DNA of 64,000 nucleotides from Embleya scabrispora DSM 41855 (GTDB lineage: Bacteria; Actinomycetota; Actinomycetes; Streptomycetales; Streptomycetaceae): NCBI RefSeq assembly GCF_000372745.1, contig NZ_KB889678.1, positions 1-64,000 of the forward strand. The letters are read 5' to 3'. The notes under the pieces were generated by a model. It ran no database searches, was not told the DNA's origin, and saw only the letters and a program-made list of their open reading frames with translations. Both the position numbers and the translations under genes were made by a program. This document shows positions 1 through 64,000 of this stretch, one piece after another; position 1 is the stretch's first letter; every line of letters starts with the position of its first letter.

Positions 1-145
1 GCCTCGGAGCCGGCGGCCGACACCTCACGCAGCGACAGTCCACCGCGCTTTCAACCAACGAGGTGGCGGGCACGTTACGACGCCGGCGACACACCACCGT
101 CCGCAGGCTCGCCACGCGGGTGACCGTCGGTGCCCACGACACGCC

Positions 146-163
146 TGCTAGCATTTGCTAGCA
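146..163 (+). promoter_or_regulatory. Tandem palindromic operator and probable leaderless promoter of the antitoxin-toxin pair
   Basis: Two perfect copies of the 8-bp palindrome TGCTAGCA lie at 146-153 and 156-163, ten bases apart, so on the same face of the helix. They end 8 bases before the antitoxin ATG at 171. TAGCAT at 159-164 fits an actinobacterial -10 box and would start the transcript at or next to the ATG. No ribosome binding site precedes that ATG, so the message is probably leaderless. Small ribbon-helix-helix antitoxins commonly repress their own genes from such tandem sites; that step is inference. Confidence 0.6.
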
Positions 164-170
164 TCGACTT

Positions 171-389
171 ATGGCGAAAACACAACTCAACGTGCGCCTG
201 GACGAGGACGCGGCCGACGCCGCCCGCCAGGCCGCCGAGACCAGGCACATGACCCTGCAGCAATACATCGAACACCTCGTGCGCAGCGACACCGATCCGC
301 TGCGGGCGGCGTTCGTGGCGTCCGCGCGCGATGTGATCACGGAGTACGGCGATCTCATCGAGGAGCGCGCGCGTGCACCTCGCGGTTGA
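171..389 (+). CDS. Small antitoxin of a Fic-type toxin-antitoxin pair
   Basis: This 72-residue protein starts with a short strand (residues 3-9, KTQLNVRLD), followed by helical segments, the layout of ribbon-helix-helix (Arc/MetJ-like) DNA-binding antitoxins. It should form dimers, bind the tandem palindromes just upstream and neutralise the neighbouring toxin. The gene overlaps the toxin gene by 17 bases, which suggests translational coupling. The ATG has no Shine-Dalgarno sequence. The family assignment rests on size, N-terminal pattern and gene pairing rather than on a catalytic motif. Confidence 0.7.
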   Translation: MAKTQLNVRLDEDAADAARQAAETRHMTLQQYIEHLVRSDTDPLRAAFVASARDVITEYGDLIEERARAPRG

Positions 390-744
390 CCTGACCTGGA
401 TCCTGGAGATCGCGCGCCTCGCAGGCGAACAGGATCCTTCCCCCGACGACTTCGGGGTGCCCCTGGCCGCGGTCGAGCGCCACAAGGCCGTCCTGTTCGA
501 TCGTGACGTCTACGACGGCGTCCACGCGCGCGCCGCCGCCCTCGCGCACACCCTGGGCCGCCTGAACTGGCTCGAGCGCTCGAACATGACGGTCGCCGTC
601 GCGGTCGCCGTCGCCTACCTCCAGGCATCCGGCAGGTCGGTCAAACCCGGGCCCGAGGAGATCACCCGGCTCGTCGACGAGCTGCGCCGCGAAGACTGCA
701 GCGCCCACTCCGTCACCGCCCTCCTGCGCTCCTGGCCCGCCTGA
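373..744 (+). CDS. Fic/Doc-family toxin component
   Basis: This 123-residue protein resembles the short Streptomyces proteins annotated as the toxin component of Fic-family toxin-antitoxin systems: an N-terminal LAVDLTWILEIA segment, then a DRDVYDGVHARAAAL region and an LERSNMTVAVAVAVAYL helix. Doc toxins act on translation factors, but the classical Fic motif HPFxxGNKR is reduced here to a degenerate LERSN segment, so enzymatic activity is uncertain. The start is GTG at 373, inside the antitoxin gene. The two genes form one transcription unit. Confidence 0.7.
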   Translation: MHLAVDLTWILEIARLAGEQDPSPDDFGVPLAAVERHKAVLFDRDVYDGVHARAAALAHTLGRLNWLERSNMTVAVAVAVAYLQASGRSVKPGPEEITRLVDELRREDCSAHSVTALLRSWPA

Positions 745-1493
745 CCGGCCCGGACACGCCGGTCGGCGGACGGGGATGCTCCCGGACCCACTCGACTCGC
801 GAACCGTTCTCGCTCCCGGAGGCGAAAGATGCGGACCCCCTTCATGGTCGATGGTCTGTTCCCGGTCCGGGGTGATCTCCCATTCCAGGCCCGCGGGCAG
901 TTCGGTGGCCAGGTGGCGGCGCAGCGGTTCGAGGACATGCGGGATGCCGTCGGTGCCGCGTCGGGCGTGCTCGACCTGCGGGACCCGCACCCACCAGGCA
1001 GCGATCGGGCGGGCGCACACGTCCGCGAATCACTGGCCGCGGCATCGTACGCGTCGCCGGGCTGGGCGGCCGCCACAGCCGTCCAGGCCCTTGCCGAGGC
1101 CCCCACCACACCGGGCGATGCCGCCGCACGCGCCCACGACCTCCTCGATCGCGTCCCCGTGCAACACCTGCGCGGCACCACCCGCGAACGGCTCGACCGC
1201 CTGACGTCGGCACTGCCCCGGGACCTGCAAGCAGGCTACGAACTCCGCGAACGCCTGAGGGAGTTGCCGCCGGCCGTCGACACCCACGGACAACCACCGA
1301 CACCGTAGGACCACCGCAGCCGCCCGTGAGGCCGCCTCGCCGGGACTCGTCACCTCCCCTCGTTCCGGAGGCGGAGCCCAGGTGCATGTCGCCCGAGCGC
1401 GTTCGTCTCCTGGGGTGAGCCGCTCGCGCCGGGGAGCTCGGGATGTCGATCCACCGTCGGATACATCACCGGGTAGCCGGGATGTCCTCACGG
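745..1493. other. Gap with two decayed, convergent protein-coding fragments
   Basis: No intact gene is visible here. On the plus strand, codons from about 1013 to 1308 read like the C-terminal end of a Streptomyces XRE-type regulator (ARAHDLLDRVP, then ELRERLRELPPAVDTHGQP). On the minus strand, about 1020 down to 830 reads WWVRVPQVEHARRGTDGIPH, a protein-like stretch of a family I do not recognise. Neither has a plausible start and ribosome binding site. From 1309 to 1493 I see nothing recognisable. Confidence 0.4.
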
Positions 1494-2510
1494 TCAGTGG
1501 GAGGGGCGGGGCCCGGCGGCGCGGCGCAGCCGGTTGGCGACCGCTGCGCCCAGCCGCTCTTCCGGTGGCAGTGACGCGAGGATGACGTCGCAGTCGTGCT
1601 CGTCGAGTTCGCGCAGGAATCCGAACAGGCCGCGCGCGTATGCGGTCGTCGAGGCGGGCACCGCCACGATCGCGTGTGCCTTGACCGCCTCCTCGGGAAC
1701 GGAGGGAGGAAGGAGGATGCCCACGCGCCGGCCCCGGTCCTGCGCGAGCGCCGCTTCGGCGGCAATGCGGTCGGGCGCGACGAGAACCACCGGGGCTCGC
1801 GGAGCGTAGTGGGAGGGATGTTGGCCCGGTACTCGGACACGGCTGGTCTCCGGAACCGGCAGGGCACGGCCGAGCACTGCTTCGAGGTCCTCGCGGGTCA
1901 CACCGCCGGGTCGAAGGATGCCGAGGGTTTCGCTTGTGGCGTCGACGATCGTCGACTCGACGCCGACCCGGCACGGGCCGCCGTCCAGTACGACGTCGAC
2001 GGCATCGCCGAGTTCCGTGCGCACGTGGTCCGCCGTGGTGGGGCTGACCGAGCCGAAGCGGTTGGCGGACGGGGCCGCGACGGCACCGCCGAAGGTGGAG
2101 AGCAGCGCGAGCGCCACGGGATGGTCGGGCACCCGCACGGCCACCGTCTCCAGGCCGCCCGTCACCTCCGGCGGCACGCGGCGCCCGCGCCGCAGGACCA
2201 GCGTGAGCGGGCCCGGCCAGAAACGCTCGGCCGGCAGGCGCGCCGCGGCCGGCACGTCGTCGACCCATGCGTCCAGATGCTCCGCGCCGGCGATGTGGAT
2301 GATCAGCGGGTGCGAGGGCGGACGGCCCTTCACCTGGAAGACGCGTGCGACGGCGGCGGGGTCCTCGGCGTTGGCGCCGAGACCGTAGACGGTTTCGGTG
2401 GGGAGCGCCACCAGGCCCCCCGCGCGCAGTACGTCGGCCGCCTTCTCGATCTCGCCGGTTCCCGCCGTCACCCTCGTGGCCCCTCTCCCGGTACCTGCTG
2501 CCGGAGCCAT
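1494..2510 (-). CDS. L-threonylcarbamoyladenylate synthase (Sua5/YwlC/TsaC family)
   Basis: The enzyme makes threonylcarbamoyl-AMP from threonine, bicarbonate and ATP, the first step in forming the t6A base next to the anticodon of ANN-decoding tRNAs, in the cytosol. The 338 residues show the YrdC core (GGLVALPTETVYGLGANA near residue 30, KGRPPSHPL, WPGPLTLVLRR, PSANRFGSVSPT), then a linker and a Sua5 C-terminal domain beginning near PGQHPSHYAPRAP. That is the usual full length of the two-domain form. The ATG at 2510 is chosen because GAGGAGGA sits four bases upstream; the reading frame stays open further 5' but that part is Arg-rich and unlike the family. Confidence 0.93.
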   Translation of the reverse strand: MAPAAGTGRGATRVTAGTGEIEKAADVLRAGGLVALPTETVYGLGANAEDPAAVARVFQVKGRPPSHPLIIHIAGAEHLDAWVDDVPAAARLPAERFWPGPLTLVLRRGRRVPPEVTGGLETVAVRVPDHPVALALLSTFGGAVAAPSANRFGSVSPTTADHVRTELGDAVDVVLDGGPCRVGVESTIVDATSETLGILRPGGVTREDLEAVLGRALPVPETSRVRVPGQHPSHYAPRAPVVLVAPDRIAAEAALAQDRGRRVGILLPPSVPEEAVKAHAIVAVPASTTAYARGLFGFLRELDEHDCDVILASLPPEERLGAAVANRLRRAAGPRPSH

Positions 2511-2768
2511 TCTCCTCCTCGACGGCGCCGGCGCCGAATCAAGGCCGGACGGAACAACAGGCCGGGCGACGAACACTCGACGGTGCGGGACGCAGGACCG
2601 TCGTCGACGCCGCCCGCCCGTTCGCCGTCCCGCTCGTCGAGGACGACATCGCCGACACCGTGGGTGGTCGTCGTCCGACACACGTTGGTCACAACTCGCA
2701 GGCGGTCGGCTCTCGTTCCCGGGCGAAGGGGGAAAGGTCGGCGCCCGCCACCTGTGGGGCCGCCGTTT

Positions 2769-3419
2769 TCAGGCGCTCGGGCTCGGGACCGTCGGTTGGG
2801 TGGGCAGGCCGTGGGCGGTGACGAGTCGGGCGCTGCCGTCGGCCAGGCGGTAGGACAGGCCCACCACGGCGGTCCGTCCTGCGGCGACGCGCTCGGCGAG
2901 TTCCCGGGATCGGTCCATGAGGAGGTCGACGCTGTGCCGTATGTGCTCGGCGATGATGTCGTCGTCGTGGGTGAGCCCGGCCGCGCGGGCGGCCAGGATG
3001 CTGGGGGTGACGCGTTCGATGACGTCGCGTACGTACCCGGTGGCGGCGACACCGTCGGTCACGGCGGCACGGGCGGCGGCGACCGCGCCGCACGAGTCGT
3101 GCCCGAGCACTACGACCAGCGGGCAGTCCAGGACGCTCACGCCGTATTCGATGCTGCCCAGGACCTCCGGACCGGCCACGTGGCCGGCGGTGCGTACGAC
3201 GAACAGGTCGCCCAGGCCCCGGTCGAAGATGATCTCGGCGGCCAGGCGCGAGTCGGAACAGCCGAAGAGCACCGCGAACGGGCGCTGGCCGGGTGCGGTC
3301 TGCGCGCGACGTGCGGCATCCTGGTTGGGATGCTGCGGAGTGCCGTCCACGAAGCGCCGGTTGCCGGCCAGCAGCAGTTCGACGGCTTCGGACGGGGTCA
3401 AAGCGGCGACGTCGATCAT
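2769..3419 (-). CDS. Beta-class carbonic anhydrase
   Basis: The protein interconverts CO2 and bicarbonate. Its 216 residues carry the zinc ligands of the beta class: Cys54 with the Asp56-Arg58 dyad in CSDSR, and His107 and Cys110 in HDSCG. The core RTAGHV and GSIEYGVSVL segments are also present. There is no signal peptide, so it should be cytosolic. Bicarbonate is a substrate of the threonylcarbamoyl-AMP synthase encoded just downstream, but the 258-base gap between the genes argues against a tight operon, and a functional link is speculation. Confidence 0.93.
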   Translation of the reverse strand: MIDVAALTPSEAVELLLAGNRRFVDGTPQHPNQDAARRAQTAPGQRPFAVLFGCSDSRLAAEIIFDRGLGDLFVVRTAGHVAGPEVLGSIEYGVSVLDCPLVVVLGHDSCGAVAAARAAVTDGVAATGYVRDVIERVTPSILAARAAGLTHDDDIIAEHIRHSVDLLMDRSRELAERVAAGRTAVVGLSYRLADGSARLVTAHGLPTQPTVPSPSA

Positions 3420-3914
3420 GGAGGCAGGCTACGTCCGATCCCGCTCGCCACGACATCGGGGTCCGCCGAAGGGCGAGGCGGATGTGGCGGACCACGATCG
3501 GGTGTCCGGCATCGCCCGGCACCGGGCCGGATCGGCAGCGCCGGCTGCCGGAGCCCCCGACACACAACAAACCCGCCCTGGGTCACGACGCCAGGAACAG
3601 CAGCCCCACACGGGGGCGGTCGGGCCTTCGCGCCGCCACCGCAGGCCGCTTCCGACCTTCTCGAAGGACGCAACTCGACCCGCGGTGCGGCGGGCCGACC
3701 GCCGATCCTGCGGTGCGCCGCTCGAACCCGTGACCGTCGGCGGGCGCGCGGACGCGGGCTGCGCACCCACTCGGCCCAACCGCCGCCGCAGGGGCTCGGC
3801 GCCCCACCCGGGCCCCGAGCCGGAACGACCCGTGACACGCCCGCGTGGAGGTGCGCTCCGAGGGCGGCGGTAGTTGCATGGACGACGACCGTGCCCGAGA
3901 CCACGGAGGTCGAC
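3420..3914. other. Gap without a recognisable gene
   Basis: This stretch is very GC-rich and contains only overlapping shadow reading frames of low-complexity Arg/Pro/Gly protein. I see no start with a ribosome binding site, no conserved protein segment and no clear dyad until the GGAGG before the small gene at 3915. Confidence 0.5.
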
Positions 3915-4163
3915 ATGCACATTCTGCGCGCGGTGGAGAGCGAACGGACCCGCTGGTGGCACGCGATGGCCCGCAGGGACATCGCCCTGTGTGGAGTCGC
4001 CCTCCCGGGCGAGGCCGGCCCCACACCCGACGGATCCCTGACCGACCTGCTGTGTCCTCCCTGCATGTCCGCGATCGATCGAGGCGTCGAGAACGCCGAA
4101 GCCACGGCCTCCCGCATCGAGGCGGCGGCCATGGAGCAGCCACCCGCGCCCGGCCCGGCGTGA
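3915..4163 (+). CDS. Small conserved protein of unknown function with a CPPC zinc-type motif
   Basis: The ATG follows ACGGAGGTCGAC, a good ribosome binding site. The 82 residues begin HILRAVESERTRWWHAMARR and contain one cysteine in the middle (ALCG), then LLCPPCM, a spacing that could hold a structural zinc ion. The C-terminal third is a short helix rich in Ala and Glu. Similar short proteins are common in Streptomyces, but I know of no function for them. It stands alone between long gaps. Confidence 0.6.
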   Translation: MHILRAVESERTRWWHAMARRDIALCGVALPGEAGPTPDGSLTDLLCPPCMSAIDRGVENAEATASRIEAAAMEQPPAPGPA

Positions 4164-4311
4164 CCGACGCCGCCCGAGGGTTGCCCCGCATGGGTCACGC
4201 GCTCGTCGACCGGTGCGGGCCCGAGGTCGTCGTGGACGTGGGCAGCGCACTGCCCGCGTGCCGGGGCTCGTTCGAGGCGGGCCGGTTTTCTGCGGTGGGC
4301 CGCGCCCTCGG

Positions 4312-4850
4312 TCACGGCCGCTGCCCGGCGTTCGACGCGCGCCCGCGACGTCTTTCGGGGGCCGGTCCCCGGACGAGGGGCGCGACGAAGGGCGACGCCG
4401 TGGCCTGCGCGTGGCGGTCGGCACCGGCCGGAACTTTCGGTGGTGCGGGTGCGGGTGCCGGGGGTGGGCCGACCACCCGGGCGCGCGGGGTGGCCGTCGC
4501 GCAGGTGGCGCACATCTCGGCCAACCGCCATACGCAGCCGAGCCGGTTGGGCACGACCACGAAGCGGATGGTGCCGGCGCAGCGGCGCGGGGTGCGCCCG
4601 TGCCAGGCGCAGCCCTCACTGTGGCAGCGGCACTTGGCGTCGGGGCGGGCGGGGCCTTCGGTGCGGGCGTGGAAGGCGAGGTGTTCCAGGGCCGCGGCGG
4701 GGCAGCCGCCGGGTTGCCGTGTCCGGCGGGGTCGGCCGGGCATCCGTGTCGGGCGCACTGGATCCTCGACCGTTTCAGCGCGGGGCGGCCGTGGGCGACA
4801 ATCCGTACGGTCCACAGCCGTCCGGTGGTGTTCACGCAAGCGTCGGACAT
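4312..4850 (-). pseudogene. Frameshifted gene for a small cysteine-rich actinobacterial protein
   Basis: From ATG 4850, preceded by AAAGAGG, one frame reads MSDACVNTTGRLWTVRIVAH and then RIQCARHGCPADPAGHGN. Near 4690-4715 the sensible reading moves to another frame, which continues ALEHLAFHARTEGPARPDAK, then CRCHSEGCAWHG, CAGTIRFVVV and WRLAEMCATCATATP. Together these match a Streptomyces family of unknown function with paired Cys motifs before and after the shift. A single indel explains it, so this is either a recent pseudogene or a sequencing error. The family looks like a zinc-ribbon protein; no activity is known to me. Confidence 0.65.
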
Positions 4851-5288
4851 CGATGGGACCTCTTTCGTCGCCCCGGCCTCGCCGGTGATGACCCGTGGCC
4901 CGACACGATGGCGCCGGCGGGGCGTTCTTCGCGCGGCGGTCATCCTGCAAACGGAGCATTCGTGTCTCGAACGTGTGACGCGCCTGAGCCGATCGGGCAC
5001 CCCGACTCCGGTGGTCCGCTCCGGCGGGCCGGATCGCACGGCGGGACGTGGCGCTTTGGGTGGCCACCGCCCCCGGGTCGTCCCGGGCTCCTTCGTCCTT
5101 TCCGACACGGCCGGAGGCCACGGCTGTGCTCTGCCGGATCCTGCCGCCGGTGCGTGCCGGGATGAGGAACCCGGTTGCCGGGGACCGCGACTCCCGTGGG
5201 TGAACTCAACCGTCGTGGTCGGCAAGGGGCGTGGGCGGGAACCGCTCCGCACAGGTGCCCGGGGTCCGCCGGAACGAAGGGGAGATCG
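4851..5288. other. Gap without a recognisable gene
   Basis: Only shadow reading frames of low-complexity sequence are seen. The far end holds GGGGAGA at 5278-5284, the ribosome binding site of the next small gene. Confidence 0.4.
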
Positions 5289-5513
5289 GTGAGCGCGGTC
5301 AACTCCTACGACGCCGTATGCGTTGCCTGCGGCTCGCACGTCGCGGCCCGTACGGGCGTCGTCACCTGCGCTGCGGTGGGTGCCGACCGCAACGGTGCGC
5401 GGGTGCTGGTACGCACCTGGTGCGACGGTTGCGCACCGGACCCCGACCACACGACGGACCGGACGGCGCCTGTCGGCGTCCGATGCGCCGCGCGCGTTCT
5501 CGACCACGGATGA
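5289..5513 (+). CDS. Small protein of unknown function with two CxxC motifs
   Basis: GTG 5289 follows GGGGAGAT at a normal distance. The 74 residues include VCVACGSH near the N-terminus and WCDGCAPD near the middle, so two CxxC knuckles that could bind one zinc ion. The rest is short strands without further motifs. I do not recognise the family. It is a singleton, read in the same direction as the kinase gene but 580 bases before it. Confidence 0.5.
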   Translation: MSAVNSYDAVCVACGSHVAARTGVVTCAAVGADRNGARVLVRTWCDGCAPDPDHTTDRTAPVGVRCAARVLDHG

Positions 5514-6094
5514 CTTCGACGCGCGCCGGGCCTCGATGCAGCGCGATGCGGTGGCCGCCAGGCGTGATCCCGCAGCGGGTGGGAGGCCGGGCGCCCCCTT
5601 GGCCGGAAGTCCGCGCAGCGGCGCGGGAGTCCTCGGCGTCGGCGCCCAGACCTCTGCCACCAACGCCCGGTTCGAGGGGTGCCGTCATGGGCCGGCGGTT
5701 GGGCGGAGAGTCGGATCGAGCAGATTCGACCCGTCCCGGCTCGTCTGCCCGGGGCATTGTGGAGGCCGTGGCTGCTCGACCGCGGTTGACGATCGAGCGG
5801 GCCGGCAAGGGCCGGGCGTCGCCATTCGGCCGACCCTCCCGTCACCGTCACCCGGTCAGCCCGACAAGCCGCCTTGTGCATTGCTTTCCGCCGCGGCCGG
5901 CGAAGCACTCGGCACGATCGTCGGGGCCGGCACCGGTTCCTGCCGCCTTGCCCGGAAAAGCATGCACCGGGCTGCTTCGCCGCCGCAGGTGTCGGTCACC
6001 GGACGTCGAGGGCGGCCACCTGCCGCGGGCGCCTCAACTAGGTTGGCTCGCATATCGGTTGGGCAGGCAGCGCGACGTCGTGTGAGGAGATCGG
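5514..6094. other. Gap without a recognisable gene
   Basis: About 580 bases with overlapping shadow frames only. GAGGAGAT at 6083-6090, just before the GTG at 6095, serves the kinase gene. No dyad or conserved protein fragment was found. Confidence 0.45.
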
Positions 6095-7714
6095 GTGTAC
6101 GGGGGCACGATCATCGGGGGCCGCTATCGCGTGGAACACGTCCTGGGAAGAGGTGGGTTGGGGGAAGTCTGGGAGGCGCTGGATCTGACGCTCGACCGGC
6201 GGGTCGCCGTCAAGTTCGTCACCGGCGTGATGCAGTACCCGGAAGCGGCCACGCGGTTCGCCCGCGAGGCCCGGACCCTCGCCTCGCTCCACCACGCGGG
6301 CATCGTCACCGTCCACGACGCCGGGACGATCGACCACGACGGCGGGCCCCTGCCCTACCTCGTGCTGGAGAAGCTGCACGGCTCGACCTGGGAGACCGCA
6401 CAGGTGGACTCGGTCGTCGAGACCGGCGCCCGCCTGGCCGACGCACTCGCGCACGTCCACGAGGCGCGGATCCTGCACCGCGACATCAAGCCCGCCAACA
6501 TCATGATCTGCCCGGACGGGCGCGTGGTGCTGATGGACTTCGGCATCGCCCGCGACGACGCCTCCCTCACCCGCACCGTCACCGCCCCGGGCAGGGCATT
6601 CGGCACCCCCGCCTACATGGCCCCCGAACAGCTTCAGGGCCACCCCGCCACGCCGTCCTCGGACGTGTACTCGCTCGGTCTGGTCCTGGTCGAGAAACTC
6701 ACCGGCCACCGCCTGCCCGCCGAACAACTCACCGCGCAGGTCCAAGCCGTCGTCCCCGGGCATCTGCTGCCCCTGCTCACCCGCATGACCTCGCCCCGTC
6801 CCGACCAGCGACCCACCGCCGCCGAGTGCGCCGAACTGCTGCGGACGCCCGTAGAGCCGGCGAGGTCGCGCGGGCCGGTGCGACACGACGCGTTGGGACG
6901 CTTCCTCCCGCCGGCGGTACTGCTCACGCTGTTCGCGATCTCCCTGTTCCTGCCCGCCTACACGTTCTCGGGGACGGGTGAGGCCTGGATCGACGACCAG
7001 GACGGGCAATGGACGGTCAAGGAGGCCTTCGGCGGCGGCGGCCTCGTCAAGATCGGCGCCTTCGTCGGACTGGCGACGACCCTGGTCACGACAGTGGTGC
7101 TCGTCCCGGGCTCCGGCGTGCGCACGCGGCTGGCGGGCTACGCGGGAGCGGCACTCGCCGTGGGCTGCCTCCTGTGGCTGGGCTCGTCCAACCCTCCCTA
7201 CTACGACCTCGACGACGAGGAGCAAAAAGCGATCCGCTCCGGAATGTGGCTCTTCTACCTGACGACGGCCGCCGGCGTCGCCACGTACATCCACCGCGAC
7301 GTCCGTACCCGCAGCGGGACCGCACTGCCACGCGAACGGCTCGCCGCCCCGGCGATGCTGCTCACGCTGTTCGCCATCACCCTGTTCCAGCCCGCCTACC
7401 TGGACTCGAAAGGCTATTGGAGCGTCATGGAGGCCGTCGCCGGCGACGGCCTCACGAGCGTCGGCGTCTTCGCCGGACTGGCGACGACCCTGGTGGCGAC
7501 GGCGGTGCTCGTCCCGGGCTCCGGCGTGCGCACGCGGCTGGCGGGCTACGCGGGAGCGGCACTCGCGGCGGGCTGCCTCCTGCGACTGCACGCGGCCCCC
7601 GACGCCGACCTCGACGCCGATCCGACCTACCTCGCGCTGCGGCTCTTCCACCTGACCTCGGCCCTGACCATCGCCACGTTCATCCACCGCGACACCACCA
7701 GGTCGTTCCGGTGA
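6095..7714 (+). CDS. Membrane-anchored Ser/Thr protein kinase with a duplicated membrane module
   Basis: The 539-residue protein starts with a Hanks-type kinase domain (about residues 8-255): glycine loop GRGGLGEV at 18-25, Lys40 in VAVK, the catalytic loop HRDIKPAN from His128, DFG at 148-150 and APE near 176. All the active-site residues are present. From about residue 270 the protein becomes membrane-spanning and contains the same module twice: LLTLFAIxLFxPAY, a short outside loop, then GLATTLVxTxVLVPGSGVRT and GYAGAALAxGCLL. The two DNA copies share an identical 63-base run (7096-7158 and 7504-7566), so the duplication is recent or kept alike by gene conversion. There is no PASTA or other known sensor domain. 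A strong hairpin follows at 7829. Confidence 0.92.
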   Translation: MYGGTIIGGRYRVEHVLGRGGLGEVWEALDLTLDRRVAVKFVTGVMQYPEAATRFAREARTLASLHHAGIVTVHDAGTIDHDGGPLPYLVLEKLHGSTWETAQVDSVVETGARLADALAHVHEARILHRDIKPANIMICPDGRVVLMDFGIARDDASLTRTVTAPGRAFGTPAYMAPEQLQGHPATPSSDVYSLGLVLVEKLTGHRLPAEQLTAQVQAVVPGHLLPLLTRMTSPRPDQRPTAAECAELLRTPVEPARSRGPVRHDALGRFLPPAVLLTLFAISLFLPAYTFSGTGEAWIDDQDGQWTVKEAFGGGGLVKIGAFVGLATTLVTTVVLVPGSGVRTRLAGYAGAALAVGCLLWLGSSNPPYYDLDDEEQKAIRSGMWLFYLTTAAGVATYIHRDVRTRSGTALPRERLAAPAMLLTLFAITLFQPAYLDSKGYWSVMEAVAGDGLTSVGVFAGLATTLVATAVLVPGSGVRTRLAGYAGAALAAGCLLRLHAAPDADLDADPTYLALRLFHLTSALTIATFIHRDTTRSFR

Positions 7715-7828
7715 ACCTCCCGCGACGGTGGCCGGGTCGGTGCAAGGGTGGGCGGGTGCCCTTCGCGGGGTCCACACATACTCGCCTGGTGGCGTGCGTG
7801 CGGGCTGTGCGCCGCGCGGGTCGACAGG

Positions 7829-7868
7829 GAAAGGCTCCGGCCGCGGCAACGCGCGGCCGGAGCCTTTC
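7829..7868. terminator. Strong hairpin, likely bidirectional terminator
   Basis: Perfect 17-base arms at 7829-7845 and 7852-7868 flank a 6-base loop. The hairpin sits between the plus-strand kinase gene and the end of the minus-strand 12-gene operon, so it can end transcripts from both sides. There is no clear T-run, as is usual in high-GC actinomycetes. The core CTCCGG...GCAAC...CCGGAG recurs in the hairpin at 52835. Confidence 0.75.
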
Positions 7869-8008
7869 TCCCCGGAGGGGACTCCACTGGACATCACTCG
7901 CCCCTTGGTACCGCGCCGCCGGCCGGAGATCGAAGGCGCCGACCATTTCGTGCCGATGGATGCCGAGGAGATCGTCACGTAGATCTCCAGGGCGTCCCGC
8001 GTCGCCCT

Positions 8009-9184
8009 TCACCGCCCCCGCCACCCGCCGACAATGGCCCGAGTGTCCTCGCCGATGGCCCCGGCGTAGCGGGCCAACACGGCCGTTGTGTGCTGACCGA
8101 GCTGCGGCGCGGGCGCGAGTTCGAAGGGCTCCGAACCGGCGAACGGGGCGCCGGGCACGCGCAGTCGCCCCAGTCCCGGTGCGTCGATGTCGTGCCAGAT
8201 TCCGGTCTCGGCGAGCGTCGGGTCGGCGAGCAGGTCGGCGGGCCGCGCGACGTAGGAGAACGGCGCGCCGTGTTCGACGGCCGCCGCGTGGACCTCCGCG
8301 TTGGTCCTCTCGGCGCACCAGCGGCCCACGAGGTCGCGCATCTCGCCGGCCAGGAACGTCTTGTCGGACATGCGGTCCCGGAGGTCCGGCCGCCCGATCG
8401 CGGCGAGGAAGGAGTCGATGTTGGTCGGATTGACGAAGATGCCGACGTCTCCGTCGCGGCTCGGGTAGTACGACCACAGCGAGTGGGTCGAGTTGCCTAT
8501 GCGTTTGCCGTAGCCCGGGTAGGGCGGGTCGCCGTTGTAGGCCATCGGCCCTTGCATGTCCATGGCACTCGCCTGCAGTTCCTGCAGCGCGAGCTCGACG
8601 TAGGACGACCGGCCGGTCCGCAGCTGCCTGAGCACCGCGGTCATCGCCGCACCGAGCACCGACAGCGCGGCCTGGCAGCCTGCCTGGTCACCGTACGGCT
8701 TGACCGGCTCGCGATCCGGCGAGCCCATCAGCGACAGCTGACCGCCGGCGGCGAACGTCGTCAGCTCGGTGACGAGATGGTCCGCCTTCGGTCCGTCCTC
8801 CCCGTACGGCGTGACGGCGACGACCGACAGCTTCGGGAACCCGGCCGCAAGCCTTGGTTCGTCGAGGCCGAGTGCCTCGAGCTCGCCGCGGCGACGGTCC
8901 GTGACGAGCAGGTCGGCCGCCGACACGATGGCGGTGAGCGCCGAACGGGCGGCCTGCTGCCGCAGGTCGAGCACGACCGACGACTTGCCGCCGTTGAAGT
9001 ACAGATGGGCGGCGCTGGACTCGCCGTCCGTCCGCCCGTCCGGGAATGCTCCGACGTGGCGCAGGCAGTCACCCTCGGGCGGCTCGACCTTCACGACCTC
9101 CGCGCCGAAGCCGGCCATCGTGCGGGTGGCGAGCGCGGTCGTCACGCCGCTTCCAAGCTCGACGACGACCAGACCCTCAAGCAT
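8009..9184 (-). CDS. Class III (CaiB/BaiF) acyl-CoA transferase
   Basis: Family III CoA-transferases move CoA from a donor thioester to a carboxylic acid through an enzyme-aspartyl intermediate. The 391 residues begin LEGLVVVELGSGVTTALATR, then GAEVVKVEPPEGD, and the expected Asp is in PYGDQAGCQAA. The C-terminal SEPFELAPAPQLGQHTTAVL is typical of the family. ATG 9184 follows AAGGAG; the frame is open further 5' but that part lies inside the preceding gene. It overlaps that gene, also a CoA-transferase, by 8 bases and is the last gene of the 12-gene operon. The two probably act on different acids of one pathway or form a heteromer. Confidence 0.9.
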   Translation of the reverse strand: MLEGLVVVELGSGVTTALATRTMAGFGAEVVKVEPPEGDCLRHVGAFPDGRTDGESSAAHLYFNGGKSSVVLDLRQQAARSALTAIVSAADLLVTDRRRGELEALGLDEPRLAAGFPKLSVVAVTPYGEDGPKADHLVTELTTFAAGGQLSLMGSPDREPVKPYGDQAGCQAALSVLGAAMTAVLRQLRTGRSSYVELALQELQASAMDMQGPMAYNGDPPYPGYGKRIGNSTHSLWSYYPSRDGDVGIFVNPTNIDSFLAAIGRPDLRDRMSDKTFLAGEMRDLVGRWCAERTNAEVHAAAVEHGAPFSYVARPADLLADPTLAETGIWHDIDAPGLGRLRVPGAPFAGSEPFELAPAPQLGQHTTAVLARYAGAIGEDTRAIVGGWRGR

Positions 9185-10496
9185 GACGGCTCCTTCCCGG
9201 CTTCTCCTGCGGTTCCTTCGCGATGACGCCCTGCGCCTCGAGTTCGTCGACGTAGTCGTCGGACAGGCCGAGCCGGCCGCGGAGGATGTCGCGATTGTGC
9301 TCGCCAAGGCCTGGCGCGGCGCGGAGTTCGACGTCCAGCCCGTGGAAGTGCCACGTGGGTGCGGTCAGCTTCATGGGCGTCATGGTGGCGTGGTCGACGG
9401 TGCGCAGGAACGCTCGCGCGGTCAGCTGCGGGTCGTCACGGAGATCGTCCGGCGTGAGCACCGGCGACGCCGGCACGCCGACGGTCTGGAGCTTGTCGGC
9501 GACGGTCGCCGCAGGCATCGTCCGGGTCCACGCCGCGATTTCCCGGTCGAGGTCGTCGTGAGTGGCGCGGCGGGCGCGGGCGTCGAGCAGCCGTGCGTCG
9601 GCGGCGAGGTCCGGGCGGCCCATGGCCTCGGCCAGCCGGGTCCACTGCTCGTCGGTCGTGACCGAGACCGCGACCCAGGAGTCCGCCTGCTCCGCGGGTG
9701 TCCCGTCCGCACCCTGGCTGGGGTAGACGCCCTGTGGTGCGTGCACGGGGCTCCGGTTGCCCTGCCGTTCGACGTGCGCCCCGAACTGATGGGCGACGAG
9801 GGCGTCGCCGATGAAGGTGAGCAGAAGGTTGCGCTGGCTGACCTCGATGCGCCGCCCGACCCCGGTCCGTTCGCGGGCGACGAGCGCCATGAGAACTGCG
9901 GCCGCACCGCCCAGCCCGGCCACCGGGTCGCCGTAGGAGATCCCGAACTTCTGGGGTGGTCCGTCGATATAGCCGCTCAGGTGGGAGATGCCGCTCATCT
10001 GCTCGACGTTCGGCCCGTACCCGGGCAGCCGGCGTTCGGGTTCGAGGCCCGAGTACGCCGGGAGGGACACCATGATGACGCGCGGGTTGGCGCGGCGGAG
10101 TTGCTCGTATCCGAGCCCGAGGCGATCGATCGCTCCCGGTCGGAAGTTCTCGACCACGACGTCCGACATCGCGGCCAGTTCCTGGACGATCCTGCGGCCG
10201 GCGTCGGTCTGCAGGTCGATCGCGAGGCCGTATTTGTTCCGGTTGTACTCGTTGAAGTAGCGGCTGGTGTTGTAGGGCTCGGCGACCGATCGGTCCGGGA
10301 CCGACACGGTGCGGACGTGGTCGATCCGCGTCGGGCCCTCGACCTTGATGACCTCGGCGCCGAGATCCGCGAGGTGCTTCGTCGCGAAGGGGCCGGCCCA
10401 GAACATCGAGAGGTCGAGCACGAGGAAGCCGGCGAGCGGCAGCTCTGCCCCCCCTCCCACGGCCGGCCGGTCCGTGCCGCTGGGTTCCGGGCTCAC
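9177..10496 (-). CDS. Class III (CaiB/BaiF) acyl-CoA transferase, second copy
   Basis: The 439-residue protein shows LPLAGFLVLDLSMFWAGPFA, DLGAEVIKVEGP, DVVVENFRPGAIDRLGLGY and the catalytic Asp in SYGDPVAGLGGA, all hallmarks of formyl/succinyl/carnitine-type CoA-transferases. The GTG start at 10496 shares its last two bases with the stop codon of the upstream monooxygenase-like gene (GTGA), so translation is coupled. The reading frame upstream of this GTG is Arg-rich and belongs to another gene. It is not closely similar to the neighbouring CoA-transferase, so they are not a recent duplication. The substrate is unknown. Confidence 0.9.
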   Translation of the reverse strand: MSPEPSGTDRPAVGGGAELPLAGFLVLDLSMFWAGPFATKHLADLGAEVIKVEGPTRIDHVRTVSVPDRSVAEPYNTSRYFNEYNRNKYGLAIDLQTDAGRRIVQELAAMSDVVVENFRPGAIDRLGLGYEQLRRANPRVIMVSLPAYSGLEPERRLPGYGPNVEQMSGISHLSGYIDGPPQKFGISYGDPVAGLGGAAAVLMALVARERTGVGRRIEVSQRNLLLTFIGDALVAHQFGAHVERQGNRSPVHAPQGVYPSQGADGTPAEQADSWVAVSVTTDEQWTRLAEAMGRPDLAADARLLDARARRATHDDLDREIAAWTRTMPAATVADKLQTVGVPASPVLTPDDLRDDPQLTARAFLRTVDHATMTPMKLTAPTWHFHGLDVELRAAPGLGEHNRDILRGRLGLSDDYVDELEAQGVIAKEPQEKPGRSRHA

Positions 10497-10819
10497 GGCG
10501 CGTCCGCCACTTTGGCACGGCGTAGCTCCGAACCCACGGGCTCGTAGTGCAGCAGCTCCGGTCGACCGACGAACAGCGAGCCTACGAGAGCGAGGAATTC
10601 GTCCAGCAGTCCGTCCTTCGCGAACGTGACGGTCTGGTCCTCGATGTGGTCCCATGTCGCCTCGATGACGTAGCGGGTCTCGTCCTCGACGCAGCGGAGC
10701 AAGCGGGCCGAGTGCCAGCCCCTTGCCCGCCGGTAGATGCCGTCTGCCTCGGCGAACGCGGACTCGAACGCGGCCCCGTCGGCAGCCGCCACGCGCAGGG
10801 CGGCGAGTTCGACGATCAC
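10493..10819 (-). CDS. Antibiotic biosynthesis monooxygenase (ABM)-like dimeric alpha/beta-barrel protein
   Basis: The 108 residues follow the ABM pattern: an opening strand VIVELAALRVA, a helix AFESAFAEADGIYRRARGWH, a strand ARLLRCVEDETRYVIEATWD and a final segment near GRPELLHYEPV. ABM proteins are small ferredoxin-like folds that dimerise; some are cofactor-free oxygenases, others lyases or isomerases. The GTG start at 10819 overlaps the stop of the Dabb gene (GTGA). Its place in a strictly coupled catabolic operon suggests a step on a ring or keto-acid intermediate, but no catalytic residue can be assigned from sequence. Confidence 0.75.
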   Translation of the reverse strand: MIVELAALRVAAADGAAFESAFAEADGIYRRARGWHSARLLRCVEDETRYVIEATWDHIEDQTVTFAKDGLLDEFLALVGSLFVGRPELLHYEPVGSELRRAKVADAP

Positions 10820-11121
10820 GACGACTCGTCGACTGGGAACTGGATCGCCGCACCCGAGCCGTAGACCGGTGTGACGACGTCCTCGGCGAAGCGGTCGTGC
10901 GCGGGGTGCGCGAGGTACGCACGCCAGTCGGCCTCGTCGGCGAACCTGGCGATCACGACGACGTCGGCGTTGTCCCGGCCCATGCCGAGATCCCCGCCGA
11001 ACGTGAAGGAGAGGATTCCCGGGATCTGCTCGGGCAGGGTGGCGAGTGCGTCGAGCACCGCCTGGCGCTGTTCGGGGGTGCTTTCCGGCTTCATCCGCAT
11101 GCTCCACACGTGACAAATCAT
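10816..11121 (-). CDS. Dabb (stress-responsive A/B barrel) domain protein
   Basis: The 101 residues show the Dabb layout: N-terminal strand ICHVWSMRMKPE, helix STPEQRQAVLDALATLPEQI, the GILSFTFGGDLG strand, then DVVVIARFADEADWRAYLAHPAH with the conserved YxxHPxH ending. Dabb proteins are dimeric ferredoxin-like folds related to ABM proteins; a few catalyse cyclisation or ring-opening of polyketide-like compounds. It lies 42 bases after the alcohol dehydrogenase gene and overlaps the ABM gene. The pairing of two such folds in one operon is unusual and suggests they act together or in sequence. Confidence 0.78.
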   Translation of the reverse strand: MICHVWSMRMKPESTPEQRQAVLDALATLPEQIPGILSFTFGGDLGMGRDNADVVVIARFADEADWRAYLAHPAHDRFAEDVVTPVYGSGAAIQFPVDESS

Positions 11122-11163
11122 GGAAGTCTCCTCGTCTGGTCCGGCCGTGGTCGTCGGCCCGTG

Positions 11164-12324
11164 TTACTGGGCGAATACGTCGGTGTACAGCTGCTCGATC
11201 TCGGGCGCGCTCGGGATCCGCGGGTTGTTGGCCGGTGATCCGGAGGCGAGTGCCTGCTCGGCCATGAGCGATGTCAGGGCCGACCACTCGGCCGCCGGAA
11301 TGCCGCATGCCTGCGGGTTCGGCACCTCCAGGGCCTCGTTGAGCCTGGTCAGTGCCGTGACCAGCGCGAGGCAGGCGGCCGCGTCCGAGTCGTCGTCCGA
11401 CGCGACGCCGAGTACCCGGGCGCAGGTTGCGTACCGGTCCGGGGCGCCGTCGACGGAGAACTCGGTTACCACCGGCAGAAGCATGGCGTTCGACAATCCG
11501 TGCGCGAGGTGGAAGTGCGCGCCGATCGGGCGGCTCATGCCGTGGATCAGCGCCACGCTCGAGTTCGAGAACGCCATCCCGGCCTGGGTCGCGGCGAGCA
11601 TCATGGCCGAGCGTGCGTCGTGGTTGTCCGGGTCCTCGTAGACGCGGCGCACGTTGGCGTAGATCGTGCGCATCGCGGGCAGCGCCAGGGAGTCGGCGAA
11701 CGGATTCGCGCGCCGGCTGACGTATGCCTCGATGGCGTGTGTCAGCGCGTCGACCCCGGCGTCGGCGCTCAGTCGGGGTGGCATCGTCAGTGTCAGCCGG
11801 TAGTCGACGAGCGCGGCGACGGGCAGGAACGCGAGCCCGGCGCACAGCATCTTGTCGTTCGTCTCGGTGTCGGTGACGACGGTGAAGCGCGTGCACTCGG
11901 ACCCGCTGCCCGCGGTCGTCGGGATGGCGATGATCGGAAGGCCGGGCGTGTCGGTCAGCGTCGGCGTTCGGTAGTCACGCATCCGCCCGCCCGACGCGGC
12001 GAGGATCGCGGCCGCCTTCGCGGTGTCCATCGGGCTTCCGCCGCCGAGTCCGACGACGCAGTCGAAATCGCCCGACCGCAGGACGTCGGCCGCGGCCTCC
12101 ACGCAGTGGTCGGTCGGATCGGGAACCGTGTCGGCGAACACGACCGCCTCGATCCCGGAGCCCAACGATCCAAGGACACGGTCCACGACCCCGCTGTCGT
12201 GCAGGTAGGTGTCGGTGACGACGAGCGCGCGGCGACACTCGAGCGACGAGAGGATCGAACCGAGTTCCGCGCCGGCGCCTCCGCCGATCAGCAACCGTCG
12301 GGGCAGGTGGATGGATGCCGTCAT
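11164..12324 (-). CDS. Iron-containing (group III) alcohol dehydrogenase
   Basis: The 386-residue enzyme belongs to the group III metal-dependent, NAD(P)-using alcohol dehydrogenases. It shows the dinucleotide motif VVGLGGGSPMDTAKA, the PTTAGSGSECTRFTVV segment, the metal-site helix AGVDALTHAIEAYVS, and HGMSRPIGAHFHLAHGLSNA holding further His ligands. ATG 12324 overlaps the stop of the upstream acyl-CoA synthetase gene (ATGA). In this operon it could interconvert a hydroxy acid and a keto or aldehyde acid formed during breakdown; relatives also include maleylacetate reductases, but the motifs here favour a general alcohol dehydrogenase. Confidence 0.9.
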   Translation of the reverse strand: MTASIHLPRRLLIGGGAGAELGSILSSLECRRALVVTDTYLHDSGVVDRVLGSLGSGIEAVVFADTVPDPTDHCVEAAADVLRSGDFDCVVGLGGGSPMDTAKAAAILAASGGRMRDYRTPTLTDTPGLPIIAIPTTAGSGSECTRFTVVTDTETNDKMLCAGLAFLPVAALVDYRLTLTMPPRLSADAGVDALTHAIEAYVSRRANPFADSLALPAMRTIYANVRRVYEDPDNHDARSAMMLAATQAGMAFSNSSVALIHGMSRPIGAHFHLAHGLSNAMLLPVVTEFSVDGAPDRYATCARVLGVASDDDSDAAACLALVTALTRLNEALEVPNPQACGIPAAEWSALTSLMAEQALASGSPANNPRIPSAPEIEQLYTDVFAQ

Positions 12325-14477
12325 GATGTGGTGGCCATGTCGTTGTCACTCCAGATCGCCAGGGCGTCGATGACCTCGACCTGCGCCCCGTGGACGCGCA
12401 GGGGGTTGATCTCCATCGCGGACAGTGCGGGCCCGCACGCGGTCGCGAGATCCGCGATCCGCGCGATGACCGCACCGAGGACGTCCAGGTCGGCAGCCTG
12501 CGAGTTGCGGGCGCCGAGCAACAGGGGTGCGCTCTTCAGGCTCATCAGCATCGGCTTGACGTCCGAGGGAACCACCGGAAGCAGACGAGCGCTGACGTCG
12601 CTGAGGACCTCGGTCCACGTCCCGCCGAGGCCGACGGTGAGCACCTTGCCCCACTGGGCGTCCGTCGTGATTCCGACGAGCAGTTCGAGAGCCGACGACC
12701 TCATCGGGCTCACGAGAACGCCTTCGAGTCTGGCCTCGGGGCGAGCCCGGCCGACACTGTCCATGATGGCCGTGAACGCCCGGCCCACCTCGCCCGGACC
12801 GGCCACGCCGAGACGGACGCCCCCGACCTCGGTCTTGTGGGCGATGTCCGGGGACGCGATCTTCATCGCGACCGGTCCCGCGAACTCCGCGGCCACGGCG
12901 ATCGCCTCCTCCGGCGAATGCACGAGCCGACGCGGGACCACCGGGACGCCCCAGTCGGAGAGCATCTCGCCGGTACGGACCTCCGACCACGTGCCACGTC
13001 CCGGCTCGGGGGTGGATGTGTGGGGGTTCTCCGCGTCGCCCGGCGTGCGCTGTGACGCGTTCAGTCGCTGGTGCGCCCACCATCGCTGCCGGGCCAGCGC
13101 GGACAGCGTGATGTCGAGACCGCCCCCGAGGTAGGGGATGTCGAACTCGGTCAGACTCTGCTTCTGCCGATCGGTGAGGCCTTCGCCGGTGGACGAGATG
13201 AGGTAGGTCGGGATGCGTGCCTCGCGCATCGCCTTCGCTCCGTTGATGATCGAGTCGGTGGGCCGACTGCGCTTGCCGAGGTTCTCTTGGCACAGCACGA
13301 CATCCGCCTGCCCGTCGTCCGCGACCGCGGTCAGGACGTCCGCGAGCAGTTGCGGGTGGCGCACGACGGCGCCGGTGAGGTCGAGCGGGTTGTGTGCGCC
13401 GGCGAAGTCGGGGAGCAGATCCGCGAGCCGCCGGCGGGTCGATTCGGCGAACTGCGGAAGGGGGATGTCGAGTCGATCGCAGCCGTCCGCGACAAGATCG
13501 CACACTCCCCCGGAGATCGCGGCGACGGCCACCCCGCGCAGCGGTTCGACGCCGACCTTGGCCAGCACTCCCGTGGTGACGACCAGGTCCTCGAGACTGT
13601 CGACGCGGATGATCCCGTCCTGGGCGAGCGCCGCGTCGACGACGGCGTCGTCGCCGACGATCGAGCCGGTGTGGGTGGCCGCCGTCTGCGCGGCGAGTTC
13701 GGACCGTCCGACCTTGAGCATGACGATCGGCTTGCCGACGGCGAGCGCTCGCTGTGCTGCGCGGCGCAGCCCGGCCGGGTTCCGGATCGACTCGGCGAAG
13801 ACCCCGATCGCCTTGGTGGCGGGATCGTCGATCGCGAACTCGATGACGTCGCTGACCGTGAGGTCCGCCTCGTTGCCGGTGGCACACAGGAAGTTGATGC
13901 CGATGTCGTGCGCTGCGGCGTAGCCGGTCATCATGCCGCCGAGAGCACCGCTTTGGGTGACGAGGGCGATCGATCCGGGCGTGACGTCGCCGAGCCCCTT
14001 GCCTGCGGGGTACAGGAGTGTGTTGGTGGTGAAGTTCAGGTACCCGAGGGTGTTCGGGCCGAGGAGCACCTGTCCTTGAGCGCGGACCGTCTCGCCGATC
14101 CCCTGCTCGATCCGCCGGCCGGACGCACCGGACTCGCCGAACCCGGAGGACAGGACGATGAGGCTGGGGATGCCCACCCTGCCCGATTCGAGCACCGTGT
14201 CGAGTACCGCTGCCGCAGGCGTCATGACGTAGGCGAGGTCGACCTGAGCGTCGATCGCGGACAGCGACGGGACGGCGGCGACGCCGTGGACGGTCTCTGC
14301 GCGCGGATTCACCAGCTCGACGTCGATACCGGAGCGGATGAGTGCTTGGTACACGAGGCGCGACCACGCGGAGCGGTCGCTCGCGCCGACCAGCGCCACC
14401 CGCCGCGGGCTGAACAACCCCGCGACCCGCGCCGAGGCATCGGCGCCGTCAGGCCTGCGGCTCTCCGTCGGTGACAC
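12321..14477 (-). CDS. NDP-forming acyl-CoA synthetase (acetate-CoA ligase family)
   Basis: This single-chain enzyme should activate an acid to its CoA thioester with ATP, giving ADP and phosphate. Domains in order: a CoA-binding Rossmann domain (LFSPRRVALVGAS), a succinyl-CoA-ligase-like flavodoxin part with the phospho-histidine motif ATHTGSIVGDDA, and a C-terminal ATP-grasp domain (PVAMKIASPDIAHKTEVGGV). At 718 residues it is a normal alpha-beta fusion. GTG 14477 is chosen because GGGAGGA lies 7 bases upstream; ATG 14516 in the same frame is an alternative adding 13 residues. It overlaps the crotonase gene upstream by 29 bases. Confidence 0.88.
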   Translation of the reverse strand: MSPTESRRPDGADASARVAGLFSPRRVALVGASDRSAWSRLVYQALIRSGIDVELVNPRAETVHGVAAVPSLSAIDAQVDLAYVMTPAAAVLDTVLESGRVGIPSLIVLSSGFGESGASGRRIEQGIGETVRAQGQVLLGPNTLGYLNFTTNTLLYPAGKGLGDVTPGSIALVTQSGALGGMMTGYAAAHDIGINFLCATGNEADLTVSDVIEFAIDDPATKAIGVFAESIRNPAGLRRAAQRALAVGKPIVMLKVGRSELAAQTAATHTGSIVGDDAVVDAALAQDGIIRVDSLEDLVVTTGVLAKVGVEPLRGVAVAAISGGVCDLVADGCDRLDIPLPQFAESTRRRLADLLPDFAGAHNPLDLTGAVVRHPQLLADVLTAVADDGQADVVLCQENLGKRSRPTDSIINGAKAMREARIPTYLISSTGEGLTDRQKQSLTEFDIPYLGGGLDITLSALARQRWWAHQRLNASQRTPGDAENPHTSTPEPGRGTWSEVRTGEMLSDWGVPVVPRRLVHSPEEAIAVAAEFAGPVAMKIASPDIAHKTEVGGVRLGVAGPGEVGRAFTAIMDSVGRARPEARLEGVLVSPMRSSALELLVGITTDAQWGKVLTVGLGGTWTEVLSDVSARLLPVVPSDVKPMLMSLKSAPLLLGARNSQAADLDVLGAVIARIADLATACGPALSAMEINPLRVHGAQVEVIDALAIWSDNDMATTS

Positions 14478-15396
14478 GGGCGTTCCTCCCTCGGTCTGTC
14501 GGTGGGAGTGATCCACTCGTCCCGTCGAGCAGGCGGCCGTCGTCGTCGAACGGGTCCGGCCCGGTGACGTTGACGATCCCGGGCCCGAACAGGTCGGTGC
14601 GCCGCCGCTTGAGCACCGCGATGTACTCCTCGCGAGGGGTGTTCGCGAGCTGACGGGCCGTGGGTGAGGTCATGGCGCTGCCGTCGGTCATGGCCGCCAT
14701 CTTGTGGAGCATGTGGAGCCCCATGAGTTCGAGCGTCGTGTTCTCGATGCGCTTCTGGCTGGCCAGCAACTGCCAGTCGATCTTGCTCAGTCGCCGGACG
14801 AGACCGAGGGCCTCCGCACGCGCCTGGTCCGCGGGCAGGGCCTTCAGGACGAGGCCGATCCGCGCCGCGTCGGCACCGGAGATGCTGTCGCCGGTGTAGA
14901 GCAGGCGCCTGGACCACTGCGGTCCCGCGTAGTAGGTCCACATCGGCGCGGCCGTGGTCCCCATGTCCCGGATCGGGGGGAATCCGAGTTGGGCGTCGTC
15001 GGTGACGATCGCGATGTCGCAGAGCGCCACCAGTTCGGTGCCCGCCGCCAGGCAGTGGCCGTGCACGAGCACGACCACCGGCTTCCGGAACGTCCACAGC
15101 GAGCGCAGGAGACGCCGGGGGGCCTCGACGGTCTCCACGTGCTTGCTCATGTCGAGGTCGGTGTTGCGCGCGTTCGGTTCGGCCGCGTCATCGCTGCCGA
15201 CGTCCATGCCACTGCAGAAGTCGGGGCCGTTGGCGGTGATGAGGACCGCGCTGACGTCGTCGTCCGCATCGGCCTCCGCCAGGGCGTCGCGCAGCTCCTC
15301 GAGCAACGGCATCGACAGCGCGTTGCGCTTCTCCGGGCGGTTCAGCACGAAGTGCCGCCACCCGGGCTCCTTGATCACTTGCAGGATCTCGCTCAT
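14449..15396 (-). CDS. Enoyl-CoA hydratase/isomerase (crotonase) family protein
   Basis: The 315-residue protein shows the crotonase N-terminus (FVLNRPEKRNALSMPLLEEL), the first oxyanion segment FCSGMDVGS and the second, HGHCLAAGTELVALCDIAI. The Glu of GTELV matches the first catalytic Glu of enoyl-CoA hydratases, but the second position falls in FPPIRDMGTTA, where no Glu is present. So plain hydration is doubtful and another crotonase reaction (isomerisation, C-C cleavage, hydrolysis) may be more likely. The C-terminal tail of about 50 residues is longer than usual. The ATG overlaps the stop of the FAH-family gene (ATGA). Confidence 0.85.
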   Translation of the reverse strand: MSEILQVIKEPGWRHFVLNRPEKRNALSMPLLEELRDALAEADADDDVSAVLITANGPDFCSGMDVGSDDAAEPNARNTDLDMSKHVETVEAPRRLLRSLWTFRKPVVVLVHGHCLAAGTELVALCDIAIVTDDAQLGFPPIRDMGTTAAPMWTYYAGPQWSRRLLYTGDSISGADAARIGLVLKALPADQARAEALGLVRRLSKIDWQLLASQKRIENTTLELMGLHMLHKMAAMTDGSAMTSPTARQLANTPREEYIAVLKRRRTDLFGPGIVNVTGPDPFDDDGRLLDGTSGSLPPTDRGRNARVTDGEPQA

Positions 15397-16304
15397 TGCT
15401 GCCCTCTCGAAGTCGTAGCGGTCAGGGACAGGGTCGGTGGTGGTCCGTCGGGCGGGAGCACGATCTGGCGTTGCACGCCGAGCCCGGTGATGCCGAGCTC
15501 GACCACGTCGCCGGACCGGAGCCAGACCGGGGGGTGGTGTCCGAGGCCGACGCCCGGTGGGGTCCCGGTGTTGATGAGGTCGCCGGGCTCGAGCACGAAG
15601 AACTGGCTGAGGTAGTGCACGATGACCCAGGGGTCGAAGATCATCTGCGCCGTCGTGCTGCTCTGCCGCTGCACGCCGTTCACGGTCAGCCACAGGTCGA
15701 GGTTCTGCACGTCGTCGATCTCGTCGGGGGTCGCCAGCCACGGGCCGACCGGGTTGAAGGTCTCCGCGGACTTGCCCTTGGACCACTGCCCGCCGCGCTC
15801 GGATTGGAAGGCGCGCTCGCTCACGTCGTTGACGACCACGAAGCCGGCGACGGCCGCGCGCGCCTCGGTCAGGTCGGACAGGTACCTGGCGCGGGTTCCG
15901 ATCACGATGCCGAGCTCGACCTCCCAGTCGAGCTTGGTGGCTCCGCGGGGGGTGCGGATGCCGTCGTTGGGGCCGGTGATCGAGTTCGGTGCCTTCGTGA
16001 ACACGAGCGGTTCTTCCGGCACCGCTGCCCCGGTCTCGGCAGCGTGGTCCGCGTAGTTCAGGCCGACGCACAGAATCTGGTGCGGCCGTGCGATCGGGGC
16101 ACCGATGCGCACGTTGCCGAAGGTGTCGACCTGCCCGCGGGCACTGCGTTCGTCCACGATCGACCGCAGACGGTCCGTCTCGCCCGCGGCGAAGAACCAC
16201 TCGTCGAAGTCGCCGACCACGTCGGACACATCGACGTAGCCACTCTGGGCGACACGCACGACGGGGCGCTCTGCGCCGGCCGGTCCGATTCGCATCAGCC
16301 GCAT
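15393..16304 (-). CDS. Fumarylacetoacetate hydrolase (FAH) family protein
   Basis: FAH-family enzymes hydrolyse or decarboxylate beta-diketo or acylpyruvate compounds with a bound Mg or Ca ion. The 303-residue protein has an N-terminal small domain and the catalytic core: ILCVGLNYADHAAETG, LVFTKAPNSITGPNDGI, then metal-binding LDWEVELGIVIG and FVVVNDVSERAFQ, and the closing LEPGDLINTGTPPGVG. It resembles bacterial fumarylpyruvate hydrolases and 5-oxopent-3-ene-1,2,5-tricarboxylate decarboxylases. It lies next to a tautomerase and two hydratases, as in meta-cleavage lower pathways, which suggests hydrolysis of a 2,4-dioxo acid. The start at 16304 is the first ATG after the tautomerase gene. 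Confidence 0.88.
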   Translation of the reverse strand: MRLMRIGPAGAERPVVRVAQSGYVDVSDVVGDFDEWFFAAGETDRLRSIVDERSARGQVDTFGNVRIGAPIARPHQILCVGLNYADHAAETGAAVPEEPLVFTKAPNSITGPNDGIRTPRGATKLDWEVELGIVIGTRARYLSDLTEARAAVAGFVVVNDVSERAFQSERGGQWSKGKSAETFNPVGPWLATPDEIDDVQNLDLWLTVNGVQRQSSTTAQMIFDPWVIVHYLSQFFVLEPGDLINTGTPPGVGLGHHPPVWLRSGDVVELGITGLGVQRQIVLPPDGPPPTLSLTATTSRGQQ

Positions 16305-16307
16305 GTC

Positions 16308-16721
16308 CTAGTCACCTTTCTCCGCGCGGCCGACCTCGTCGGCGCGCGCGATGCTCAGTGGTACGCCGGCCACGGCCCACGAGTCGGGTTCCGTCGGCTG
16401 GGCCCAGCCGCGGATGACCGACCGGTCGACGTCGAGGGACTCCTCGATCACGTCGGTCAGGCGTGCCAGCAGCGCGGTGCGTTGTTCCGGGGGGCGATGG
16501 GAACTGACGTGGCAGACGAAGAACGGCGCACCGATCTCCCCCGGCGCCAGCGGTCGGCCTCCGACGGCTGCTCGTCCCGGATGGGTGTGGATGAAGACGC
16601 GCGTGCGGTCGATCGGCGTCTCGAGCGTGTCGGCGATGACCCGGCTCGCCCGCGTCAGCAGTTGCTCGTACCGCCGGCGGTCGGCGATGTCGTCACCGAG
16701 GTACAGCATCAGGATCGGCAT
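16308..16721 (-). CDS. Tautomerase-superfamily protein (4-oxalocrotonate tautomerase-like)
   Basis: Directly after the initiator Met is Pro2 (MPILMLYLGDD), the catalytic N-terminal proline of the tautomerase superfamily. The 137-residue length matches the trimeric cis-CaaD/malonate-semialdehyde-decarboxylase-like branch with two beta-alpha-beta units rather than the 60-residue 4-oxalocrotonate tautomerases. The segment RVFIHTHPGRAAVGGRPLAPG lies where substrate-binding Arg residues occur in relatives. It is 3 bases from the FAH gene and 3 from the hydratase gene. A role in enol-keto conversion before hydratase or FAH action is inferred from context. Confidence 0.78.
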   Translation of the reverse strand: MPILMLYLGDDIADRRRYEQLLTRASRVIADTLETPIDRTRVFIHTHPGRAAVGGRPLAPGEIGAPFFVCHVSSHRPPEQRTALLARLTDVIEESLDVDRSVIRGWAQPTEPDSWAVAGVPLSIARADEVGRAEKGD

Positions 16722-16724
16722 GGG

Positions 16725-17519
16725 TCACTCCGCCTTGATCACGATGGAACCGAGGTGCGTGAAGTGCGCCGCCACCCGCGACCCGGGGTGCAGCGGCACC
16801 GCCTCGGTGAGGCCGCCGGTCAACACGACCCATCCGGCCTCCAGCGCCTGCCCGCGCTTGGCGAGTTCGTTCGCGGCGAAGGCGAGAGCGTGTGCCGGGT
16901 TGCCGAGGATCGCTGCGCCGGTCGCGCTGTCGACGACCTGCCCGTCGACCTCGAGCAGGCAGCCCTCGAGCGCGAGGTCGAGCCCGTCGGGCGGGAGTTG
17001 CAGCGAGCCGGTGATGTAGCGACTCGACGAGTTGTTGTCGGCGACGACGTCGGGGAGTGTGAAGGAGAACCCCGTAAATCGGCTGTCGATGATCTCGATG
17101 CCGCCCACGACGCTCGCGACGGACTGCATCGCGCGCGCGGCGGTCACGCCCGGGCCGCAGAGTTCGCTGCCCAGCACGAAGACGATCTCGGGTTCGGCCC
17201 GCGGATGGATCAGCCGGTCGGTCGGCACCGCCGTCCCCGGGGCGAGTTCCATCGTGTCCGTCAGCCAGGCGATCGACGGGGTGTCGACGTGCATCTGCCG
17301 CTGCTTGGCCACCGACGTGAGTCCGAGCTTGACCCCGACGATCCGCTCCCCGCGAGCGACCCGGAGCCGGACCGCCAGGTCCTGGGCACGGTAGGCGGCG
17401 TCCAGGTCGAATTCCGGCCAGCGCGACGCGATGCCCTCGGTCGGGGTTCGCCGGGCCTCGGCGTCGAGAAGCAGTTCGGCCACGATCTCCGATGTCCACG
17501 AACGCTCGGGGCCGGCCAT
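16725..17519 (-). CDS. 2-keto-4-pentenoate hydratase / oxalocrotonate decarboxylase family protein (A)
   Basis: The 264 residues match the MhpD/DmpE/DmpH group: AYRAQDLAVRLRVARGERIVGVKLGL, then HPRAEPEIVFVLG with the paired acidic metal ligands, GGIEIIDSRF, DVVADNNSSSRYITG and LGNPAHALAFAANELAKRG. These enzymes add water to 2-hydroxy-dienoates or decarboxylate oxalocrotonate. The ATG at 17519 shares a base with the stop of the second hydratase gene (TGATG). In meta-cleavage pathways the hydratase and decarboxylase form a heteromeric complex; this adjacent pair fits that. Confidence 0.88.
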   Translation of the reverse strand: MAGPERSWTSEIVAELLLDAEARRTPTEGIASRWPEFDLDAAYRAQDLAVRLRVARGERIVGVKLGLTSVAKQRQMHVDTPSIAWLTDTMELAPGTAVPTDRLIHPRAEPEIVFVLGSELCGPGVTAARAMQSVASVVGGIEIIDSRFTGFSFTLPDVVADNNSSSRYITGSLQLPPDGLDLALEGCLLEVDGQVVDSATGAAILGNPAHALAFAANELAKRGQALEAGWVVLTGGLTEAVPLHPGSRVAAHFTHLGSIVIKAE

Positions 17520-18355
17520 CAGGCGGCTTCCTGGGTGTCCGTGGCGAAGACGGCGCCGACCGACCCCAGCCCGGCGAGGTGCGCGCTCACGGTGTCGCCC
17601 GGGCGGACGGACTGGGCACGCGTCATCGCCCCGGAAAGAATGACGTGCCCGGCCTCCAGCGTCACGCCGAGCGATCCGAGGGCGTTGGCCAACCAGACCA
17701 GCGAGTTCAGCGGCGACCCGAGCACGGCCCCTCCCGCACCTGTGGCAACGACCTCTCCGTTGAGGTGCAGCACGCACCCCGCGAGCCGCGGGTCGATCGA
17801 CCGCGGTGAGACGGGGTGACCTCCCAGCACCACGCCCCCCGACGAGGCGTTGTCGGCGATGGTGTCGACGATCGTCAACTGCCAGTCACGGATCCGGGAA
17901 TCGATGATCTCGATCGCCGGCAGGAGGCAGTCGATCGCTCGGACGGCGTCGGCCATGGTGACGCCCGGCCCCGAGAGGGGTCGCGCGAGGATGAATGCGA
18001 TCTCGGGCTCGATGCGCGGCTGTATGAACCTCGTCGAGGGGATCGGGAAGTGCCCGAGCTCGAACATGCTGCGCATGAGGTGTCCGTAGTCGGGCTGGTC
18101 GACGCCGGTCTGGATCTGCATCGCGCGCGACGTGAGACCGACCTTGTAGCCGACGATCTCGTCACCGCTCTCGATCCAGCCGGCGACCTGCTGCTTCTGG
18201 ATCGCGTAGGCGTCGTCGACACCCAGGTGCGGATGACCGTCGATGACGGGGTCGGTGGCCTCGCGACGCTCGTAGGCGCGGCTTAGTCGCTGCGCGGTCG
18301 CGCGATGTACGGCGGCGTTGTGGGTGTTGTCGTGCTCAACCAGGCCCGCAGACAT
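17519..18355 (-). CDS. 2-keto-4-pentenoate hydratase / oxalocrotonate decarboxylase family protein (B)
   Basis: The 278-residue paralogue of the next gene shows AYAIQKQQVAGWIESGDEIVGYKVGLTS, QPRIEPEIAFILARPL with the Glu pair, LPAIEIIDSRIRDW, DNASSGGVVLGG and GSPLNSLVWLANALGSLG. ATG 18355 follows AGGAG by 9 bases; an in-frame ATG at 18370, overlapping the stop of the SDR gene, would add five residues. The two homologues have clearly diverged, so they probably differ in role, one hydratase and one decarboxylase. Confidence 0.88.
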   Translation of the reverse strand: MSAGLVEHDNTHNAAVHRATAQRLSRAYERREATDPVIDGHPHLGVDDAYAIQKQQVAGWIESGDEIVGYKVGLTSRAMQIQTGVDQPDYGHLMRSMFELGHFPIPSTRFIQPRIEPEIAFILARPLSGPGVTMADAVRAIDCLLPAIEIIDSRIRDWQLTIVDTIADNASSGGVVLGGHPVSPRSIDPRLAGCVLHLNGEVVATGAGGAVLGSPLNSLVWLANALGSLGVTLEAGHVILSGAMTRAQSVRPGDTVSAHLAGLGSVGAVFATDTQEAA

Positions 18356-18369
18356 GCTGGTGCTCCTCA

Positions 18370-19134
18370 TCAGTACGTTGAGCGGCCGCCGGAGATGTCG
18401 AAGACGGCCCCGGTCGCAAAGGAACATTCGGGTGAGCTCAGCCAGGCGAGCAGAGCTGCGACCTCCTCGGGGCGACCGAGCCGGCCCATCGGGATCTTGG
18501 AGGTCATGTAGGCGACGTGCTCGGGCGTGGACTGCCCGACCATCGGGGTTGCGATGAGCGCGGGCGTCACCACGTTGACGAGCACGCGCGTGGCGACCAA
18601 TTCTTTCGCGAATGCCTTGGCGAACGCGATGACGCCGCCCTTCGACGCGGAGTAGGCCGCGGCCCGCGGATTGCCCTCCTTGCCGGCGACGGACGCGAGG
18701 AGGGCGATCCGGCCCGCGTCGGACCGGCTCAGCGCCGGTGCCGCGGCGCGACACATGCGGAAGGTGCCGCCCAGATTGACCCCGACGACCGAGTCCCACT
18801 CGGCGTCGGACGTGTCGGCGACCGGGTCGTTCGCCCCCGGGATGCCAGCGCAGTGCACCAAGGCATCCAGTCGTCCGAGAGCGTCGACGGCATACCGCAC
18901 CACTGCGGCGCACTCCTCGCCGTCACTGACGTCCACGCGTACCGCCCGTGCGGTCGATCCGGAGCCGGCCATCTCGTCCGCGAGCTCCGCGGCGGCGTCC
19001 ACGTTCCGATCGGCGACCACGACGGCGTACCCGTCGTTCGCCAGCCGGAGTGCGGTGGCGCGCCCGATGCCCGACGCGCCGCCCGTCACCAGTACGACCC
19101 GTTGCTGATCACTCGCACGCTTGGTCCGATCCAT
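18370..19134 (-). CDS. Short-chain dehydrogenase/reductase (first gene of the 12-gene operon)
   Basis: The 254 residues carry the classical SDR features: cofactor motif TGGASGIG, an Asp at the end of the second strand (VVADRN) favouring NAD, the CAG variant of NNAG (VHCAGIPG), and the catalytic SVAG...YSASKGG with Tyr and Lys spaced YxxxK. The C-terminal FDISGGRSTY is typical. It should oxidise a secondary alcohol or reduce a ketone. ATG 19134 is the first start after the divergent LysR promoter. The ribosome binding site (AGGATG) is weak. Confidence 0.9.
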   Translation of the reverse strand: MDRTKRASDQQRVVLVTGGASGIGRATALRLANDGYAVVVADRNVDAAAELADEMAGSGSTARAVRVDVSDGEECAAVVRYAVDALGRLDALVHCAGIPGANDPVADTSDAEWDSVVGVNLGGTFRMCRAAAPALSRSDAGRIALLASVAGKEGNPRAAAYSASKGGVIAFAKAFAKELVATRVLVNVVTPALIATPMVGQSTPEHVAYMTSKIPMGRLGRPEEVAALLAWLSSPECSFATGAVFDISGGRSTY

Positions 19135-19191
19135 GCATTCATCCTGTTGAGTTCGCCTGGGGCACACCAGATCGAAGAACTGGAGTCCGCT

Positions 19192-19206
19192 ATCCGCAAA
19201 GTGGAT
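19192..19206. promoter_or_regulatory. LysR-type box in the SDR-operon/LysR divergent promoter
   Basis: ATCCGC-AAA-GTGGAT is an odd-length dyad of the T-N11-A form and matches five other sites in this window (21704, 23622, 24773, 42511, 52234). It lies about 60 bases upstream of the SDR start and 160 upstream of the LysR start. A second, overlapping dyad with 8-base arms (19200-19207 and 19219-19226) could be the activation site that LysR regulators use beside the recognition site. Confidence 0.6.
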
Positions 19207-19367
19207 CGGTCGGGGTCGGATCCACTGCGGTGCCGTAGGAAGGACCCGACACATTCCGGGTTCCGCACAGATCCGTGGACCCGGCCGACTCTCCGTGCCG
19301 AAGCGCCGTCGTCGCCGGCTGCGGACCGCACGGCGGCCGTCCCGGCGCGGACGACGAAGAGGGGGGT

Positions 19368-20312
19368 ATGACCGTGCAGGTTGACTGGCTGACCAGCTTC
19401 GTTGCCGTCGTCGACCACGGAGGCTTCGCGGCGGCGGCGGAAGCGATCTTCCGTGCACAGTCGCGGGTATCGGCGCACGTCGGATCTCTCGAACGGGAGT
19501 TGGGTGTGCAACTGTTCGACCGCCGTGCGCGGCCGGTGGCCCTGACGCCCTCCGGCGAGGCGTACCTGGCCTATGCCCGCGGCACGCTGACACAGCTGGA
19601 CCTCGGACGCAATGCGGTCGCCGAGGTCAACGGCCTGATCCGCGGCCAGCTCGCGGTCGCGGCGCACCCGAGCGCAGCCGCGAGCTTCCTGCCGCGGGTG
19701 ATCCGGGACTTCCGCCGCCGGTTCCCGGGCATCCACGTCGAACTCGTCGAGGAGTTCGTCCACGTCGACGAAGCGTTGCTGACCGGCCGGGTGCAGTTGG
19801 GGCTGCGCCCGCGCTACCCCGCGACCCAGGACGGACGCCTGCGGGGGGTCCCTCTGTGGAGCGAACCGATGCGCGTCGTCGTTCCCGCGCATCACGAGCT
19901 GGCGCGCGTCGGCGAGCCCGTCCGCACCGAGGACCTGGGGCTGTACGACCTCGTCGTCCCGGGCCACAACCTCGGCCAGACGGAGGCGTATCAGATGCTG
20001 CTCCAGCACGACGTCACGCCGACCGTCGCATACCTGACCAACATCCCCCAGACGCTGATCGCGCTGGTCCGCAACGACCTCGGCGTCGGGTTCACGAACT
20101 CGCTCGCCGTCGACGGCTGCGGGCACGACGGTGTGTGCGTCCTGCCCTTGGCGGACCCGGCGCTCGTGCGCGAGGTCGCTGCCGTGTTCGAGACGAGTCA
20201 GGAGTTCGCCGTCATCCGCAGCCCGTTCTGGCAGGCGATCCTCGACGCCCCGCTGCCGGCCGGCACCGTCGACCTGCGCCCGGCCCCGATCGAGGCTCCA
20301 ACTCAGCGGTGA
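19368..20312 (+). CDS. LysR-family transcriptional regulator (regulator 1)
   Basis: The 314-residue protein has the N-terminal winged helix (VDWLTSFVAVVDHGGFAAAA, then RAQSRVSAHVGSLERELGVQLFDRR) and a C-terminal ligand-binding domain starting near RGQLAVAAHPSAAASFLP. ATG 19368 follows a G-rich AGAGGGGGG site. It is divergent from the 12-gene operon across 233 bases containing the T-N11-A dyad, the usual layout for a LysR activator of its neighbour. It is a close paralogue of the regulator at 30570-31655, with nearly the same recognition helix, so both may bind the same box. Its 3' end overlaps the convergent DUF3500 gene by 10 bases. Confidence 0.92.
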   Translation: MTVQVDWLTSFVAVVDHGGFAAAAEAIFRAQSRVSAHVGSLERELGVQLFDRRARPVALTPSGEAYLAYARGTLTQLDLGRNAVAEVNGLIRGQLAVAAHPSAAASFLPRVIRDFRRRFPGIHVELVEEFVHVDEALLTGRVQLGLRPRYPATQDGRLRGVPLWSEPMRVVVPAHHELARVGEPVRTEDLGLYDLVVPGHNLGQTEAYQMLLQHDVTPTVAYLTNIPQTLIALVRNDLGVGFTNSLAVDGCGHDGVCVLPLADPALVREVAAVFETSQEFAVIRSPFWQAILDAPLPAGTVDLRPAPIEAPTQR

Positions 20313-21526
20313 TGCGCCGCGGCGTAGTGCCGGGCGAGAAGGTCCTTGCCGTAGTCGTTGCCGTTGGGCGTCCGCACGATCGTGTGGACGTGGTACGGCT
20401 GCGGCTCGGGGTTGTCGAGGAACACCCCTGAGTGGTTGTCGTACTCGATCAGGATCACGGGGCTGTGGACCCGGTAGTAGAACGGCTCACCATCACCCCA
20501 GCCGCCCATCCACAGAACGTGTGTCACGTCGAGATGGCGATCGATCTCGGCCTGCCGCGCCAGGCGTGAACCGTCCGGGAGCACTCGCAGGTAGGGCCGG
20601 ACGAGGTTGCGCAGCAACGTCCGCTGCTCGCGGTCGAGGCTGTCGCCGGAGAGCCCCTCGTAGGGCAGCACCAGGTTGTCCTGGCCGGCGCCGGCGACGT
20701 GTCGACCGTTGATGGGTCCGGCCAGATGCGGTGGCAGATCCGCGTTGCGGATCGACCGGTACGCGACCGCTCGGTCGCGCTGTGCTCCGTTCAGGGCGTC
20801 CATGAAGCGCACGCCCGCCTTGATGTGTTCGGCGAACAGTTCGTGGCCGTCGAACTCGGTCCCGAGGAAGCTGGGGGTCAGCACGACCTGACCGCCCACG
20901 ATCAAGCAATTGAGGTCGAGGTGATGCCCCATCAGCTGCCAGCCCCACGGCTCCGTCTCCGACGGTTCGCCGAAGATGGTCAACCAGTACATGTACTCCT
21001 TGAGCGTGTCCTCGTAGCCCGCACACAGCTCGCCGAGGCGGGCGTTCAGCCGCATCGCCGTCCGGATGTCGTCCATTCCGGCTGCCGACACCGTGGCGCG
21101 GACGAGGTCCATCGCCAACCCACGCCGGTCGGCGCCGAGTTCGTCGAGCAACACCCCGTGCTCCGGGAAAGTCAGAAACGCGTTGATCCAGTGCTGCCAC
21201 TCCACTGCTTCGACGGACAGGACGGCCTTCCGCCTGTGATCCGCGTCGAGACAGTCGAGCCAGGCGCGGGCCGCCCCGGCGATGACAGCCGTGGAGAGCC
21301 CCTCGTCACGCAGCCCGAAGAGGTCGGGCCGCGGTACGCCGTCTTCGGTGACCCCGACGAAAGACTGTGCCGAGGTATGGAGGACCGGGGCAGCCTCCGA
21401 CACCGCCGCGAACACCTCCGGCCCGAGCGGCATCATCGACGCGTCGATGTGGCCGCGGCGGAACGGGCGGCGGACGGGGCTCGGTCGGGCCCCTCGGTAG
21501 ACCGTCCGGTCGTCGTCTGAGGGCAT
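20303..21526 (-). CDS. DUF3500 domain protein
   Basis: The 407-residue protein matches the DUF3500 family of unknown function: a stretch ending WQHWINAFLTFPEHGVLLDELG, the mid-protein ...YWLTIFGEPS...WGWQLMGHHLDLNCLIVGGQVVLTPSFLGTE region with several His and Trp, and a late part rich in aromatic residues (VLWMGGWGDGEPFYYRVHSP, YDNHSGVFLDN) ending in PQPYHVHTIVRTPNGNDYG. There is no signal peptide. ATG 21526 follows GGAGG. A LysR-type box lies at 21704, about 180 bases upstream, placing it in the same regulon as the catabolic operon. The conserved GHH and HVH segments could bind a metal, which suggests an enzyme. Confidence 0.82.
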   Translation of the reverse strand: MPSDDDRTVYRGARPSPVRRPFRRGHIDASMMPLGPEVFAAVSEAAPVLHTSAQSFVGVTEDGVPRPDLFGLRDEGLSTAVIAGAARAWLDCLDADHRRKAVLSVEAVEWQHWINAFLTFPEHGVLLDELGADRRGLAMDLVRATVSAAGMDDIRTAMRLNARLGELCAGYEDTLKEYMYWLTIFGEPSETEPWGWQLMGHHLDLNCLIVGGQVVLTPSFLGTEFDGHELFAEHIKAGVRFMDALNGAQRDRAVAYRSIRNADLPPHLAGPINGRHVAGAGQDNLVLPYEGLSGDSLDREQRTLLRNLVRPYLRVLPDGSRLARQAEIDRHLDVTHVLWMGGWGDGEPFYYRVHSPVILIEYDNHSGVFLDNPEPQPYHVHTIVRTPNGNDYGKDLLARHYAAAHHR

Positions 21527-21703
21527 GACATTCCTCCGATCACGGTTCGGGTGACAAACAGGAGTTGTGGGCAACCGATGAACGGTCGCGACACGCCGCC
21601 CGTCCGGGGTGGTGATCCACTCGGGAGCTCGAATTCTGCGAGACCGTAACACCGGGAATCGGCCCGGCGAACCGAACCGGATCTCGAACCTCGCAGGTGA
21701 TCG

Positions 21704-21718
21704 ATCCGGATCCCGGAT
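21704..21718. promoter_or_regulatory. LysR-type box upstream of the DUF3500 gene
   Basis: ATCCGG-ATC-CCGGAT, a perfect 15-base dyad of T-N11-A form, lies 178 bases upstream of the DUF3500 start. It has the same arms as the site at 23622. Confidence 0.6.
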
Positions 21719-21775
21719 AGTGACCCAACGCCTTTGGATCCGGGGGCGCCAGTGGTGCCCTGACCGGATTGGTTC

Positions 21776-22294
21776 GTGGCGTTGGTGTTCGGCGCTGTCG
21801 GCCGGAGTCTCGGTTGGAGGGTCCTTCGGGGTTGTTCGGGTCGTTCGAGCGGGAGGGTGCGGGTGGCCGAGGGAGTCGTGGTACGGCGGTCGAGTAACAA
21901 CATCGGGCGCCGCGTGCAGGCGATCGTGCGCCGGGACCGACCAGTGTCCGTGCCATCGTCCGCCTCCTCCAGGCGGACGATGGCACCGTGCGGGATGTGA
22001 TCCACCGGTTCAACAACTCGGGATGGAAGCCTGCACCCACGGTCGACGGGAGGCCGTCCCCGCCTGTCGACGCCTGACGACGAGGACTTCGTCGTGGCGA
22101 CGGACACCACACGCCCGACGAGACTCGGCCTGCCGTCAACCCGCCGGCCCATCCGCAGACTCACCGAGCACCTGCCAGGACTGCCGACCCCACGCGCACG
22201 CGTCGGCACCGAGGTCCTGGGCGCCTTGTCGGACCGCCGCAGTGTCACGTTCCAAACGGATCGAGCACGTCACGCGGCACTTTCCCGACCGGGT
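21776..22294 (+). pseudogene. Decayed N-terminal part of an IS630-family transposase
   Basis: Three frames together give a recognisable IS630 N-terminal region: an entry helix near SSNNIGRRVQAIVRRDR, then AIVRLLQADDGTVRDVIHRF and FNNSGWKPAPTVDGRP (helix-turn-helix), then VATDTTRPTRLGLPSTRRPI and RSVTFQTDRARHA. At least two frameshifts and a stop separate them and the DDE catalytic part is absent. The remnant abuts the 3' end of the substrate-binding protein gene. Confidence 0.72.
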
Positions 22295-22310
22295 TTCGCG
22301 AACGCGCCGC

Positions 22311-23489
22311 CTACCTCTTGACGAACGGGTTGAAGGCCGGTCTCTCGACGTACTGGCCGTTCACGATCTCGTTCGTGAACGTGATCGGGTTGACGATCCT
22401 CGGATAGTCCTTGAGCGGGCCGGCCTGGTCGAACGACAGCGATTCGAGCCAGTAGAACTTCATGTTCTCGACCTTGTTCATGGCACCGAGCACGCTGGCA
22501 CGAGTGATTGGCCCCTTGATGTCCTGGGCGACCTGCGCAAAGAGCTTGACCGCGAGCCAGGCGTTCAGGCCGACACCCGTGATGACCTTCTCGTCCGGCG
22601 CGTACTGGGCCATCGACTCCGAGTACGCCTTGCCGGTCGGATTGGTCGCGTTGCTGGACGGTGTACCGACGCAGACGTAGTTGCCCTCGGTGATCTTGTT
22701 GCCGGCCTGCTTGATCAGGTCGGCGGAAACCGTGGCATCGCTCATGACTGTCTTGAGGGCCGACTTGCTGGAGCTGATGGCCTGCCACAGGGCTAGGTTG
22801 GCCTGCGGAGTCATGCTCGAGACGACGACCTGCGCACCGGCATCGTCGAGCTGCGAGACGTACTGCGTGAAATCGGTCGCGTCGGCTGGGACCTCGATCT
22901 TCTTGACGATCTTGACGTCGGACGTCTTGGCACCGGCCTCGAAGTAGGAGTTGAGCGTCCCGACGGCCGGCGTCGAGATGTTCATGACGCCGATCCTGCT
23001 CGCATTGAGGTACTTCTTGGCGACCGCCGGCATGGCGGCGAAGCCAGGGACACCGGCAGACGTCGCGAAGCTCATCGGACTCCTGGCGTCGGAGTCGGAC
23101 ACCAGGGAGACACCCACGTTGGCGAGTTTGGCCGCCTCGATGATGGGATTGATCTGGTCGCCGAAGAGGCTGAGCCCGCCGACCAGAGCGACATAGTCCT
23201 TGTCCTGGGTCGCGGTCTGCGCACATTTCACCGCCGCGTTCGGATCGTTCCTCTCGTTGCACGAGGCGAGTTCGAGCCGGCGCCCCTTGATGCCGCCGGA
23301 CGCATTGATTTCCTTGACGGCCGCCTCGGCCGAGGTCTTCATGAACGGTAGCGACGTCGCAGGGGACTGCAGCTCCGAAATCTGATAAAGCTTGATCGGC
23401 CCCGCATCGGACCCTGCCTTCTTATCGCTCGAGCCGCACGCGCTCAGCGCCATCGTGACCACGACAAAAAATACCAACAATCGCTTCAT
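22311..23489 (-). CDS. Branched-chain-amino-acid-type ABC transporter substrate-binding lipoprotein
   Basis: The 392-residue protein starts with a lipoprotein signal (KRLLVFFVVVTMALSAC) with the lipobox LSAC and modified Cys18, so it is anchored outside the membrane. The mature part has the LivJ/LivK-like fold: AEAAVKEINASGGIKGRRLELASCNERNDPNAAV, GGLSLFGDQINPIIEAA, and a C-terminal half ending near NPFVKR. Such proteins in catabolic clusters often bind aromatic or other organic acids rather than amino acids. ATG 23489 follows AAGGAGAC. It is transcribed away from its permease/ATPase genes, and a LysR-type box lies at 23622. Confidence 0.9.
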   Translation of the reverse strand: MKRLLVFFVVVTMALSACGSSDKKAGSDAGPIKLYQISELQSPATSLPFMKTSAEAAVKEINASGGIKGRRLELASCNERNDPNAAVKCAQTATQDKDYVALVGGLSLFGDQINPIIEAAKLANVGVSLVSDSDARSPMSFATSAGVPGFAAMPAVAKKYLNASRIGVMNISTPAVGTLNSYFEAGAKTSDVKIVKKIEVPADATDFTQYVSQLDDAGAQVVVSSMTPQANLALWQAISSSKSALKTVMSDATVSADLIKQAGNKITEGNYVCVGTPSSNATNPTGKAYSESMAQYAPDEKVITGVGLNAWLAVKLFAQVAQDIKGPITRASVLGAMNKVENMKFYWLESLSFDQAGPLKDYPRIVNPITFTNEIVNGQYVERPAFNPFVKR

Positions 23490-24189
23490 GCTGTCTCCTT
23501 GTGGAATCCGAACGAGCCCGAACTCGATCCCTGGGATCGTGTGACTCAGATCACGGCGACGTCCACGAAAGCGTGTCTCAAGACGGGCCGGTCGGTCCAT
23601 GCCGAAAAGGCGACCTCGCTGATCCGGAAACCGGATAGGCAGAACACGTCGTGAAAGCTGTCGACAGGCGCTCACTTCGAGCGCGGCGGTAGATCCGCCG
23701 CGTAAGCGACGCACACAGCGCACCGATGGTGCGGGGTGTCGCGGCGGATGCGGCCAGAGCAGGCAAAATCGAGCCTGACGTCATCTTGACGACGGCGGCG
23801 ACCGGCCCACACTCGGCAACCGGGCAGATAAGTAGAGCCCGTTCTGGATACTCGACAACGAGTTGACTGAGTAGTGAGAGAAACCAGATCCAGAATAAAC
23901 GTCGTTCGGTTAGGGCCTGCGGAGAAACAAATCGTAGCTTCCGTCGTGGCTGGTCGTTGTTGCGTCATGGGATGTCGGAAGAAACCGAGGCGGTGCGGCG
24001 GCAAAGTTCGAGGCGTTGTTTTCCGCATCCGGACGAGCACCGGCGCCGGTTGGCCACAGGAGCGCAGGCCCGGCCGCCGGGTCATGGCGGATCAGGAAGG
24101 TGACCGTGCGGCCGGGGTACACGAGGGCACCGTCTCCCACAGGGTCGCTGAACCGGAATCCGGTGCGGCTCCGTGGGGCCGTGTACATA
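23490..24189. other. Long promoter-bearing gap between the binding-protein gene and an insertion-sequence remnant
   Basis: Besides the LysR-type box at 23622, a second odd dyad CGATCC-CTG-GGATCG lies at 23525-23539, 36 bases before the substrate-binding protein start, where it could be an operator. The rest, to 24189, holds only shadow frames. Confidence 0.4.
23622..23636. promoter_or_regulatory. LysR-type box upstream of the substrate-binding protein gene
   Basis: ATCCGG-AAA-CCGGAT is the cleanest copy of the island's shared dyad, T-N11-A in form, 133 bases upstream of the ATG at 23489. Confidence 0.62.
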
Positions 24190-24756
24190 GGGAAGGCGGA
24201 GGCCGCAAGCGCACGGTGAATCTCGATCCTGGACTGCGGTCCGCTCTGCCGGCCCCCGTGGAGCCGGATATGCGCGGCGACCCGAAGTCGCCGCTGCGCT
24301 GGACGACGAAGTCGACCCGTCATCTGCCCGGCGAGCCGACCGGACAGGGCCACCGCGTCTCGGCGGAGACCGTGGCCGACCTGCTGCGTGAGGAAGGCTT
24401 TAGCCTTCAGGGCAACGCCAAAACCGCCGAGGGCAGGCAACACCCGGACTGTGAAGGCCAGTTCCGCTACATCAACGAGCGGGCCCGGGACCACCAAGCC
24501 GCCGGGGACCCGGTGGTCGGCGTCGACACGAAAAAGGAGGAAGTGGTCGGCAACTACAAGAACACCGGCAGCGAGTGGCACCCTGCGGGCGAGCCGGCCC
24601 GGGTTGCGGATCTGCGGCTTCCCGGACCCGGAGCCGGGCAAGGACATCAGGGCCCTCCCCGTCGCGGAGAGCCGCGCGATCGGCTTCGCGCACGACGCTC
24701 CGGAGCAGATCGCGCATTGCGGCCTCCGCTCGTTGCTCGGCCTCGACGACGGCTGA
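24190..24756 (+). pseudogene. Decayed internal fragment of an ISAzo13-family transposase
   Basis: The frame from about 24190 reads GGGRKRTVNLDPGLRSAL, GDPKSPLRWTTKSTRHLPGE, VSAETVADLLREEGFSLQGN, HPDCEGQFRYIN and then VGVDTKKEEVVGNYKNTGSE, all signature segments of ISAzo13 transposases in the right order. Near 24600-24620 the frame is lost; FPDPEPGKDIRALP in another frame continues it. The N-terminus and the C-terminal catalytic part are missing. It lies between the divergent transporter genes. Confidence 0.75.
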
Positions 24757-24772
24757 GCCCGCACATCCGTTG

Positions 24773-24787
24773 ATCCGTTTTCCGTAT
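24773..24787. promoter_or_regulatory. Degenerate LysR-type box upstream of the permease fusion gene
   Basis: ATCCGT-TTT-CCGTAT matches the shared dyad with reduced arm symmetry (4 of 6 paired positions), 164 bases upstream of the GTG at 24951. It is weak on its own; position and spacing support it. Confidence 0.35.
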
Positions 24788-24950
24788 GTCGAGTGCGCAG
24801 AAACGGCGTTGAACGGCCGCCGGGTGGGTGTGACGATCATGTGCGCCACCAGTGCCCCGGACGCATCGCAGCCGACCAAGACGACGTCGAACGGTTGGTC
24901 GGCGCACTCTCTTTCGGCCACGCGGCCACCCACCAGATGGAGGAGCTCAC

Positions 24951-27662
24951 GTGGAGGACATCGCGTACTACGGCCTTATCGGGCTCGGCCCTGGTGCCAT
25001 GCTCGGCCTGCTGGCGCTCGGGCTCGTGTTGGTCTATCGCGGAACGGGTGTCCTCAACCTGGCGCACACCTCGCAGGCCGCGCTCGGAGCCTACATGTAT
25101 GCGTACTTCAGCAACTCGATGGGGATCCCCCTGGCACTCTCCCTGCTCGCCGCCGTCCTCTGTGCCGGCCTGTCCGGTGTCCTTATCCAGCTACTGGTCA
25201 TGCGCCCGCTGCGCCTGGCCTCACCGTTGACACAGCTCATCGCATCAACGGGAGTGCTCCTCGTGATCCAGGCGGGACTGCTGCTCGCCTTCACGAGCGA
25301 CGCGCAGAGCGTCAAGTCCCTCCTGCCGACGGCCCCTCTCGATCTGTGGGACGGCCGATCGATCGGTCGGGACCGCCTGCTGCTCGTAGTCGTCGCGATC
25401 GTTGTGACGACGATCTTGTGGGCGATCTTCCGCTACAGCAGGTACGGGGCGATCACCGCCGCGGTGGCCGAGAATCCGATCGCTGGGCAGACGCTCGGGC
25501 ACGACCCTGGACGTATCGCGATCGGCAGCTGGTTCCTCGGCGGTGCGTTGGCAGGCTTGGCCGGATCTCTCCTCGCACCTCTGAGTGGTCTGAATCTCGT
25601 GGCCTTCCTCAGCCTCCTCGTCCCGGTGCTCGCCGCCGCACTGGGCGGCGGTCTCGTGTCCTTCCCGCTGACGATCGTCGGCGGCATCGGGATCGGTGTC
25701 GCGCAGTCCGAGGCGACGGTGCACACCGACGTCCGCGGCGCCGGAACGATCGCGACGTTCGCACTCCTGGTCCTCCTGATGCTGTTGCGCGGCCGCGCGA
25801 TCCCCTCGCGTGGCTTCGTCGGCACCCGGATGCCCTCCTTGGGAGACGGCCGGATCCGTTGGGCGCTGGTCCTGCCGACCCTCGCGGTCACGATCCTGCT
25901 TGTGTGGGTCGTCCTGCCCGTGGAGTGGAACTTCGCCTTGCTGACGAGCCTGCTCGTGGCGATCCCGATGCTGTCTGTCGTGGTCGTCACCGGATATGCG
26001 GGACAGGTTTCGCTCGCCCCGTTCGCACTCGCGGGTGTCGGCGCGGTCGTCGCGTCCGAACTCGCCCACGACCACCCCGGGATCCCGTTCCTGCTGCTGC
26101 TGCTGATCGGCGGAATCTGCGCGATCCCGTTCGGCTTCGTCCTCGCCTTCACCGCGAGACGTATGCGAGGGGCAAGTCTCGGGATCATCACGCTGGGGTT
26201 CAGCGTCCTGCTCTATGCGACGGTCTTCAGCCGCAGCGATCTCGTGACGGTGCCGAGCCCGACGATCCTCGGCCTGGATCTCACGCCGATCATCGATCCC
26301 CGTCGCTATCTGACGGTTGTCATCTTGGTGTTCGTGATCTTCGGTCTGCTCGTAGCCAACCTCCGTCGTTCCCAAGGTGGACGCCGGTTGATCGCGGTGC
26401 GAGGCAACGAGCGTGCGGCAGCGTCGATCGGTATCAACGTCAACGGTGCCAAGACCACGGCATTCGTGATCTCGGCCTTCATCGCGGCTGTCGGCGGAGT
26501 GTTGCTGGCCTTCCGGTCCACCGCCGTCGTCTACGGCAACTTCGACCCGTTGTCGTCGATCAGCCAGCTTGGCTGGACGGTCATCGGTGGGCTCGGCTGG
26601 ATCATCGGTCCGCTCGTCGGCATGACGTTCGCGAGTGGAGGTGTCGGCAACCAGGTCGTCGCCTCGGCCTACAACGACCAGTTCGCGTGGCTGCCGATGG
26701 TCGGTGGCGTGGTGCTGCTCGTCACGATCCTGCTCAACCCTGATGGAATCGTGTCGGTCAACGTCTCGCTGGTCCGCCGTCTGGCCACTCGTCGCCGGCG
26801 CAATGCGCCGGCGCGGATCCCCGAGCCGGCGACACCACGATTGCAGCGCGGCACACGGACACGTCGGGCCCTGACCCTGACCGACGTCAGGATGTCGTTC
26901 GGCGCGGTGCACGTACTCAAAGGCGTGTCGCTCACGGTCGAGCCCGGCACGGTGCACGGGCTGATCGGGCCGAATGGGGCGGGCAAGACGACGCTCCTCG
27001 ACGTCATCAGCGGCTTTGCGCACCCGCAGAGCGGGCAGGTCTGCCTCGGCAACGACTCACTGCGGCGGATGCCAACCTGGAAGCGGTCGCGACTCGGGAT
27101 CGGCCGGTCGTTCCAGAGCCTTGAGCTGTTCGATGACCTCGACGTCTACGACAACATCCGGGCGGCGTCGGAGATCAACCGTCGAGACCGTGTGGTCCGC
27201 GAACTGATCCGGCCGCAGGAGGTTTCCTTGAGCCCAGCCGGCTGGGAGGCCGTGCGCCTCCTCGAACTCGACGGTGTTCTCGACCGCCGCATTGAGGAGC
27301 TCTCCTACGGCAAACGGCATCTCGTGGCGATCGCCCGGGCACTCGCCACCGACTCGGACATCGTGCTGCTCGACGAACCGGCCGCGGGTCTGGACGAGGT
27401 CGAGACTGCGGAACTGCGTACGCTCATCCGCCGGATCGCCGAGCAGAGCGGCGTTGGTGTCCTGCTGATCGAGCACGACGTGGAACTGGTCATGGATGTC
27501 AGCGATGTCGTGACCGCCCTCAACTTCGGCGAGGTGATAGCCAGCGGTGCACCGAGCGAGGTCCGGAAAGCCCCGGAGGTCATCGCGTCCTATCTCGGCG
27601 AAGAGATCGAGAGCGTAGGCAGTGCGGATCTGACAGCCGGCACGCACGGAGGTGTCCTGTGA
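24951..27662 (+). CDS. Fused LivH-LivM-LivG ABC transporter (two permeases plus ATPase in one chain)
   Basis: This 903-residue protein joins three subunits that are usually separate. Residues 1-285 are a LivH-like permease (GLVLVYRGTGVLNLAHTSQA, LALGLV-type helices). Residues about 290-610 are a LivM-like permease (GYAGQVSLAPFALAGVGAVV, RGNERAAASIGINVNGAKTTAF). Residues about 640-903 are a LivG-like ATPase with Walker A GPNGAGKTT near 673, a signature reading LSYGKRHLVAIARAL and Walker B IVLLDEPAAGLD near 803. GTG 24951 follows GGAGGAG. The gene overlaps the LivF gene (GTGA). It should import the ligand delivered by the lipoprotein encoded divergently. Confidence 0.93.
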   Translation: MEDIAYYGLIGLGPGAMLGLLALGLVLVYRGTGVLNLAHTSQAALGAYMYAYFSNSMGIPLALSLLAAVLCAGLSGVLIQLLVMRPLRLASPLTQLIASTGVLLVIQAGLLLAFTSDAQSVKSLLPTAPLDLWDGRSIGRDRLLLVVVAIVVTTILWAIFRYSRYGAITAAVAENPIAGQTLGHDPGRIAIGSWFLGGALAGLAGSLLAPLSGLNLVAFLSLLVPVLAAALGGGLVSFPLTIVGGIGIGVAQSEATVHTDVRGAGTIATFALLVLLMLLRGRAIPSRGFVGTRMPSLGDGRIRWALVLPTLAVTILLVWVVLPVEWNFALLTSLLVAIPMLSVVVVTGYAGQVSLAPFALAGVGAVVASELAHDHPGIPFLLLLLIGGICAIPFGFVLAFTARRMRGASLGIITLGFSVLLYATVFSRSDLVTVPSPTILGLDLTPIIDPRRYLTVVILVFVIFGLLVANLRRSQGGRRLIAVRGNERAAASIGINVNGAKTTAFVISAFIAAVGGVLLAFRSTAVVYGNFDPLSSISQLGWTVIGGLGWIIGPLVGMTFASGGVGNQVVASAYNDQFAWLPMVGGVVLLVTILLNPDGIVSVNVSLVRRLATRRRRNAPARIPEPATPRLQRGTRTRRALTLTDVRMSFGAVHVLKGVSLTVEPGTVHGLIGPNGAGKTTLLDVISGFAHPQSGQVCLGNDSLRRMPTWKRSRLGIGRSFQSLELFDDLDVYDNIRAASEINRRDRVVRELIRPQEVSLSPAGWEAVRLLELDGVLDRRIEELSYGKRHLVAIARALATDSDIVLLDEPAAGLDEVETAELRTLIRRIAEQSGVGVLLIEHDVELVMDVSDVVTALNFGEVIASGAPSEVRKAPEVIASYLGEEIESVGSADLTAGTHGGVL

Positions 27663-28387
27663 GCCCAATAGTCGAAGCGGTCGAGAAGAACGTACCGATA
27701 CCGAGTGGCAAGGTCGTACTCGCCGCCCGCGGACTGAGCGTCGGTCACGGTGGCTCGGTCGCCTACGTGCAAAAGCTCGATCTGGAGGTCGGACAGGGTG
27801 AGATCGTCGCGTTGCTTGGCGCCAACGGCGCCGGCAAGACGACCACGCTCATGGGGCTCGCCGGGCTCCTCACAGCTCAGGAGGGCACGGTCGAGTTGGA
27901 CGGCGAGACCGTAGCCACGCCTCTCCACTCCCGCGCGCGCGATGGGTTGTCCTTCGTCACGCAGGAGCGTTGCGTCTTCATGAGCCTCACCGTGCGGGAC
28001 AATCTGCGGGTCGGCGGATGCGACGAGAGCGCCCTGGACTACTTCCCCGAGCTGAAGCCGCACTACTCCCGGACCGTCGGTCTGCTCTCGGGTGGCCAGC
28101 AGCAGATGCTGGCAGTAGCGCGGGCGATCGCTCGTCACCCCAAAGTCCTGCTGGCCGACGAGTTGTCGCTGGGGCTCGCGCCGATGCTGGTCGACCGGAT
28201 CCTGGAGGCGCTCGTCGAGGCATGCCGGAACGAGAACCTCGGCGTCCTGCTGGTCGAACAGCAGGTCACCAAGGTGATCGGCATAGCCGACCGCGGTGTG
28301 GTCCTGCGTCGCGGTCGACTCGAACTGACCGACACCGCCGCATCTCTACGCGGTCGGATGGACGAGGTACGCCGCCTCTACCTGTGA
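27659..28387 (+). CDS. LivF-like ABC transporter ATPase
   Basis: The 242-residue ATPase is the second nucleotide-binding subunit of the branched-chain-type importer. It shows Walker A GANGAGKTTT, the signature LSGGQQQMLAVARAIA and Walker B VLLADELSLGLAP, with the LivF-typical VEQQVTKVIGIADRGVVLRRG near the end. The LivF usual length is about 235, so it is complete. The GTG start overlaps the stop of the fusion gene. Together with the fused protein it gives a two-polypeptide ABC core instead of the usual four. Confidence 0.92.
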   Translation: MSPIVEAVEKNVPIPSGKVVLAARGLSVGHGGSVAYVQKLDLEVGQGEIVALLGANGAGKTTTLMGLAGLLTAQEGTVELDGETVATPLHSRARDGLSFVTQERCVFMSLTVRDNLRVGGCDESALDYFPELKPHYSRTVGLLSGGQQQMLAVARAIARHPKVLLADELSLGLAPMLVDRILEALVEACRNENLGVLLVEQQVTKVIGIADRGVVLRRGRLELTDTAASLRGRMDEVRRLYL

Positions 28388-28429
28388 TCGCCGGAAGGTT
28401 GTCGTTCACTCACCGATGCCGCGCCGCTG

Positions 28430-29290
28430 ACCGGCGAGCGCGCCGGCGGTCTGGACGGACTGCTGGACTTCGACGCGCAACTGCGCTCGTCGAGGCTCGC
28501 CGGTTGGGGACCGGGTCAGTGCAGGCGTCGCCCAACAGTGTGGGCGGCGAGGTGGAGAAGCTGTTGTTCCTGCGCGACCTGGACGCGCGCACACCCCGGA
28601 CCTGTCCGCGCTGCCGCCGAACGGCGCCGTTTCCTGGCCCAGGTCGGGCGGCGTCCGACCTGGGCAGGCGCTCGTGCGGCGCGAGCACACCCGGCGCCAC
28701 GTGATCCTGCTCACGCTGCCAGCCCAGTTCTCGGTCGACGTCATGGACTCCGTGGTGCAGCTCTTCGACCAGACGCTGTCGGGCTCGGAGTCGCGGGACC
28801 GGATCAAGCTGCGCGACGAGTTCGCCGAGCGGGCTCAAGCTCTCCGGGGAGCGGCTTGCCCTACTGGACGAGATCCTGCCCGTCCCGGCCGACGCCGGGA
28901 TCCAGGACGAGGCGGTGAGCACGCTGCCGCGCGGGAAGATCGGCAGGTCCCGGTTGATCGCCGCAGGCGCCGGGCCACGGTGCGGCTCCCGCGCGAGCGC
29001 TCACATCTGCGGCTGTTGGAAGGCTCCTACGCTACATCCGCCAGTTCGCTCCGAAGGCGCTGCAAGAAGGGCGGCACCGAGGCACAGCCGCTGGTCGAGG
29101 CTCTGGAGATCCTGCGGGAGCTGAACGCCATCGGCGCCGGCAACGTCGCCGACGGCGCCCCGACGCTGTTCGTCCCAAACCGCTGGCAGGGCTACCTCGA
29201 CGAGGCCGCGCCAAGGGGGACGCGACCGCCTACCGGCACTACCTGGAGCTGTGCACGCTGCTCGACGACCTGCGCTCGGGGGACATCTTC
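28430..29290 (+). pseudogene. Decayed Tn3-family transposase fragment
   Basis: Pieces in shifting frames follow the order of Tn3 transposases: GGEVEKLLFLRDLDA, QALVRREHTRRHVILLTLPA, VDVMDSVVQLFDQTLSGSES, LSGERLALLDEILPVPAD, then EAQPLVEALEILRELNAIGA, APTLFVPNRWQGYLDEA and AYRHYLELCTLLDDLRSGDI. At least four frameshifts break it, and both the N-terminal DNA-binding part and the C-terminal DDE core are missing. Confidence 0.75.
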
Positions 29291-29314
29291 GTGCCCGCCC
29301 GGCAGAACCCTCGT

Positions 29315-30080
29315 CCTCACCGAGGCCCGGATCGAGGGCCCGGTGACGTTCGAGGAGGAGACCGGCACCTCCAGACGCCTCCACCCGTTCCAGCGGCCGA
29401 AGTTCGGCGAACTGCTCGCTTACGCACGGCCCGGCGGCATTGTGCACATCTCCGAGATGTTCCGCCTCGTACGAAGCACCCGACACCTCCTCGACGTGCT
29501 CGACGTCCTGCGCCAGGGCCGCCTCCCCCGCGTAGCCGCGACGGCGCGTTCCCCGCCATGGACCTCACCGCCCACCACCCACGCTCCGGAGAACCGCTGT
29601 CCACCGTGAAGTTCATGGCACAGACCCTTGCCGCAGCCGGCGACCTGCGGCGCGACCTCCGGCAGGAGCTGACGTACGACGGGCTGCGGGCCGCCGTGGC
29701 CAAGGGCAACAAGGGCGGACGCCGCCCAGCCATCACGTCCGAGGACATCAGCGACGTACGCGCCGCCTATCCGGAAGGTCGGTCGATCGCCGCCCTGGTC
29801 GGCGAACACGGCGTCAGCCGCAGCGCCGTCCGCACGGCCGTCGCCGACCTGATGCCCAAGCACACCCCGCGGCCGACCCCACGAGGATCTCGCGCCCCCG
29901 GAACTGCCGATCACCCTCTACATGCCAGGCATGGTCGCGGCTTCCTCCGCGCCGCCGAACTGGAGCCCGTCGTGCGCGCCGCACTCGACCAGCGCGTGGC
30001 CGTACTGCGCGGCCGGGGCTACACCGTCCGCGTCCCCGGCACACCCGCCGTCCCCCGGCACTGTTTGGCCGCCACTTGCC
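29315..30080 (+). pseudogene. Decayed serine recombinase (resolvase) linked to the Tn3 remnant
   Basis: Fragments read LTEARIEGPVTFEEETGTSR, FQRPKFGELLAYARPGGIVH, ISEMFRLVRSTRHLLDVLDV, then after a shift STVKFMAQTLAAAGDLRRDL, ELTYDGLRAAVAKGNKGGRR and SIAALVGEHGVSRSAVRTAV, which is the C-terminal helix-turn-helix. A tail near GFLRAAELEPVVRAALDQRV follows, as in Streptomyces recombinases of this type. The N-terminal catalytic Ser region is not visible. From 30080 to 30569 only unrecognisable sequence follows. Confidence 0.7.
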
Positions 30081-30569
30081 CACCCAAAACGGGGCTCAGC
30101 ACTGCGGAGAGCGTGGGCGTGCCGACCTCGTCATCAGGTGCCGGGGTCAACCCCCACAACCAGGCAGACCCTGTTCGCGCAGCCCCGCACTACGCAGGCC
30201 ACGTCGCGTGGCTGGGCGGAGTTAGCCCTGGCGATCTCGGAGATCGTGAGCGCGGTCCTGCGCCTTGTCCACCAAGCGGTAATCGAGAACGCCGCCGCGG
30301 ATGGTCCCGGGTCGCGTCCGCCCTGATCTGCGATGCCGCATTCACGGTCCGCCCGCACATCGGGGCCGGCTCGGCCAAGACCGCCGAGGACTCGCGTCGG
30401 CTGCGCTAGGCGCCGCACATGGCAGGACCGGCGGCTCCGGCTCGGGCGGGCCGAGACACGCGTGCGAGGGATCCAGGACACGGCACGGTTCGGGCCGGGT
30501 CTCCGGCCGGACGACGAGATCGTCTTCGGTCTCCACCGAGTCAGCGGCCGATCGACGGCGAACGGCAGC

Positions 30570-31655
30570 TCAGCCGGAGGCGAGTACAGCGCTCGGTGCA
30601 TCGCACGCCGGCAGGCGGACGGGGCGGAACTCTTGGGCAGTCCGGGTCCGCTGCGCCACCCGGTCGCGGTCTCCCCCGCCGTCGACGAGCCGGGGAGTGG
30701 GCGTTGGCGTGGCCGCCGTACCGTCACCCTCCGTGGACGACATCGGCCTCCGCACATCGACGGTTCCCCGCGGCAGTCGGCAGCGCATCAAAACCTTCCA
30801 GAACGGGTTCGGGGTGATCAGGGCGACCTGGCTGGCCTCGCAGACCACCGACACCTCCCGGATCATCGTGGCGTCCCCGAGCGGCAGGACGCGAACCCCT
30901 TCGGTGGTGCCGTTCGCCACGGCGAGCTCGTTGGTGAGCCCGACTCCGAGGTCGCTGCGCACGAGAGCGATCAGCGTCTGCGGAACGTTCGTCAGATAGG
31001 TGATCCGTGCGGTGATCCCGCGCTGCGCGAGCAGTTGCTCGGCCTCTGTCTGACCCGCGCCCGAGCCCGGGACGACCAGGTCGTAATTCGCCAGGTCCGC
31101 GGCGTCGACCGCCGAACCCCGCAGGGCGAGCGGATGCTGCGGATGGACGACCACACGCATCGGCTCGCGCCACAGCGCCACGCGGTGCAGACGGCGATCG
31201 CCGGACAACGGGTACAGCGGCCTCAGCCCCACCTGCACCCGACCGGTGAGCAGCGCGTCGTCGACCTGGGCCAGCTCCTCGATCAGATCGATGTGGATGC
31301 CCGGGTAGCGGCGTCCGAACTCCTGGATGACCTGCGGGAGGAAGGTCGCGGCAGCGCACGGGTCGGCCGCCACGGCAACGTGTCCGCGCGCGAGCTGGTT
31401 GACCTCCGCGACGGCATTGCGTCCGAGCTCGAGCTGGCCCAGCATCGCCCGCGCGTGGGTCAGGTAGGCTTCGCCGGCCGGGGTCAGCGCGACAGGGCGT
31501 GACCGCCGGTCGAACAGTTGCACCCTGAGTTCGCGCTCGAGCGCGCTGATGTGCGCGGACACTCGCGACTGGGCCCGGAACGTTCCGTTCGCGGCGGCGG
31601 CGAACCCGCCGTGGTCGACGACTGCCGTGAAGCTCACCAACCAATCAACCTGCAC
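30570..31655 (-). CDS. LysR-family transcriptional regulator (regulator 2)
   Basis: The 361-residue protein is a close paralogue of regulator 1: QVDWLVSFTAVVDHGGFAAAA, RAQSRVSAHISALERELRVQLFDRR, AAATFLPQVIQEFGRRYPGI and ITYLTNVPQTLIALVRSDLGVG are nearly the same at matching places. It is longer only at the C-terminus, where about 60 residues after VDVRRP look like read-through into unrelated sequence next to the Tn3 remains. GTG 31655 follows GAGAGGAA. It has no divergent partner gene of its own. It may share the LysR-type boxes with regulator 1 but respond to another ligand. Confidence 0.9.
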   Translation of the reverse strand: MQVDWLVSFTAVVDHGGFAAAANGTFRAQSRVSAHISALERELRVQLFDRRSRPVALTPAGEAYLTHARAMLGQLELGRNAVAEVNQLARGHVAVAADPCAAATFLPQVIQEFGRRYPGIHIDLIEELAQVDDALLTGRVQVGLRPLYPLSGDRRLHRVALWREPMRVVVHPQHPLALRGSAVDAADLANYDLVVPGSGAGQTEAEQLLAQRGITARITYLTNVPQTLIALVRSDLGVGLTNELAVANGTTEGVRVLPLGDATMIREVSVVCEASQVALITPNPFWKVLMRCRLPRGTVDVRRPMSSTEGDGTAATPTPTPRLVDGGGDRDRVAQRTRTAQEFRPVRLPACDAPSAVLASG

Positions 31656-32220
31656 GACTGTTCCTCTCCGCCCGCGAGTTCACTTCGCCGTCGCCTGCAA
31701 CCACGGCAGTTCGTCCTCGGGACCCGGACTGCTCACCGAGACGCCGATCACCACCGGCGGCTCGTTGGAGTCGGTCATACCCCGAGCGTCCCGCCGGGCC
31801 GTCGGCAACGGCCGAGCCCGGATCGCTCGCACTCGGGAAGGTCGAGCCCGACTTGCTGCTGTAGGAAGCCGGAGTGCCCGGCACGACGGCTGCCGGCGGC
31901 GGGGCCACGAGCCGTATCCCTCTTCGCATCTTGACTCCTGGTGCCGACGGGAGTGGGACGCGAACCGCCGGCTCGACAAATACGGTCGGAACGGTCGCGG
32001 TCTCGATGGGTTCGCACAGACGCGCGTGCTGCTGCGACGCCGGATGTCCTCGTCGGGTCTGCGCACGACGGGTATTGCCCTTACCTCACTAATAAGAACT
32101 AGGTTCTACTTAGCGAAGATACACCGCAACCGGCTCCTGTCAAGAGGCGCGCGCGCAAACTGCCGGACACGGGGACCGCCCTAAAGGAAAAGGGGTGCGA
32201 AACGGTCCGGAAGAAAAGCG
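31656..32220. other. Gap with a regulatory dyad but no clear gene
   Basis: A short minus-strand frame (31778 down to 31680, TDSNEPPVVIGVSVSSPGPE) looks protein-like but has no ribosome binding site and may be a remnant. The AGAAC-N3-GTTCT dyad lies at 32094-32108. Nothing else is recognisable. Confidence 0.4.
32094..32108. promoter_or_regulatory. AGAAC-N3-GTTCT dyad (possible TetR operator), copy 1
   Basis: AAGAAC-TAG-GTTCTA pairs 5 of 6 arm bases and matches the sites at 38167 and 52917. The nearest complete gene it could control is regulator 2, over 400 bases away on the minus strand, so its target is unclear. The region is unusually AT-rich for this window. Confidence 0.5.
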
Positions 32221-32715
32221 TCAGGCCGTCGCTGACCAACTCACCGGCGGGAGTTCGATTCCCACCGGATAACGGTGGTCGAAAATCCACGACCCGGTCA
32301 ACAACAGCGTCGACGACAGGCTTCGGCCGGAGCGCATCGCGTCGAAGAGCCCGCCGGGAGCGCAGCCGAGCAGCGTGACGTCGACGCGATCGGCTCCTTG
32401 CATCCCGGGGCCTCGAGCGACCACGGACAGCGTGACGCCATCCGTGGCCGCAGAGACAGCAGGATCGGCAAGCGTCAGGTCTATCAACCCGCCGTGGGCG
32501 CGCATGCGCACGGACCCCACGTGGCGGACCACGTCGATTCGGCCGCGCGGACATTTCCGATCGGGAGCGGCCGGAAAGAGAATCCGATCCGGCCGAAATA
32601 GCGCGCCGTCGGTGTCACAGGAGCCGCCGACGGCCAGGATGCAGTCGAGAAGTTGCTTTTCACTCCCCGGTTCAGCAATGGTCCCGCTGATTCCTCCGCA
32701 GGCACCAAGAATCAA
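32221..32715 (-). CDS. HtaA-like domain protein of unknown function
   Basis: The 164 residues contain a stretch like the C-terminal half of an HtaA domain: VRHVGSVRMRAHGGLIDLTL, DPAVSAATDGVTLSV, and TGSWIFDHRYPVGIELPPVS, the family's closing FYPxGxxLxPV pattern. HtaA domains bind haem in corynebacteria, but similar domains occur in actinomycete catabolic clusters without known role. The start is TTG 32715, overlapping the stop of the aldehyde dehydrogenase gene (TTGA), which ties it to that operon. No signal peptide or haem-binding Tyr/His pair can be assigned with certainty. Confidence 0.5.
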   Translation of the reverse strand: MILGACGGISGTIAEPGSEKQLLDCILAVGGSCDTDGALFRPDRILFPAAPDRKCPRGRIDVVRHVGSVRMRAHGGLIDLTLADPAVSAATDGVTLSVVARGPGMQGADRVDVTLLGCAPGGLFDAMRSGRSLSSTLLLTGSWIFDHRYPVGIELPPVSWSATA

Positions 32716-34151
32716 CTCGGATTGCCGCGCGCGGGCCCGGTCACGACCTGCAACTCGGTGAAACCGAACAGCCCCCAGGGCCCGTTCTCAACCCCGACAC
32801 CGCTCCACTTGTGTCCGCCGAAGGGCAGGTGCATCCGCACGCCGCCCCCGTGCGTGTTGACCGAGACCTGCCCGCCGTCGACGCGCTCGGCGATCGCATA
32901 GGCGTGGTCGGGGTCCCCCGACCAGACGGACGCGGTCAGGCCGTAGTTCGAGCGGTTGGCGCGCTCAACCGCGTCCCGCTCGTCGCGGAAGGCGACGATC
33001 GGCAGCACCGGTCCGAACTGCTCCTCGTCGACGACCCGCACGCCGTCGTCGAGGTTGTCGAGAATCGTCGGAGCATAAAAGTAGCCCGGCCGATCGAGGG
33101 CCGCGCCTCCACAGGCGGCGCGCGCACCCCTCCCCAGCGCGTCGGCGACCAAGTCCGACACTCGATCGAACTGTGGGGCGTTGTTGATCGGTCCAAGCTC
33201 GGCTCCCGGCACCAGGCCGTCGTCGACCTTGGTGTCGCGCGCGATGCTCGCGAGAGCCTCGACCAGTCGGTCATGGATGTCCTCGTGCGCGTAGACCCGC
33301 TTCACCGCGAGGCAGATCTGTCCGTTGTTCCCGAACGCGCCCCAGAACAGGTCGCGGGCGATGGCGTCGACGTCGGCATCGGCCAGCACGATGGCCGGGT
33401 CGTTGCCCCCGAGTTCGAGCGTCGTCCGCTTGAGGTCCTCACCGGCGGCGGCGGCCACCCGCATGCCGGTCGCCGTCGAGCCGGTGAAGCTGATCTTGCG
33501 GGGAACAGGGTGCGCCACCATCGCCGCACCCAGCGGGTCCGGGCCGCTGACGACATTGAGAACGCCCGGCGGGAGAACTTTCCGGAGCACGGCACCGACG
33601 GCCAAGGTCGTGAGCGGTGTGTACGGCGACGGCTTGACCACAACCGTGTTCCCTGCCCGCAGCGCGGGTGCGATCTTCCAGACGGCGAGCAGGATCGGGA
33701 AGTTCCACGGCGTGATCGCCGCGACCACACCGATCGGCCGCCGGCGCACCGCCTCGTAGCCCTCGCTGTCGTCACGCAGCACCTCGTCCGGCCACGCGAG
33801 ATCCGCGTAGTAGCGCAGCCACGCGGACGACGCCTGCAACTCGATCACCGAGTCGTGCAGCGGCTTGCCCTGCTCGAGGGTGAGCAGACGGCTGAGCCGA
33901 GCCTGGTCGGCGTCCAGCGCATCGGCTGCGGCGCGCAGGTGCCGGCGGCGAGCGCCGTCGTTCCGCGACCAGGTCCGGAACGCGTCCGCCGCCGAGCCGA
34001 AGACGTGGTCCAGGTCCTCGGCCCGGATGGCCGGAGCGGCGCCGAGGATCTCGCCGGTCGCCGGATTCACGACGTCGAAGCTGTCGGAGGTCGCGAAGTC
34101 GGCTCCGTCGACCGTGGGGAAAGCCGGTGCCAGGTCGTCGCTGGACGTCAT
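32712..34151 (-). CDS. Aldehyde dehydrogenase (NAD(P)-dependent)
   Basis: The 479-residue enzyme should oxidise an aldehyde to the acid. It shows the family's GVVAAITPWNFP cofactor and active-site Asn region, KPSPYTPLTTLAV, FTGSTATGMRVAA, the general-base Glu in TLELGGNDP and the nucleophile Cys in GNNGQICLAVKRVY, then EEQFGPVLPI. Length is normal. ATG 34151 overlaps the stop of the alcohol dehydrogenase gene (ATGA). In operon order (P450, ferredoxin, reductase, alcohol dehydrogenase, aldehyde dehydrogenase) it completes a methyl-to-carboxyl oxidation. Confidence 0.93.
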   Translation of the reverse strand: MTSSDDLAPAFPTVDGADFATSDSFDVVNPATGEILGAAPAIRAEDLDHVFGSAADAFRTWSRNDGARRRHLRAAADALDADQARLSRLLTLEQGKPLHDSVIELQASSAWLRYYADLAWPDEVLRDDSEGYEAVRRRPIGVVAAITPWNFPILLAVWKIAPALRAGNTVVVKPSPYTPLTTLAVGAVLRKVLPPGVLNVVSGPDPLGAAMVAHPVPRKISFTGSTATGMRVAAAAGEDLKRTTLELGGNDPAIVLADADVDAIARDLFWGAFGNNGQICLAVKRVYAHEDIHDRLVEALASIARDTKVDDGLVPGAELGPINNAPQFDRVSDLVADALGRGARAACGGAALDRPGYFYAPTILDNLDDGVRVVDEEQFGPVLPIVAFRDERDAVERANRSNYGLTASVWSGDPDHAYAIAERVDGGQVSVNTHGGGVRMHLPFGGHKWSGVGVENGPWGLFGFTELQVVTGPARGNPS

Positions 34152-35287
34152 GTTCGCTCCTTCTCTGGTGGGGCCGGGCGCTCCGTGTCGAGGCCGGCAG
34201 GGATGAGGACCGGCTTGATCACGGCGCCGGAGATCGCGTCGGCCTCGGCGGCGTCGATGTCACTGAGTGGGTATGTGCGGATGAGACGGTCGAAGGGGAA
34301 CAGTCCCCGCCGCCAGAGGTCGATGAGGCGAGGCACGAAGACCTGCGGAACGGCGCTGCCCTCGTAGACGAAGGTGACGTGCTTCCCGGCCAGTTCGTAT
34401 GCCGTGACGCGCACCTCGCCGCTCCCGCCGCCGACGAGGACTGCTGAGCCGGGACGGGCCAGAACGCGGATCGCGGCCGAGATCACCTCGGTGATCGACG
34501 TCGTGTCGAAGCTGAAGTCGACGCTCCCGCCGTGATCCCGCACCGCGGCGACCAGGTCGTCCGTGCTCGCGTCGACCGCGTGCGTGGCGCCCGACTCCAG
34601 CGCCGTCTGCAGCCTGCCGGGCTTGAGGTCGACGGCGATGATCCGGCCCGCGCCGGCGGCCTTCGCGGCCATGATGGCCCCGAGTCCGACCGCGCCCACG
34701 CCGAACACCACGATGGATTGGCCGGGGGCGAGGCGCATCTCGTTGAGGACCGCGCCTGCCCCCGTCTGCAGGCTGCAGCCGAGCGGGCCCATGATCTCCA
34801 ACGGCACGTCACGGTCGATCACGACGGCACTCGCCTCGGTCGCCACGGCGTACTGCGCGAACGAGGACTGCGCGAACCATCGATTCGCGATCGGTGTCCC
34901 GGCCTGGTCGCGAGCGGAGATTCGTCCGTCGGAGTCCGCACCGGTCAGGTTGGCGATCTCGAACCGGGCGCAGTACGCGGGCGACCCCGAGTGGCACGCC
35001 GGGCAGGCTCCGCAGGAGGCGAAGCTCATGACGACGTGGTCGCCGGGCTTGATCGCGCGCACGCCCGCGCCGATCCGCTCGACGACGCCGCTCCCCTCGT
35101 GTCCCAGGATCACCGGGAGGCGGACCATCTGCTGGCCGGGGATGCGCGCTTGCAGGTCGGTGTGGCACAGTCCGGAGCCGACGACCCGCACCAGCACCTC
35201 GTGCGGCTGCAACTCGTCGAGCGTCACGCTCGTCAGCTCGTAGGGCTTGTCCGATGATCGCAGGACTGCGGCCTGGAAGGTCGTCAT
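34148..35287 (-). CDS. Zinc-dependent alcohol dehydrogenase (class III/aryl-alcohol type)
   Basis: The 379 residues carry both zinc sites of the medium-chain family: catalytic GLCHTDL, GHEGSGVVERIG, and the structural CGACPACHSGSPAYC lobe with four Cys. The NAD domain has FGVGAVGLGAIMAAKAAGA, and the acidic Asp in IIAVDLKPGR favours NAD. It resembles benzyl-alcohol and geraniol-type dehydrogenases (AreB/GeoA-like). The chosen ATG 35287 comes just after ACGGAAC. It likely oxidises the alcohol formed by the P450 of the same operon. Confidence 0.92.
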   Translation of the reverse strand: MTTFQAAVLRSSDKPYELTSVTLDELQPHEVLVRVVGSGLCHTDLQARIPGQQMVRLPVILGHEGSGVVERIGAGVRAIKPGDHVVMSFASCGACPACHSGSPAYCARFEIANLTGADSDGRISARDQAGTPIANRWFAQSSFAQYAVATEASAVVIDRDVPLEIMGPLGCSLQTGAGAVLNEMRLAPGQSIVVFGVGAVGLGAIMAAKAAGAGRIIAVDLKPGRLQTALESGATHAVDASTDDLVAAVRDHGGSVDFSFDTTSITEVISAAIRVLARPGSAVLVGGGSGEVRVTAYELAGKHVTFVYEGSAVPQVFVPRLIDLWRRGLFPFDRLIRTYPLSDIDAAEADAISGAVIKPVLIPAGLDTERPAPPEKERT

Positions 35288-35316
35288 CACTGTTCCGTTT
35301 CTCGTCAACAGCGGGG

Positions 35317-36594
35317 TCAGGTCACCGGTTCGCGGCTGGAGCGGGCGCAGAGCGAGACGGCGGCGTCCCAGCCGTCCTCGGTCGCAACCATCCGCCGTAG
35401 CTTCATGATCTTGCCGGGCTCGTTGAGCGTCGCGGCGCCCACGAGGTGGCCGGCACGCTCGAACAGTGCGACGAACCGGTCCTCGTCCGGCCCTCCGGAG
35501 ACGAAGGCGACGCTGTCGGCGTCGGCCGTCCCGACGAACTGGATGCGGTGCCCGTACCAGTCGCTCCAGAAGTAGGGGACCGTGCCGTACGCCTGCCGGC
35601 TCGCCGGCCGCAGGGCGTTCAGCACGGCACGCGCGCCCTGCTCGGCGGCGTTCGTCCAGTTCTCGAGCCGCATGCGCGCGCCGAAGACCGGGTTCGGCCA
35701 GTTGGCCACGTCGCCGGCGGCGTAGACCCCGGGAAGCGACGTGCGCAGGTACTCGTCGCAGACCACCGCGGAGTCGATCGGATCGAGATCGACGCCGGAG
35801 CCGACCAGCCACTGGGTGGCCGGGACTGCGCCCACGCCGACGACGACGAGGTCCGCGGGGACGAAGTCACCGTCGGCCAGGAGCACCTGGGTCGCGCGAT
35901 CGTCCGAACGGACTCCTATCACGCGAACCCCGCACCGCAACTCCACACCGTGGCGACCGTGCAGCCCGGCGAGCGCCGCCCCTACGACGCCACCCACCGC
36001 GCGTACCAGCGGGACGCTCGCACCCTCGAGCACGGTGACCGAGGCACCGGCATCGAGTGCGACGCACGCGACCTCGGAGCCGATGAACCCTCCACCGACC
36101 ACGACCACGCGCCCGCCCCGTCCGACCCGATCGAGCACGGTCCGCACGTGGTGTGCGTCGTCGAGCGTGCGCAGACTGTGGACCGCAGGATGCGCAGCCC
36201 ACTCGCCGACGTCGCGCGGGGCGGAACCGGTCGCGATCAGGAGCCGGTCGTACGGGACGACCTCGCCGCCGACGACGACGCCCTCACCCGGACGCAACCC
36301 GATCGCCCGCTTCCCCAGCCGGAGATCGACGCGCAGGTCGTGGAGCAGTCTCTGCTCGGTGGCGAGCGCAGTCGGGTCGCCACCGGCGAGGAAGGACTTC
36401 GACAGCGGCGGGCGATCGTACGGTAGGTGCATCTCGTCACCGATCAGGGTGATGCGCCCCTGGTACCCGGATCGCCTGGCTGCCTCGACGGCCCGGAGCC
36501 CGGCGAGCGACGCGCCGACCACCACGAGCCGACGGGCCTCGGGGCAGCCGAAAGGCGAGTCGTCCGCCTTCGGGTGTCCGCTGTTCGTCGTCAT
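35317..36594 (-). CDS. FAD/NAD ferredoxin reductase of the P450 system
   Basis: The 425-residue flavoprotein moves electrons from NAD(P)H to the ferredoxin. It has the FAD motif VVVGASLAGLRAVEAARRSG, LPYDRPPLSKSFLAGG, the NAD motif VVVGGGFIGSEVACVALDAG, and YAAGDVANWPNP near the end, all as in putidaredoxin- and rubredoxin-reductase relatives. ATG 36594 overlaps the stop of the ferredoxin gene (ATGA). It is the only such reductase in the window and may also serve the second P450/ferredoxin pair at 50.6-52.1 kb. Confidence 0.92.
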   Translation of the reverse strand: MTTNSGHPKADDSPFGCPEARRLVVVGASLAGLRAVEAARRSGYQGRITLIGDEMHLPYDRPPLSKSFLAGGDPTALATEQRLLHDLRVDLRLGKRAIGLRPGEGVVVGGEVVPYDRLLIATGSAPRDVGEWAAHPAVHSLRTLDDAHHVRTVLDRVGRGGRVVVVGGGFIGSEVACVALDAGASVTVLEGASVPLVRAVGGVVGAALAGLHGRHGVELRCGVRVIGVRSDDRATQVLLADGDFVPADLVVVGVGAVPATQWLVGSGVDLDPIDSAVVCDEYLRTSLPGVYAAGDVANWPNPVFGARMRLENWTNAAEQGARAVLNALRPASRQAYGTVPYFWSDWYGHRIQFVGTADADSVAFVSGGPDEDRFVALFERAGHLVGAATLNEPGKIMKLRRMVATEDGWDAAVSLCARSSREPVT

Positions 36595-36782
36595 TCCGAC
36601 ACCACGGACAACGCCACAGCGGGACACGCTCGGACGGCCTTCATGACGGTGTCGTCGCCGTCGTCGGCCGTCTCGGACACGAGCACGAGCGCGCCGTTGT
36701 CATCGATCTCGAAGTGCTCGGGGTCCAACGACTCGCAGATGCCGATACCGGAGCAGCGCTCTCGGTCCACCACGATCCTCAT
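36591..36782 (-). CDS. 3Fe-4S-type ferredoxin (P450 partner)
   Basis: The 63-residue protein has Cys10 and Cys16 in CSGIGIC and Cys53 in ACPAVAL, with Ile at the position of the missing fourth ligand, which indicates a 3Fe-4S cluster as in many actinomycete P450 ferredoxins. It lies between P450 and reductase genes and should carry electrons between them. The gap to the P450 gene is 23 bases; its stop overlaps the reductase start. Confidence 0.92.
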   Translation of the reverse strand: MRIVVDRERCSGIGICESLDPEHFEIDDNGALVLVSETADDGDDTVMKAVRACPAVALSVVSE

Positions 36783-36805
36783 GTGCTCTGTCCGCTCTCT
36801 CGCCG

Positions 36806-38080
36806 TCAGTTGGTCCGCACCGGAAGGCGCCGGATCCCGTTGATGAACTCGCTGTTGAGCATTTCCGGCTCCCCGACCTCGAGGCGCGGCAACTGTGTGA
36901 GGATCTCGGCGAACAGCGCGCGCAGCTGGGCTCGGGCGATGCCGTTGCCCAGGCAGTAGTGGATCCCGCCGCCGCCGAAGCCGACGTGCGGGGTGCGGGG
37001 ACGGCCGAGGCTGAAGCGGTGCGGATCCTCGAACACGTGCTCGTCACGGTTGCCGGAGCAGTAGAAGATCCCGACCTTGTCACCGGCCTGGATCCGGACG
37101 CCGCGGAGTTCGACGTCCTCCAAGGCGACGCGGCCGAAGCACATGACCGGGGTCGCGTGCCGGACGAACTCCTCTATGGACCCGGCGATCCGGCCGGTGA
37201 AGTCCTCCAGAAGCCACGTCCGTTCGTCGGGATTGCGGTCGAGGTTGAGCACGGTCCAGCTGGTCGTCTGCTTGGTGGTGTCGTTGCCCGCGACGCTGAG
37301 CAGCAACATCGTCGACGCGATCTCGTCGTCGGACAGGGGTTTGCCGTCCATACGAGCACTGCCGAGCGCGGTCGCGATGTCGTCGGACGGGTGCTCGCGC
37401 CGGTAGTGGACGAGGTCGACGCCGATGTCCCGCAGCACGGTGAGTTGACGGACCATGAAGTCGACCTGGGTCATCCCGGGCGGAAGCATCGACTCGTCGT
37501 GACCGCCGACGAAGTTGTCGCCCGCCTGGGCGAACGTCGTCACGAGGCTCTCCGGTACGCCGACCATGTCCGCGATGGTCAGCATCGGGAGCTTCGCCGA
37601 GACCGAGGAGACGAAGTCGATGTCGCCCGCCCCCACGACATCGTTGACGATGTCGTGTGCACGCTTCTCGATCTGCGCGTTCAGACGCGCCACCGCCTTG
37701 GGCGTGAACGCCGCGCTCATGATTTGGCGGTACCGCGTGTGCTGTGGCGGATCCATCTCGAGGAAGTTCGGCGTCATGATGGTGTCGGGGTGTCGGGGCC
37801 GAACCATGATGCTGCCCTGCGAGGTGGAGAACAGCCTGTTGTTCTGGCTGATGTAGGAGATGTCCTCCGCGCGGGTCACCGCCCAGAAGCCGGCCTCGCC
37901 GTGCACGTCCGGCGGGACGTCTGCGTCCTCGAGCGGCTGCTGCCAGCTGACGGGGCAGTGCTCGCGCAGCCAGGCGAAGGTCTGGTCACGCTCGACGAAT
38001 GACCGGCGCCAGAACGCCATGCTCGAGATGTCCTGCCCGGATGTCACCGGGTGGTCGGTCGCGAAGAGTCGGCGGATCAT
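36806..38080 (-). CDS. Cytochrome P450 (first system)
   Basis: The 424-residue soluble P450 has the I-helix LLLSVAGNDTTKQTTSW, the PERF-type region and the haem-binding FGGGGIHYCLGNG with Cys376 as iron ligand. The ExxR pair is in SIEEFVRHATPV, where the usual Arg is at FVRH. Motifs such as FLEMDPPQHTRYRQIMSAAF and the overall pattern resemble the CYP124/CYP125/CYP142-like enzymes that hydroxylate methyl-branched or sterol side chains, but the subfamily cannot be fixed by eye. It heads the minus-strand operon through ferredoxin, reductase, two dehydrogenases and the HtaA-like protein. A regulatory dyad lies at 38167. Confidence 0.93.
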   Translation of the reverse strand: MIRRLFATDHPVTSGQDISSMAFWRRSFVERDQTFAWLREHCPVSWQQPLEDADVPPDVHGEAGFWAVTRAEDISYISQNNRLFSTSQGSIMVRPRHPDTIMTPNFLEMDPPQHTRYRQIMSAAFTPKAVARLNAQIEKRAHDIVNDVVGAGDIDFVSSVSAKLPMLTIADMVGVPESLVTTFAQAGDNFVGGHDESMLPPGMTQVDFMVRQLTVLRDIGVDLVHYRREHPSDDIATALGSARMDGKPLSDDEIASTMLLLSVAGNDTTKQTTSWTVLNLDRNPDERTWLLEDFTGRIAGSIEEFVRHATPVMCFGRVALEDVELRGVRIQAGDKVGIFYCSGNRDEHVFEDPHRFSLGRPRTPHVGFGGGGIHYCLGNGIARAQLRALFAEILTQLPRLEVGEPEMLNSEFINGIRRLPVRTN

Positions 38081-38166
38081 TGGATGCTCCCTCGACGGTG
38101 GGGGGAAGCCGGCTCCGCCGAGTGCGCTTGCGCGCTGTCGGGGCGAGTCGTCGGCCGGCGATTATG

Positions 38167-38181
38167 TAGAACTCGGTTCTA
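38167..38181. promoter_or_regulatory. AGAAC-N3-GTTCT dyad (possible TetR operator), copy 2
   Basis: TAGAAC-TCG-GTTCTA is a perfect dyad with six-base arms, 87 bases upstream of the P450 start at 38080 and the only obvious control site in that gap. It resembles the KstR consensus TnnAACnnGTTnnA but with one extra central base. Confidence 0.6.
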
Positions 38182-38267
38182 ATTGTGGATGAGTGTGCGG
38201 TTCGTGGTGTCACGTGTCAAGCATCCGGAGCCGACAAGGTCGGCCCGGTCCGCGCAGGCCACGCGGC

Positions 38268-40571
38268 TCAGCGGTAGACGGCCCGGAGCTGCATCGCGAC
38301 GGGTCCGCCCTCGGCCACGACACCGTCCGCGAGTGCGGCACGGATGTCTGATTCGTCCACTCCCGCCTCGCTCAGGACCGCGGTCGTGTGCTCGCCGATG
38401 CCCGGCGGGCTCATCGGTCCGCTGCGTTGCGTGCGGGAGAAGGTGGCATGTCGACCGGTGGTGGCGAAGGTGGACCCGTCGGTCGCGGTCCTGAGGTGCA
38501 CGAACTCGGCCGACCGCAAGCGGGGGTCGGAGACCGCCTCCGAGATCCGGCGGGCGCGGACGGCGGGGATCCCGAACCGGGCCAGCAAGGCGATCGCCTC
38601 CCGCGCGTCGAGGTCGGCGAGCGAGGTCCGCATGCGGTCGACGGGGTCGCCTGGGGCCGAGCCGAGCACGTCGTCGACCGTCAGTCGCGGATCGCGCGAC
38701 TGCAGGCGCACCCAACCGTCCGACACCGGGTAGTAGCGATCGAGCGGGCCGGGCCCCTTGAAGTCCGGGCCGCTCCGGACTGTCGGGGCTCGGCCCGGGA
38801 ACCGGACGAGGTCACCCGACTCGAGCAGCGACGCGGCACCGACGAGGGACGCCGAGACCTGCTGTCCGGCTCCGCTGCACTCCCGGTGCAGCAAGGCGGC
38901 GACGACCCCGAGGGCGCACAACGCCGCCGCCGTGACGTCGATGATGGCAATCGTCGTGGCGATCGGCAGCTCGAGGTCGCCCTGGGCGCTCATCATGCCG
39001 CTCATGGCCTGCACGACCATGTCGACACCGCCCCGGTCGGCCATCGGCCCACAGACGCCGTAGGCGGACAACGAGACCGACACGAGGTCGGGGTTCGACG
39101 TGCTCAGGTGGGCGTGGTCCAGACCCAACGCGGCCATCACGCCGGGGCGCATCCCGCCGATCAGCGCGTCCGCGCCGTCGCACACCCGCTGCACGAGGCG
39201 GCGACCCGCCTCGGCGCGCAGGTCGACGGCAAGACTGCGCATGCCACGGTTGAAGACGAATCCGGCGTCGCGGAACGGATCACCGGTCGTCGGCTCGATC
39301 TTGACCACGTCCGCGCCGAGTTCCGCGAGGAGGAAACCCGCGTACGGCGTGGCGACGAAGGTTCCCATGTCGAGGATCCGCATCCCGTGCAGTGGGCCCG
39401 GACTCGGCGCCGATGGTCCGGCCGGCGCCGCCGACTCCCGCGGCGGCCAGGACGGGTGGTCGTTGTGCTCGCCGAGGGGTGGCGCGGCACCGGCGACCCG
39501 CGCGGGCGACCTGCCGAAGCGCAGTGGCACGCCGGGCATGGCGACGGTGCCGCGGTCGGCGTCCTGCACGTCGACCCGAAGATCGTTGGCCGCGACCTGT
39601 GGGTGATCGAGCCAGTCGTCGCGCGACCCAACCGGGCCCGCCGGGACACCGCGCTGCTCCAGTTCGCGCAGCCAGACGTCGCGTGGGCGGCAGCGGAACG
39701 CGGCGGACACCCGTTCCATGACCCACTCGACGTTCTCGGGCAGCACCATGTTCGTCGTCGTCCCGGCCAGCCGTGGGTCGTCGAGGATGTCCGCGATCCC
39801 GAGCACCTCCAGGACGGCTCGCTCGAACTTCGGGCCGAGGGCGCCGCAGGCGAGCCAGGCGTCCGCGGCGCGCACCGCCCGATAGGTCGGGTGGCGTCCG
39901 AGCACGCCGACCGCGGTGTCGAGGTCGGGTGCGTCGGGAGAGACGGCCAGCGTGTACGAGCTCGCCTCCATCACCGCGTTGACACCGGTGACGGTCACGT
40001 GTTGGCCGCGCCCGGATCGCTCCCGTTCGACGAGGGCGGCCAGCGCGCAGGCGGCCGCCCAGACGCCCTGGATGTGGCTGAGGTACGGCACGACGAAGTC
40101 GACCGGTGCGCCGTCCTGCGAGGCCTGGCGCCAGGACACACCGGTGTGCGCGCTCAGCATCGCCTCGGACTCCTCGTCCCCGAGCCAGGGGCTCCCCTCG
40201 GCGAGGTAGGCCGGCATCTCCAGCACGACCAGCCGATGGTTGGCCTCCGCGGCATTCACCACCCGGTCCCCGTACGCCGCGAGCGACTCGTTCGGCGCGA
40301 GGATGCAGACGTCCGCTGCGGCCAGCGCCCGGGCGAGCCACGCCCGCCCGCGCCGGTCGCGGGCCGGGTGGCATACCGAACGTTTGCCCCGGTCCCATAC
40401 GGCGTATCCCGGCACGTCACGGCGCCGTTGCCCGCGCTCGGGCCGCTCAACGAGCACCACGTCTGCGCCGAAGTCGGAGAACAGCATGCCGGTGACGGCG
40501 GCTGCGGTGCTGACCCCGAGTTCCAGCACCCGCCGCCCGTGCAGGGCTCCGGGTGCGGCGGTCGACGACAT
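38268..40571 (-). CDS. Fused double class III CoA-transferase
   Basis: The 767-residue protein contains two CaiB/BaiF domains in tandem, joined near residues 375-390 (PSWPPRESAAPAGPSAPSPG). The N-terminal half begins LHGRRVLELGVSTAAAVTG, the second LHGMRILDMGTFVATPYAGF. In the second half the catalytic Asp is present (IAIIDVTAAALCAL), but in the first the matching place reads YLSHIQGVWAA with Ser for Asp, so the N-terminal half may be structural or regulatory. Normal family members are about 400 residues and homodimeric; the fusion would act as a built-in dimer. ATG 40571 follows GAGGTG. It lies 5 bases after the SDR gene and ends that operon. Confidence 0.9.
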   Translation of the reverse strand: MSSTAAPGALHGRRVLELGVSTAAAVTGMLFSDFGADVVLVERPERGQRRRDVPGYAVWDRGKRSVCHPARDRRGRAWLARALAAADVCILAPNESLAAYGDRVVNAAEANHRLVVLEMPAYLAEGSPWLGDEESEAMLSAHTGVSWRQASQDGAPVDFVVPYLSHIQGVWAAACALAALVERERSGRGQHVTVTGVNAVMEASSYTLAVSPDAPDLDTAVGVLGRHPTYRAVRAADAWLACGALGPKFERAVLEVLGIADILDDPRLAGTTTNMVLPENVEWVMERVSAAFRCRPRDVWLRELEQRGVPAGPVGSRDDWLDHPQVAANDLRVDVQDADRGTVAMPGVPLRFGRSPARVAGAAPPLGEHNDHPSWPPRESAAPAGPSAPSPGPLHGMRILDMGTFVATPYAGFLLAELGADVVKIEPTTGDPFRDAGFVFNRGMRSLAVDLRAEAGRRLVQRVCDGADALIGGMRPGVMAALGLDHAHLSTSNPDLVSVSLSAYGVCGPMADRGGVDMVVQAMSGMMSAQGDLELPIATTIAIIDVTAAALCALGVVAALLHRECSGAGQQVSASLVGAASLLESGDLVRFPGRAPTVRSGPDFKGPGPLDRYYPVSDGWVRLQSRDPRLTVDDVLGSAPGDPVDRMRTSLADLDAREAIALLARFGIPAVRARRISEAVSDPRLRSAEFVHLRTATDGSTFATTGRHATFSRTQRSGPMSPPGIGEHTTAVLSEAGVDESDIRAALADGVVAEGGPVAMQLRAVYR

Positions 40572-40576
40572 CGTGC

Positions 40577-41494
40577 TCACCTCGGTATCCGGGACGTGAA
40601 GATGGACGGCGCCGGACCGTCGGCGACCGGCCGGAACTCCTTTTCGACGCGGTCCATGAGGTCGGCGACGCCCCACGGGCCGTCGGACTCGAGGGACCGG
40701 ACCACCTCGGGCGTGTTCCACAACGTGATCTGCCGCCCCACCGCGCCCAACACCCGGCCGGACAGCCAGTCCGAGCCGGTGCCGGCGATATAGGCGACCA
40801 GCGGTGCGACGTTCTCGGGTGTCATGTCGGCGACGGTCGCCGGGTCGGCACCCGCAGCCTTGTCCGGGTCGACGGCCGCGGTGAGGCGGGTCGTGGCACC
40901 GGGGGCGATGGCGTTGGCGGTCACGCCGAGGCGCCCCAGCGCGTTGGCGAGCGACATCGTGAGTCCCACCACGCCCATCTTCGCCGCTGCGTAGTTCGGC
41001 TGACCAGGAGAACCTTGCAGGCCGGAGTCCGAGGTGAAATTGATGATGCGGAAGTGCCCGTCGGGCTTGCGCTGGGTGCGCCAGTACGCGGACGCCGGGC
41101 GGATCGTGCTGTAGTGGCCGCGGAGGTGGACCCGGATGACGGCGTCCCAATCCTCCTCGCTGAGGTTGAAGATCATCCGGTCACGCAGGATGCCGGCGGC
41201 ATTGACCAGGACGTCGAGCCGGCCGTACTTCTCCACCGCGGAGTCGACCAACCGCCGGCCGGTCTCGGAGTCGGCGATGTCGCCACCGTCGACGATCGCC
41301 TCGCCACCCCTGGCGATGATCTCCTCGGCGACCTCGCGGGCCGGGCCGAGGTCCGCCCCGCGCCCGTCCGACTCGGCGCCGAGGTCGTTGAGGACGAGCC
41401 GGGCTCCCTCTGCGGCGAACAACCGGGCGACCGACGCGCCGATCCCTCGTCCGGCACCGGTGATGATCGCTACTCGCCCCTCGAGGTTTCCCAT
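40577..41494 (-). CDS. SDR dehydrogenase resembling the 17-beta-HSD4/multifunctional-enzyme type
   Basis: The 305-residue protein has TGAGRGIG for NAD(P), the long NDLGAESDGRGADLGPAREV insert and EEIIARGGEAIVDGGDIAD typical of peroxisomal multifunctional-enzyme-like 3-hydroxyacyl-CoA dehydrogenases, NAAGILRDRMIFNLSEEDWD, and the catalytic NFTSDSGLQGSPGQPNYAAAK with YxxxK. ATG 41494 follows GGAGGAGA. Next to a MaoC-type hydratase, it probably oxidises a (3R)-hydroxyacyl-CoA. It shares an operon with the hydratase (42411) and the fused CoA-transferase (40571). Confidence 0.88.
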   Translation of the reverse strand: MGNLEGRVAIITGAGRGIGASVARLFAAEGARLVLNDLGAESDGRGADLGPAREVAEEIIARGGEAIVDGGDIADSETGRRLVDSAVEKYGRLDVLVNAAGILRDRMIFNLSEEDWDAVIRVHLRGHYSTIRPASAYWRTQRKPDGHFRIINFTSDSGLQGSPGQPNYAAAKMGVVGLTMSLANALGRLGVTANAIAPGATTRLTAAVDPDKAAGADPATVADMTPENVAPLVAYIAGTGSDWLSGRVLGAVGRQITLWNTPEVVRSLESDGPWGVADLMDRVEKEFRPVADGPAPSIFTSRIPR

Positions 41495-41571
41495 CTTCTC
41501 CTCCACGTTCCAGGGTTGATCGCGCCCGCGTGGATCGGCGAGCGTGTTGTTCGGTCGTACGTGCCGAGCAC

Positions 41572-42411
41572 TCAGCCGATGAGCGCCCGTCCTCGATCGA
41601 TCACGGCGTTCCCGGCCGAGTCCGTCGTCCGGAACCGCGCCGTCTCGCCGTCGACCCAGATGCTGACCGTGAGGGTCTCCCCCGGCACGATGGGCTTGGT
41701 GAAGCGTCCCGACATCGACCGGAACCTCTTCGGATCGGAGTCGGCCGCCGTGTGCAGCAGGGCTCGTCCCGTGTACCCGTAGGTGCACATGCCGTGCAGG
41801 ATCGGCCGCTCGAACCCACCGCGCGAGCTGAACGACGGGTCGGTGTGCAGCGGGTTGCGGTCGCCGGTGAGGCGGTACAGCAGCGCCTGGTCGGACCGGG
41901 TCGCATAGATGACGACGTGGTCGGGTGCCCGGGTCGGCAATTCCCACGACGACGACGGTCCTCGGTCCCCGCCGAAGCCCCCGTACCCGCGGAAGAACAC
42001 CGACGTGCGCAGCGTCGCCGCCAGTGAACCGGCGTCATCGTGCGCAGTGGTGACCGTCTCGACGAGCGCACCCGATCCCTTGTCGTACACGCCCGCGATC
42101 TCGCACCGGGAGTTGACAGCCCCGCTCGTCGCCAAGGTGCCCGCGAGTTCGAAGGCCTGCTCGGCGTGCAGCATCTTGGTCATGTCGACGTCGTCGGGCA
42201 GCGGGAGCTCGACACCCAGGGCCACGTTCGCGAATGTCGGCAGGACCAACTGCTCGTGGCCGCAGGTGTTCTCGGTCGTGAACGCGAGCTCGCTCAACGG
42301 ATTGATCTGTCCGGCTCCGACCGAGATCGCGTAGAGCATCGCGTCGTCGGCGGTCCAGCTCCGTCGCACGGCGGGACCACTACGGCCCACCAGCGATTCG
42401 TCAATCGGCAT
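41572..42411 (-). CDS. MaoC-type (hydratase-2) enoyl-CoA hydratase
   Basis: The 279-residue protein is a full-length double-hotdog hydratase: an N-terminal non-catalytic half (AISVGAGQINPLSELAF, LPTFANVALG) and a C-terminal half with the hydratase-2 motif LTGDRNPLHTDP...GGFERPILHGMCTYG, whose Asp and His are catalytic. It should add water to a trans-2-enoyl-CoA to give the (3R)-hydroxyacyl-CoA for the SDR encoded next. ATG 42411 follows GGGAGGA. It is divergent from the DUF35/thiolase pair across 255 bases holding a weak LysR-type box at 42511. Confidence 0.92.
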   Translation of the reverse strand: MPIDESLVGRSGPAVRRSWTADDAMLYAISVGAGQINPLSELAFTTENTCGHEQLVLPTFANVALGVELPLPDDVDMTKMLHAEQAFELAGTLATSGAVNSRCEIAGVYDKGSGALVETVTTAHDDAGSLAATLRTSVFFRGYGGFGGDRGPSSSWELPTRAPDHVVIYATRSDQALLYRLTGDRNPLHTDPSFSSRGGFERPILHGMCTYGYTGRALLHTAADSDPKRFRSMSGRFTKPIVPGETLTVSIWVDGETARFRTTDSAGNAVIDRGRALIG

Positions 42412-42510
42412 CGTCTCGTCCTCCCGGCTGTGCACCTCGTCGGCACCGCACCACCGACCACCCGCCGGCACCGAAATCCGACCACGCGCCCCCCACCTGG
42501 GCAATCGATC

Positions 42511-42525
42511 AACCGTTCTCCGGAT
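42511..42525. promoter_or_regulatory. Degenerate LysR-type box in the MaoC/DUF35 divergent promoter
   Basis: AACCGT-TCT-CCGGAT keeps one perfect arm of the shared dyad and 4 of 6 positions in the other. It sits centrally between two divergent operons. Weak alone, stronger given the other copies. Confidence 0.35.
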
Positions 42526-42666
42526 AGTGCGATGCCACATTCGGTGGATGACGTTGACCTTGAAGTCGTGATCCGTGAAATTCGCACCGACAGTCCGCGC
42601 CGGCTGAACCAGGAACGACCCTCGGCGGTGGACTGACCCGAGCGTGAGTCGTCGAGAGGAACCTTG

Positions 42667-43077
42667 ATGTCTGGCTTCGAGCCGACCCCGACGCCGGAGA
42701 CGGCGCCGTATTGGGACGCCGCCGCGCGCGGCGATCTGTCGGTGCAGTTCTGTTTGCAGTGCGCGCGCCACTACTTCTACCCCCGACCCGCGTGCCCCCG
42801 GTGCGGCGGCGAAAGTGTGGAATGGCGAACCGTCGCCGGGCGCGCGAGGCTCGTCTCCTACGTCATCAACCATCGCCCCCTGCCGCCGTTCGACGCGACG
42901 GTGCCGCAGATCGTCGCGCTCGTCGAGTTGGACGAGGGGCCGCGCATGATGACCGCCATCGTCGGCGTCGAGCCCGCACCCGAGCATTTGCCTCTGGATC
43001 TTGCGCTCGAGGTGGCGTTCGTCGACTGCGGCGACGTCCGGCTCCCCGTGTTCAAGCCGATGGCGGTCGCGGCATGA
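42667..43077 (+). CDS. Zinc-ribbon/OB-fold (DUF35) protein, partner of the thiolase-like protein
   Basis: The 136-residue protein has the DUF35 layout: an N-terminal helix (TAPYWDAAARGDLSVQFC), a rubredoxin-like zinc ribbon with CLQCARHYFYPRPACPRCGG giving two CxxC pairs, then an OB-fold (WRTVAGRARLVSYVINHRPL). ATG 42667 follows GAGAGGA; a TTG codon directly before it is in frame. The gene overlaps the thiolase gene (ATGA). In steroid side-chain pathways a DUF35 protein binds and activates an SCPx-like thiolase-fold aldolase, which is the likely arrangement here. Confidence 0.9.
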   Translation: MSGFEPTPTPETAPYWDAAARGDLSVQFCLQCARHYFYPRPACPRCGGESVEWRTVAGRARLVSYVINHRPLPPFDATVPQIVALVELDEGPRMMTAIVGVEPAPEHLPLDLALEVAFVDCGDVRLPVFKPMAVAA

Positions 43078-44237
43078 GCGCGACCTCGATGCACGGTGGC
43101 CGGGTGGCGATCGTCGGCGCTTCGGAGACCGACACCATCGGGAAGCGCCCCGACGCCTCGGTGCTCGGCCTGCACGCGGAGGCCGCGCGCAACGCGCTGC
43201 GCGACGCGGGCCTGACGATTTCCGACGTCGACGGGATCGCCACCGCCGGCATCTATCCGCAAGACATCTCCCACTACCTCGGCATCACCCCGCGATGGCT
43301 CGACGGCACGCTTGTCGGCGGTTGCAGTTTCCTCCTGCACGTCCGGCACGCGGCGGCGGCGATCGCCGCCGGTGCGGCCGACGTCGTGCTGGTGACGCAC
43401 GGCGAGTCCGGTCGATCCGGCGTCGGTGCGGACCCGTGGATCCGCAACCCGGCGGCAATCAGCGGCCAGTTCGAACAGCCTTACGGCGCCCAGGCCCCGT
43501 ACTCGACGTTCACCGTTCCGGCGCTCCGCTTCCTGCACGACCGGGGAATGACCGTCGAACACCTGGCCCACGTCGCGGTCGCCCAGCGCACCTGGGCCGT
43601 CGACAATCCCCGCGCGGCTCGGCGCGACCCGGTCACCGTCGCCGACGTCCTGGGCGGTCCGACCATCGCCTACCCGTTCACCCGCGACATGTGCTGCGTG
43701 GTCACCGACGGCGGCGGAGCGCTCGTACTCACCAGCGCCGAACGAGCACGTGACCTGCCGTCGACGAACCGAGCCGTGTACCTCCTCGGATCGGGCGAGT
43801 CCGCGGAATCGTCGATCGTCTCACAGATGGCCGATCCGGGGTCGTTCGCGGCATTTCGGCACGCGAGCGCGGAGGCCTTCCGAACAGCGGGACTCACGCA
43901 CGCGGACATCGATCACTTCATGGCCTACGACGCGTTCGCGCACCTCCCGCTGTACGCGCTCGAGGACGCCGGGTTCGTCGGACGCGGTGAGTCCGGTGAC
44001 TTCGTCGCCGAGGGGAACACCGTCAAGGGCGGACGCCTGCCGGTGAACACCAACGGCGGCGGGCTCTCCTACACGCACTCCGGCATGTACGGCATGTACG
44101 CCATCCAGGAGGCGGTTCGACAGCTCCGCGGCGAGGCACACGCACAGGTTCCGGGCGTGGATGTCAGCTTCGTACTCGGCGTGGGCATGTTCTTCGCGGC
44201 CGCCGGCAGCCTGGTGCTCGCGCGCCACCCGGCCTGA
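43074..44237 (+). CDS. Thiolase-superfamily protein of the SCPx/Ltp2 type (thiolase or retro-aldolase)
   Basis: The 387-residue protein has the thiolase fold: VGGCSFLLHVRHAAAAIAAG, TDGGGALVLTSAER, MAYDAFAHLPLYALED, VNTNGGGLSYTHSGMYGMYA and AVRQLRGEAHA. True SCPx thiolases usually have HDAF and GHPxGATG where this one has YDAF and THSGMYG, and those variants are seen in the lipid-transfer-protein aldolases that cleave side chains with a DUF35 partner. So retro-aldol cleavage of a beta-hydroxyacyl-CoA is at least as likely as thiolysis. The start codon overlaps the DUF35 gene. A hairpin follows at 44241. Confidence 0.85.
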   Translation: MSATSMHGGRVAIVGASETDTIGKRPDASVLGLHAEAARNALRDAGLTISDVDGIATAGIYPQDISHYLGITPRWLDGTLVGGCSFLLHVRHAAAAIAAGAADVVLVTHGESGRSGVGADPWIRNPAAISGQFEQPYGAQAPYSTFTVPALRFLHDRGMTVEHLAHVAVAQRTWAVDNPRAARRDPVTVADVLGGPTIAYPFTRDMCCVVTDGGGALVLTSAERARDLPSTNRAVYLLGSGESAESSIVSQMADPGSFAAFRHASAEAFRTAGLTHADIDHFMAYDAFAHLPLYALEDAGFVGRGESGDFVAEGNTVKGGRLPVNTNGGGLSYTHSGMYGMYAIQEAVRQLRGEAHAQVPGVDVSFVLGVGMFFAAAGSLVLARHPA

Positions 44238-44240
44238 CAT

Positions 44241-44269
44241 GGCAGCGCCGCAGGATCGACTGCGCTGCC
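44241..44269 (+). terminator. Hairpin after the thiolase-like gene
   Basis: Eight-base arms at 44241-44248 and 44262-44269 enclose a 13-base loop that can pair further, starting four bases after the TGA. It likely ends the DUF35-thiolase transcript before the TetR gene. Confidence 0.4.
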
Positions 44270-44416
44270 TGGGAAGATCGGGTCGGCGGGGTGTACGGCT
44301 CCGCTATCGTGAATGTGCCGGGTTCGGGCGACAGTCGGCGGGCCGCCGAGCAAGAAACACCGGTCGCCACGGATACCATGCACCGACAGTGCGTGGCGAA
44401 GGACTTCGGAGTGACG

Positions 44417-45070
44417 ATGTCAGCGATTCGAACCACCGGGCGCACACCTGCGGCGCAAGCCTTCCGCGCCAACCAGGTGATCGAGACGGCACGTCAGCTC
44501 GCGTCCGAAGGCGGCTACGAGGCGGTCCAGATGCGCGAGGTCGCCAAGCGCGCTCGCGTCGCGCTCGCCACGCTCTATCGCTACTACCCCTCGAAGGACG
44601 ATCTCATCCGGGCCTTCGTCGACACGGACGTGCAGCTGCTGCGCGACGACGTCATCGCGCGGCCGCCGCACGACTCGACGCCCAACGCGCGGGCGGCGAC
44701 GGTGTTCATCCGGGCCTTCCGCGCGATGACCCGCGATCGCGGTTTCGCGCAGGCCGCGATGAGCATTCACCACTCGCCGCGCCCGCTCGGGCTCGGCCGC
44801 GGCCCGGTCGCGGAGCCACTGCGGAACTCCTTCGTCGACATCGCGGCGCTCGCAGCCTGGGGACCGGACCACGAGACCACGGCCGACGAGTACCTCGCCC
44901 TGCACGTGCTCGAGTCGTTGCTCAACAGCAGCGTGCTCAGTTGGCTCGATGGTGCCATGACTGCGGAGTACGTCGAGGAACGGCTGGCGTTCGCCGGAAC
45001 CCGGATGCTCACTTCCGAGATGCCGGCCCAACCCGCAGATGTGAAGACGGGAACCCGCCGGGTCCGATAG
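44417..45070 (+). CDS. TetR-family regulator resembling KstR
   Basis: The 217-residue protein has the TetR DNA-binding domain (VIETARQLASEGGYEAVQMR, EVAKRARVALATLYRYYPSK, DDLIRAF) and an all-helical ligand domain. The Q-M-R-E-V-A-K-R-A-R-V-A-L-A-T-L-Y-R-Y-Y-P-S-K helix-turn-helix is close to that of KstR, the repressor of actinobacterial sterol catabolism, whose operator is an AAC-GTT dyad released by acyl-CoA ligands. ATG 44417 is preceded by GGAG; GTG 44411 in frame is an alternative. It is the natural candidate to bind the AGAAC-N3-GTTCT sites in this window. Confidence 0.9.
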   Translation: MSAIRTTGRTPAAQAFRANQVIETARQLASEGGYEAVQMREVAKRARVALATLYRYYPSKDDLIRAFVDTDVQLLRDDVIARPPHDSTPNARAATVFIRAFRAMTRDRGFAQAAMSIHHSPRPLGLGRGPVAEPLRNSFVDIAALAAWGPDHETTADEYLALHVLESLLNSSVLSWLDGAMTAEYVEERLAFAGTRMLTSEMPAQPADVKTGTRRVR

Positions 45071-45134
45071 CCAGGCGGAATCGCCATGCGCCGCCCGCAC
45101 GACTGCGAGCCGCCCGTCCGGACCGTGATTGAGG

Positions 45135-46502
45135 ATGCACGGTCCACGATCCACCTGGATCCTCGCCACCTGTCTTCTCGGCGTCTTCGTCACCACGCTG
45201 CCCGTCACCCTCTTGACGATCTCGGTCGGTCGGATAGCGCGGGACGTCCACTCCGTGCCGTCCGTCGTCTCGTGGACCACCACGGCTCCCATGCTGGCGG
45301 CTGCAACTGCGATGCCGTTGTTCGGTCGCCTCGGCGACATTCACGGTCATCGGCAGATCTATCTCCTCGGACTGGCCACCGCGACGTTGTTCGCCGGAGC
45401 CACGGCGTTCGCCTGGGATGCGCCGAGTCTCATCGCGTTCCGCACCCTGTCGCAGACCGGCGCGGCGGCCATGGTGCCGAGCACCTACGCGACCCTGTTC
45501 GCCACGTTCACCGAGGAGAAGAGGGTTCGTGCATCCTCGCTCGCCGGCGCGACCCAGGCCGCAGCAGCGGCCGGCGGCCTGGTCGTCGGCGGACCCCTGG
45601 TCGACCTGATCGGGTGGCGAGCGCTCTTCCTGGCTCAGGCCGGCGCCGCCGCTGCGGCCCTCGTCGCAGGTGCGGGCGTGTTGCCCGCGACCAGGAGACC
45701 CGGGCCGTCCCCGTCCCTCGACCTGCCGGGCGCCTGCCTGCTCGGCGTCACCACGTTCTCCGTCACGTTCGGACTGAACCGACTGCTCTCCGGCTCCCCC
45801 GCCCTCGCGCTGCCGATCCTCGCCGTCGCACCCGTCTCCCTCCTCGCCCTGGTGGGCGTCGAGCGTCGAGCGCGGCATCCGCTGCTTCCGCTGCACCTGC
45901 TGACCGACCGGGACACGGCGGTGGGATGCGGTGTCTCCTTCGTGGTCAACATCGCATGGATGGGGAACTTCGTGACGGCCCCCCTGCTCCTGCAGTCGGT
46001 GTTCGGTCTCTCCACGACCGCGACCTCTCTCGTGAGCGCCCCACGGACCTCGCTCATCCTGGCGGCCGCACCCGCGTCGGCCGCCTTGAGCGAGCGACGG
46101 GGTGAGCGACGCGTGGTCACGGGTGCGGCCATCGTGCTCGCAGCCGTAAGCGGTGGCCTGAGCGTCGCGAGCCATCTTCGCGAGCTCGCGCCGATGGCGG
46201 TCCTGCTGGCGGCGAGCGGCCTGGCCCTGGGGCTCGTCCAACCCCCGCTCGTGTCCGCCACGATTCGCACCACGCCCCCGGACGAAGTCGGCCTCGTCGT
46301 CTCGCTGCAGCAGACCGCGAATCAGATCGGCGGCGTGGTCGGCATAGGCGCCGGGACCGCGATCGCCGCCGACGCGACCACGCCGCAGCCGTTCGTCATC
46401 GTGTTCGCGCTATCGGCGGGCCTTTTCGCCGCCGCGGCACTTCTCAGCACGAGGCTCAGGCGCCGCAGGTCAGGTCGACCCGTCGAAGTCGAGTCCCAGT
46501 AG
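45135..46502 (+). CDS. Major facilitator superfamily transporter (DHA2-like)
   Basis: The 455-residue membrane protein has about 12-14 hydrophobic helices and the MFS loop motif FGRLGDIHGHRQIYLLG between helices 2 and 3, with RTLSQTGAAAMVPSTYATLF in helices 4-5, the pattern of drug:H+ antiporters. It may export a toxic intermediate or take up substrate. ATG 45135 is chosen; TTG 45129 in frame lies just before it. It follows the TetR gene by 64 bases, probably co-transcribed. Its 3' end overlaps the convergent amidohydrolase gene by 33 bases. Confidence 0.9.
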   Translation: MHGPRSTWILATCLLGVFVTTLPVTLLTISVGRIARDVHSVPSVVSWTTTAPMLAAATAMPLFGRLGDIHGHRQIYLLGLATATLFAGATAFAWDAPSLIAFRTLSQTGAAAMVPSTYATLFATFTEEKRVRASSLAGATQAAAAAGGLVVGGPLVDLIGWRALFLAQAGAAAAALVAGAGVLPATRRPGPSPSLDLPGACLLGVTTFSVTFGLNRLLSGSPALALPILAVAPVSLLALVGVERRARHPLLPLHLLTDRDTAVGCGVSFVVNIAWMGNFVTAPLLLQSVFGLSTTATSLVSAPRTSLILAAAPASAALSERRGERRVVTGAAIVLAAVSGGLSVASHLRELAPMAVLLAASGLALGLVQPPLVSATIRTTPPDEVGLVVSLQQTANQIGGVVGIGAGTAIAADATTPQPFVIVFALSAGLFAAAALLSTRLRRRRSGRPVEVESQ

Positions 46503-47330
46503 CTCGCCGGCGTTGCGGTACGCGATCCGCGCGAGAACATCGGGAGGGAAGCCGATTGCGTGCATCTCCCGGACAGGGAACGCCGTGTAGAAGTTGCGCG
46601 GCCCGGAGTAGTGGTCGGTGCCGAGTACGAGCCGGTCCGGTCCCCAGCGCTCGACGAAGTGCGCGAATCCATGCGCCACGGCCGTCGCGACGCCGGTGTC
46701 GAACCAGACGTTGGGGAAGTCGCCGGCGACCTCGACGAGTTGGGCCGCCTGCTGCGGGCTGGAGAAGCCGTCGAGCGCGAGGAACCGCACGTCGGGATAT
46801 CGGCGTGCCAGCGCGAAGAGCCGCCAGGGTGACTCCATGTCGGAGGACTCGGCGAGGATGTGGACGAGCACCGCGCGGTCGAACGCCCTCGCCGTCTCGA
46901 GCACCACCGACATGCGTTCGTCGTTGACGGTCAGGCCGAGGTAGCGGTGGTGGTAGGACACACCGCGGAAGTCCAACTCGTCGAAGCATCGGACGAGTTC
47001 GGCTTCCGCAGACTGCGGCTCGGCAGGGTTGACCGTGGCGCAGGCGGCCGCGACGAGATCCGGCCGCTCGTCGCGGTACCGGGCGAGCACGTCGTGGGCG
47101 GTCGCGTACCTCTGATTGTCGTGCGTGAGGGTCATCAGCGGCATCGGCATGATGACGCAGCGATCGATGTCGTTCGCTGCCATGAAGTCCTGCCGGTCGG
47201 CTTGATCCTGCTGCCGCCACTCGGGTTGCATCCACTCGTCGGGCTCGATGTTCCCCACGTGGTGATGACAGTCGATGACCGGAATGGAAAGCTCGGCACC
47301 GCCGGCTGCGTCGAACACGCGGTATCCCAT
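46470..47330 (-). CDS. Amidohydrolase-family (amidohydro-2) protein
   Basis: The 286-residue protein has the metal-binding start VIDCHHHVGN, the mid-barrel FRGVSYHHRYLGLTV, a His in LVHILAES, and GTDHYSGPRN with the late Asp, matching the ACMSD/gamma-resorcylate-decarboxylase branch of the amidohydrolases. Those enzymes use one zinc ion for hydrolysis or non-oxidative decarboxylation. A carboxyl-removing or ring-opening hydrolysis step in the catabolic pathway is possible, but the substrate is unknown. It is 206 bases downstream of the SDR gene. Confidence 0.85.
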   Translation of the reverse strand: MGYRVFDAAGGAELSIPVIDCHHHVGNIEPDEWMQPEWRQQDQADRQDFMAANDIDRCVIMPMPLMTLTHDNQRYATAHDVLARYRDERPDLVAAACATVNPAEPQSAEAELVRCFDELDFRGVSYHHRYLGLTVNDERMSVVLETARAFDRAVLVHILAESSDMESPWRLFALARRYPDVRFLALDGFSSPQQAAQLVEVAGDFPNVWFDTGVATAVAHGFAHFVERWGPDRLVLGTDHYSGPRNFYTAFPVREMHAIGFPPDVLARIAYRNAGELLGLDFDGST

Positions 47331-47536
47331 GTCTCCTCCGAAATTCCGACTGGCCCGCGCGCCGTCGCCGGCGTGCTGCGCACAGACAACTCGCCATCGC
47401 CGACGACCGGCGCCGGCTGTGAAGTCGATGACTCACGGGCAACCACCCCGACCGTCGGCCGCGGGTGGCCACTGCGGGAGCAGCCAACCGCATCGAATCG
47501 GCGATCAGTGCAGTCACACCGCGTCATCTGCATCGA

Positions 47537-48298
47537 TCAGGTGACACTGAAACCGCCGTCGACGATGACCGTCTGACCACACATGTAGCCACCGGCGGCC
47601 GAGACCAGCCAGATGATGGTCGCCGCGATCTCCTGCGCTGATCCGAACCGGCCGAGCAGAGTGCGGCTGGTGAGCTTGGCGAGTCGGTCGTCGTCGTAGA
47701 CGGCGGTCATCTCCGATGCGACGTAGCCGGGGGCGATTGCGTTGACCCGGATGCCGAATCGCTGCGCCCACTGCTGGGCGAGGTCACGGGTCAGACCGAC
47801 CAACGCCGCCTTGCTCGCCGAGTAGGCGGCCTGCGGCAGCCCGGCCGTGGTGTACGCGAGCACGCTCGAAAGGTTGACGATGGCGCTACCGGGTTGCATC
47901 ACTCGCGCGCACGCCTGCGCGAGCCAATAGGCACCCATGAGATTGATGTCGACGACCTGCCGGAACTGTTCCGGCGTTTCCCGAAGAGCCGGTACCGCAG
48001 TTCCCAATCCGGCGTTGTTGACCAGGACGTCGACATGACCGAAGTGGTTCATCGCCGCATCGACAACTGCCTGGCAGTCCTCCGGCCTGGTCACGTCGGC
48101 CGGCACCGCGAGGGCCTCCCGGCCGGCCGCGCGGACCAGTTCCGCGGTCTCGGCCAGTCGGTCTCCGCGGCGGGCGGCGAGCAGGACATCCGCACCGGCC
48201 TCGGCCAGGCTCACGGCGAACTGCACCCCCAGTCCAGAGGATGCGCCGCTGATGACCGCGACCTTGCCGTCCAGTCGAAACGAATCCAGGACGCTCAT
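47537..48298 (-). CDS. Short-chain dehydrogenase/reductase
   Basis: The 253 residues show SGASSGLG for cofactor, LVNNAGLG, the catalytic NLSSVLAYTTAGLPQAAYSASKAA with YxxxK, and APGYVASEMTAV. It has the classical SDR length and ends VIVDGGFSV. ATG 48298 is the start that begins a normal SDR N-terminus (SVLDSFRLDGKVAVISGAS); the frame is open further 5'. In the block with kinase, acyl-CoA dehydrogenase and P450 it probably handles a hydroxy- or ketoacyl-CoA. Confidence 0.9.
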   Translation of the reverse strand: MSVLDSFRLDGKVAVISGASSGLGVQFAVSLAEAGADVLLAARRGDRLAETAELVRAAGREALAVPADVTRPEDCQAVVDAAMNHFGHVDVLVNNAGLGTAVPALRETPEQFRQVVDINLMGAYWLAQACARVMQPGSAIVNLSSVLAYTTAGLPQAAYSASKAALVGLTRDLAQQWAQRFGIRVNAIAPGYVASEMTAVYDDDRLAKLTSRTLLGRFGSAQEIAATIIWLVSAAGGYMCGQTVIVDGGFSVT

Positions 48299-48341
48299 AC
48301 GAAGACCTGCCTTCTGGAAGGGGGCGGCGCCGAGCCGGGCG

Positions 48342-49379
48342 CTATGCGCCATCGAGCAGCCTGAGGCCACGGGCCGCGAGAACGGGCACGGCCGTCCCGA
48401 CCTTGTCGTAGCCCTCGCCCACGGCGAGCCCGCCAAGGTGGCGCGCATGCACTCCTTCGAGGATTGCTGCGAGCTTCATCGCCGCGAGGGCCAGGTAGAT
48501 CGGCAGCTGGGACAGATCACGTCCGGTCCGGGCCGCGTAGCGCTCGGCCAACTCGGTGGTCGTGCGGAACCCGGGCAGGGTCGTCAACCCGGCAGCCACC
48601 GAAATGGAGTCCCGCTCAACGTCGTCTCGGTCGTGCCAGTAGGTAAGCATGGACGCGAGGTCGACCACCGGGTGCCCGAGGGTGGCCAGTTCCCAGTCGA
48701 GGATGGCGAGTACCCGTGGCGGGGCGGTGTTGACGATGGTGTTGTCGAGTCGATAGTCGCCGTGCACGACCGTGGTCTCCTCGTCGGCCGGCACGGCTTC
48801 TTCCAGCCTGGCGAGCAACCGGTCCATGTCCGGGAGTTCACGGGTCCTCGAGTTCTGCCACTGCTTGCCCCAGGTGTGCACCTGGCGGGCCGCATAGCCG
48901 CCCCGCTTGCCGAAGTCGCCCAGGCCGACCGCGTCGACGTCCACCGAGTGCAGGTCACCCAGCGCATCGACGAGGCCGTCGCTGAGCGCGGCCCGCTGTT
49001 CCGGCGTCAGCTCGCCGGCCTCCGCGGCGCCTCTTACCACCAGCCCGCGAACCTCGCGCATGACATAGAACGGAGCGCCCAATACCTTCTCGTCGTCGCA
49101 GAAGGCGAGCACCTCGGGAACGGGGACCGGGGTCGGGCCGAGCGCCACCAGCGCCCGGTGCTCGCGTCGCATGTCGTGCGCACCACGCAACGCATGTCCC
49201 AGCGGCGGCCGGCGCAGTACCAGACGCTGGTCACCGGCTTCGATCCGAAAGGTCAGATTGGAAAGGCCGCCGGAGATGACCTCGGCGGACCAGTCGGAAT
49301 CGAGACCGAGTTCCCTCCGCAGGTAGGTGGCGGCCGATTCCCGCGGCAGGCCGGGCAGGTCTTTCCGGGTGAGGCTCAT
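48342..49379 (-). CDS. APH-family kinase paired with an acyl-CoA dehydrogenase
   Basis: The 345-residue protein has the aminoglycoside-phosphotransferase fold: SGGLSNLTFRIEAGDQRLVL, then the Brenner motif VVHGDYRLDNTIVN with the catalytic Asp, and the metal-binding ILDWELATLGHP. It is not an antibiotic resistance gene: its start overlaps the stop of an acyl-CoA dehydrogenase gene (ATGA), as in bacterial levulinate-type pathways and in the mammalian ACAD10/11 fusion, where such a kinase phosphorylates a 4-hydroxyacyl-CoA and the dehydrogenase-fold partner removes the phosphate. That role is inferred from the pairing. Confidence 0.88.
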   Translation of the reverse strand: MSLTRKDLPGLPRESAATYLRRELGLDSDWSAEVISGGLSNLTFRIEAGDQRLVLRRPPLGHALRGAHDMRREHRALVALGPTPVPVPEVLAFCDDEKVLGAPFYVMREVRGLVVRGAAEAGELTPEQRAALSDGLVDALGDLHSVDVDAVGLGDFGKRGGYAARQVHTWGKQWQNSRTRELPDMDRLLARLEEAVPADEETTVVHGDYRLDNTIVNTAPPRVLAILDWELATLGHPVVDLASMLTYWHDRDDVERDSISVAAGLTTLPGFRTTTELAERYAARTGRDLSQLPIYLALAAMKLAAILEGVHARHLGGLAVGEGYDKVGTAVPVLAARGLRLLDGA

Positions 49380-50554
49380 CGGGTCTCCGCCCTCGCCCGC
49401 CGTGCCGCGCGCTTGGCCAAGGACATCCGGTGCACCTCCGAGGCGCCGTCGTAGATACGGAACGCCCGGATGTCGGCGTAGATCCGGCCGACGACCAGTT
49501 CCTCGCTCATGCCGAGACCGCCGCAGAGCTGCACGCTGCGGTCGACGATCCGGCCGGCTGCCTCGCTGACGAAGACCTTGGCGATGGACGAGGACTCCGT
49601 GCTTCGGTCGCCCTCGGCGATCGTCCAACTGGCCTGCCACGTCAGCGCGCGGGCGGCCGCGAGGTCGATCTCATTGTCCGCGATCATTTGCTGCGCCATG
49701 CCGTGTTGCGCGAGCGGTTCGCCGAACAGCTCGCGGGTGACACTGCGGGCCAGCGCGATCTCGTGCGCCCGGCGCGCGGCGCCGAGCCAGCGCATGCAGT
49801 GCGTGAGCCGCGCCGGGGCCAAGCGGACCTGGGCGTAACGGAATCCTTCGCCCGGCGCACCGAGGACGGCCGCGTCGTCGACGCGAACGTCATCGAACGT
49901 GACCCGGCAATGGCCGCCGACCATGGTGCGGTCGATGGTGCGGGCGTGGCCGGTGATCCGATAGCCGGGCGTATCGGAATCGATCAGGAACATCGTGGCT
50001 CCACTGCCGTCGGTATTGGCGGCCATGACGATGCAGAATCCCGCGCCTTCGGCTCCGGTGATCAGGTGCTTGACGCCCGAGATCGACCAACCGCCGTCGA
50101 CTCGAGTCGCGGATGTGCGCAGGGCGGTCGGGTCGGACCCGGCCCCCGGGAGCGGTTCCGTCATCGCGAAGCAGGAGCGCATGTCACCGGCGACAAGCGG
50201 GACGAGGTAGCGCTCCTTCTGCGCCTCGGTCGCGACGACATTCAACAGGTGGATGTTGCCCTCGTCCGGTGCCGCGCAGTTGATGGCCAGCGGGCCGAGC
50301 AGCGAACGGCCGGCCTCCTCGAGCAGCACCGCGGCCTCGTCGAAACCGAATCCGCCACCGCCGACTGCGGCGTCCGCTTGGGGGGCCCACACACCGGCTG
50401 CCTTGGCCGCCGCCTGAAGCGTGATGCGCACGTCGTCGGTGAGACCGTTGGCGAATACCTCTTGCTCGATCGGAATGACCGTGCAGTCGACGAAGTCGCG
50501 AATGGCTTCCTGCCAGTGTCGTACCCGGTCGGGCACCGTGAAGTCGAACGACAA
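49376..50554 (-). CDS. Acyl-CoA dehydrogenase (ACAD10/11-like)
   Basis: The 392-residue flavoenzyme has the N-terminal helical domain (FTVPDRVRHWQEAIRDFVDC), CFAMTEPLPGAGSDPTALRT for FAD/substrate contact, GVKHLITGAEGAGFCIVMA, LCGGLGMSEELVVGRIYADI and the late RIYDGASEVHRMSLAKRAAR motif typical of kinase-linked members. TTG 50554 is chosen because AAGGAG lies 8 bases upstream; ATG 50590 in frame has no ribosome binding site. It can dehydrogenate an acyl-CoA or, with its kinase partner, eliminate phosphate from a 4-phosphoacyl-CoA. Confidence 0.9.
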   Translation of the reverse strand: MSFDFTVPDRVRHWQEAIRDFVDCTVIPIEQEVFANGLTDDVRITLQAAAKAAGVWAPQADAAVGGGGFGFDEAAVLLEEAGRSLLGPLAINCAAPDEGNIHLLNVVATEAQKERYLVPLVAGDMRSCFAMTEPLPGAGSDPTALRTSATRVDGGWSISGVKHLITGAEGAGFCIVMAANTDGSGATMFLIDSDTPGYRITGHARTIDRTMVGGHCRVTFDDVRVDDAAVLGAPGEGFRYAQVRLAPARLTHCMRWLGAARRAHEIALARSVTRELFGEPLAQHGMAQQMIADNEIDLAAARALTWQASWTIAEGDRSTESSSIAKVFVSEAAGRIVDRSVQLCGGLGMSEELVVGRIYADIRAFRIYDGASEVHRMSLAKRAARRARAETR

Positions 50555-50636
50555 GTCCTCCGCTCCTTTCGAGTGTGCCGGCGAAAACATGGCGCGGCGG
50601 ACTGCTGATGATCGGCTGACGCGGACGCGGAGTCGG

Positions 50637-50861
50637 TCAGGGCGCAGCCTCTACCAGGGTGATCGCCAGCGTCGGGCACATGTCAGACGCTTCCTGGAGC
50701 TGCTCGCGCTGCGATTCGTCCAGGGCCGGCGACACATAGCGGTCCGTGGATTCGGAGCGAAAGGCAAGCAGTCCCTGGTCATCCAGGCTGAACACCTCGG
50801 GAGCGGAAAACATGCATTGCCCGTGATTGTTGCATCTCTTGAGGTCGACTTCGATTCTCAT
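50637..50861 (-). CDS. 3Fe-4S-type ferredoxin (second P450 partner)
   Basis: The 74-residue protein has Cys10 and Cys16 in CNNHGQC and Cys62 in MCPTLAI, with His13 where a fourth Cys would be, giving a probable 3Fe-4S cluster (His at this place is known in P450 ferredoxins). ATG 50861 follows GGGAGAG; ATG 50873 in frame is an alternative. It lies 30 bases after the P450 gene. No reductase is next to it. Confidence 0.92.
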   Translation of the reverse strand: MRIEVDLKRCNNHGQCMFSAPEVFSLDDQGLLAFRSESTDRYVSPALDESQREQLQEASDMCPTLAITLVEAAP

Positions 50862-50891
50862 TCGCTCTCCCATTTGGCTGCAGATGCGGAA

Positions 50892-52118
50892 TCATGTCGC
50901 TGCGAATCGAAGCGGAAGGGCGGACAATCTGTTGACACCAACGAAAGGCAGCGTACGCACATCGTCCAGAGGAATAGCGGAACGAATGTCGCGCAGCCGC
51001 TCGAACAATACCTCGAATGCTATCCTGGCCTCGGCACGGGCGAGGTTTACCCCGAGACAGAAGTGGACGCCGTGGCCGAATGCCATGTGGGCGGAAGTGT
51101 CGCGATGGATGTCGAAGGTCGCCGATTCCGGGAAGTAGGCTTCGTCTCGGTTGGCCGATGTCCACAGCGGGCGCACCGTCGCACCGACCGGAATCACCGT
51201 GCCGCTCATCTCCACAGGCCGACCGACGATCGTACGTCGAGTCCAGCGCGCCGGTGAGACCAGCCGTACCGACTCCTCGAGCATGGCCGGGATCAGGTTT
51301 CGATCGGCGAGCACCTCCTCGAACTGGCTTCGGTGACTCAGCAGCAACCTCATCGTGCCCGAGATCCAGCTCGCAGTCGTCTCGTTGCCGGCAGTGAGGA
51401 AGACTCGGATGAGATCGAGAATCTCCGGCCGGTCCAAAGGCCGCTCGCCACCGACCCGGGCTGCCAGCAGCGCCGAAATCAGGTCGTCGCCGGGCGCCTG
51501 CTCCCGCTTCTCGATCTCGTTCGCGAAGAACTTCTGGAAGTCGATCACATGGTGCTGGATTTCCAGCATCCGCTCCCGGGAGAGGATTTCTCTTCCCTGG
51601 ATGGAGTCCACGAAGTCGTCCGCCCACCCCATGAATCGATCCTGTTCGCCGCGTGCCAGACCCAAGGCGTCTGCGATGATGTATCCGGGCACCAGGCTGG
51701 CGAACTCGCTGACGAACTCCACGCTGCCGCGCTCGACGAACCCGTCGATCAGGTCGTGGACGATCCGCCTCATGCTCGGCTCCAGCGCTCGGACCGCCTT
51801 GGGGCTGAAGGCCTGGTTCACGAGCTTGCGGTACCGGGTGTGGATCGGCGGGTCCGTCATCGTGAGAGTGGGGACCTGCGGGTAGCCGGACGCCTGGATC
51901 TCCTCGAGTTCGGAATCACCGGCCCCAAAGAACGGGCGATCGCTTGAGAATGTCAGCGGGTCACGCATGGCCGCCTTGACATCGTCATAGCGGGCCAGCA
52001 TGTAAGTGTCCATCGCTTCCACGTAGGACACCGGGCAGCGTTTCCGCATTTCTTCGAATACGGGCTCGGGATGAGCGATGGCGTCCTCGGACGTGAGGTC
52101 GTACTCGTTCGGATGCAT
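50892..52118 (-). CDS. Cytochrome P450 (second system)
   Basis: The 408-residue P450 has LTMTDPPIHTRYRKLVNQAF, the I-helix VFLTAGNETTASWIS, the ExxR pair in LEESVRLVSP and the haem loop MAFGHGVHFCLGVNLAR with Cys354. It differs clearly from the first P450 and is more like bacterial CYPs acting on terpenes or acids. ATG 52118 is preceded by GAAGAGGGA; the frame is open to 52172. A LysR-type box lies at 52234, 116 bases upstream, so the P450-ferredoxin-dehydrogenase-kinase-SDR operon is likely under the LysR regulators. Confidence 0.93.
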   Translation of the reverse strand: MHPNEYDLTSEDAIAHPEPVFEEMRKRCPVSYVEAMDTYMLARYDDVKAAMRDPLTFSSDRPFFGAGDSELEEIQASGYPQVPTLTMTDPPIHTRYRKLVNQAFSPKAVRALEPSMRRIVHDLIDGFVERGSVEFVSEFASLVPGYIIADALGLARGEQDRFMGWADDFVDSIQGREILSRERMLEIQHHVIDFQKFFANEIEKREQAPGDDLISALLAARVGGERPLDRPEILDLIRVFLTAGNETTASWISGTMRLLLSHRSQFEEVLADRNLIPAMLEESVRLVSPARWTRRTIVGRPVEMSGTVIPVGATVRPLWTSANRDEAYFPESATFDIHRDTSAHMAFGHGVHFCLGVNLARAEARIAFEVLFERLRDIRSAIPLDDVRTLPFVGVNRLSALPLRFAAT

Positions 52119-52233
52119 GAACTGTCCCTCTTCTTTGAAGACGCTCTCGGCGTCTTTTCGGGAGCCCGTCAAAAAATATCAGGCGGACGGTTCCAGCCCC
52201 AGGCCGGAGCTGCTCGATTTCCGGCGATTCGCA

Positions 52234-52248
52234 ATCCGCTTTCCGGAT
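52234..52248. promoter_or_regulatory. LysR-type box upstream of the second P450 operon
   Basis: ATCCGC-TTT-CCGGAT (5 of 6 paired positions; T-N11-A form) lies 116 bases upstream of the second P450 start. It places this operon in the same putative regulon as the one 33 kb away. Confidence 0.58.
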
Positions 52249-52834
52249 GGCACCGAATCGTCATCGCCATGGCGTGCGGTGGAGGTCCTCGATCTGGGCG
52301 GTTGAGGGCCCCGCGCGTTCCGGTGAGCGGAACCCGAGGTCAGGGGCCTGTTCGACCATCGCCGGCGCTCGCTCCCGCCCACTACCTTCCGGGAATCCCG
52401 AACCGTCGGGGGCCGGCACCTCGAGTTCGACATCGAAGTCGGCAAAGGTAGCGACCGGACGCGCCGCCGCCGGAGCGTCCGAGGCGCCTTGCCAAACGGA
52501 CCAGGACTCGGACGCACGTCGCATACCCGGGGTCTTTGCGTGAGGTGCGGGATCAAGACCCGCTGTGTTCTTGCCGAAGGTGTGGTTACGGATCAGCGTT
52601 CGAGGATCTGTCCCCGGCCTGACGTACGTCGTGGTAGCGGCGGGGTGCGAAGCTCAGGTCTCCAGGCCCAAAGGCTCCTGTTCCATCCGGGAGTTACAGG
52701 TCGCGGGGAAGGCCGACAGGGTGAACCCCTGGTGATGCCTCGTCATCGGAAGCCCTGCGGATGGGTCGTTTGAGCGGGGTCAAGGACTGGCCGTTGAGAA
52801 GCGGCAGGCGCCGACCGGAAGACTCCGATAGGGG

Positions 52835-52860
52835 GCTCCGGCGCGGCAACGCGCCGGAGC
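52835..52860. terminator. Hairpin with the same core as the one at 7829
   Basis: Perfect ten-base arms (52835-52844 and 52851-52860) around GGCAAC. The stem core and loop match the hairpin at 7829-7868. It lies upstream of the SpoIIE gene, in the right place to stop read-through from the left. Confidence 0.6.
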
Positions 52861-52916
52861 TACCCGACAGAGGCCCACAACCCAAAGAGTCATATAATTC
52901 CCCTTTCGCCAAAAAA

Positions 52917-52935
52917 GAGAACAAAGTTCTAGTAT
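52917..52935 (+). promoter_or_regulatory. AGAAC-N3-GTTCT dyad, copy 3, overlapping a probable leaderless -10 box
   Basis: GAGAAC-AAA-GTTCTA (52917-52931) pairs 5 of 6 arm bases. It overlaps TAGTAT at 52930-52935, a good -10 candidate six bases before the ATG at 52942, which has no ribosome binding site. A repressor bound here would block this promoter. Confidence 0.5.
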
Positions 52936-52941
52936 GTTCGC

Positions 52942-55134
52942 ATGACAGATTCGGTGGCACGGTACGAGGCGCTGCCGATGAGCGACCGCGATCTCCTGTG
53001 GCGGGCGCTCACGAGCCAGCGGGACGTAGGCGTCGTCGTCACGGACGCCGACCTGCGGATTCGTCGCGCCTGGATGGCCCCGGACGCGTTCCGCGGCCTG
53101 GTCCTGAAAGTGGGGGGTTCACTGCCCGCCCTCGTGCCCCCGGAAGATGCCCCGGGTCTGGAGCAGGAGTTGCTCCGGGTGCTGGCCACCGGTCAGCCCC
53201 TGCTCGACCGGACCCAGCCGATGCCGGAACGGCCGAACCGACCACCGTCAGGGCTGGTGGTATCCCTCGCCGCGCTGCGGGCGGGCCCCGACGCACTCCT
53301 CGTCACGCTGGCCGACCGGACCGACGAGCACTGGGCGCGGCGCAGCCGCGACCTGCTGTTCCGGGCCACGGAGAGCGTCGGGGAGAGCCTGGACGTGGTG
53401 GTCACCGCCCAGCAGATCACGGATCTGCTGGTCCCGGCCCTGGGTGACGCGGCGGCCGTCACCCTGGCCGACGAGGTTTTCCTGGGTCGGGAACCGCCAC
53501 GGCGCGGCGGACCGGAGTTGGGGCTGCACCGCGCCGCGGTGACGGACTCCCCCGGCTGCCCGTGCCCGCCCCCGTATGCGCAGCCCGGCGAGGCCATGCC
53601 CCCGATGCCGCCTGTGCCGATCGTGGAGATGTACCGGCGCGGCGATGTCGTGCCCATCCCCGACCCGGAGTCCATGGCCCGCGAACTTGACCACGATCCG
53701 GCGCTGATGGCCCGCCTCGTCCCGTCGGCAGGCGCGGACTACCTGGGGATCGCCCTGTTCGCCCGCGGGGTCCCCCTCGGCAGTATGGAGGTCTGGCGGC
53801 GGCACGGCGCCCGGCCCTTCGACGCCCACGACCGGCAGGTTTTCGGCGAGATCGCGGCGCGCACGGCGCTGGCGATCGACAACGCCCGCCGACACACGCG
53901 TGAAATCGAACTGGTCTACCGCCTGCACCGCTCGATGCTGCCGGGCCACGCCCGCACCACCGCGGCGGAGACGGTCGCCCGCTACCTCCCGTCCGACCGC
54001 GCGTCCGGCGACTGGTACGACGTGATCCCGCTGTCGGGCTGCCGCGTGGCATTCGTCGTGGGTGACGCGGTCGGGCACGGCGTCGACGCCGCGGCCATGA
54101 TGGGGCGCCTGCGCACTGCCGGACGAACCCTCGCCACCCTGGACCAGGCCCCCGACGAGGTCCTCACCCACCTGGACGACATCGTGGTCGAACTCGCCGA
54201 GGACCAGCCCCCGGACGCCCCGGACGAAGTCCTCGGCCGCCTCGTCGGCATCGCGGCCAAGGCCACCGGGGAACCCCCGCAGGCAACCGACGGACCCACG
54301 GCCACCACCTGCTGTGTGGCCGTCTACGACCCGGTGAGGCATCGCCTCTCCGTCGCCACCGCCGGTCACCCCCCGCCCCTGCTGGTCCAACCGGACGGCT
54401 CGGCAGCCTTCGTCCGTCTGGACCCGGGCCCGCCGCTGGGCGTCGGCTGGCTGCCGTTCGAGGTGACCGAGATCGCTCTCCCACCCGACGCCACTCTGAT
54501 CTTCTTCACCGACGGACTGGTCGAGAGTCGCACCCGGGACATCGGCGCCGGGATGGACGCACTGAGAGCACAGGCAACCGGCCTGCGGCCCGGCGACGAT
54601 CTCGGCGACCTGGCGAACCGCCTGACGACCTTCGCCTCGGCCCGCGACCGGGAGGACGATGCGACGCTCCTGATCGCCCGTCTCCGGGAGATACCCACCG
54701 AAGACACCTCGGCATGGGAATTCCCGGCCGAGGAGGCGCAGGTCTCCTCCGCACGGGCGCACGCCACCCGGTGGCTGACGGGACTGGGCGCCTCTGACGA
54801 CCTCGTCGCCACCGCCAAGTTGATCGTCTCCGAACTCGCCACGAACGCTGTTCGCTACGGCTCCGGACCGCGTATGGGACTGCGGCTGATCCGCGACGCC
54901 GAGGAACTCGTCATCGAGATGTCGGACGACGCCTCGACATCCCCCCGCCTCAGACACGCACGGCCACGCGACGAGGGCGGCCGGGGCCTGCTCATCGTCG
55001 CCCAACTCACCGGAGGCCATTGGGGCGCACGACACGCAGAGCAAGGGAAAACGATCTGGACGCGGATCTCGTGGCGGCACCCGCCCGAACCCGTCCCGAC
55101 CATCCCGCTCGACCTCGACGGCCTCGACCCGTAA
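52942..55134 (+). CDS. SpoIIE-type PP2C phosphatase with sensor and anti-sigma-like kinase domains
   Basis: The 730-residue protein has an N-terminal PAS-like part (GVVVTDADLRIRRAWMAPDA, residues about 28-120), a GAF-like domain (about 150-320, VTLADEVFLGR to ALAIDNARRH), a SpoIIE/RsbU phosphatase domain (about 330-585) with DWYDVIPLSG, VGDAVGHGVDAAAMM, TAGHPPPLLVQPDG and FTDGLVESR, and a C-terminal HATPase domain (about 600-715) with SELATNAVRYG. Such proteins dephosphorylate anti-sigma-factor antagonists in actinomycete stress and development networks. ATG 52942 is a leaderless start candidate; ATG 52978 in frame has a weak GAGG upstream. Confidence 0.92.
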   Translation: MTDSVARYEALPMSDRDLLWRALTSQRDVGVVVTDADLRIRRAWMAPDAFRGLVLKVGGSLPALVPPEDAPGLEQELLRVLATGQPLLDRTQPMPERPNRPPSGLVVSLAALRAGPDALLVTLADRTDEHWARRSRDLLFRATESVGESLDVVVTAQQITDLLVPALGDAAAVTLADEVFLGREPPRRGGPELGLHRAAVTDSPGCPCPPPYAQPGEAMPPMPPVPIVEMYRRGDVVPIPDPESMARELDHDPALMARLVPSAGADYLGIALFARGVPLGSMEVWRRHGARPFDAHDRQVFGEIAARTALAIDNARRHTREIELVYRLHRSMLPGHARTTAAETVARYLPSDRASGDWYDVIPLSGCRVAFVVGDAVGHGVDAAAMMGRLRTAGRTLATLDQAPDEVLTHLDDIVVELAEDQPPDAPDEVLGRLVGIAAKATGEPPQATDGPTATTCCVAVYDPVRHRLSVATAGHPPPLLVQPDGSAAFVRLDPGPPLGVGWLPFEVTEIALPPDATLIFFTDGLVESRTRDIGAGMDALRAQATGLRPGDDLGDLANRLTTFASARDREDDATLLIARLREIPTEDTSAWEFPAEEAQVSSARAHATRWLTGLGASDDLVATAKLIVSELATNAVRYGSGPRMGLRLIRDAEELVIEMSDDASTSPRLRHARPRDEGGRGLLIVAQLTGGHWGARHAEQGKTIWTRISWRHPPEPVPTIPLDLDGLDP

Positions 55135-55595
55135 CCACCCTCCGCGACCACGGCTGCGCCCTCGAGCCCCACGTCTCCCGAATCGCTGAGACGGCAACTC
55201 TCGCGGACGCGCACCTCCCCGATCACGCGCACGAGGCGCACCACAGCTTCCTGCTCTGCGACATGCTCGCGCTCGAAGGACACCTCGCCCCCGGTCCTGG
55301 GTGCTCGACGACCTCACCGACGCGTTCCTCGCCGTCCACTGCCCCCGCTGTTGCACCGATGTCACCATCGCGGTGGGCGACTACGGCCACTACTCCGCAA
55401 TCCGAGACCGGGACCGGGGAGACATCGATCGCCGTCCCCTACGGCCGACCGAACCCCAAGAGACGTCCCCGCTCGGTGCCCGCCTACTCTCGATCGCGAT
55501 GCGCGACCGGCAGACCTCGCCTGCCCGCGGCCTGCCGTACATCTTCGGAACGGCGGAATACCCGCCCCGCGGAAGCGTCCTCATCGACGCCATGC
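55135..55595 (+). pseudogene. Frameshifted gene for a small zinc-knuckle protein of unknown function
   Basis: One frame gives LRDHGCALEPHVSRIAETAT, then HHSFLLCDMLALEGHLAPG; near 55295 it moves to another frame that continues WVLDDLTDAFLAVHCPRCCT, DVTIAVGDYGHYSAIRDRDR and RGLPYIFGTAEYPPRGS. The joined product matches a Streptomyces family with a CPxCxxxV knuckle and GxYxAIRD, without known function. One indel would restore it. Confidence 0.55.
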
Positions 55596-56066
55596 CGCGC
55601 GATCGTGGGCGCGAGTTCCGGGTCGGACACCAAGGCGGCGATCCGCCCATCTATACGCCGTTGGCGTCGAGCCCGACATCGTGCTGGTTCGTCTCCAAGG
55701 CGTCGTCCACCGAACCCTCGTTGCCGATGATCCGCGCGCGGTACCGGAGTTCGCCGATCTTCGTGACCTTGGCCTTCCAACCGCCCGCCACTCGAATGTG
55801 CCCGGGCCGGTGTGTCCGTCGCCCATCCAGGAATGGATCTTGCCGTCCCGCGTGAGCACGACGAACATGTCGTTGGCGTCGAGCCCGGCCTCCCGCTGGT
55901 TCGCCTCCAGTGTGGCGAGGACGTCACTACGGCTGACGATCTTGGCGAGGTACTCAATCCGTGCTGCACCCGGGATCAGAGCGCCACACCCGCACAACCC
56001 GGCTGAAACGACGTACCGGGGGCGGTGGATGCCGCACGAGGCACACACACGCCGATCGGCGGGCAC
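55596..56066 (-). pseudogene. Frameshifted gene for a repeat-bearing protein of unknown function
   Basis: The minus strand reads VCASCGIHRPRYVVSAGLCG, CGALIPGAARIEYLAKIVSR, DVLATLEANQREAGLDANDM and FVVLTRDGKIHSWMGDGHTG; after a shift near 55790 it continues GWKAKVTKIGELRYRARIIG, NEGSVDDALETNQHDVGLDA. The phrase L-E-x-N-Q-x-x-x-G-L-D-A-N occurs in both parts, so the gene held two repeats of about 70 codons. The N-terminal CxxC pair suggests a zinc knuckle. The 3' end is lost. Confidence 0.5.
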
Positions 56067-56453
56067 CGCAGGGGACGGAGGGGATCACGGTCGTTTTGGG
56101 CCTGTCGCCGGCTACGCGCCACCTGCCCCTCGCGCCGCCGGGGATCATCCATTCCAGGGGACGCGGGCAAGGACGAGCCAAGGATCGTGTCGGCGAGGTG
56201 ACCGAGTTCATGGCCGCGTTGGAGCGGGTCGCCGACGGGGCCGCCGCGAGGCCAGGGTCCTCGGCCCTGGTGGGTGAGGATCGCCTCGGCGGCGCCCTGG
56301 ATGTCGGGTACCAGGATGCACAGGTAGCCGAGATCGCCGGGTGCGAACAGCGCTCCGGCAGTACGGGATTCCGGTCGGCCGTGTGCCCTGTCGCGGCGGG
56401 GTGGACGGCAGCGCCTGGCTTTGCCGGGGCGCTGCCGTCTCCGTGGGTGGGCG
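56067..56453. other. Gap with a possible unrecognised minus-strand fragment
   Basis: On the minus strand about 56350-56270 reads ALFAPGDLGYLCILVPDIQG and AAEAILTHQ, which looks like real protein but has no start, and I do not recognise it. Otherwise only shadow frames are seen. Confidence 0.35.
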
Positions 56454-57299
56454 TCAGGGCTTGGGCAGGGTGCAGCCCGGCAGACTCAGGTCGACCTTGT
56501 TGCCGATACCTATGCAGGGCACGATGATGTACGTCTCCTGGGCGTAGTTGATGCCCTGACGGATGGTGACGCTGCCGTTCTCGTCGACCTCACACGGGTT
56601 GTTCTCCGAGCAGGTGGCACCATCCTCGTTTCCGGTGTTGTTGACGGCGACGACCTTGCCCGTCGTCGTGTCGATCACCGGGGAGCCGGACGTACCGCCG
56701 ATGGTGTTGCAGGACGACGTGTAGCGGACCGAGTCCTTCCAGGTCCAGTCGGCCTCCTTCAGGCGATAGACGAAGCCGTCCACGTTGCAGCCGTAGATCC
56801 GCTTCCAATACCCGGAAACCACCTTGATCGCCGAACCGGCCACCGGGTGCCGGTCGTTGAGGGTCAGCGCGCTGATCCCATACGACCTCTGGATCTGCGC
56901 GTAGGTCCGGGTGAGCTGGTAGATCGAGATGTCCGTGTCGGTCATCGTGGCGTACGAGACCTTGTCGGCCCGCAGGGTGGCGACCCTGGAACCGGAGGCG
57001 CCGAGCAGGGAGAAGGTGCGGGACGACGGCCGGTCGGTGATGACCTCGCCGGCGCCGGGGAATCCGGTTTCGAGGCAGTGGCCGTTGGAGAGGACGAGCG
57101 CGGGGTCGTCCGGCTGCGAGCCGGGCATCCGGATCACGGATCCCGAACAGTTGCTCAGCGCCACCGTGCCGGCGAAGTCGACCGCCTTAACGGTGGTCTT
57201 GCCAGTGGTCGGCGGGGCGCCGACGGCCGGTGCCGTGCCCGCAGCCGCGAACAGCAGGGCGCAGACGACGCCGAGTGCGCCGACGAAGGACTTCTTCAT
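56454..57299 (-). CDS. Secreted trypsin-like serine protease
   Basis: The 281-residue protein starts with a Sec signal peptide (KKSFVGALGVVCALLFAAAG, likely cut after AVGA at 28). The triad is visible: His74 in SNGHCLE, Asp121 or Asp123 in TDTDISIY, and Ser204 in IGGTSGSPV. Several Cys pairs suggest disulphides. It resembles the short extracellular chymotrypsin-fold proteases of Streptomyces. ATG 57299 follows AAGGGGAA. It stands alone, away from the catabolic genes. Confidence 0.92.
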   Translation of the reverse strand: MKKSFVGALGVVCALLFAAAGTAPAVGAPPTTGKTTVKAVDFAGTVALSNCSGSVIRMPGSQPDDPALVLSNGHCLETGFPGAGEVITDRPSSRTFSLLGASGSRVATLRADKVSYATMTDTDISIYQLTRTYAQIQRSYGISALTLNDRHPVAGSAIKVVSGYWKRIYGCNVDGFVYRLKEADWTWKDSVRYTSSCNTIGGTSGSPVIDTTTGKVVAVNNTGNEDGATCSENNPCEVDENGSVTIRQGINYAQETYIIVPCIGIGNKVDLSLPGCTLPKP

Positions 57300-57943
57300 G
57301 TGAGGTTCCCCTTTTGAGGGTGGGGACGATGAAGGAGCGCGATTGTGTCGTGCATGCGCATTGTTGAGTGTCCGACACCCAGGAAACAAGTAGACAAAGT
57401 GAGTTGGGAGTTTCTTTGCGCGCGCCGACCGCGAGCGCATCCGAGGCGGCCGATGCGACCGGAGCCGCCGAACCGGCGACGCATCTCCACGCACGCATAG
57501 GCAACCCCACCGCCGCCGAGGCCGTGACCCACCGGGCCGACCCGCCCGTCCACTCCCGAGACCTTCGCTCCACAGGACGGCCACGCAAGCCCAAGAAGAC
57601 GCCCAAGCCGCATGGGACTTCCACACGTTTCCCGCGACCTCCCGTGCGAACCCGGGCCGGGGGTTGTGACCCGAGCCGCCTGCGTCCGCCCGGCGAGCAC
57701 TACCGGGACTGGTACGACGTCCCGCACGCCGACTGGGACGGCGCGCTCCCCGACGGTCCACGCTCGACTGCGGGAAGCCGTGATCCGTGGTGCCGGTTGA
57801 GGGCGCCGGGCTCGCAGTACGGCGGCTCGTTTCCGCGTGCATCCACCCCGCCCCGAGCGATGCCGACCAACACACCGCCACCGCACCGCCCACTCGCACC
57901 TGCGTGGGCACGAACCTCCTTGATTTGAAGCGTACTTGAACTT
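57300..57943. other. Gap without a recognisable gene
   Basis: The first 120 bases hold the protease promoter region (relatively AT-rich around 57340-57420). The rest has only shadow frames. A short plus-strand stretch near 57690 (HYRDWYDVPHADWDGALPDG) is protein-like but isolated. Confidence 0.4.
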
Positions 57944-58868
57944 ATGCAATGGCGGCCCGCACATGACATGAATGAGCGGGCGATAGGCATGGCATCGACG
58001 CCACCATTGGATGTCACCGAGCCGAGGAGTCCGAACGCGGCGACCGTGGTGAGAACCCACTCGGCACTCACGCTGCCGGTCGTCCTCGTGGGAGTGGTCC
58101 TCGTCGGGATGTCGATTTCGGGAACGGCGGTCGCCCTTCCCGACATGGGCGAGGATCTCGACTCGTCGGGGGCCGCGCTGAACTGGGTCGTCGCGGAATA
58201 CAACCTCGCGTTCGCGGCGATGACGCTCGTGGCGGGCTCGACAGCCGACCGTATCGGCCGCCGGCTCGTCTTCGTCGTCGCGGCACTGGTGTTCACCGCG
58301 GGATTCGTGACGACGTCGGCGAGTTCGTCGATCGTGCCGACCGATGCCTCCAGGATCGTCTCCGGAATCGGGGGCGCCGGAGTCATGGCGGCCGGCGGTG
58401 CGATCCTGGCGAACTCCTACCACGGCGCCTCCCGCACGTGGGCCTTCGCGCTCATGGGCAACCATGGCCGGCATCGGCCTCGCGGTCGGCTCGATCTTCT
58501 CCGGTATCACGATCGGTGCGACGGGCCAGCGGGCGAGCTTCCTCATGTACGCGGTGGGCGGCCTGGCCATCGCAGCGGGGCCTGCGGTTGCCCGAGTCGC
58601 GTGCCATCGGCGGCGGACGGGTCGACTGGCCGGGCGACATCACGTTCATCCTCTCGCTCACCCTCGTGATGTTCGCCGTCATCGAGGCCCCCACACTCGG
58701 CTGGACGAGCCCCCTTCGTCCTGGGAACGACGGGCGCCGGCGTGGTCTCGCTGTTGGCCTTCGTCCGGGTCCAGCGCACGAGCGCGGCGCCCATACTCGC
58801 CCCCGCGCTGGTGGCCAACCGCGGTTTCCTGGGCTGGAGTCTGGTGAACCGCTCCGGGTTTGATCCAA
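57944..58868 (+). pseudogene. Frameshifted and truncated MFS transporter
   Basis: The frame from 57944 encodes a typical DHA2-family MFS N-terminus (LPVVLVGVVLVGMSISGTAV, ALPDMGEDLDSSGAALNWVV, GSTADRIGRRLVFVVAALVF). Near 58457 one extra base shifts the reading to GIGLAVGSIFSGITIGATGQ; further shifts near 58580 and 58712 continue VDWPGDITFILSLTLVMFAV and FVLGTTGAGVVSLLAFVRVQ. The gene then ends at an insertion element whose left repeat begins at 58845. The C-terminal half is not found on the far side. Confidence 0.8.
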
Positions 58869-58901
58869 GGCCGCGTAGTTAAGGTTTGTCGGCGCAGGTC
58901 A
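58845..58901 (+). repeat. Left inverted repeat of the IS4-type element
   Basis: Matches the reverse complement of 59681-59736 apart from four small differences. It contains GGCCGCGTAGTTAAGG, common at ends of Streptomyces elements of this kind. Confidence 0.75.
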
Positions 58902-58990
58902 AGAGGGCTTTGAAGATCCCGAGATAAGGCGAGGGGGCCCCTGGTATACCTCGGGAGTCCGCCAAGACATCTCAAGGTTCAGAGGTCCCC

Positions 58991-59683
58991 TTGCCGTTCC
59001 AGTATTCCACCGCGCCCGCTCCGGAGCTACGTGGACGGGTACTGCGCTCAATGGACCCGGCAGGACTGGAACAGGAACTGTGGTCCCTGCTCACGCTGTA
59101 CCAGATACTGCGCCACGCGATGGTCGATGCCGCCCGGTCCCGACCAGATCTGGATCCCGACCGGGTCAGCTTCACCGCTGCCGCCGCCACCGCCCAGGCC
59201 ACCGTGGTCCACGCCGCTGGAATCGCCGACCAGCACGATCCGGCCCCGCCCTGGGCCGTCGCCACCGCCGTCCTCGCACACCCGCTCCCCGCCCGCCGGG
59301 CCCGGCTCTCGGCTCGCAAGGTCAAGTCACCGATCTCGCGCTACGCCGGCCGCCCGCTCGAGGAACGCCCTCTGACCAGCACTCTGATCACCGGCATCGA
59401 CATCGACGTGGAGAGCCCGGGAACCGCACCCCGCCCCGAGCCCTCACCAGCCGCCCAAACGAAAATTATGAAACCCGGCTCCCGCGTCGACCGCGTCTTC
59501 GCATTCCTCGGAGCCACCCCGGACCGCTCCTTCACCCCGAGCGAACTCGCACAGGTCCTCGGCATCACCAACATCAACAGCTTCAGCGTCCAGCTGGCCA
59601 CCTGGGCTCGTCGAGGACTGCTCGGCAAACCCGCCCGCGGCCGATACACGATCCCGGACACCTGCCCTTCACCAGTCCCTTGA
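58991..59683 (+). pseudogene. C-terminal fragment of an IS4-family transposase
   Basis: The 230-codon frame matches the C-terminal end of Streptomyces IS4-family transposases: GRVLRSMDPAGLEQELWSLL, TLYQILRHAMVDAARSRPDL, ARKVKSPISRYAGRP, and a tail with a winged-helix-like end (SFTPSELAQVLGITNINSF). The catalytic DDE region is missing. The first residues (PFQYSTAPAPE) are not of the family and mark the deletion joint. It may still be translated but cannot transpose. Confidence 0.72.
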
Positions 59684-59736
59684 CTGCGCCGACAAGCCTT
59701 AACTACGCGGCCTTGCATCAAACCCGGGGCGGTTCA
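59681..59736 (-). repeat. Right inverted repeat of the IS4-type element
   Basis: Reverse complement of the left repeat with few differences; it begins immediately after the transposase stop codon. Confidence 0.75.
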
Positions 59737-59885
59737 AAACCCCAACCCACACCACCGCCTACACACCAACCACCACTGCGAAATCACACCCAAACCCCCT
59801 TGCTGTCGGAGGCCCGCCAACTGCGTAGCGCTCCCTGCCAGTTCTCATCGACTGAGCCCCGCGCGCTCATTCGTCTGATCGAGAA

Positions 59886-60716
59886 TCAGGTCATCTGCTC
59901 CGCACCCAGTGAGTCGAGGATTTGGCGAGTGAGGTTCCATGCCAGGGATTCCGGATCGATCACCGTGAAGTGGTCGCCGTCGAGAGCGAGGAGGCTGGCC
60001 TGTGCTCCTCGCAGGCGCGCTTGTTGTACATAGTTTTGGGACTGGGTGATCGGCACGGTGTCGTCGCTCCACCCGTGGATGCACCACAGGGGGGTGTGCA
60101 GCGGGATTTGCTGGTAGGGGTCTATGGCGGCGTTGACCGGCATGTCGGGTCCCCCGAGAAAGTCGTCTACCGCGCCGTCGCCGAGATTGGCTCGCCGCGC
60201 CGCGACAAGGTCGAGTACACCGGCTTGTGCGATTACTGCGGTCACCGGCACCTTGCTGGCGGACCAGCGCGGGTAGCGCTGTCGTCCGGCGGAGAATGCT
60301 GCAAGGTGTCCGCCTGCGGAGTGGCCGATGGTGACTACCGTGGACAGGTCGAGGTCGTCAAGGACAGCGAGGTGGTTGATCCCGGCCGATATGTCGTCCA
60401 GGGTTGCGAGGTATCCGCCGGGATTGCCGACTCGTCGGTATTCGAGGTTCCAAGCTGCCCAGCCGTGCGCGGCAAGGTCGTGGGCCAGTGGGCGGCCCAG
60501 GGTGGCGGTGTACTTCGCTCTCCAGAATCCGCCGTGGATCACTACGGCCACGCCCCGTGGGTGCCCTTCAGGGCGGTAGAGCTCGCCGTACTGGGCGGGG
60601 TCGGAGCCGTAGGCATGCCACTGTCCCGACCGGGGCGCCCCGGCATATTCATCGCACTCCGCTGAGGACGTCGCCGCGCGCGCTCCATGCGCCGGGCTGC
60701 CACCGGTCGGCTTCAT
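59886..60716 (-). CDS. Alpha/beta hydrolase, probable kynurenine formamidase
   Basis: The 276-residue protein has HGGFWRAKY (the HGGxW oxyanion motif of the formamidase/BD-FAE group), the nucleophile Ser in TIGHSAGGHLAA, the acid in a WCIHGWSDDTVP segment and the His in DGDHFTVIDPES. ATG 60716 overlaps the stop of the tryptophan 2,3-dioxygenase gene (ATGA), which strongly suggests hydrolysis of N-formylkynurenine to kynurenine. It is not of the KynB metal-dependent family but of the alpha/beta-hydrolase arylformamidase type. Confidence 0.85.
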   Translation of the reverse strand: MKPTGGSPAHGARAATSSAECDEYAGAPRSGQWHAYGSDPAQYGELYRPEGHPRGVAVVIHGGFWRAKYTATLGRPLAHDLAAHGWAAWNLEYRRVGNPGGYLATLDDISAGINHLAVLDDLDLSTVVTIGHSAGGHLAAFSAGRQRYPRWSASKVPVTAVIAQAGVLDLVAARRANLGDGAVDDFLGGPDMPVNAAIDPYQQIPLHTPLWCIHGWSDDTVPITQSQNYVQQARLRGAQASLLALDGDHFTVIDPESLAWNLTRQILDSLGAEQMT

Positions 60717-61645
60717 CCGAGGTCGGTCCGGATGGTCCACAGTTCGGGGAAGAAGCGGTGTTCTGTGATGCCTCGCAGCCACCCGACTCCCGCTGAGCCG
60801 CCCGAGCCCGGCTTGAGCCCCAGGATGCGCTGCACTCCGACGAAGTGGTTCCACCGGTACTGGGTAAATGCCATGGCCGCGGTGACGAGCGCCTCGCCGA
60901 GCAGGTAGAGGTCGTTGTCGATGTCAGCCTGCTGGTAGATCTCGCGCCAGGCGCGCTTTACGTCCGGCCTCTCCTGGTATGGCGCCGCGTAGTCCTGGCC
61001 CTGGCCGTCGGAGTCCTCGAGCAGACCACGGCGTGTGAGGAGTGCGGACACCTCGTCCCACAGGCTCGGTCCGTTCAGCGCCGCCTCAAGCGCCGGCCAG
61101 ACGTCGGGGTTGTTCTCGTGAGCCCGAGTGAGTGCTTCGTTCTTGTTTCCCAGGATGAGCTCGACGTGGCGGTACATGTAGGACTGCTGCCCCGACGATA
61201 TCCCGAGATGGTCGCGGAACTCGTTGAACCCATGCGGTGTGATGGTTGACAGCACACGCCAGGTGTCGCGGATCTGCTCGATGAGCAGGGTGACGCGCGG
61301 CAGGCGCACCAAGGCGGCACGCACATCGTCGTTGCGCACCGAGTGAGCCACGTTCGCCAGCTCGAAGTGCACGGCCTTGAGCAGGAGCTCGGTGACCTCG
61401 GTTTCGATGATGAAGGTCATCTCGTCCGCGCCGTCGCTGCGCATGTGCTGCAGGCTCAGCAGTACATCGTTGCGGTGGTAGTCGACGTAGGGGTTACTGG
61501 TGCCGTCGAAGCGGGTGATCGGTTCGCCCGATGTCTGGGTGACCATCTCGCGGCGGGAGGATTTGCTGGCCGTCGAGATGTCGCGAATCAGTGACAGCTC
61601 GAGGTCTTCAGCGCGAACCTGCGGAGTGATGTGGGTGCGGTGCAT
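60713..61645 (-). CDS. Tryptophan 2,3-dioxygenase
   Basis: The haem enzyme opens the indole ring of tryptophan to N-formylkynurenine. The 310 residues show the family's SNPYVDYHRNDVLLSLQHM near residue 55, FNEFRDHLGISSGQQSYMYRHVE, and the late YRWNHFVGVQRILGLKPGSG with the haem-binding His, GSGGSAGVGWL and RFFPELWTIRT at the C-terminus. Length is normal for bacteria. ATG 61645 is the first start. It is the first of a two-gene unit with the formamidase. Confidence 0.92.
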   Translation of the reverse strand: MHRTHITPQVRAEDLELSLIRDISTASKSSRREMVTQTSGEPITRFDGTSNPYVDYHRNDVLLSLQHMRSDGADEMTFIIETEVTELLLKAVHFELANVAHSVRNDDVRAALVRLPRVTLLIEQIRDTWRVLSTITPHGFNEFRDHLGISSGQQSYMYRHVELILGNKNEALTRAHENNPDVWPALEAALNGPSLWDEVSALLTRRGLLEDSDGQGQDYAAPYQERPDVKRAWREIYQQADIDNDLYLLGEALVTAAMAFTQYRWNHFVGVQRILGLKPGSGGSAGVGWLRGITEHRFFPELWTIRTDLG

Positions 61646-61712
61646 AAGAACTTCCAGGTCAGTCGATGCCGATGGGACTGGTTGCTGCAGCCTAGAGGCC
61701 GGTAGTTGGTAT

Positions 61713-61740
61713 CCGGCTCGTCAGTTCGGCGGTGAGCCGG
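61713..61740 (-). terminator. Hairpin between the isomerase gene and the dioxygenase gene
   Basis: Seven-base arms (61713-61719 and 61734-61740) enclose a 14-base loop just after the isomerase stop on the minus strand. It could partly separate the upstream FAH-isomerase transcript from the dioxygenase unit. Confidence 0.35.
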
Positions 61741-61763
61741 GTGTGCTGTGTCCAACTCCGCCG

Positions 61764-62543
61764 TCAGGCCTTGGACGGTGTCGGGCTTTCTGCGTAGACG
61801 CCGGATAGTAGGTGGCCTGCGCCCGGGGCGACCGCAGCCAGGTCGAGGGAGCGCAGCATCTGATGGGCGGTGCATACCGCGGAGGAGACCACGGGGCGGC
61901 CCAAGAGCTGTTCGGCCTCGTCTATGGCTCCGAGGGAGGGCATTTGAACGCAGGCGGACAGGACAACGGCGTCGGCCTGGGCGTAGTCCAGGCGTCTGGC
62001 GATTCCCGGTAGCCGCTTGGGATCGTGGGCGGCCACATCGAGGTTGTCAGGGATCTCCAAAGCCCGGTAGTCGATGACCTCGATCCCCTCGTGCTCCAGG
62101 TATGCGACCACGGTTTGAGTCAGAGGCAGCATGTACGGGGCGATCAGCGCGACTTTGGAGGCCCTGAGGGTCTTCAGCCCATGGACGAGGGCTCCGGCGC
62201 TGGTCACCACGGGGGCGGGGGCGCCGTTGTCGACGGTGAGCGCATGCAGGCGTTCTTCGGAGATCCGGTGGTAGCCGAGGCCCATGCTCATGATCGCTAC
62301 GAGGCAGGCGTAGCCAAGGACGTCCACGTGGGCGTCGGACAGTTCCACGGCGCAGCGGTCGGAGTCGGCATCCATCGACTTCAGCTGCTCGGGGGTGACA
62401 TGGGTCATCCGCATACGGCTGGAGTGGAACGTGAAGCGCTCTGGTTCGATGTGCTGACGGGCCTGCAGAATCGCCGGGATCTCTGTCTCCATGGTCACGT
62501 TGGAGCTGGGGACGATCTGCCCGACTCGGTAGGTGCGACTCAC
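61764..62543 (-). CDS. Maleate cis-trans isomerase-like protein (Asp/Glu racemase superfamily)
   Basis: The 259-residue protein shows IVPSSNVTMETEIPAIL at the N-terminus, a first active-site Cys in VLGYACLVAIMSMGLGYH and a second in DAVVLSACVQMPSLGAID, as in maleate isomerases and arylmalonate decarboxylases. With both Cys present, isomerase action is favoured. Maleate isomerase converts maleate to fumarate in nicotinate and gentisate-type breakdown. ATG 62543 overlaps the stop of the FAH gene (ATGA), so the two act together. Confidence 0.88.
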   Translation of the reverse strand: MSRTYRVGQIVPSSNVTMETEIPAILQARQHIEPERFTFHSSRMRMTHVTPEQLKSMDADSDRCAVELSDAHVDVLGYACLVAIMSMGLGYHRISEERLHALTVDNGAPAPVVTSAGALVHGLKTLRASKVALIAPYMLPLTQTVVAYLEHEGIEVIDYRALEIPDNLDVAAHDPKRLPGIARRLDYAQADAVVLSACVQMPSLGAIDEAEQLLGRPVVSSAVCTAHQMLRSLDLAAVAPGAGHLLSGVYAESPTPSKA

Positions 62544-63487
62544 AGGGTCGCTCCTTCGCGCAGGCCCGCTGCCGCGTCCGTATTGCCGGCGGCGATGACC
62601 GGGTTGGACAGCGTGCCGATGGATTCAATCGTTGCTTCGACCAGGTCACCTGGCTGAAGGAACTGCGGCGGGTCGAAGCCGGCGCCGACGCCTGCGGGAG
62701 AGCCGGTGGCGATCACGTCGCCCGGCTCGAGGGTGATCCCGGAGGTGATGTCTGCGATGAGGCGCGGAATGGTGAAGAGCATGTTTCGGGTGTTGGAGTT
62801 CTGCTTGAGTTCGCCGTTGACCCGCAGCGACAGGTTCAGTGCCATGGGGCGGGCGATTTCGTCCCGGGTGACGACAACCGGACCGAAGGGGGCGTAGCTG
62901 TCCTGGCCCTTGGAGAAGAACCACTGCCCGGAGCGGCGCTGGTCACGGGCGCTGATGTCGTTGATGATGCTGTAGCCGAAGATGTGGTTCCAGGCGTCTT
63001 CCGCGGCTACGTGGCGGGCGGTGCGGCCGATGACGACGGCGAGTTCGCATTCCCAGTCGAGCTGTTCGGTCAGACGGCTGTCGTGCAGGATGGGGCTGCC
63101 CGGCCCGGTGACGGCGGTGCCGGGCTTGCTGAAGAGTACGGGCCGCGACGGCAGGCTGCTGTCCGTGTCGAGAGTGCGGCTGGATTCCTCCACGTGCTTG
63201 CGGTAGTTGAGGCCGACACCGATGATCTTTCCGGGCCGGAACGGCGCGTGCAGGGACACTTCCGCGCGGGAGCGGGTGTGATGCCGCAGCGTCTGGGAGT
63301 CCCGCTCGGTGAGCAGGTCCCTTACCGCGTCGATACCTGCTGCGGAGGATCCGATCAGGGTCAGGAGATCGTCGGGCAGGTCGATGCCTTCCGCGGCGGC
63401 CAGGCCGGTCAGGTCGATGATGTGGTCTCCCGTCTCGGCGCCGAGCCGAGGTGCGGAGTCTCGCTCGGAGAAGGTGAGGAAACGCAA
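62540..63487 (-). CDS. Fumarylacetoacetate hydrolase-family protein (probable acylpyruvate hydrolase)
   Basis: The 315-residue protein has IIGVGLNYRKHVEES, VLFSKPGTAVTGPGSPI, metal-binding LDWECELAVVIGRTARHV, IINDISARDQRRSGQWFFSKG and LEPGDVIATGSPAGVG. It is clearly distinct from the FAH protein at 15393-16304. TTG 63487 is chosen because GGAG lies 7 bases before it and it begins the normal RFLTFSERD start; the frame is open to 63652 through a hairpin region. Paired with the isomerase, hydrolysis of maleylpyruvate to maleate and pyruvate is the simplest role. Confidence 0.87.
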   Translation of the reverse strand: MRFLTFSERDSAPRLGAETGDHIIDLTGLAAAEGIDLPDDLLTLIGSSAAGIDAVRDLLTERDSQTLRHHTRSRAEVSLHAPFRPGKIIGVGLNYRKHVEESSRTLDTDSSLPSRPVLFSKPGTAVTGPGSPILHDSRLTEQLDWECELAVVIGRTARHVAAEDAWNHIFGYSIINDISARDQRRSGQWFFSKGQDSYAPFGPVVVTRDEIARPMALNLSLRVNGELKQNSNTRNMLFTIPRLIADITSGITLEPGDVIATGSPAGVGAGFDPPQFLQPGDLVEATIESIGTLSNPVIAAGNTDAAAGLREGATL

Positions 63488-63575
63488 GGCGTGCTCCAGT
63501 GCTTGAAAGATGAGACGGCCGGGTTGGACTGGGCCCTGTCCGGCGGATCTTGGCGACGCCATACCGCCCGGTACC

Positions 63576-63647
63576 GTGCCTCGGCGCACCGGAGATGCAG
63601 CCGCATAGAAGCAACTATGCGGCTGCATCTCCGGCACGCCGAGGCAC
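63576..63647. repeat. Long perfect-type hairpin (33-base arms)
   Basis: Arms at 63576-63608 and 63615-63647 pair at 31 of 33 positions around the loop AAGCAA. It lies between the cupin gene and the FAH gene, both on the minus strand. It is far longer than normal terminators here and may be a terminator, an mRNA-stabilising element or the scar of a small mobile element. Confidence 0.75.
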
Positions 63648-63694
63648 GACACCGGACGACGCGGCCCGATCCACCGAGATCCGCCGTACAGGCC

Positions 63695-64000
63695 CTAAGT
63701 CAGCAGCTGATGGCCGTCGTTGTCCGTGTAGGCCTCTTCGCGGTGGAACGCCAGAGCGCGCATCACGGGGAAGTCGTTGAAGGAGAACAGGACGGCGTCG
63801 TCGGACTGCGAGATATTGCCGTGCTCGTGCCAGGACCAGGAAGGCACGCAGAAGATGTCGCCGTCGTTCCAGTCGTGGCGGCGTCCATCGATGATGGAGT
63901 AGCCGTTTCCCTTGGCGACGGTGTAGATGACCGAGCCGGTGTGCCGGTGTGCCTGGGTGCGCTGGTCGGGGCGCAGGAGCTGGATGTGCGCGCTCATCGT
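63695..64000 (-). CDS. Gentisate 1,2-dioxygenase-like cupin (3' part, cut by the window edge)
   Basis: The visible 100 or so C-terminal residues match the second cupin domain of gentisate and 1-hydroxy-2-naphthoate dioxygenases: IQLLRPDQRTQAHRHTGSVI with His residues, YSIIDGRRHDWNDGDIFCVP, SWSWHEH, and DDAVLFSFNDFPVMRAL with the typical C-terminal phrase. The frame is open to the window end, so the gene starts beyond 64000; Met at 63997 is probably internal. It would open a dihydroxy- or aminohydroxybenzoate ring to maleylpyruvate-type products for the FAH protein. Confidence 0.82.
   Translation of the reverse strand, partial: TMSAHIQLLRPDQRTQAHRHTGSVIYTVAKGNGYSIIDGRRHDWNDGDIFCVPSWSWHEHGNISQSDDAVLFSFNDFPVMRALAFHREEAYTDNDGHQLLT

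Follow-up and report, generated by a model that had tools for sequence, protein, structure and literature searches.

A 15-bp dyad, ATCCG-N5-CGGAT, occupies six promoter gaps of the 64,000-nucleotide stretch of Embleya scabrispora DNA analysed here (the window). Its retention at two orthologous promoters in a distant relative makes it very likely to be a genuine regulatory site, probably the one recognised by LysR1 and LysR2, the two LysR-type regulators of the catabolic gene island that the window carries. LysR binding is rated probable, on indirect grounds, because the T-N11-A form was present in 9 of 11 instances (six in the window, two in G653, and one each in L054, G805 and G944) and because in L054, G805 and G944 the box stands in front of a related LysR gene or close to one, with no TetR relative found in the stretches searched there. 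The only other island regulator found was a KstR-like TetR, with a better-fitting dyad of its own. An uncharacterised LysR subgroup thus gains a specific, testable candidate operator, and the boxes suggest which operons of a catabolic pathway switch together.

The box in the window

All six dyads were found where the earlier note had placed them, and its claim that all lie in non-coding gaps was borne out with gene starts set by hand (among them those of the DUF3500, binding-protein, permease/ATPase, MaoC and second P450 genes). The general form was roughly ATCCGN-TTT-CCGGAT, often with AG next, and mismatches to ATCCG-N5-CGGAT were counted over the 10 specified bases. Three boxes had no mismatch. 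The exact palindrome at 21704 to 21718 (plus strand), about 177 bp 5' of the DUF3500 gene (20303 to 21526, minus strand), was one of three exact ATCCGNNNNNCGGATAG places in the 11.39 Mb genome. A further exact palindrome at 23622 to 23636 (plus strand) was about 132 bp 5' of a periplasmic binding protein gene (22311 to 23489, minus strand), and the exact box at 52234 to 52248 (plus strand) was about 115 bp 5' of the second P450 gene (50892 to 52118, minus strand). Three boxes had one mismatch: 19192 to 19206 (minus strand, read there as ATCCACTTTGCGGAT-AG), in the gap between the minus-strand operon led by an SDR gene (18370 to 19134) and LysR1 on the plus strand; 24773 to 24787 (plus strand), about 163 bp 5' of a branched-chain-type ABC permease/ATPase fusion (24951 to 27662, plus strand); and 42511 to 42525 (plus strand), in the divergent promoter between a MaoC-type hydratase gene (41572 to 42411, minus strand) and the DUF35 and thiolase/lipid-transfer-type genes (42667 to 44237, plus strand). 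In leave-one-out scoring, the sites at 19192, 21704, 23622, 24773, 42511 and 52234 ranked 8, 5, 1, 7, 8 and 2, respectively, among 63,986 window positions.

The T-N11-A form claimed earlier held in all instances except 42511 and its G653 orthologue, which lack the left T and are the best conserved pair. The boxes were placed upstream of target genes, including divergent LysR promoters (SDR/LysR1 at 19192 and LysR/MFS in G944). A LysR-type box is expected to be centred near -65 relative to the start of transcription, followed downstream by an activation half-site. In the SDR promoter the box centre was about 64 bp 5' of the start codon, which fits -65 only with a leaderless message, and a clear activation half-site was not found near the boxes when the promoter sequences were inspected by eye. 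Window scans showed no box directly upstream in the LysR2 gap.

In the gap set used for simulation (about 12.1 kb with hand-set gene starts, the first 6 kb of the window excluded), six copies with at most one mismatch were observed against a simulated mean of 0.72 and a maximum of 4 in 300 runs, and three exact copies against 0.033. Across the 11.39 Mb genome the pattern ATCCGSNNNCCGGAT had 13 distinct occurrences; the window accounts for 3 of these, with 0.06 expected from the outside density (P ~3e-5). With up to one mismatch, ATCCGNNNNNCGGATAG occurred at 59 distinct places genome-wide, including 6 in the window (0.30 expected, P ~8e-7), a count that takes in the coding copy at 20738 and leaves out 24773; this P value is optimistic, because the pattern was derived from these same sites. 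Perfect copies had been called unexpected by chance. Two exact copies, however, were within genes, one at 20738 in the DUF3500 gene and the other at 57127, and a one-mismatch copy was in coding sequence at 14110, so perfection alone is little proof.

In a genome-wide count of coding against non-coding copies, 29 of 38 pattern rows outside the window were coding and 9 non-coding. The tally covers rows with a locus, some places appearing twice, and leaves out 32 other ATCCGNNNNNCGGATAG rows that had no locus; the coding caller was crude and overcalls coding (5 of 5 window rows were called coding). Because most of the outside rows examined were coding, the idea of an extensive promoter regulon across the genome was dropped. 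An unbiased search of the entire window for palindromes with 5-base arms was swamped by coding bias. The corresponding arm-plus-spacer scan of the gaps was led by composition-driven arms; ATCCG-N5 was not among the best 15 listed, and TATCC-N7 (19191, 21703 and 23621) came sixth, at 1.9e-5, the best value from 40 simulations being 4.7e-5. The within-window statistics are good, short of overwhelming, and it is conservation that decides.

Conservation and copies in other genomes

G653, a member of the same family as Nonomuraea thailandensis, had an orthologous island. When 120 kb of G653 were scanned with a matrix built from the six window sites alone, the top two matches fell at the orthologues of the 42511 and 19192 promoters, in the DUF35/MaoC and SDR-operon gaps respectively. 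In the MaoC/DUF35 gap, the box lay within the block of 30 columns best conserved between the two genomes (27/30 identical, median 15/30). At the SDR operon, whose first gene is 72% identical to its G653 orthologue, the distance from box to SDR start codon was 57 bp in the window and 59 bp in G653, and GTTCTTCG was common to both genomes, 11 bp from the box in each. The matrix scan showed no box upstream of the G653 P450b and DUF3500 genes, both of which follow LysR there. The G653 stretch also yielded no relatives of the importer genes at a threshold of 35% identity. Hence four of the window's six sites lack an orthologous copy for comparison. The G653 box at 177438 had one decayed arm. Together with the enrichment in the island, the two conserved orthologous promoters give good support to the claim of one operator shared by several island operons.

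L054 (N. thailandensis) and G805 each contained an exact ATCCGGTTTCCGGAT about 4.9 kb from LysR homologues; as the two are nearly identical at this locus, they are counted once. The L054 copy stands before an ABC importer. In G944, ATCCGTCTTCCGAAT was located 63 bp 5' of the start of a LysR gene divergent from an MFS gene, and it had the best score among 109 LysR upstream rows (14.4, the runner-up 9.7; some genes are listed twice). The idea that every LysR gene of the subgroup has a box in front of it was rejected, since none was found just upstream of LysR2 or in the 300 bp upstream of its G653 orthologue and of the L054 and G805 LysR genes. Near LysR homologues of 38-44% identity with other helices (L055/L135, L134/L176 and L056), no exact box was found; a box with one mismatch had one match each in L055 and L056 (about 20 kb) and none in L176.

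Regulators, second dyad and rival explanations

LysR1 (19368 to 20312, plus strand, Pfam matches on the longer ORF 19275-20312) and LysR2 (30570 to 31658, minus strand) are the candidate binders, and both have an N-terminal HTH_1 and a C-terminal LysR_substrate domain above curated cutoffs. Described earlier as near-identical, the two in fact share 64% identity. The helix letters FRAQSR(V/I)SAH were common to LysR1, LysR2, the G653 LysR and the L054 and G805 LysR homologues. BenM was among the nearest solved sequences to LysR1, and at 1e-60 LysR1 matched 1 of 297 family genomes, namely its own. Most LysR-type regulators recognise T-n11-A, according to the part of the source available (PMC12609908).

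The TetR-family regulator (44411 to 45070, plus strand) has KstR as its nearest solved relative; it scored 78 bits against a KstR equivalog cutoff of 280 and is therefore not filed as KstR. At 1e-35 it was found in its own genome alone among 394 genomes of the class. A second dyad, TAGAAC-N3-GTTCTA, occurred at 5 places in the 11.4 Mb genome, 3 of them in the window: an exact copy at 38167 to 38181 (minus strand), 86 bp 5' of the first P450 gene (36806 to 38080, minus strand); a one-mismatch copy at 32094 to 32108 (minus strand), 435 bp 5' of LysR2; and a one-mismatch copy at 52917 to 52931 (plus strand), 10 bp before a GAF/SpoIIE ORF in the gap shared with the 52234 box. The first two are conserved in G653.

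Were the box the operator of this TetR, controlling the genes in front of the TetR gene, and were the LysR proteins to read the second dyad upstream of LysR2, each regulator would stand behind its own operator in both genomes (the 42511 box before DUF35-thiolase-TetR, the 32094 dyad before LysR2), and the missing left T in the best conserved box would be in keeping with this. The arrangement is nevertheless unlikely. The half-sites of TnnAACnnGTTnnA, the KstR motif given in the accessible part of PMC1995591, match the second dyad and not the box. At LysR2, the second dyad sits directly 3' of TTGACA-N16-TATCTT (read by eye), which on sequence would be the place of a repressor. The box also accompanies LysR relatives in L054, G805 and G944, where neither a TetR relative (no tblastn match at E 1e-3 in the stretches searched) nor the second dyad was found (up to two mismatches in G805 and G944, exact inner arms only in L054).

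A regulator coded outside the window could bind the box instead, such as one of the IclR type, since in L054 the box has an IclR gene nearby and IclR proteins also bind short dyads. This too is improbable: no IclR was present among the window ORFs scanned, the G944 box is in a LysR divergent promoter, and the largely coding outside rows make a regulator with many genome-wide targets unlikely. Chance or compositional palindromes in a genome of 69% G+C would suit the exact copies in coding sequence, in the window and elsewhere, and the composition-driven palindromes that outscore the box in unbiased scans, but conservation at the two G653 promoters, and the occurrence of the box beside or in front of LysR relatives in a further three genomes (two belonging to one lineage), make this very unlikely.

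Proposed circuit and comparison with known systems

With the box as a LysR operator, a LysR regulator would grip both dyad arms upstream of each operon, and LysR1 and LysR2 would both read the same box. A pathway-derived inducer acting with LysR may then activate the boxed set, predicted to comprise the SDR/FAA-hydrolase, MaoC and DUF35-thiolase operons, the second P450, DUF3500 and the ABC importer. As the second dyad is conserved and a KstR-like TetR is present, the box probably belongs to a two-regulator system of an ordinary kind, of which it would be one half. Tentatively, the whole could be a transferable island with a crossed two-regulator circuit, in which a KstR-like repressor on a widened 15-bp operator would control the first P450 operon and LysR2, while LysR on ATCCG-N5-CGGAT would control the CoA-thioester operons, including one leading towards the repressor gene; the box may also have been adopted in the window's genome by moved or added genes (second P450, DUF3500, ABC importer and LysR1). 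Box and second dyad together would form a conserved two-regulator arrangement, and growth of the regulon after gene rearrangement could be traced between the two genomes.

A literature text search found no paper joining the ATCCGG/CCGGAT palindrome with a LysR operator; LysR papers containing the strings ATCCG and CGGAT exist, and the box is therefore not claimed as unpublished. Compared with LysR boxes of the BenM and CbnR type, the island box differs in its G+C-rich arms, in its six copies over 33 kb, in that no clear activation half-site was found and in the missing left T of the best conserved pair, whereas it is alike as a 15-bp imperfect dyad, mostly of T-N11-A form, upstream of catabolic operons and in a divergent LysR promoter. 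The TetR differs from KstR itself in its equivalog score. The KstR operator of mycobacterial sterol catabolism, as far as the available part of the KstR paper gives it, has a spacer of 2 bases against 3 in the second dyad, and no N2 form of TnnAAC-N2-GTTnnA was found in the window or in the 40 kb of G653 scanned, the sites found having spacer 3. The second dyad is like that operator in its half-sites, TAGAAC and GTTCTA, and in the presence of a KstR-like TetR.

Box sites and their chance expectation

All six dyads claimed in the earlier note were present in the window, and its placement of all six in non-coding gaps was borne out with gene starts set by hand. Read as ATCCG-N5-CGGAT, the sites at 21704, 23622 and 52234 were exact, and those at 19192, 24773 and 42511 carried one mismatch in ten bases. 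The spacer centre was often TTT or AAA, and a GGATAG continuation was seen in a single orientation in 4 of the 6 sites (21704, 23622, 42511 and, when read on the minus strand, 19192). Leave-one-out scans of 63,986 positions gave ranks of 8, 5, 1, 7, 8 and 2 for 19192, 21704, 23622, 24773, 42511 and 52234, respectively. The only other positions above any of the six were two exact dyads within coding sequence (20738-20752 and 57127-57141), which are probably due to chance.

Simulation of about 12.1 kb of gaps (300 runs, the window's first 6 kb excluded) gave a mean of 0.72 and a maximum of 4 sites with at most one mismatch against 6 observed, and 0.033 exact sites against 3 observed. Genome-wide (11.39 Mb), ATCCGSNNNCCGGAT occurred at 13 distinct places, 3 of them in the window, and ATCCGNNNNNCGGATAG at 3 exact places, 2 of them in the window. 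Against this stood the exact coding dyads and an unbiased arm scan, in which the TATCC-N7 form was sixth and the ATCCG-N5 form was not among the printed top 15. Beyond the window, 29/38 box matches with a locus were coding and 9/38 were non-coding, by a crude caller that extends starts and hence also called 5/5 window rows coding. Because of the coding dyads, the mostly coding outside rows and the unbiased scan rank, statistics from the window alone do not settle the reality of the box. A few box-like dyads with one mismatch stood before genes outside the island, in apparently non-coding sequence of the same genome (L020, L040 and L041; C2, C108 and C111), and are either chance occurrences or further targets.

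The orthologous island and boxes near LysR relatives

The LysR1 regulator (19368-20312, plus strand) had no match at E 1e-60 in the other 296 of the 297 genomes of its own family. At 1e-50, 12/394 class genomes matched, its own included, and at 1e-55, 4/341 genomes of the Nonomuraea thailandensis family matched, G653 among them. The catabolic island was found in one other genome among those searched. The G653 LysR showed 69% identity to LysR1 and 79% to LysR2 (30570-31658, minus strand), and the 147-178 kb stretch of G653 held matches of at least 35% for 24 of the 33 window proteins queried, with best matches of 61-86% except for HtaA (46%). The nine proteins with no such match in this stretch were the binding protein, two importer genes, three flanking genes and, behind the second P450, the genes for an SDR, an APH and an acyl-CoA dehydrogenase; the SDR at the head of the 19192 operon had an orthologue (72%). 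The G653 stretch yielded no relatives of the importer genes. Around the ABC importer, 23900-24770 and 28400-30500 were gene-poor and remnant-like; 24388-24756, which by eye we take to resemble a transposase piece, had no Pfam or NCBIfam match, and 28674-29609 had a weak resolvase match.

A matrix built only from the six window sites was scanned over 120 kb of G653. The best scores were 15.1 (177438) and 14.5 (151340), followed by 13.2 at 189249, beyond the matched stretch. The top two lay in gaps orthologous to those of 19192 and 42511. The MaoC/DUF35 gap was 51% identical overall between the genomes, with 27 identical among the 30 columns that contain the box, against a median of 15. At the SDR operon of both genomes, the box and a shared GTTCTTCG were 11 bp apart, and the box ended 57 bp (window) and 59 bp (G653) before the SDR start. 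The second P450 and DUF3500 genes of G653 follow the LysR, downstream of the second dyad (TAGAAC-N3-GTTCTA), and no box was found before them in the 120 kb matrix scan; the window boxes there may thus be later gains, acquired after rearrangement.

At L054 of N. thailandensis, ATCCGGTTTCCGGAT lay 107 bp ahead of a binding-protein gene, the first in a run of ABC importer and SDR genes that leads to its LysR (46%), and this box was one of two exact places of ATCCGGNNNCCGGATNG in the 13.8-Mb genome. In genome G805 an identical box was as far from the LysR as in L054, and since the surrounding DNA was near-identical, the two were counted as one lineage. In genome G944, ATCCGTCTTCCGAAT stood 63 bp before a LysR divergent from an MFS gene and was the top of 109 LysR upstream rows. 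By eye, another ATCCG half-site may lie shortly downstream of the box in this divergent promoter (L209:1184-1420). The HTH letters FRAQSR(V/I)SAH were common to the window, G653, L054 and G805 LysRs, and the G944 LysR reads HRSQPRVSMH. No exact box was found at the other-helix homologues L055/L135, L134/L176 and L056; with one mismatch, L055 and L056 had one match each and L176 none. The box very probably marks a real operator regulon of the catabolic island, most likely of LysR type.

The second dyad and proposed assignment of the regulators

The second dyad was exact at 38167-38181 and had one mismatch at 32094-32108 and 52917-52931, with no further place in the window at up to two mismatches; 3 of its 5 places with at most one mismatch in the 11.4-Mb genome were in the window. 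A PAS/GAF/SpoIIE phosphatase gene (52942-55134) lies directly behind one copy. In G653, one copy stood ahead of the counterpart of the first P450 gene, which the 38167 copy precedes in the window, and another between HtaA and LysR, each with one mismatch. By eye, TTGACA-N16-TATCTT (window) and TTGACT-N16-TAGAGT (G653) were seen upstream of LysR, with the second dyad within about 10 bases after this sequence in both genomes. A second regulator, absent from the earlier finding, is the TetR at 44411-45070, whose best solved relatives were KstR (E about 5e-15), with 78 bits on the KstR model, below its cutoff of 280. Among the 394 class genomes drawn, it matched none of the 393 others at 1e-35; G653 had a 70% orthologue.

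The T-N11-A form noted earlier was kept in 9 of 11 instances and broken at 42511 and its G653 orthologue, the best conserved pair, which has no left T; no box of its own was found at LysR2 or its G653 orthologue. Mainly for these two reasons, confidence in the box as a predicted operator of the LysRs is good but not higher. The published KstR motif is TnnAACnnGTTnnA (PMC1995591), and with the KstR-like TetR it argues for the second dyad as the predicted TetR operator and the box as that of the LysRs; the opposite pairing, with TetR on the box and the LysRs on the second dyad, is unlikely.

With the box paired to the LysRs, a LysR protein would hold the box and, with a pathway inducer, activate the SDR/FAA-hydrolase, MaoC, DUF35-thiolase, second P450, DUF3500 and importer promoters, while the KstR-like TetR would repress the first P450 operon and LysR2. 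As the thiolase-to-TetR gap is about 170 bp in the window and G653 alike, the TetR gene may be transcribed from its own promoter, and crossed wiring of the two regulators is conjecture. The nearest relatives of the first P450 (CYP268A2, CYP125 and CYP124) and of the thiolase (4u4e and the lipid-transfer protein 6ok1) suggest a branched lipid, isoprenoid or steroid-like substrate. Compared with the published KstR operator, the second dyad of the island has alike half-sites and a spacer of 3 bases.
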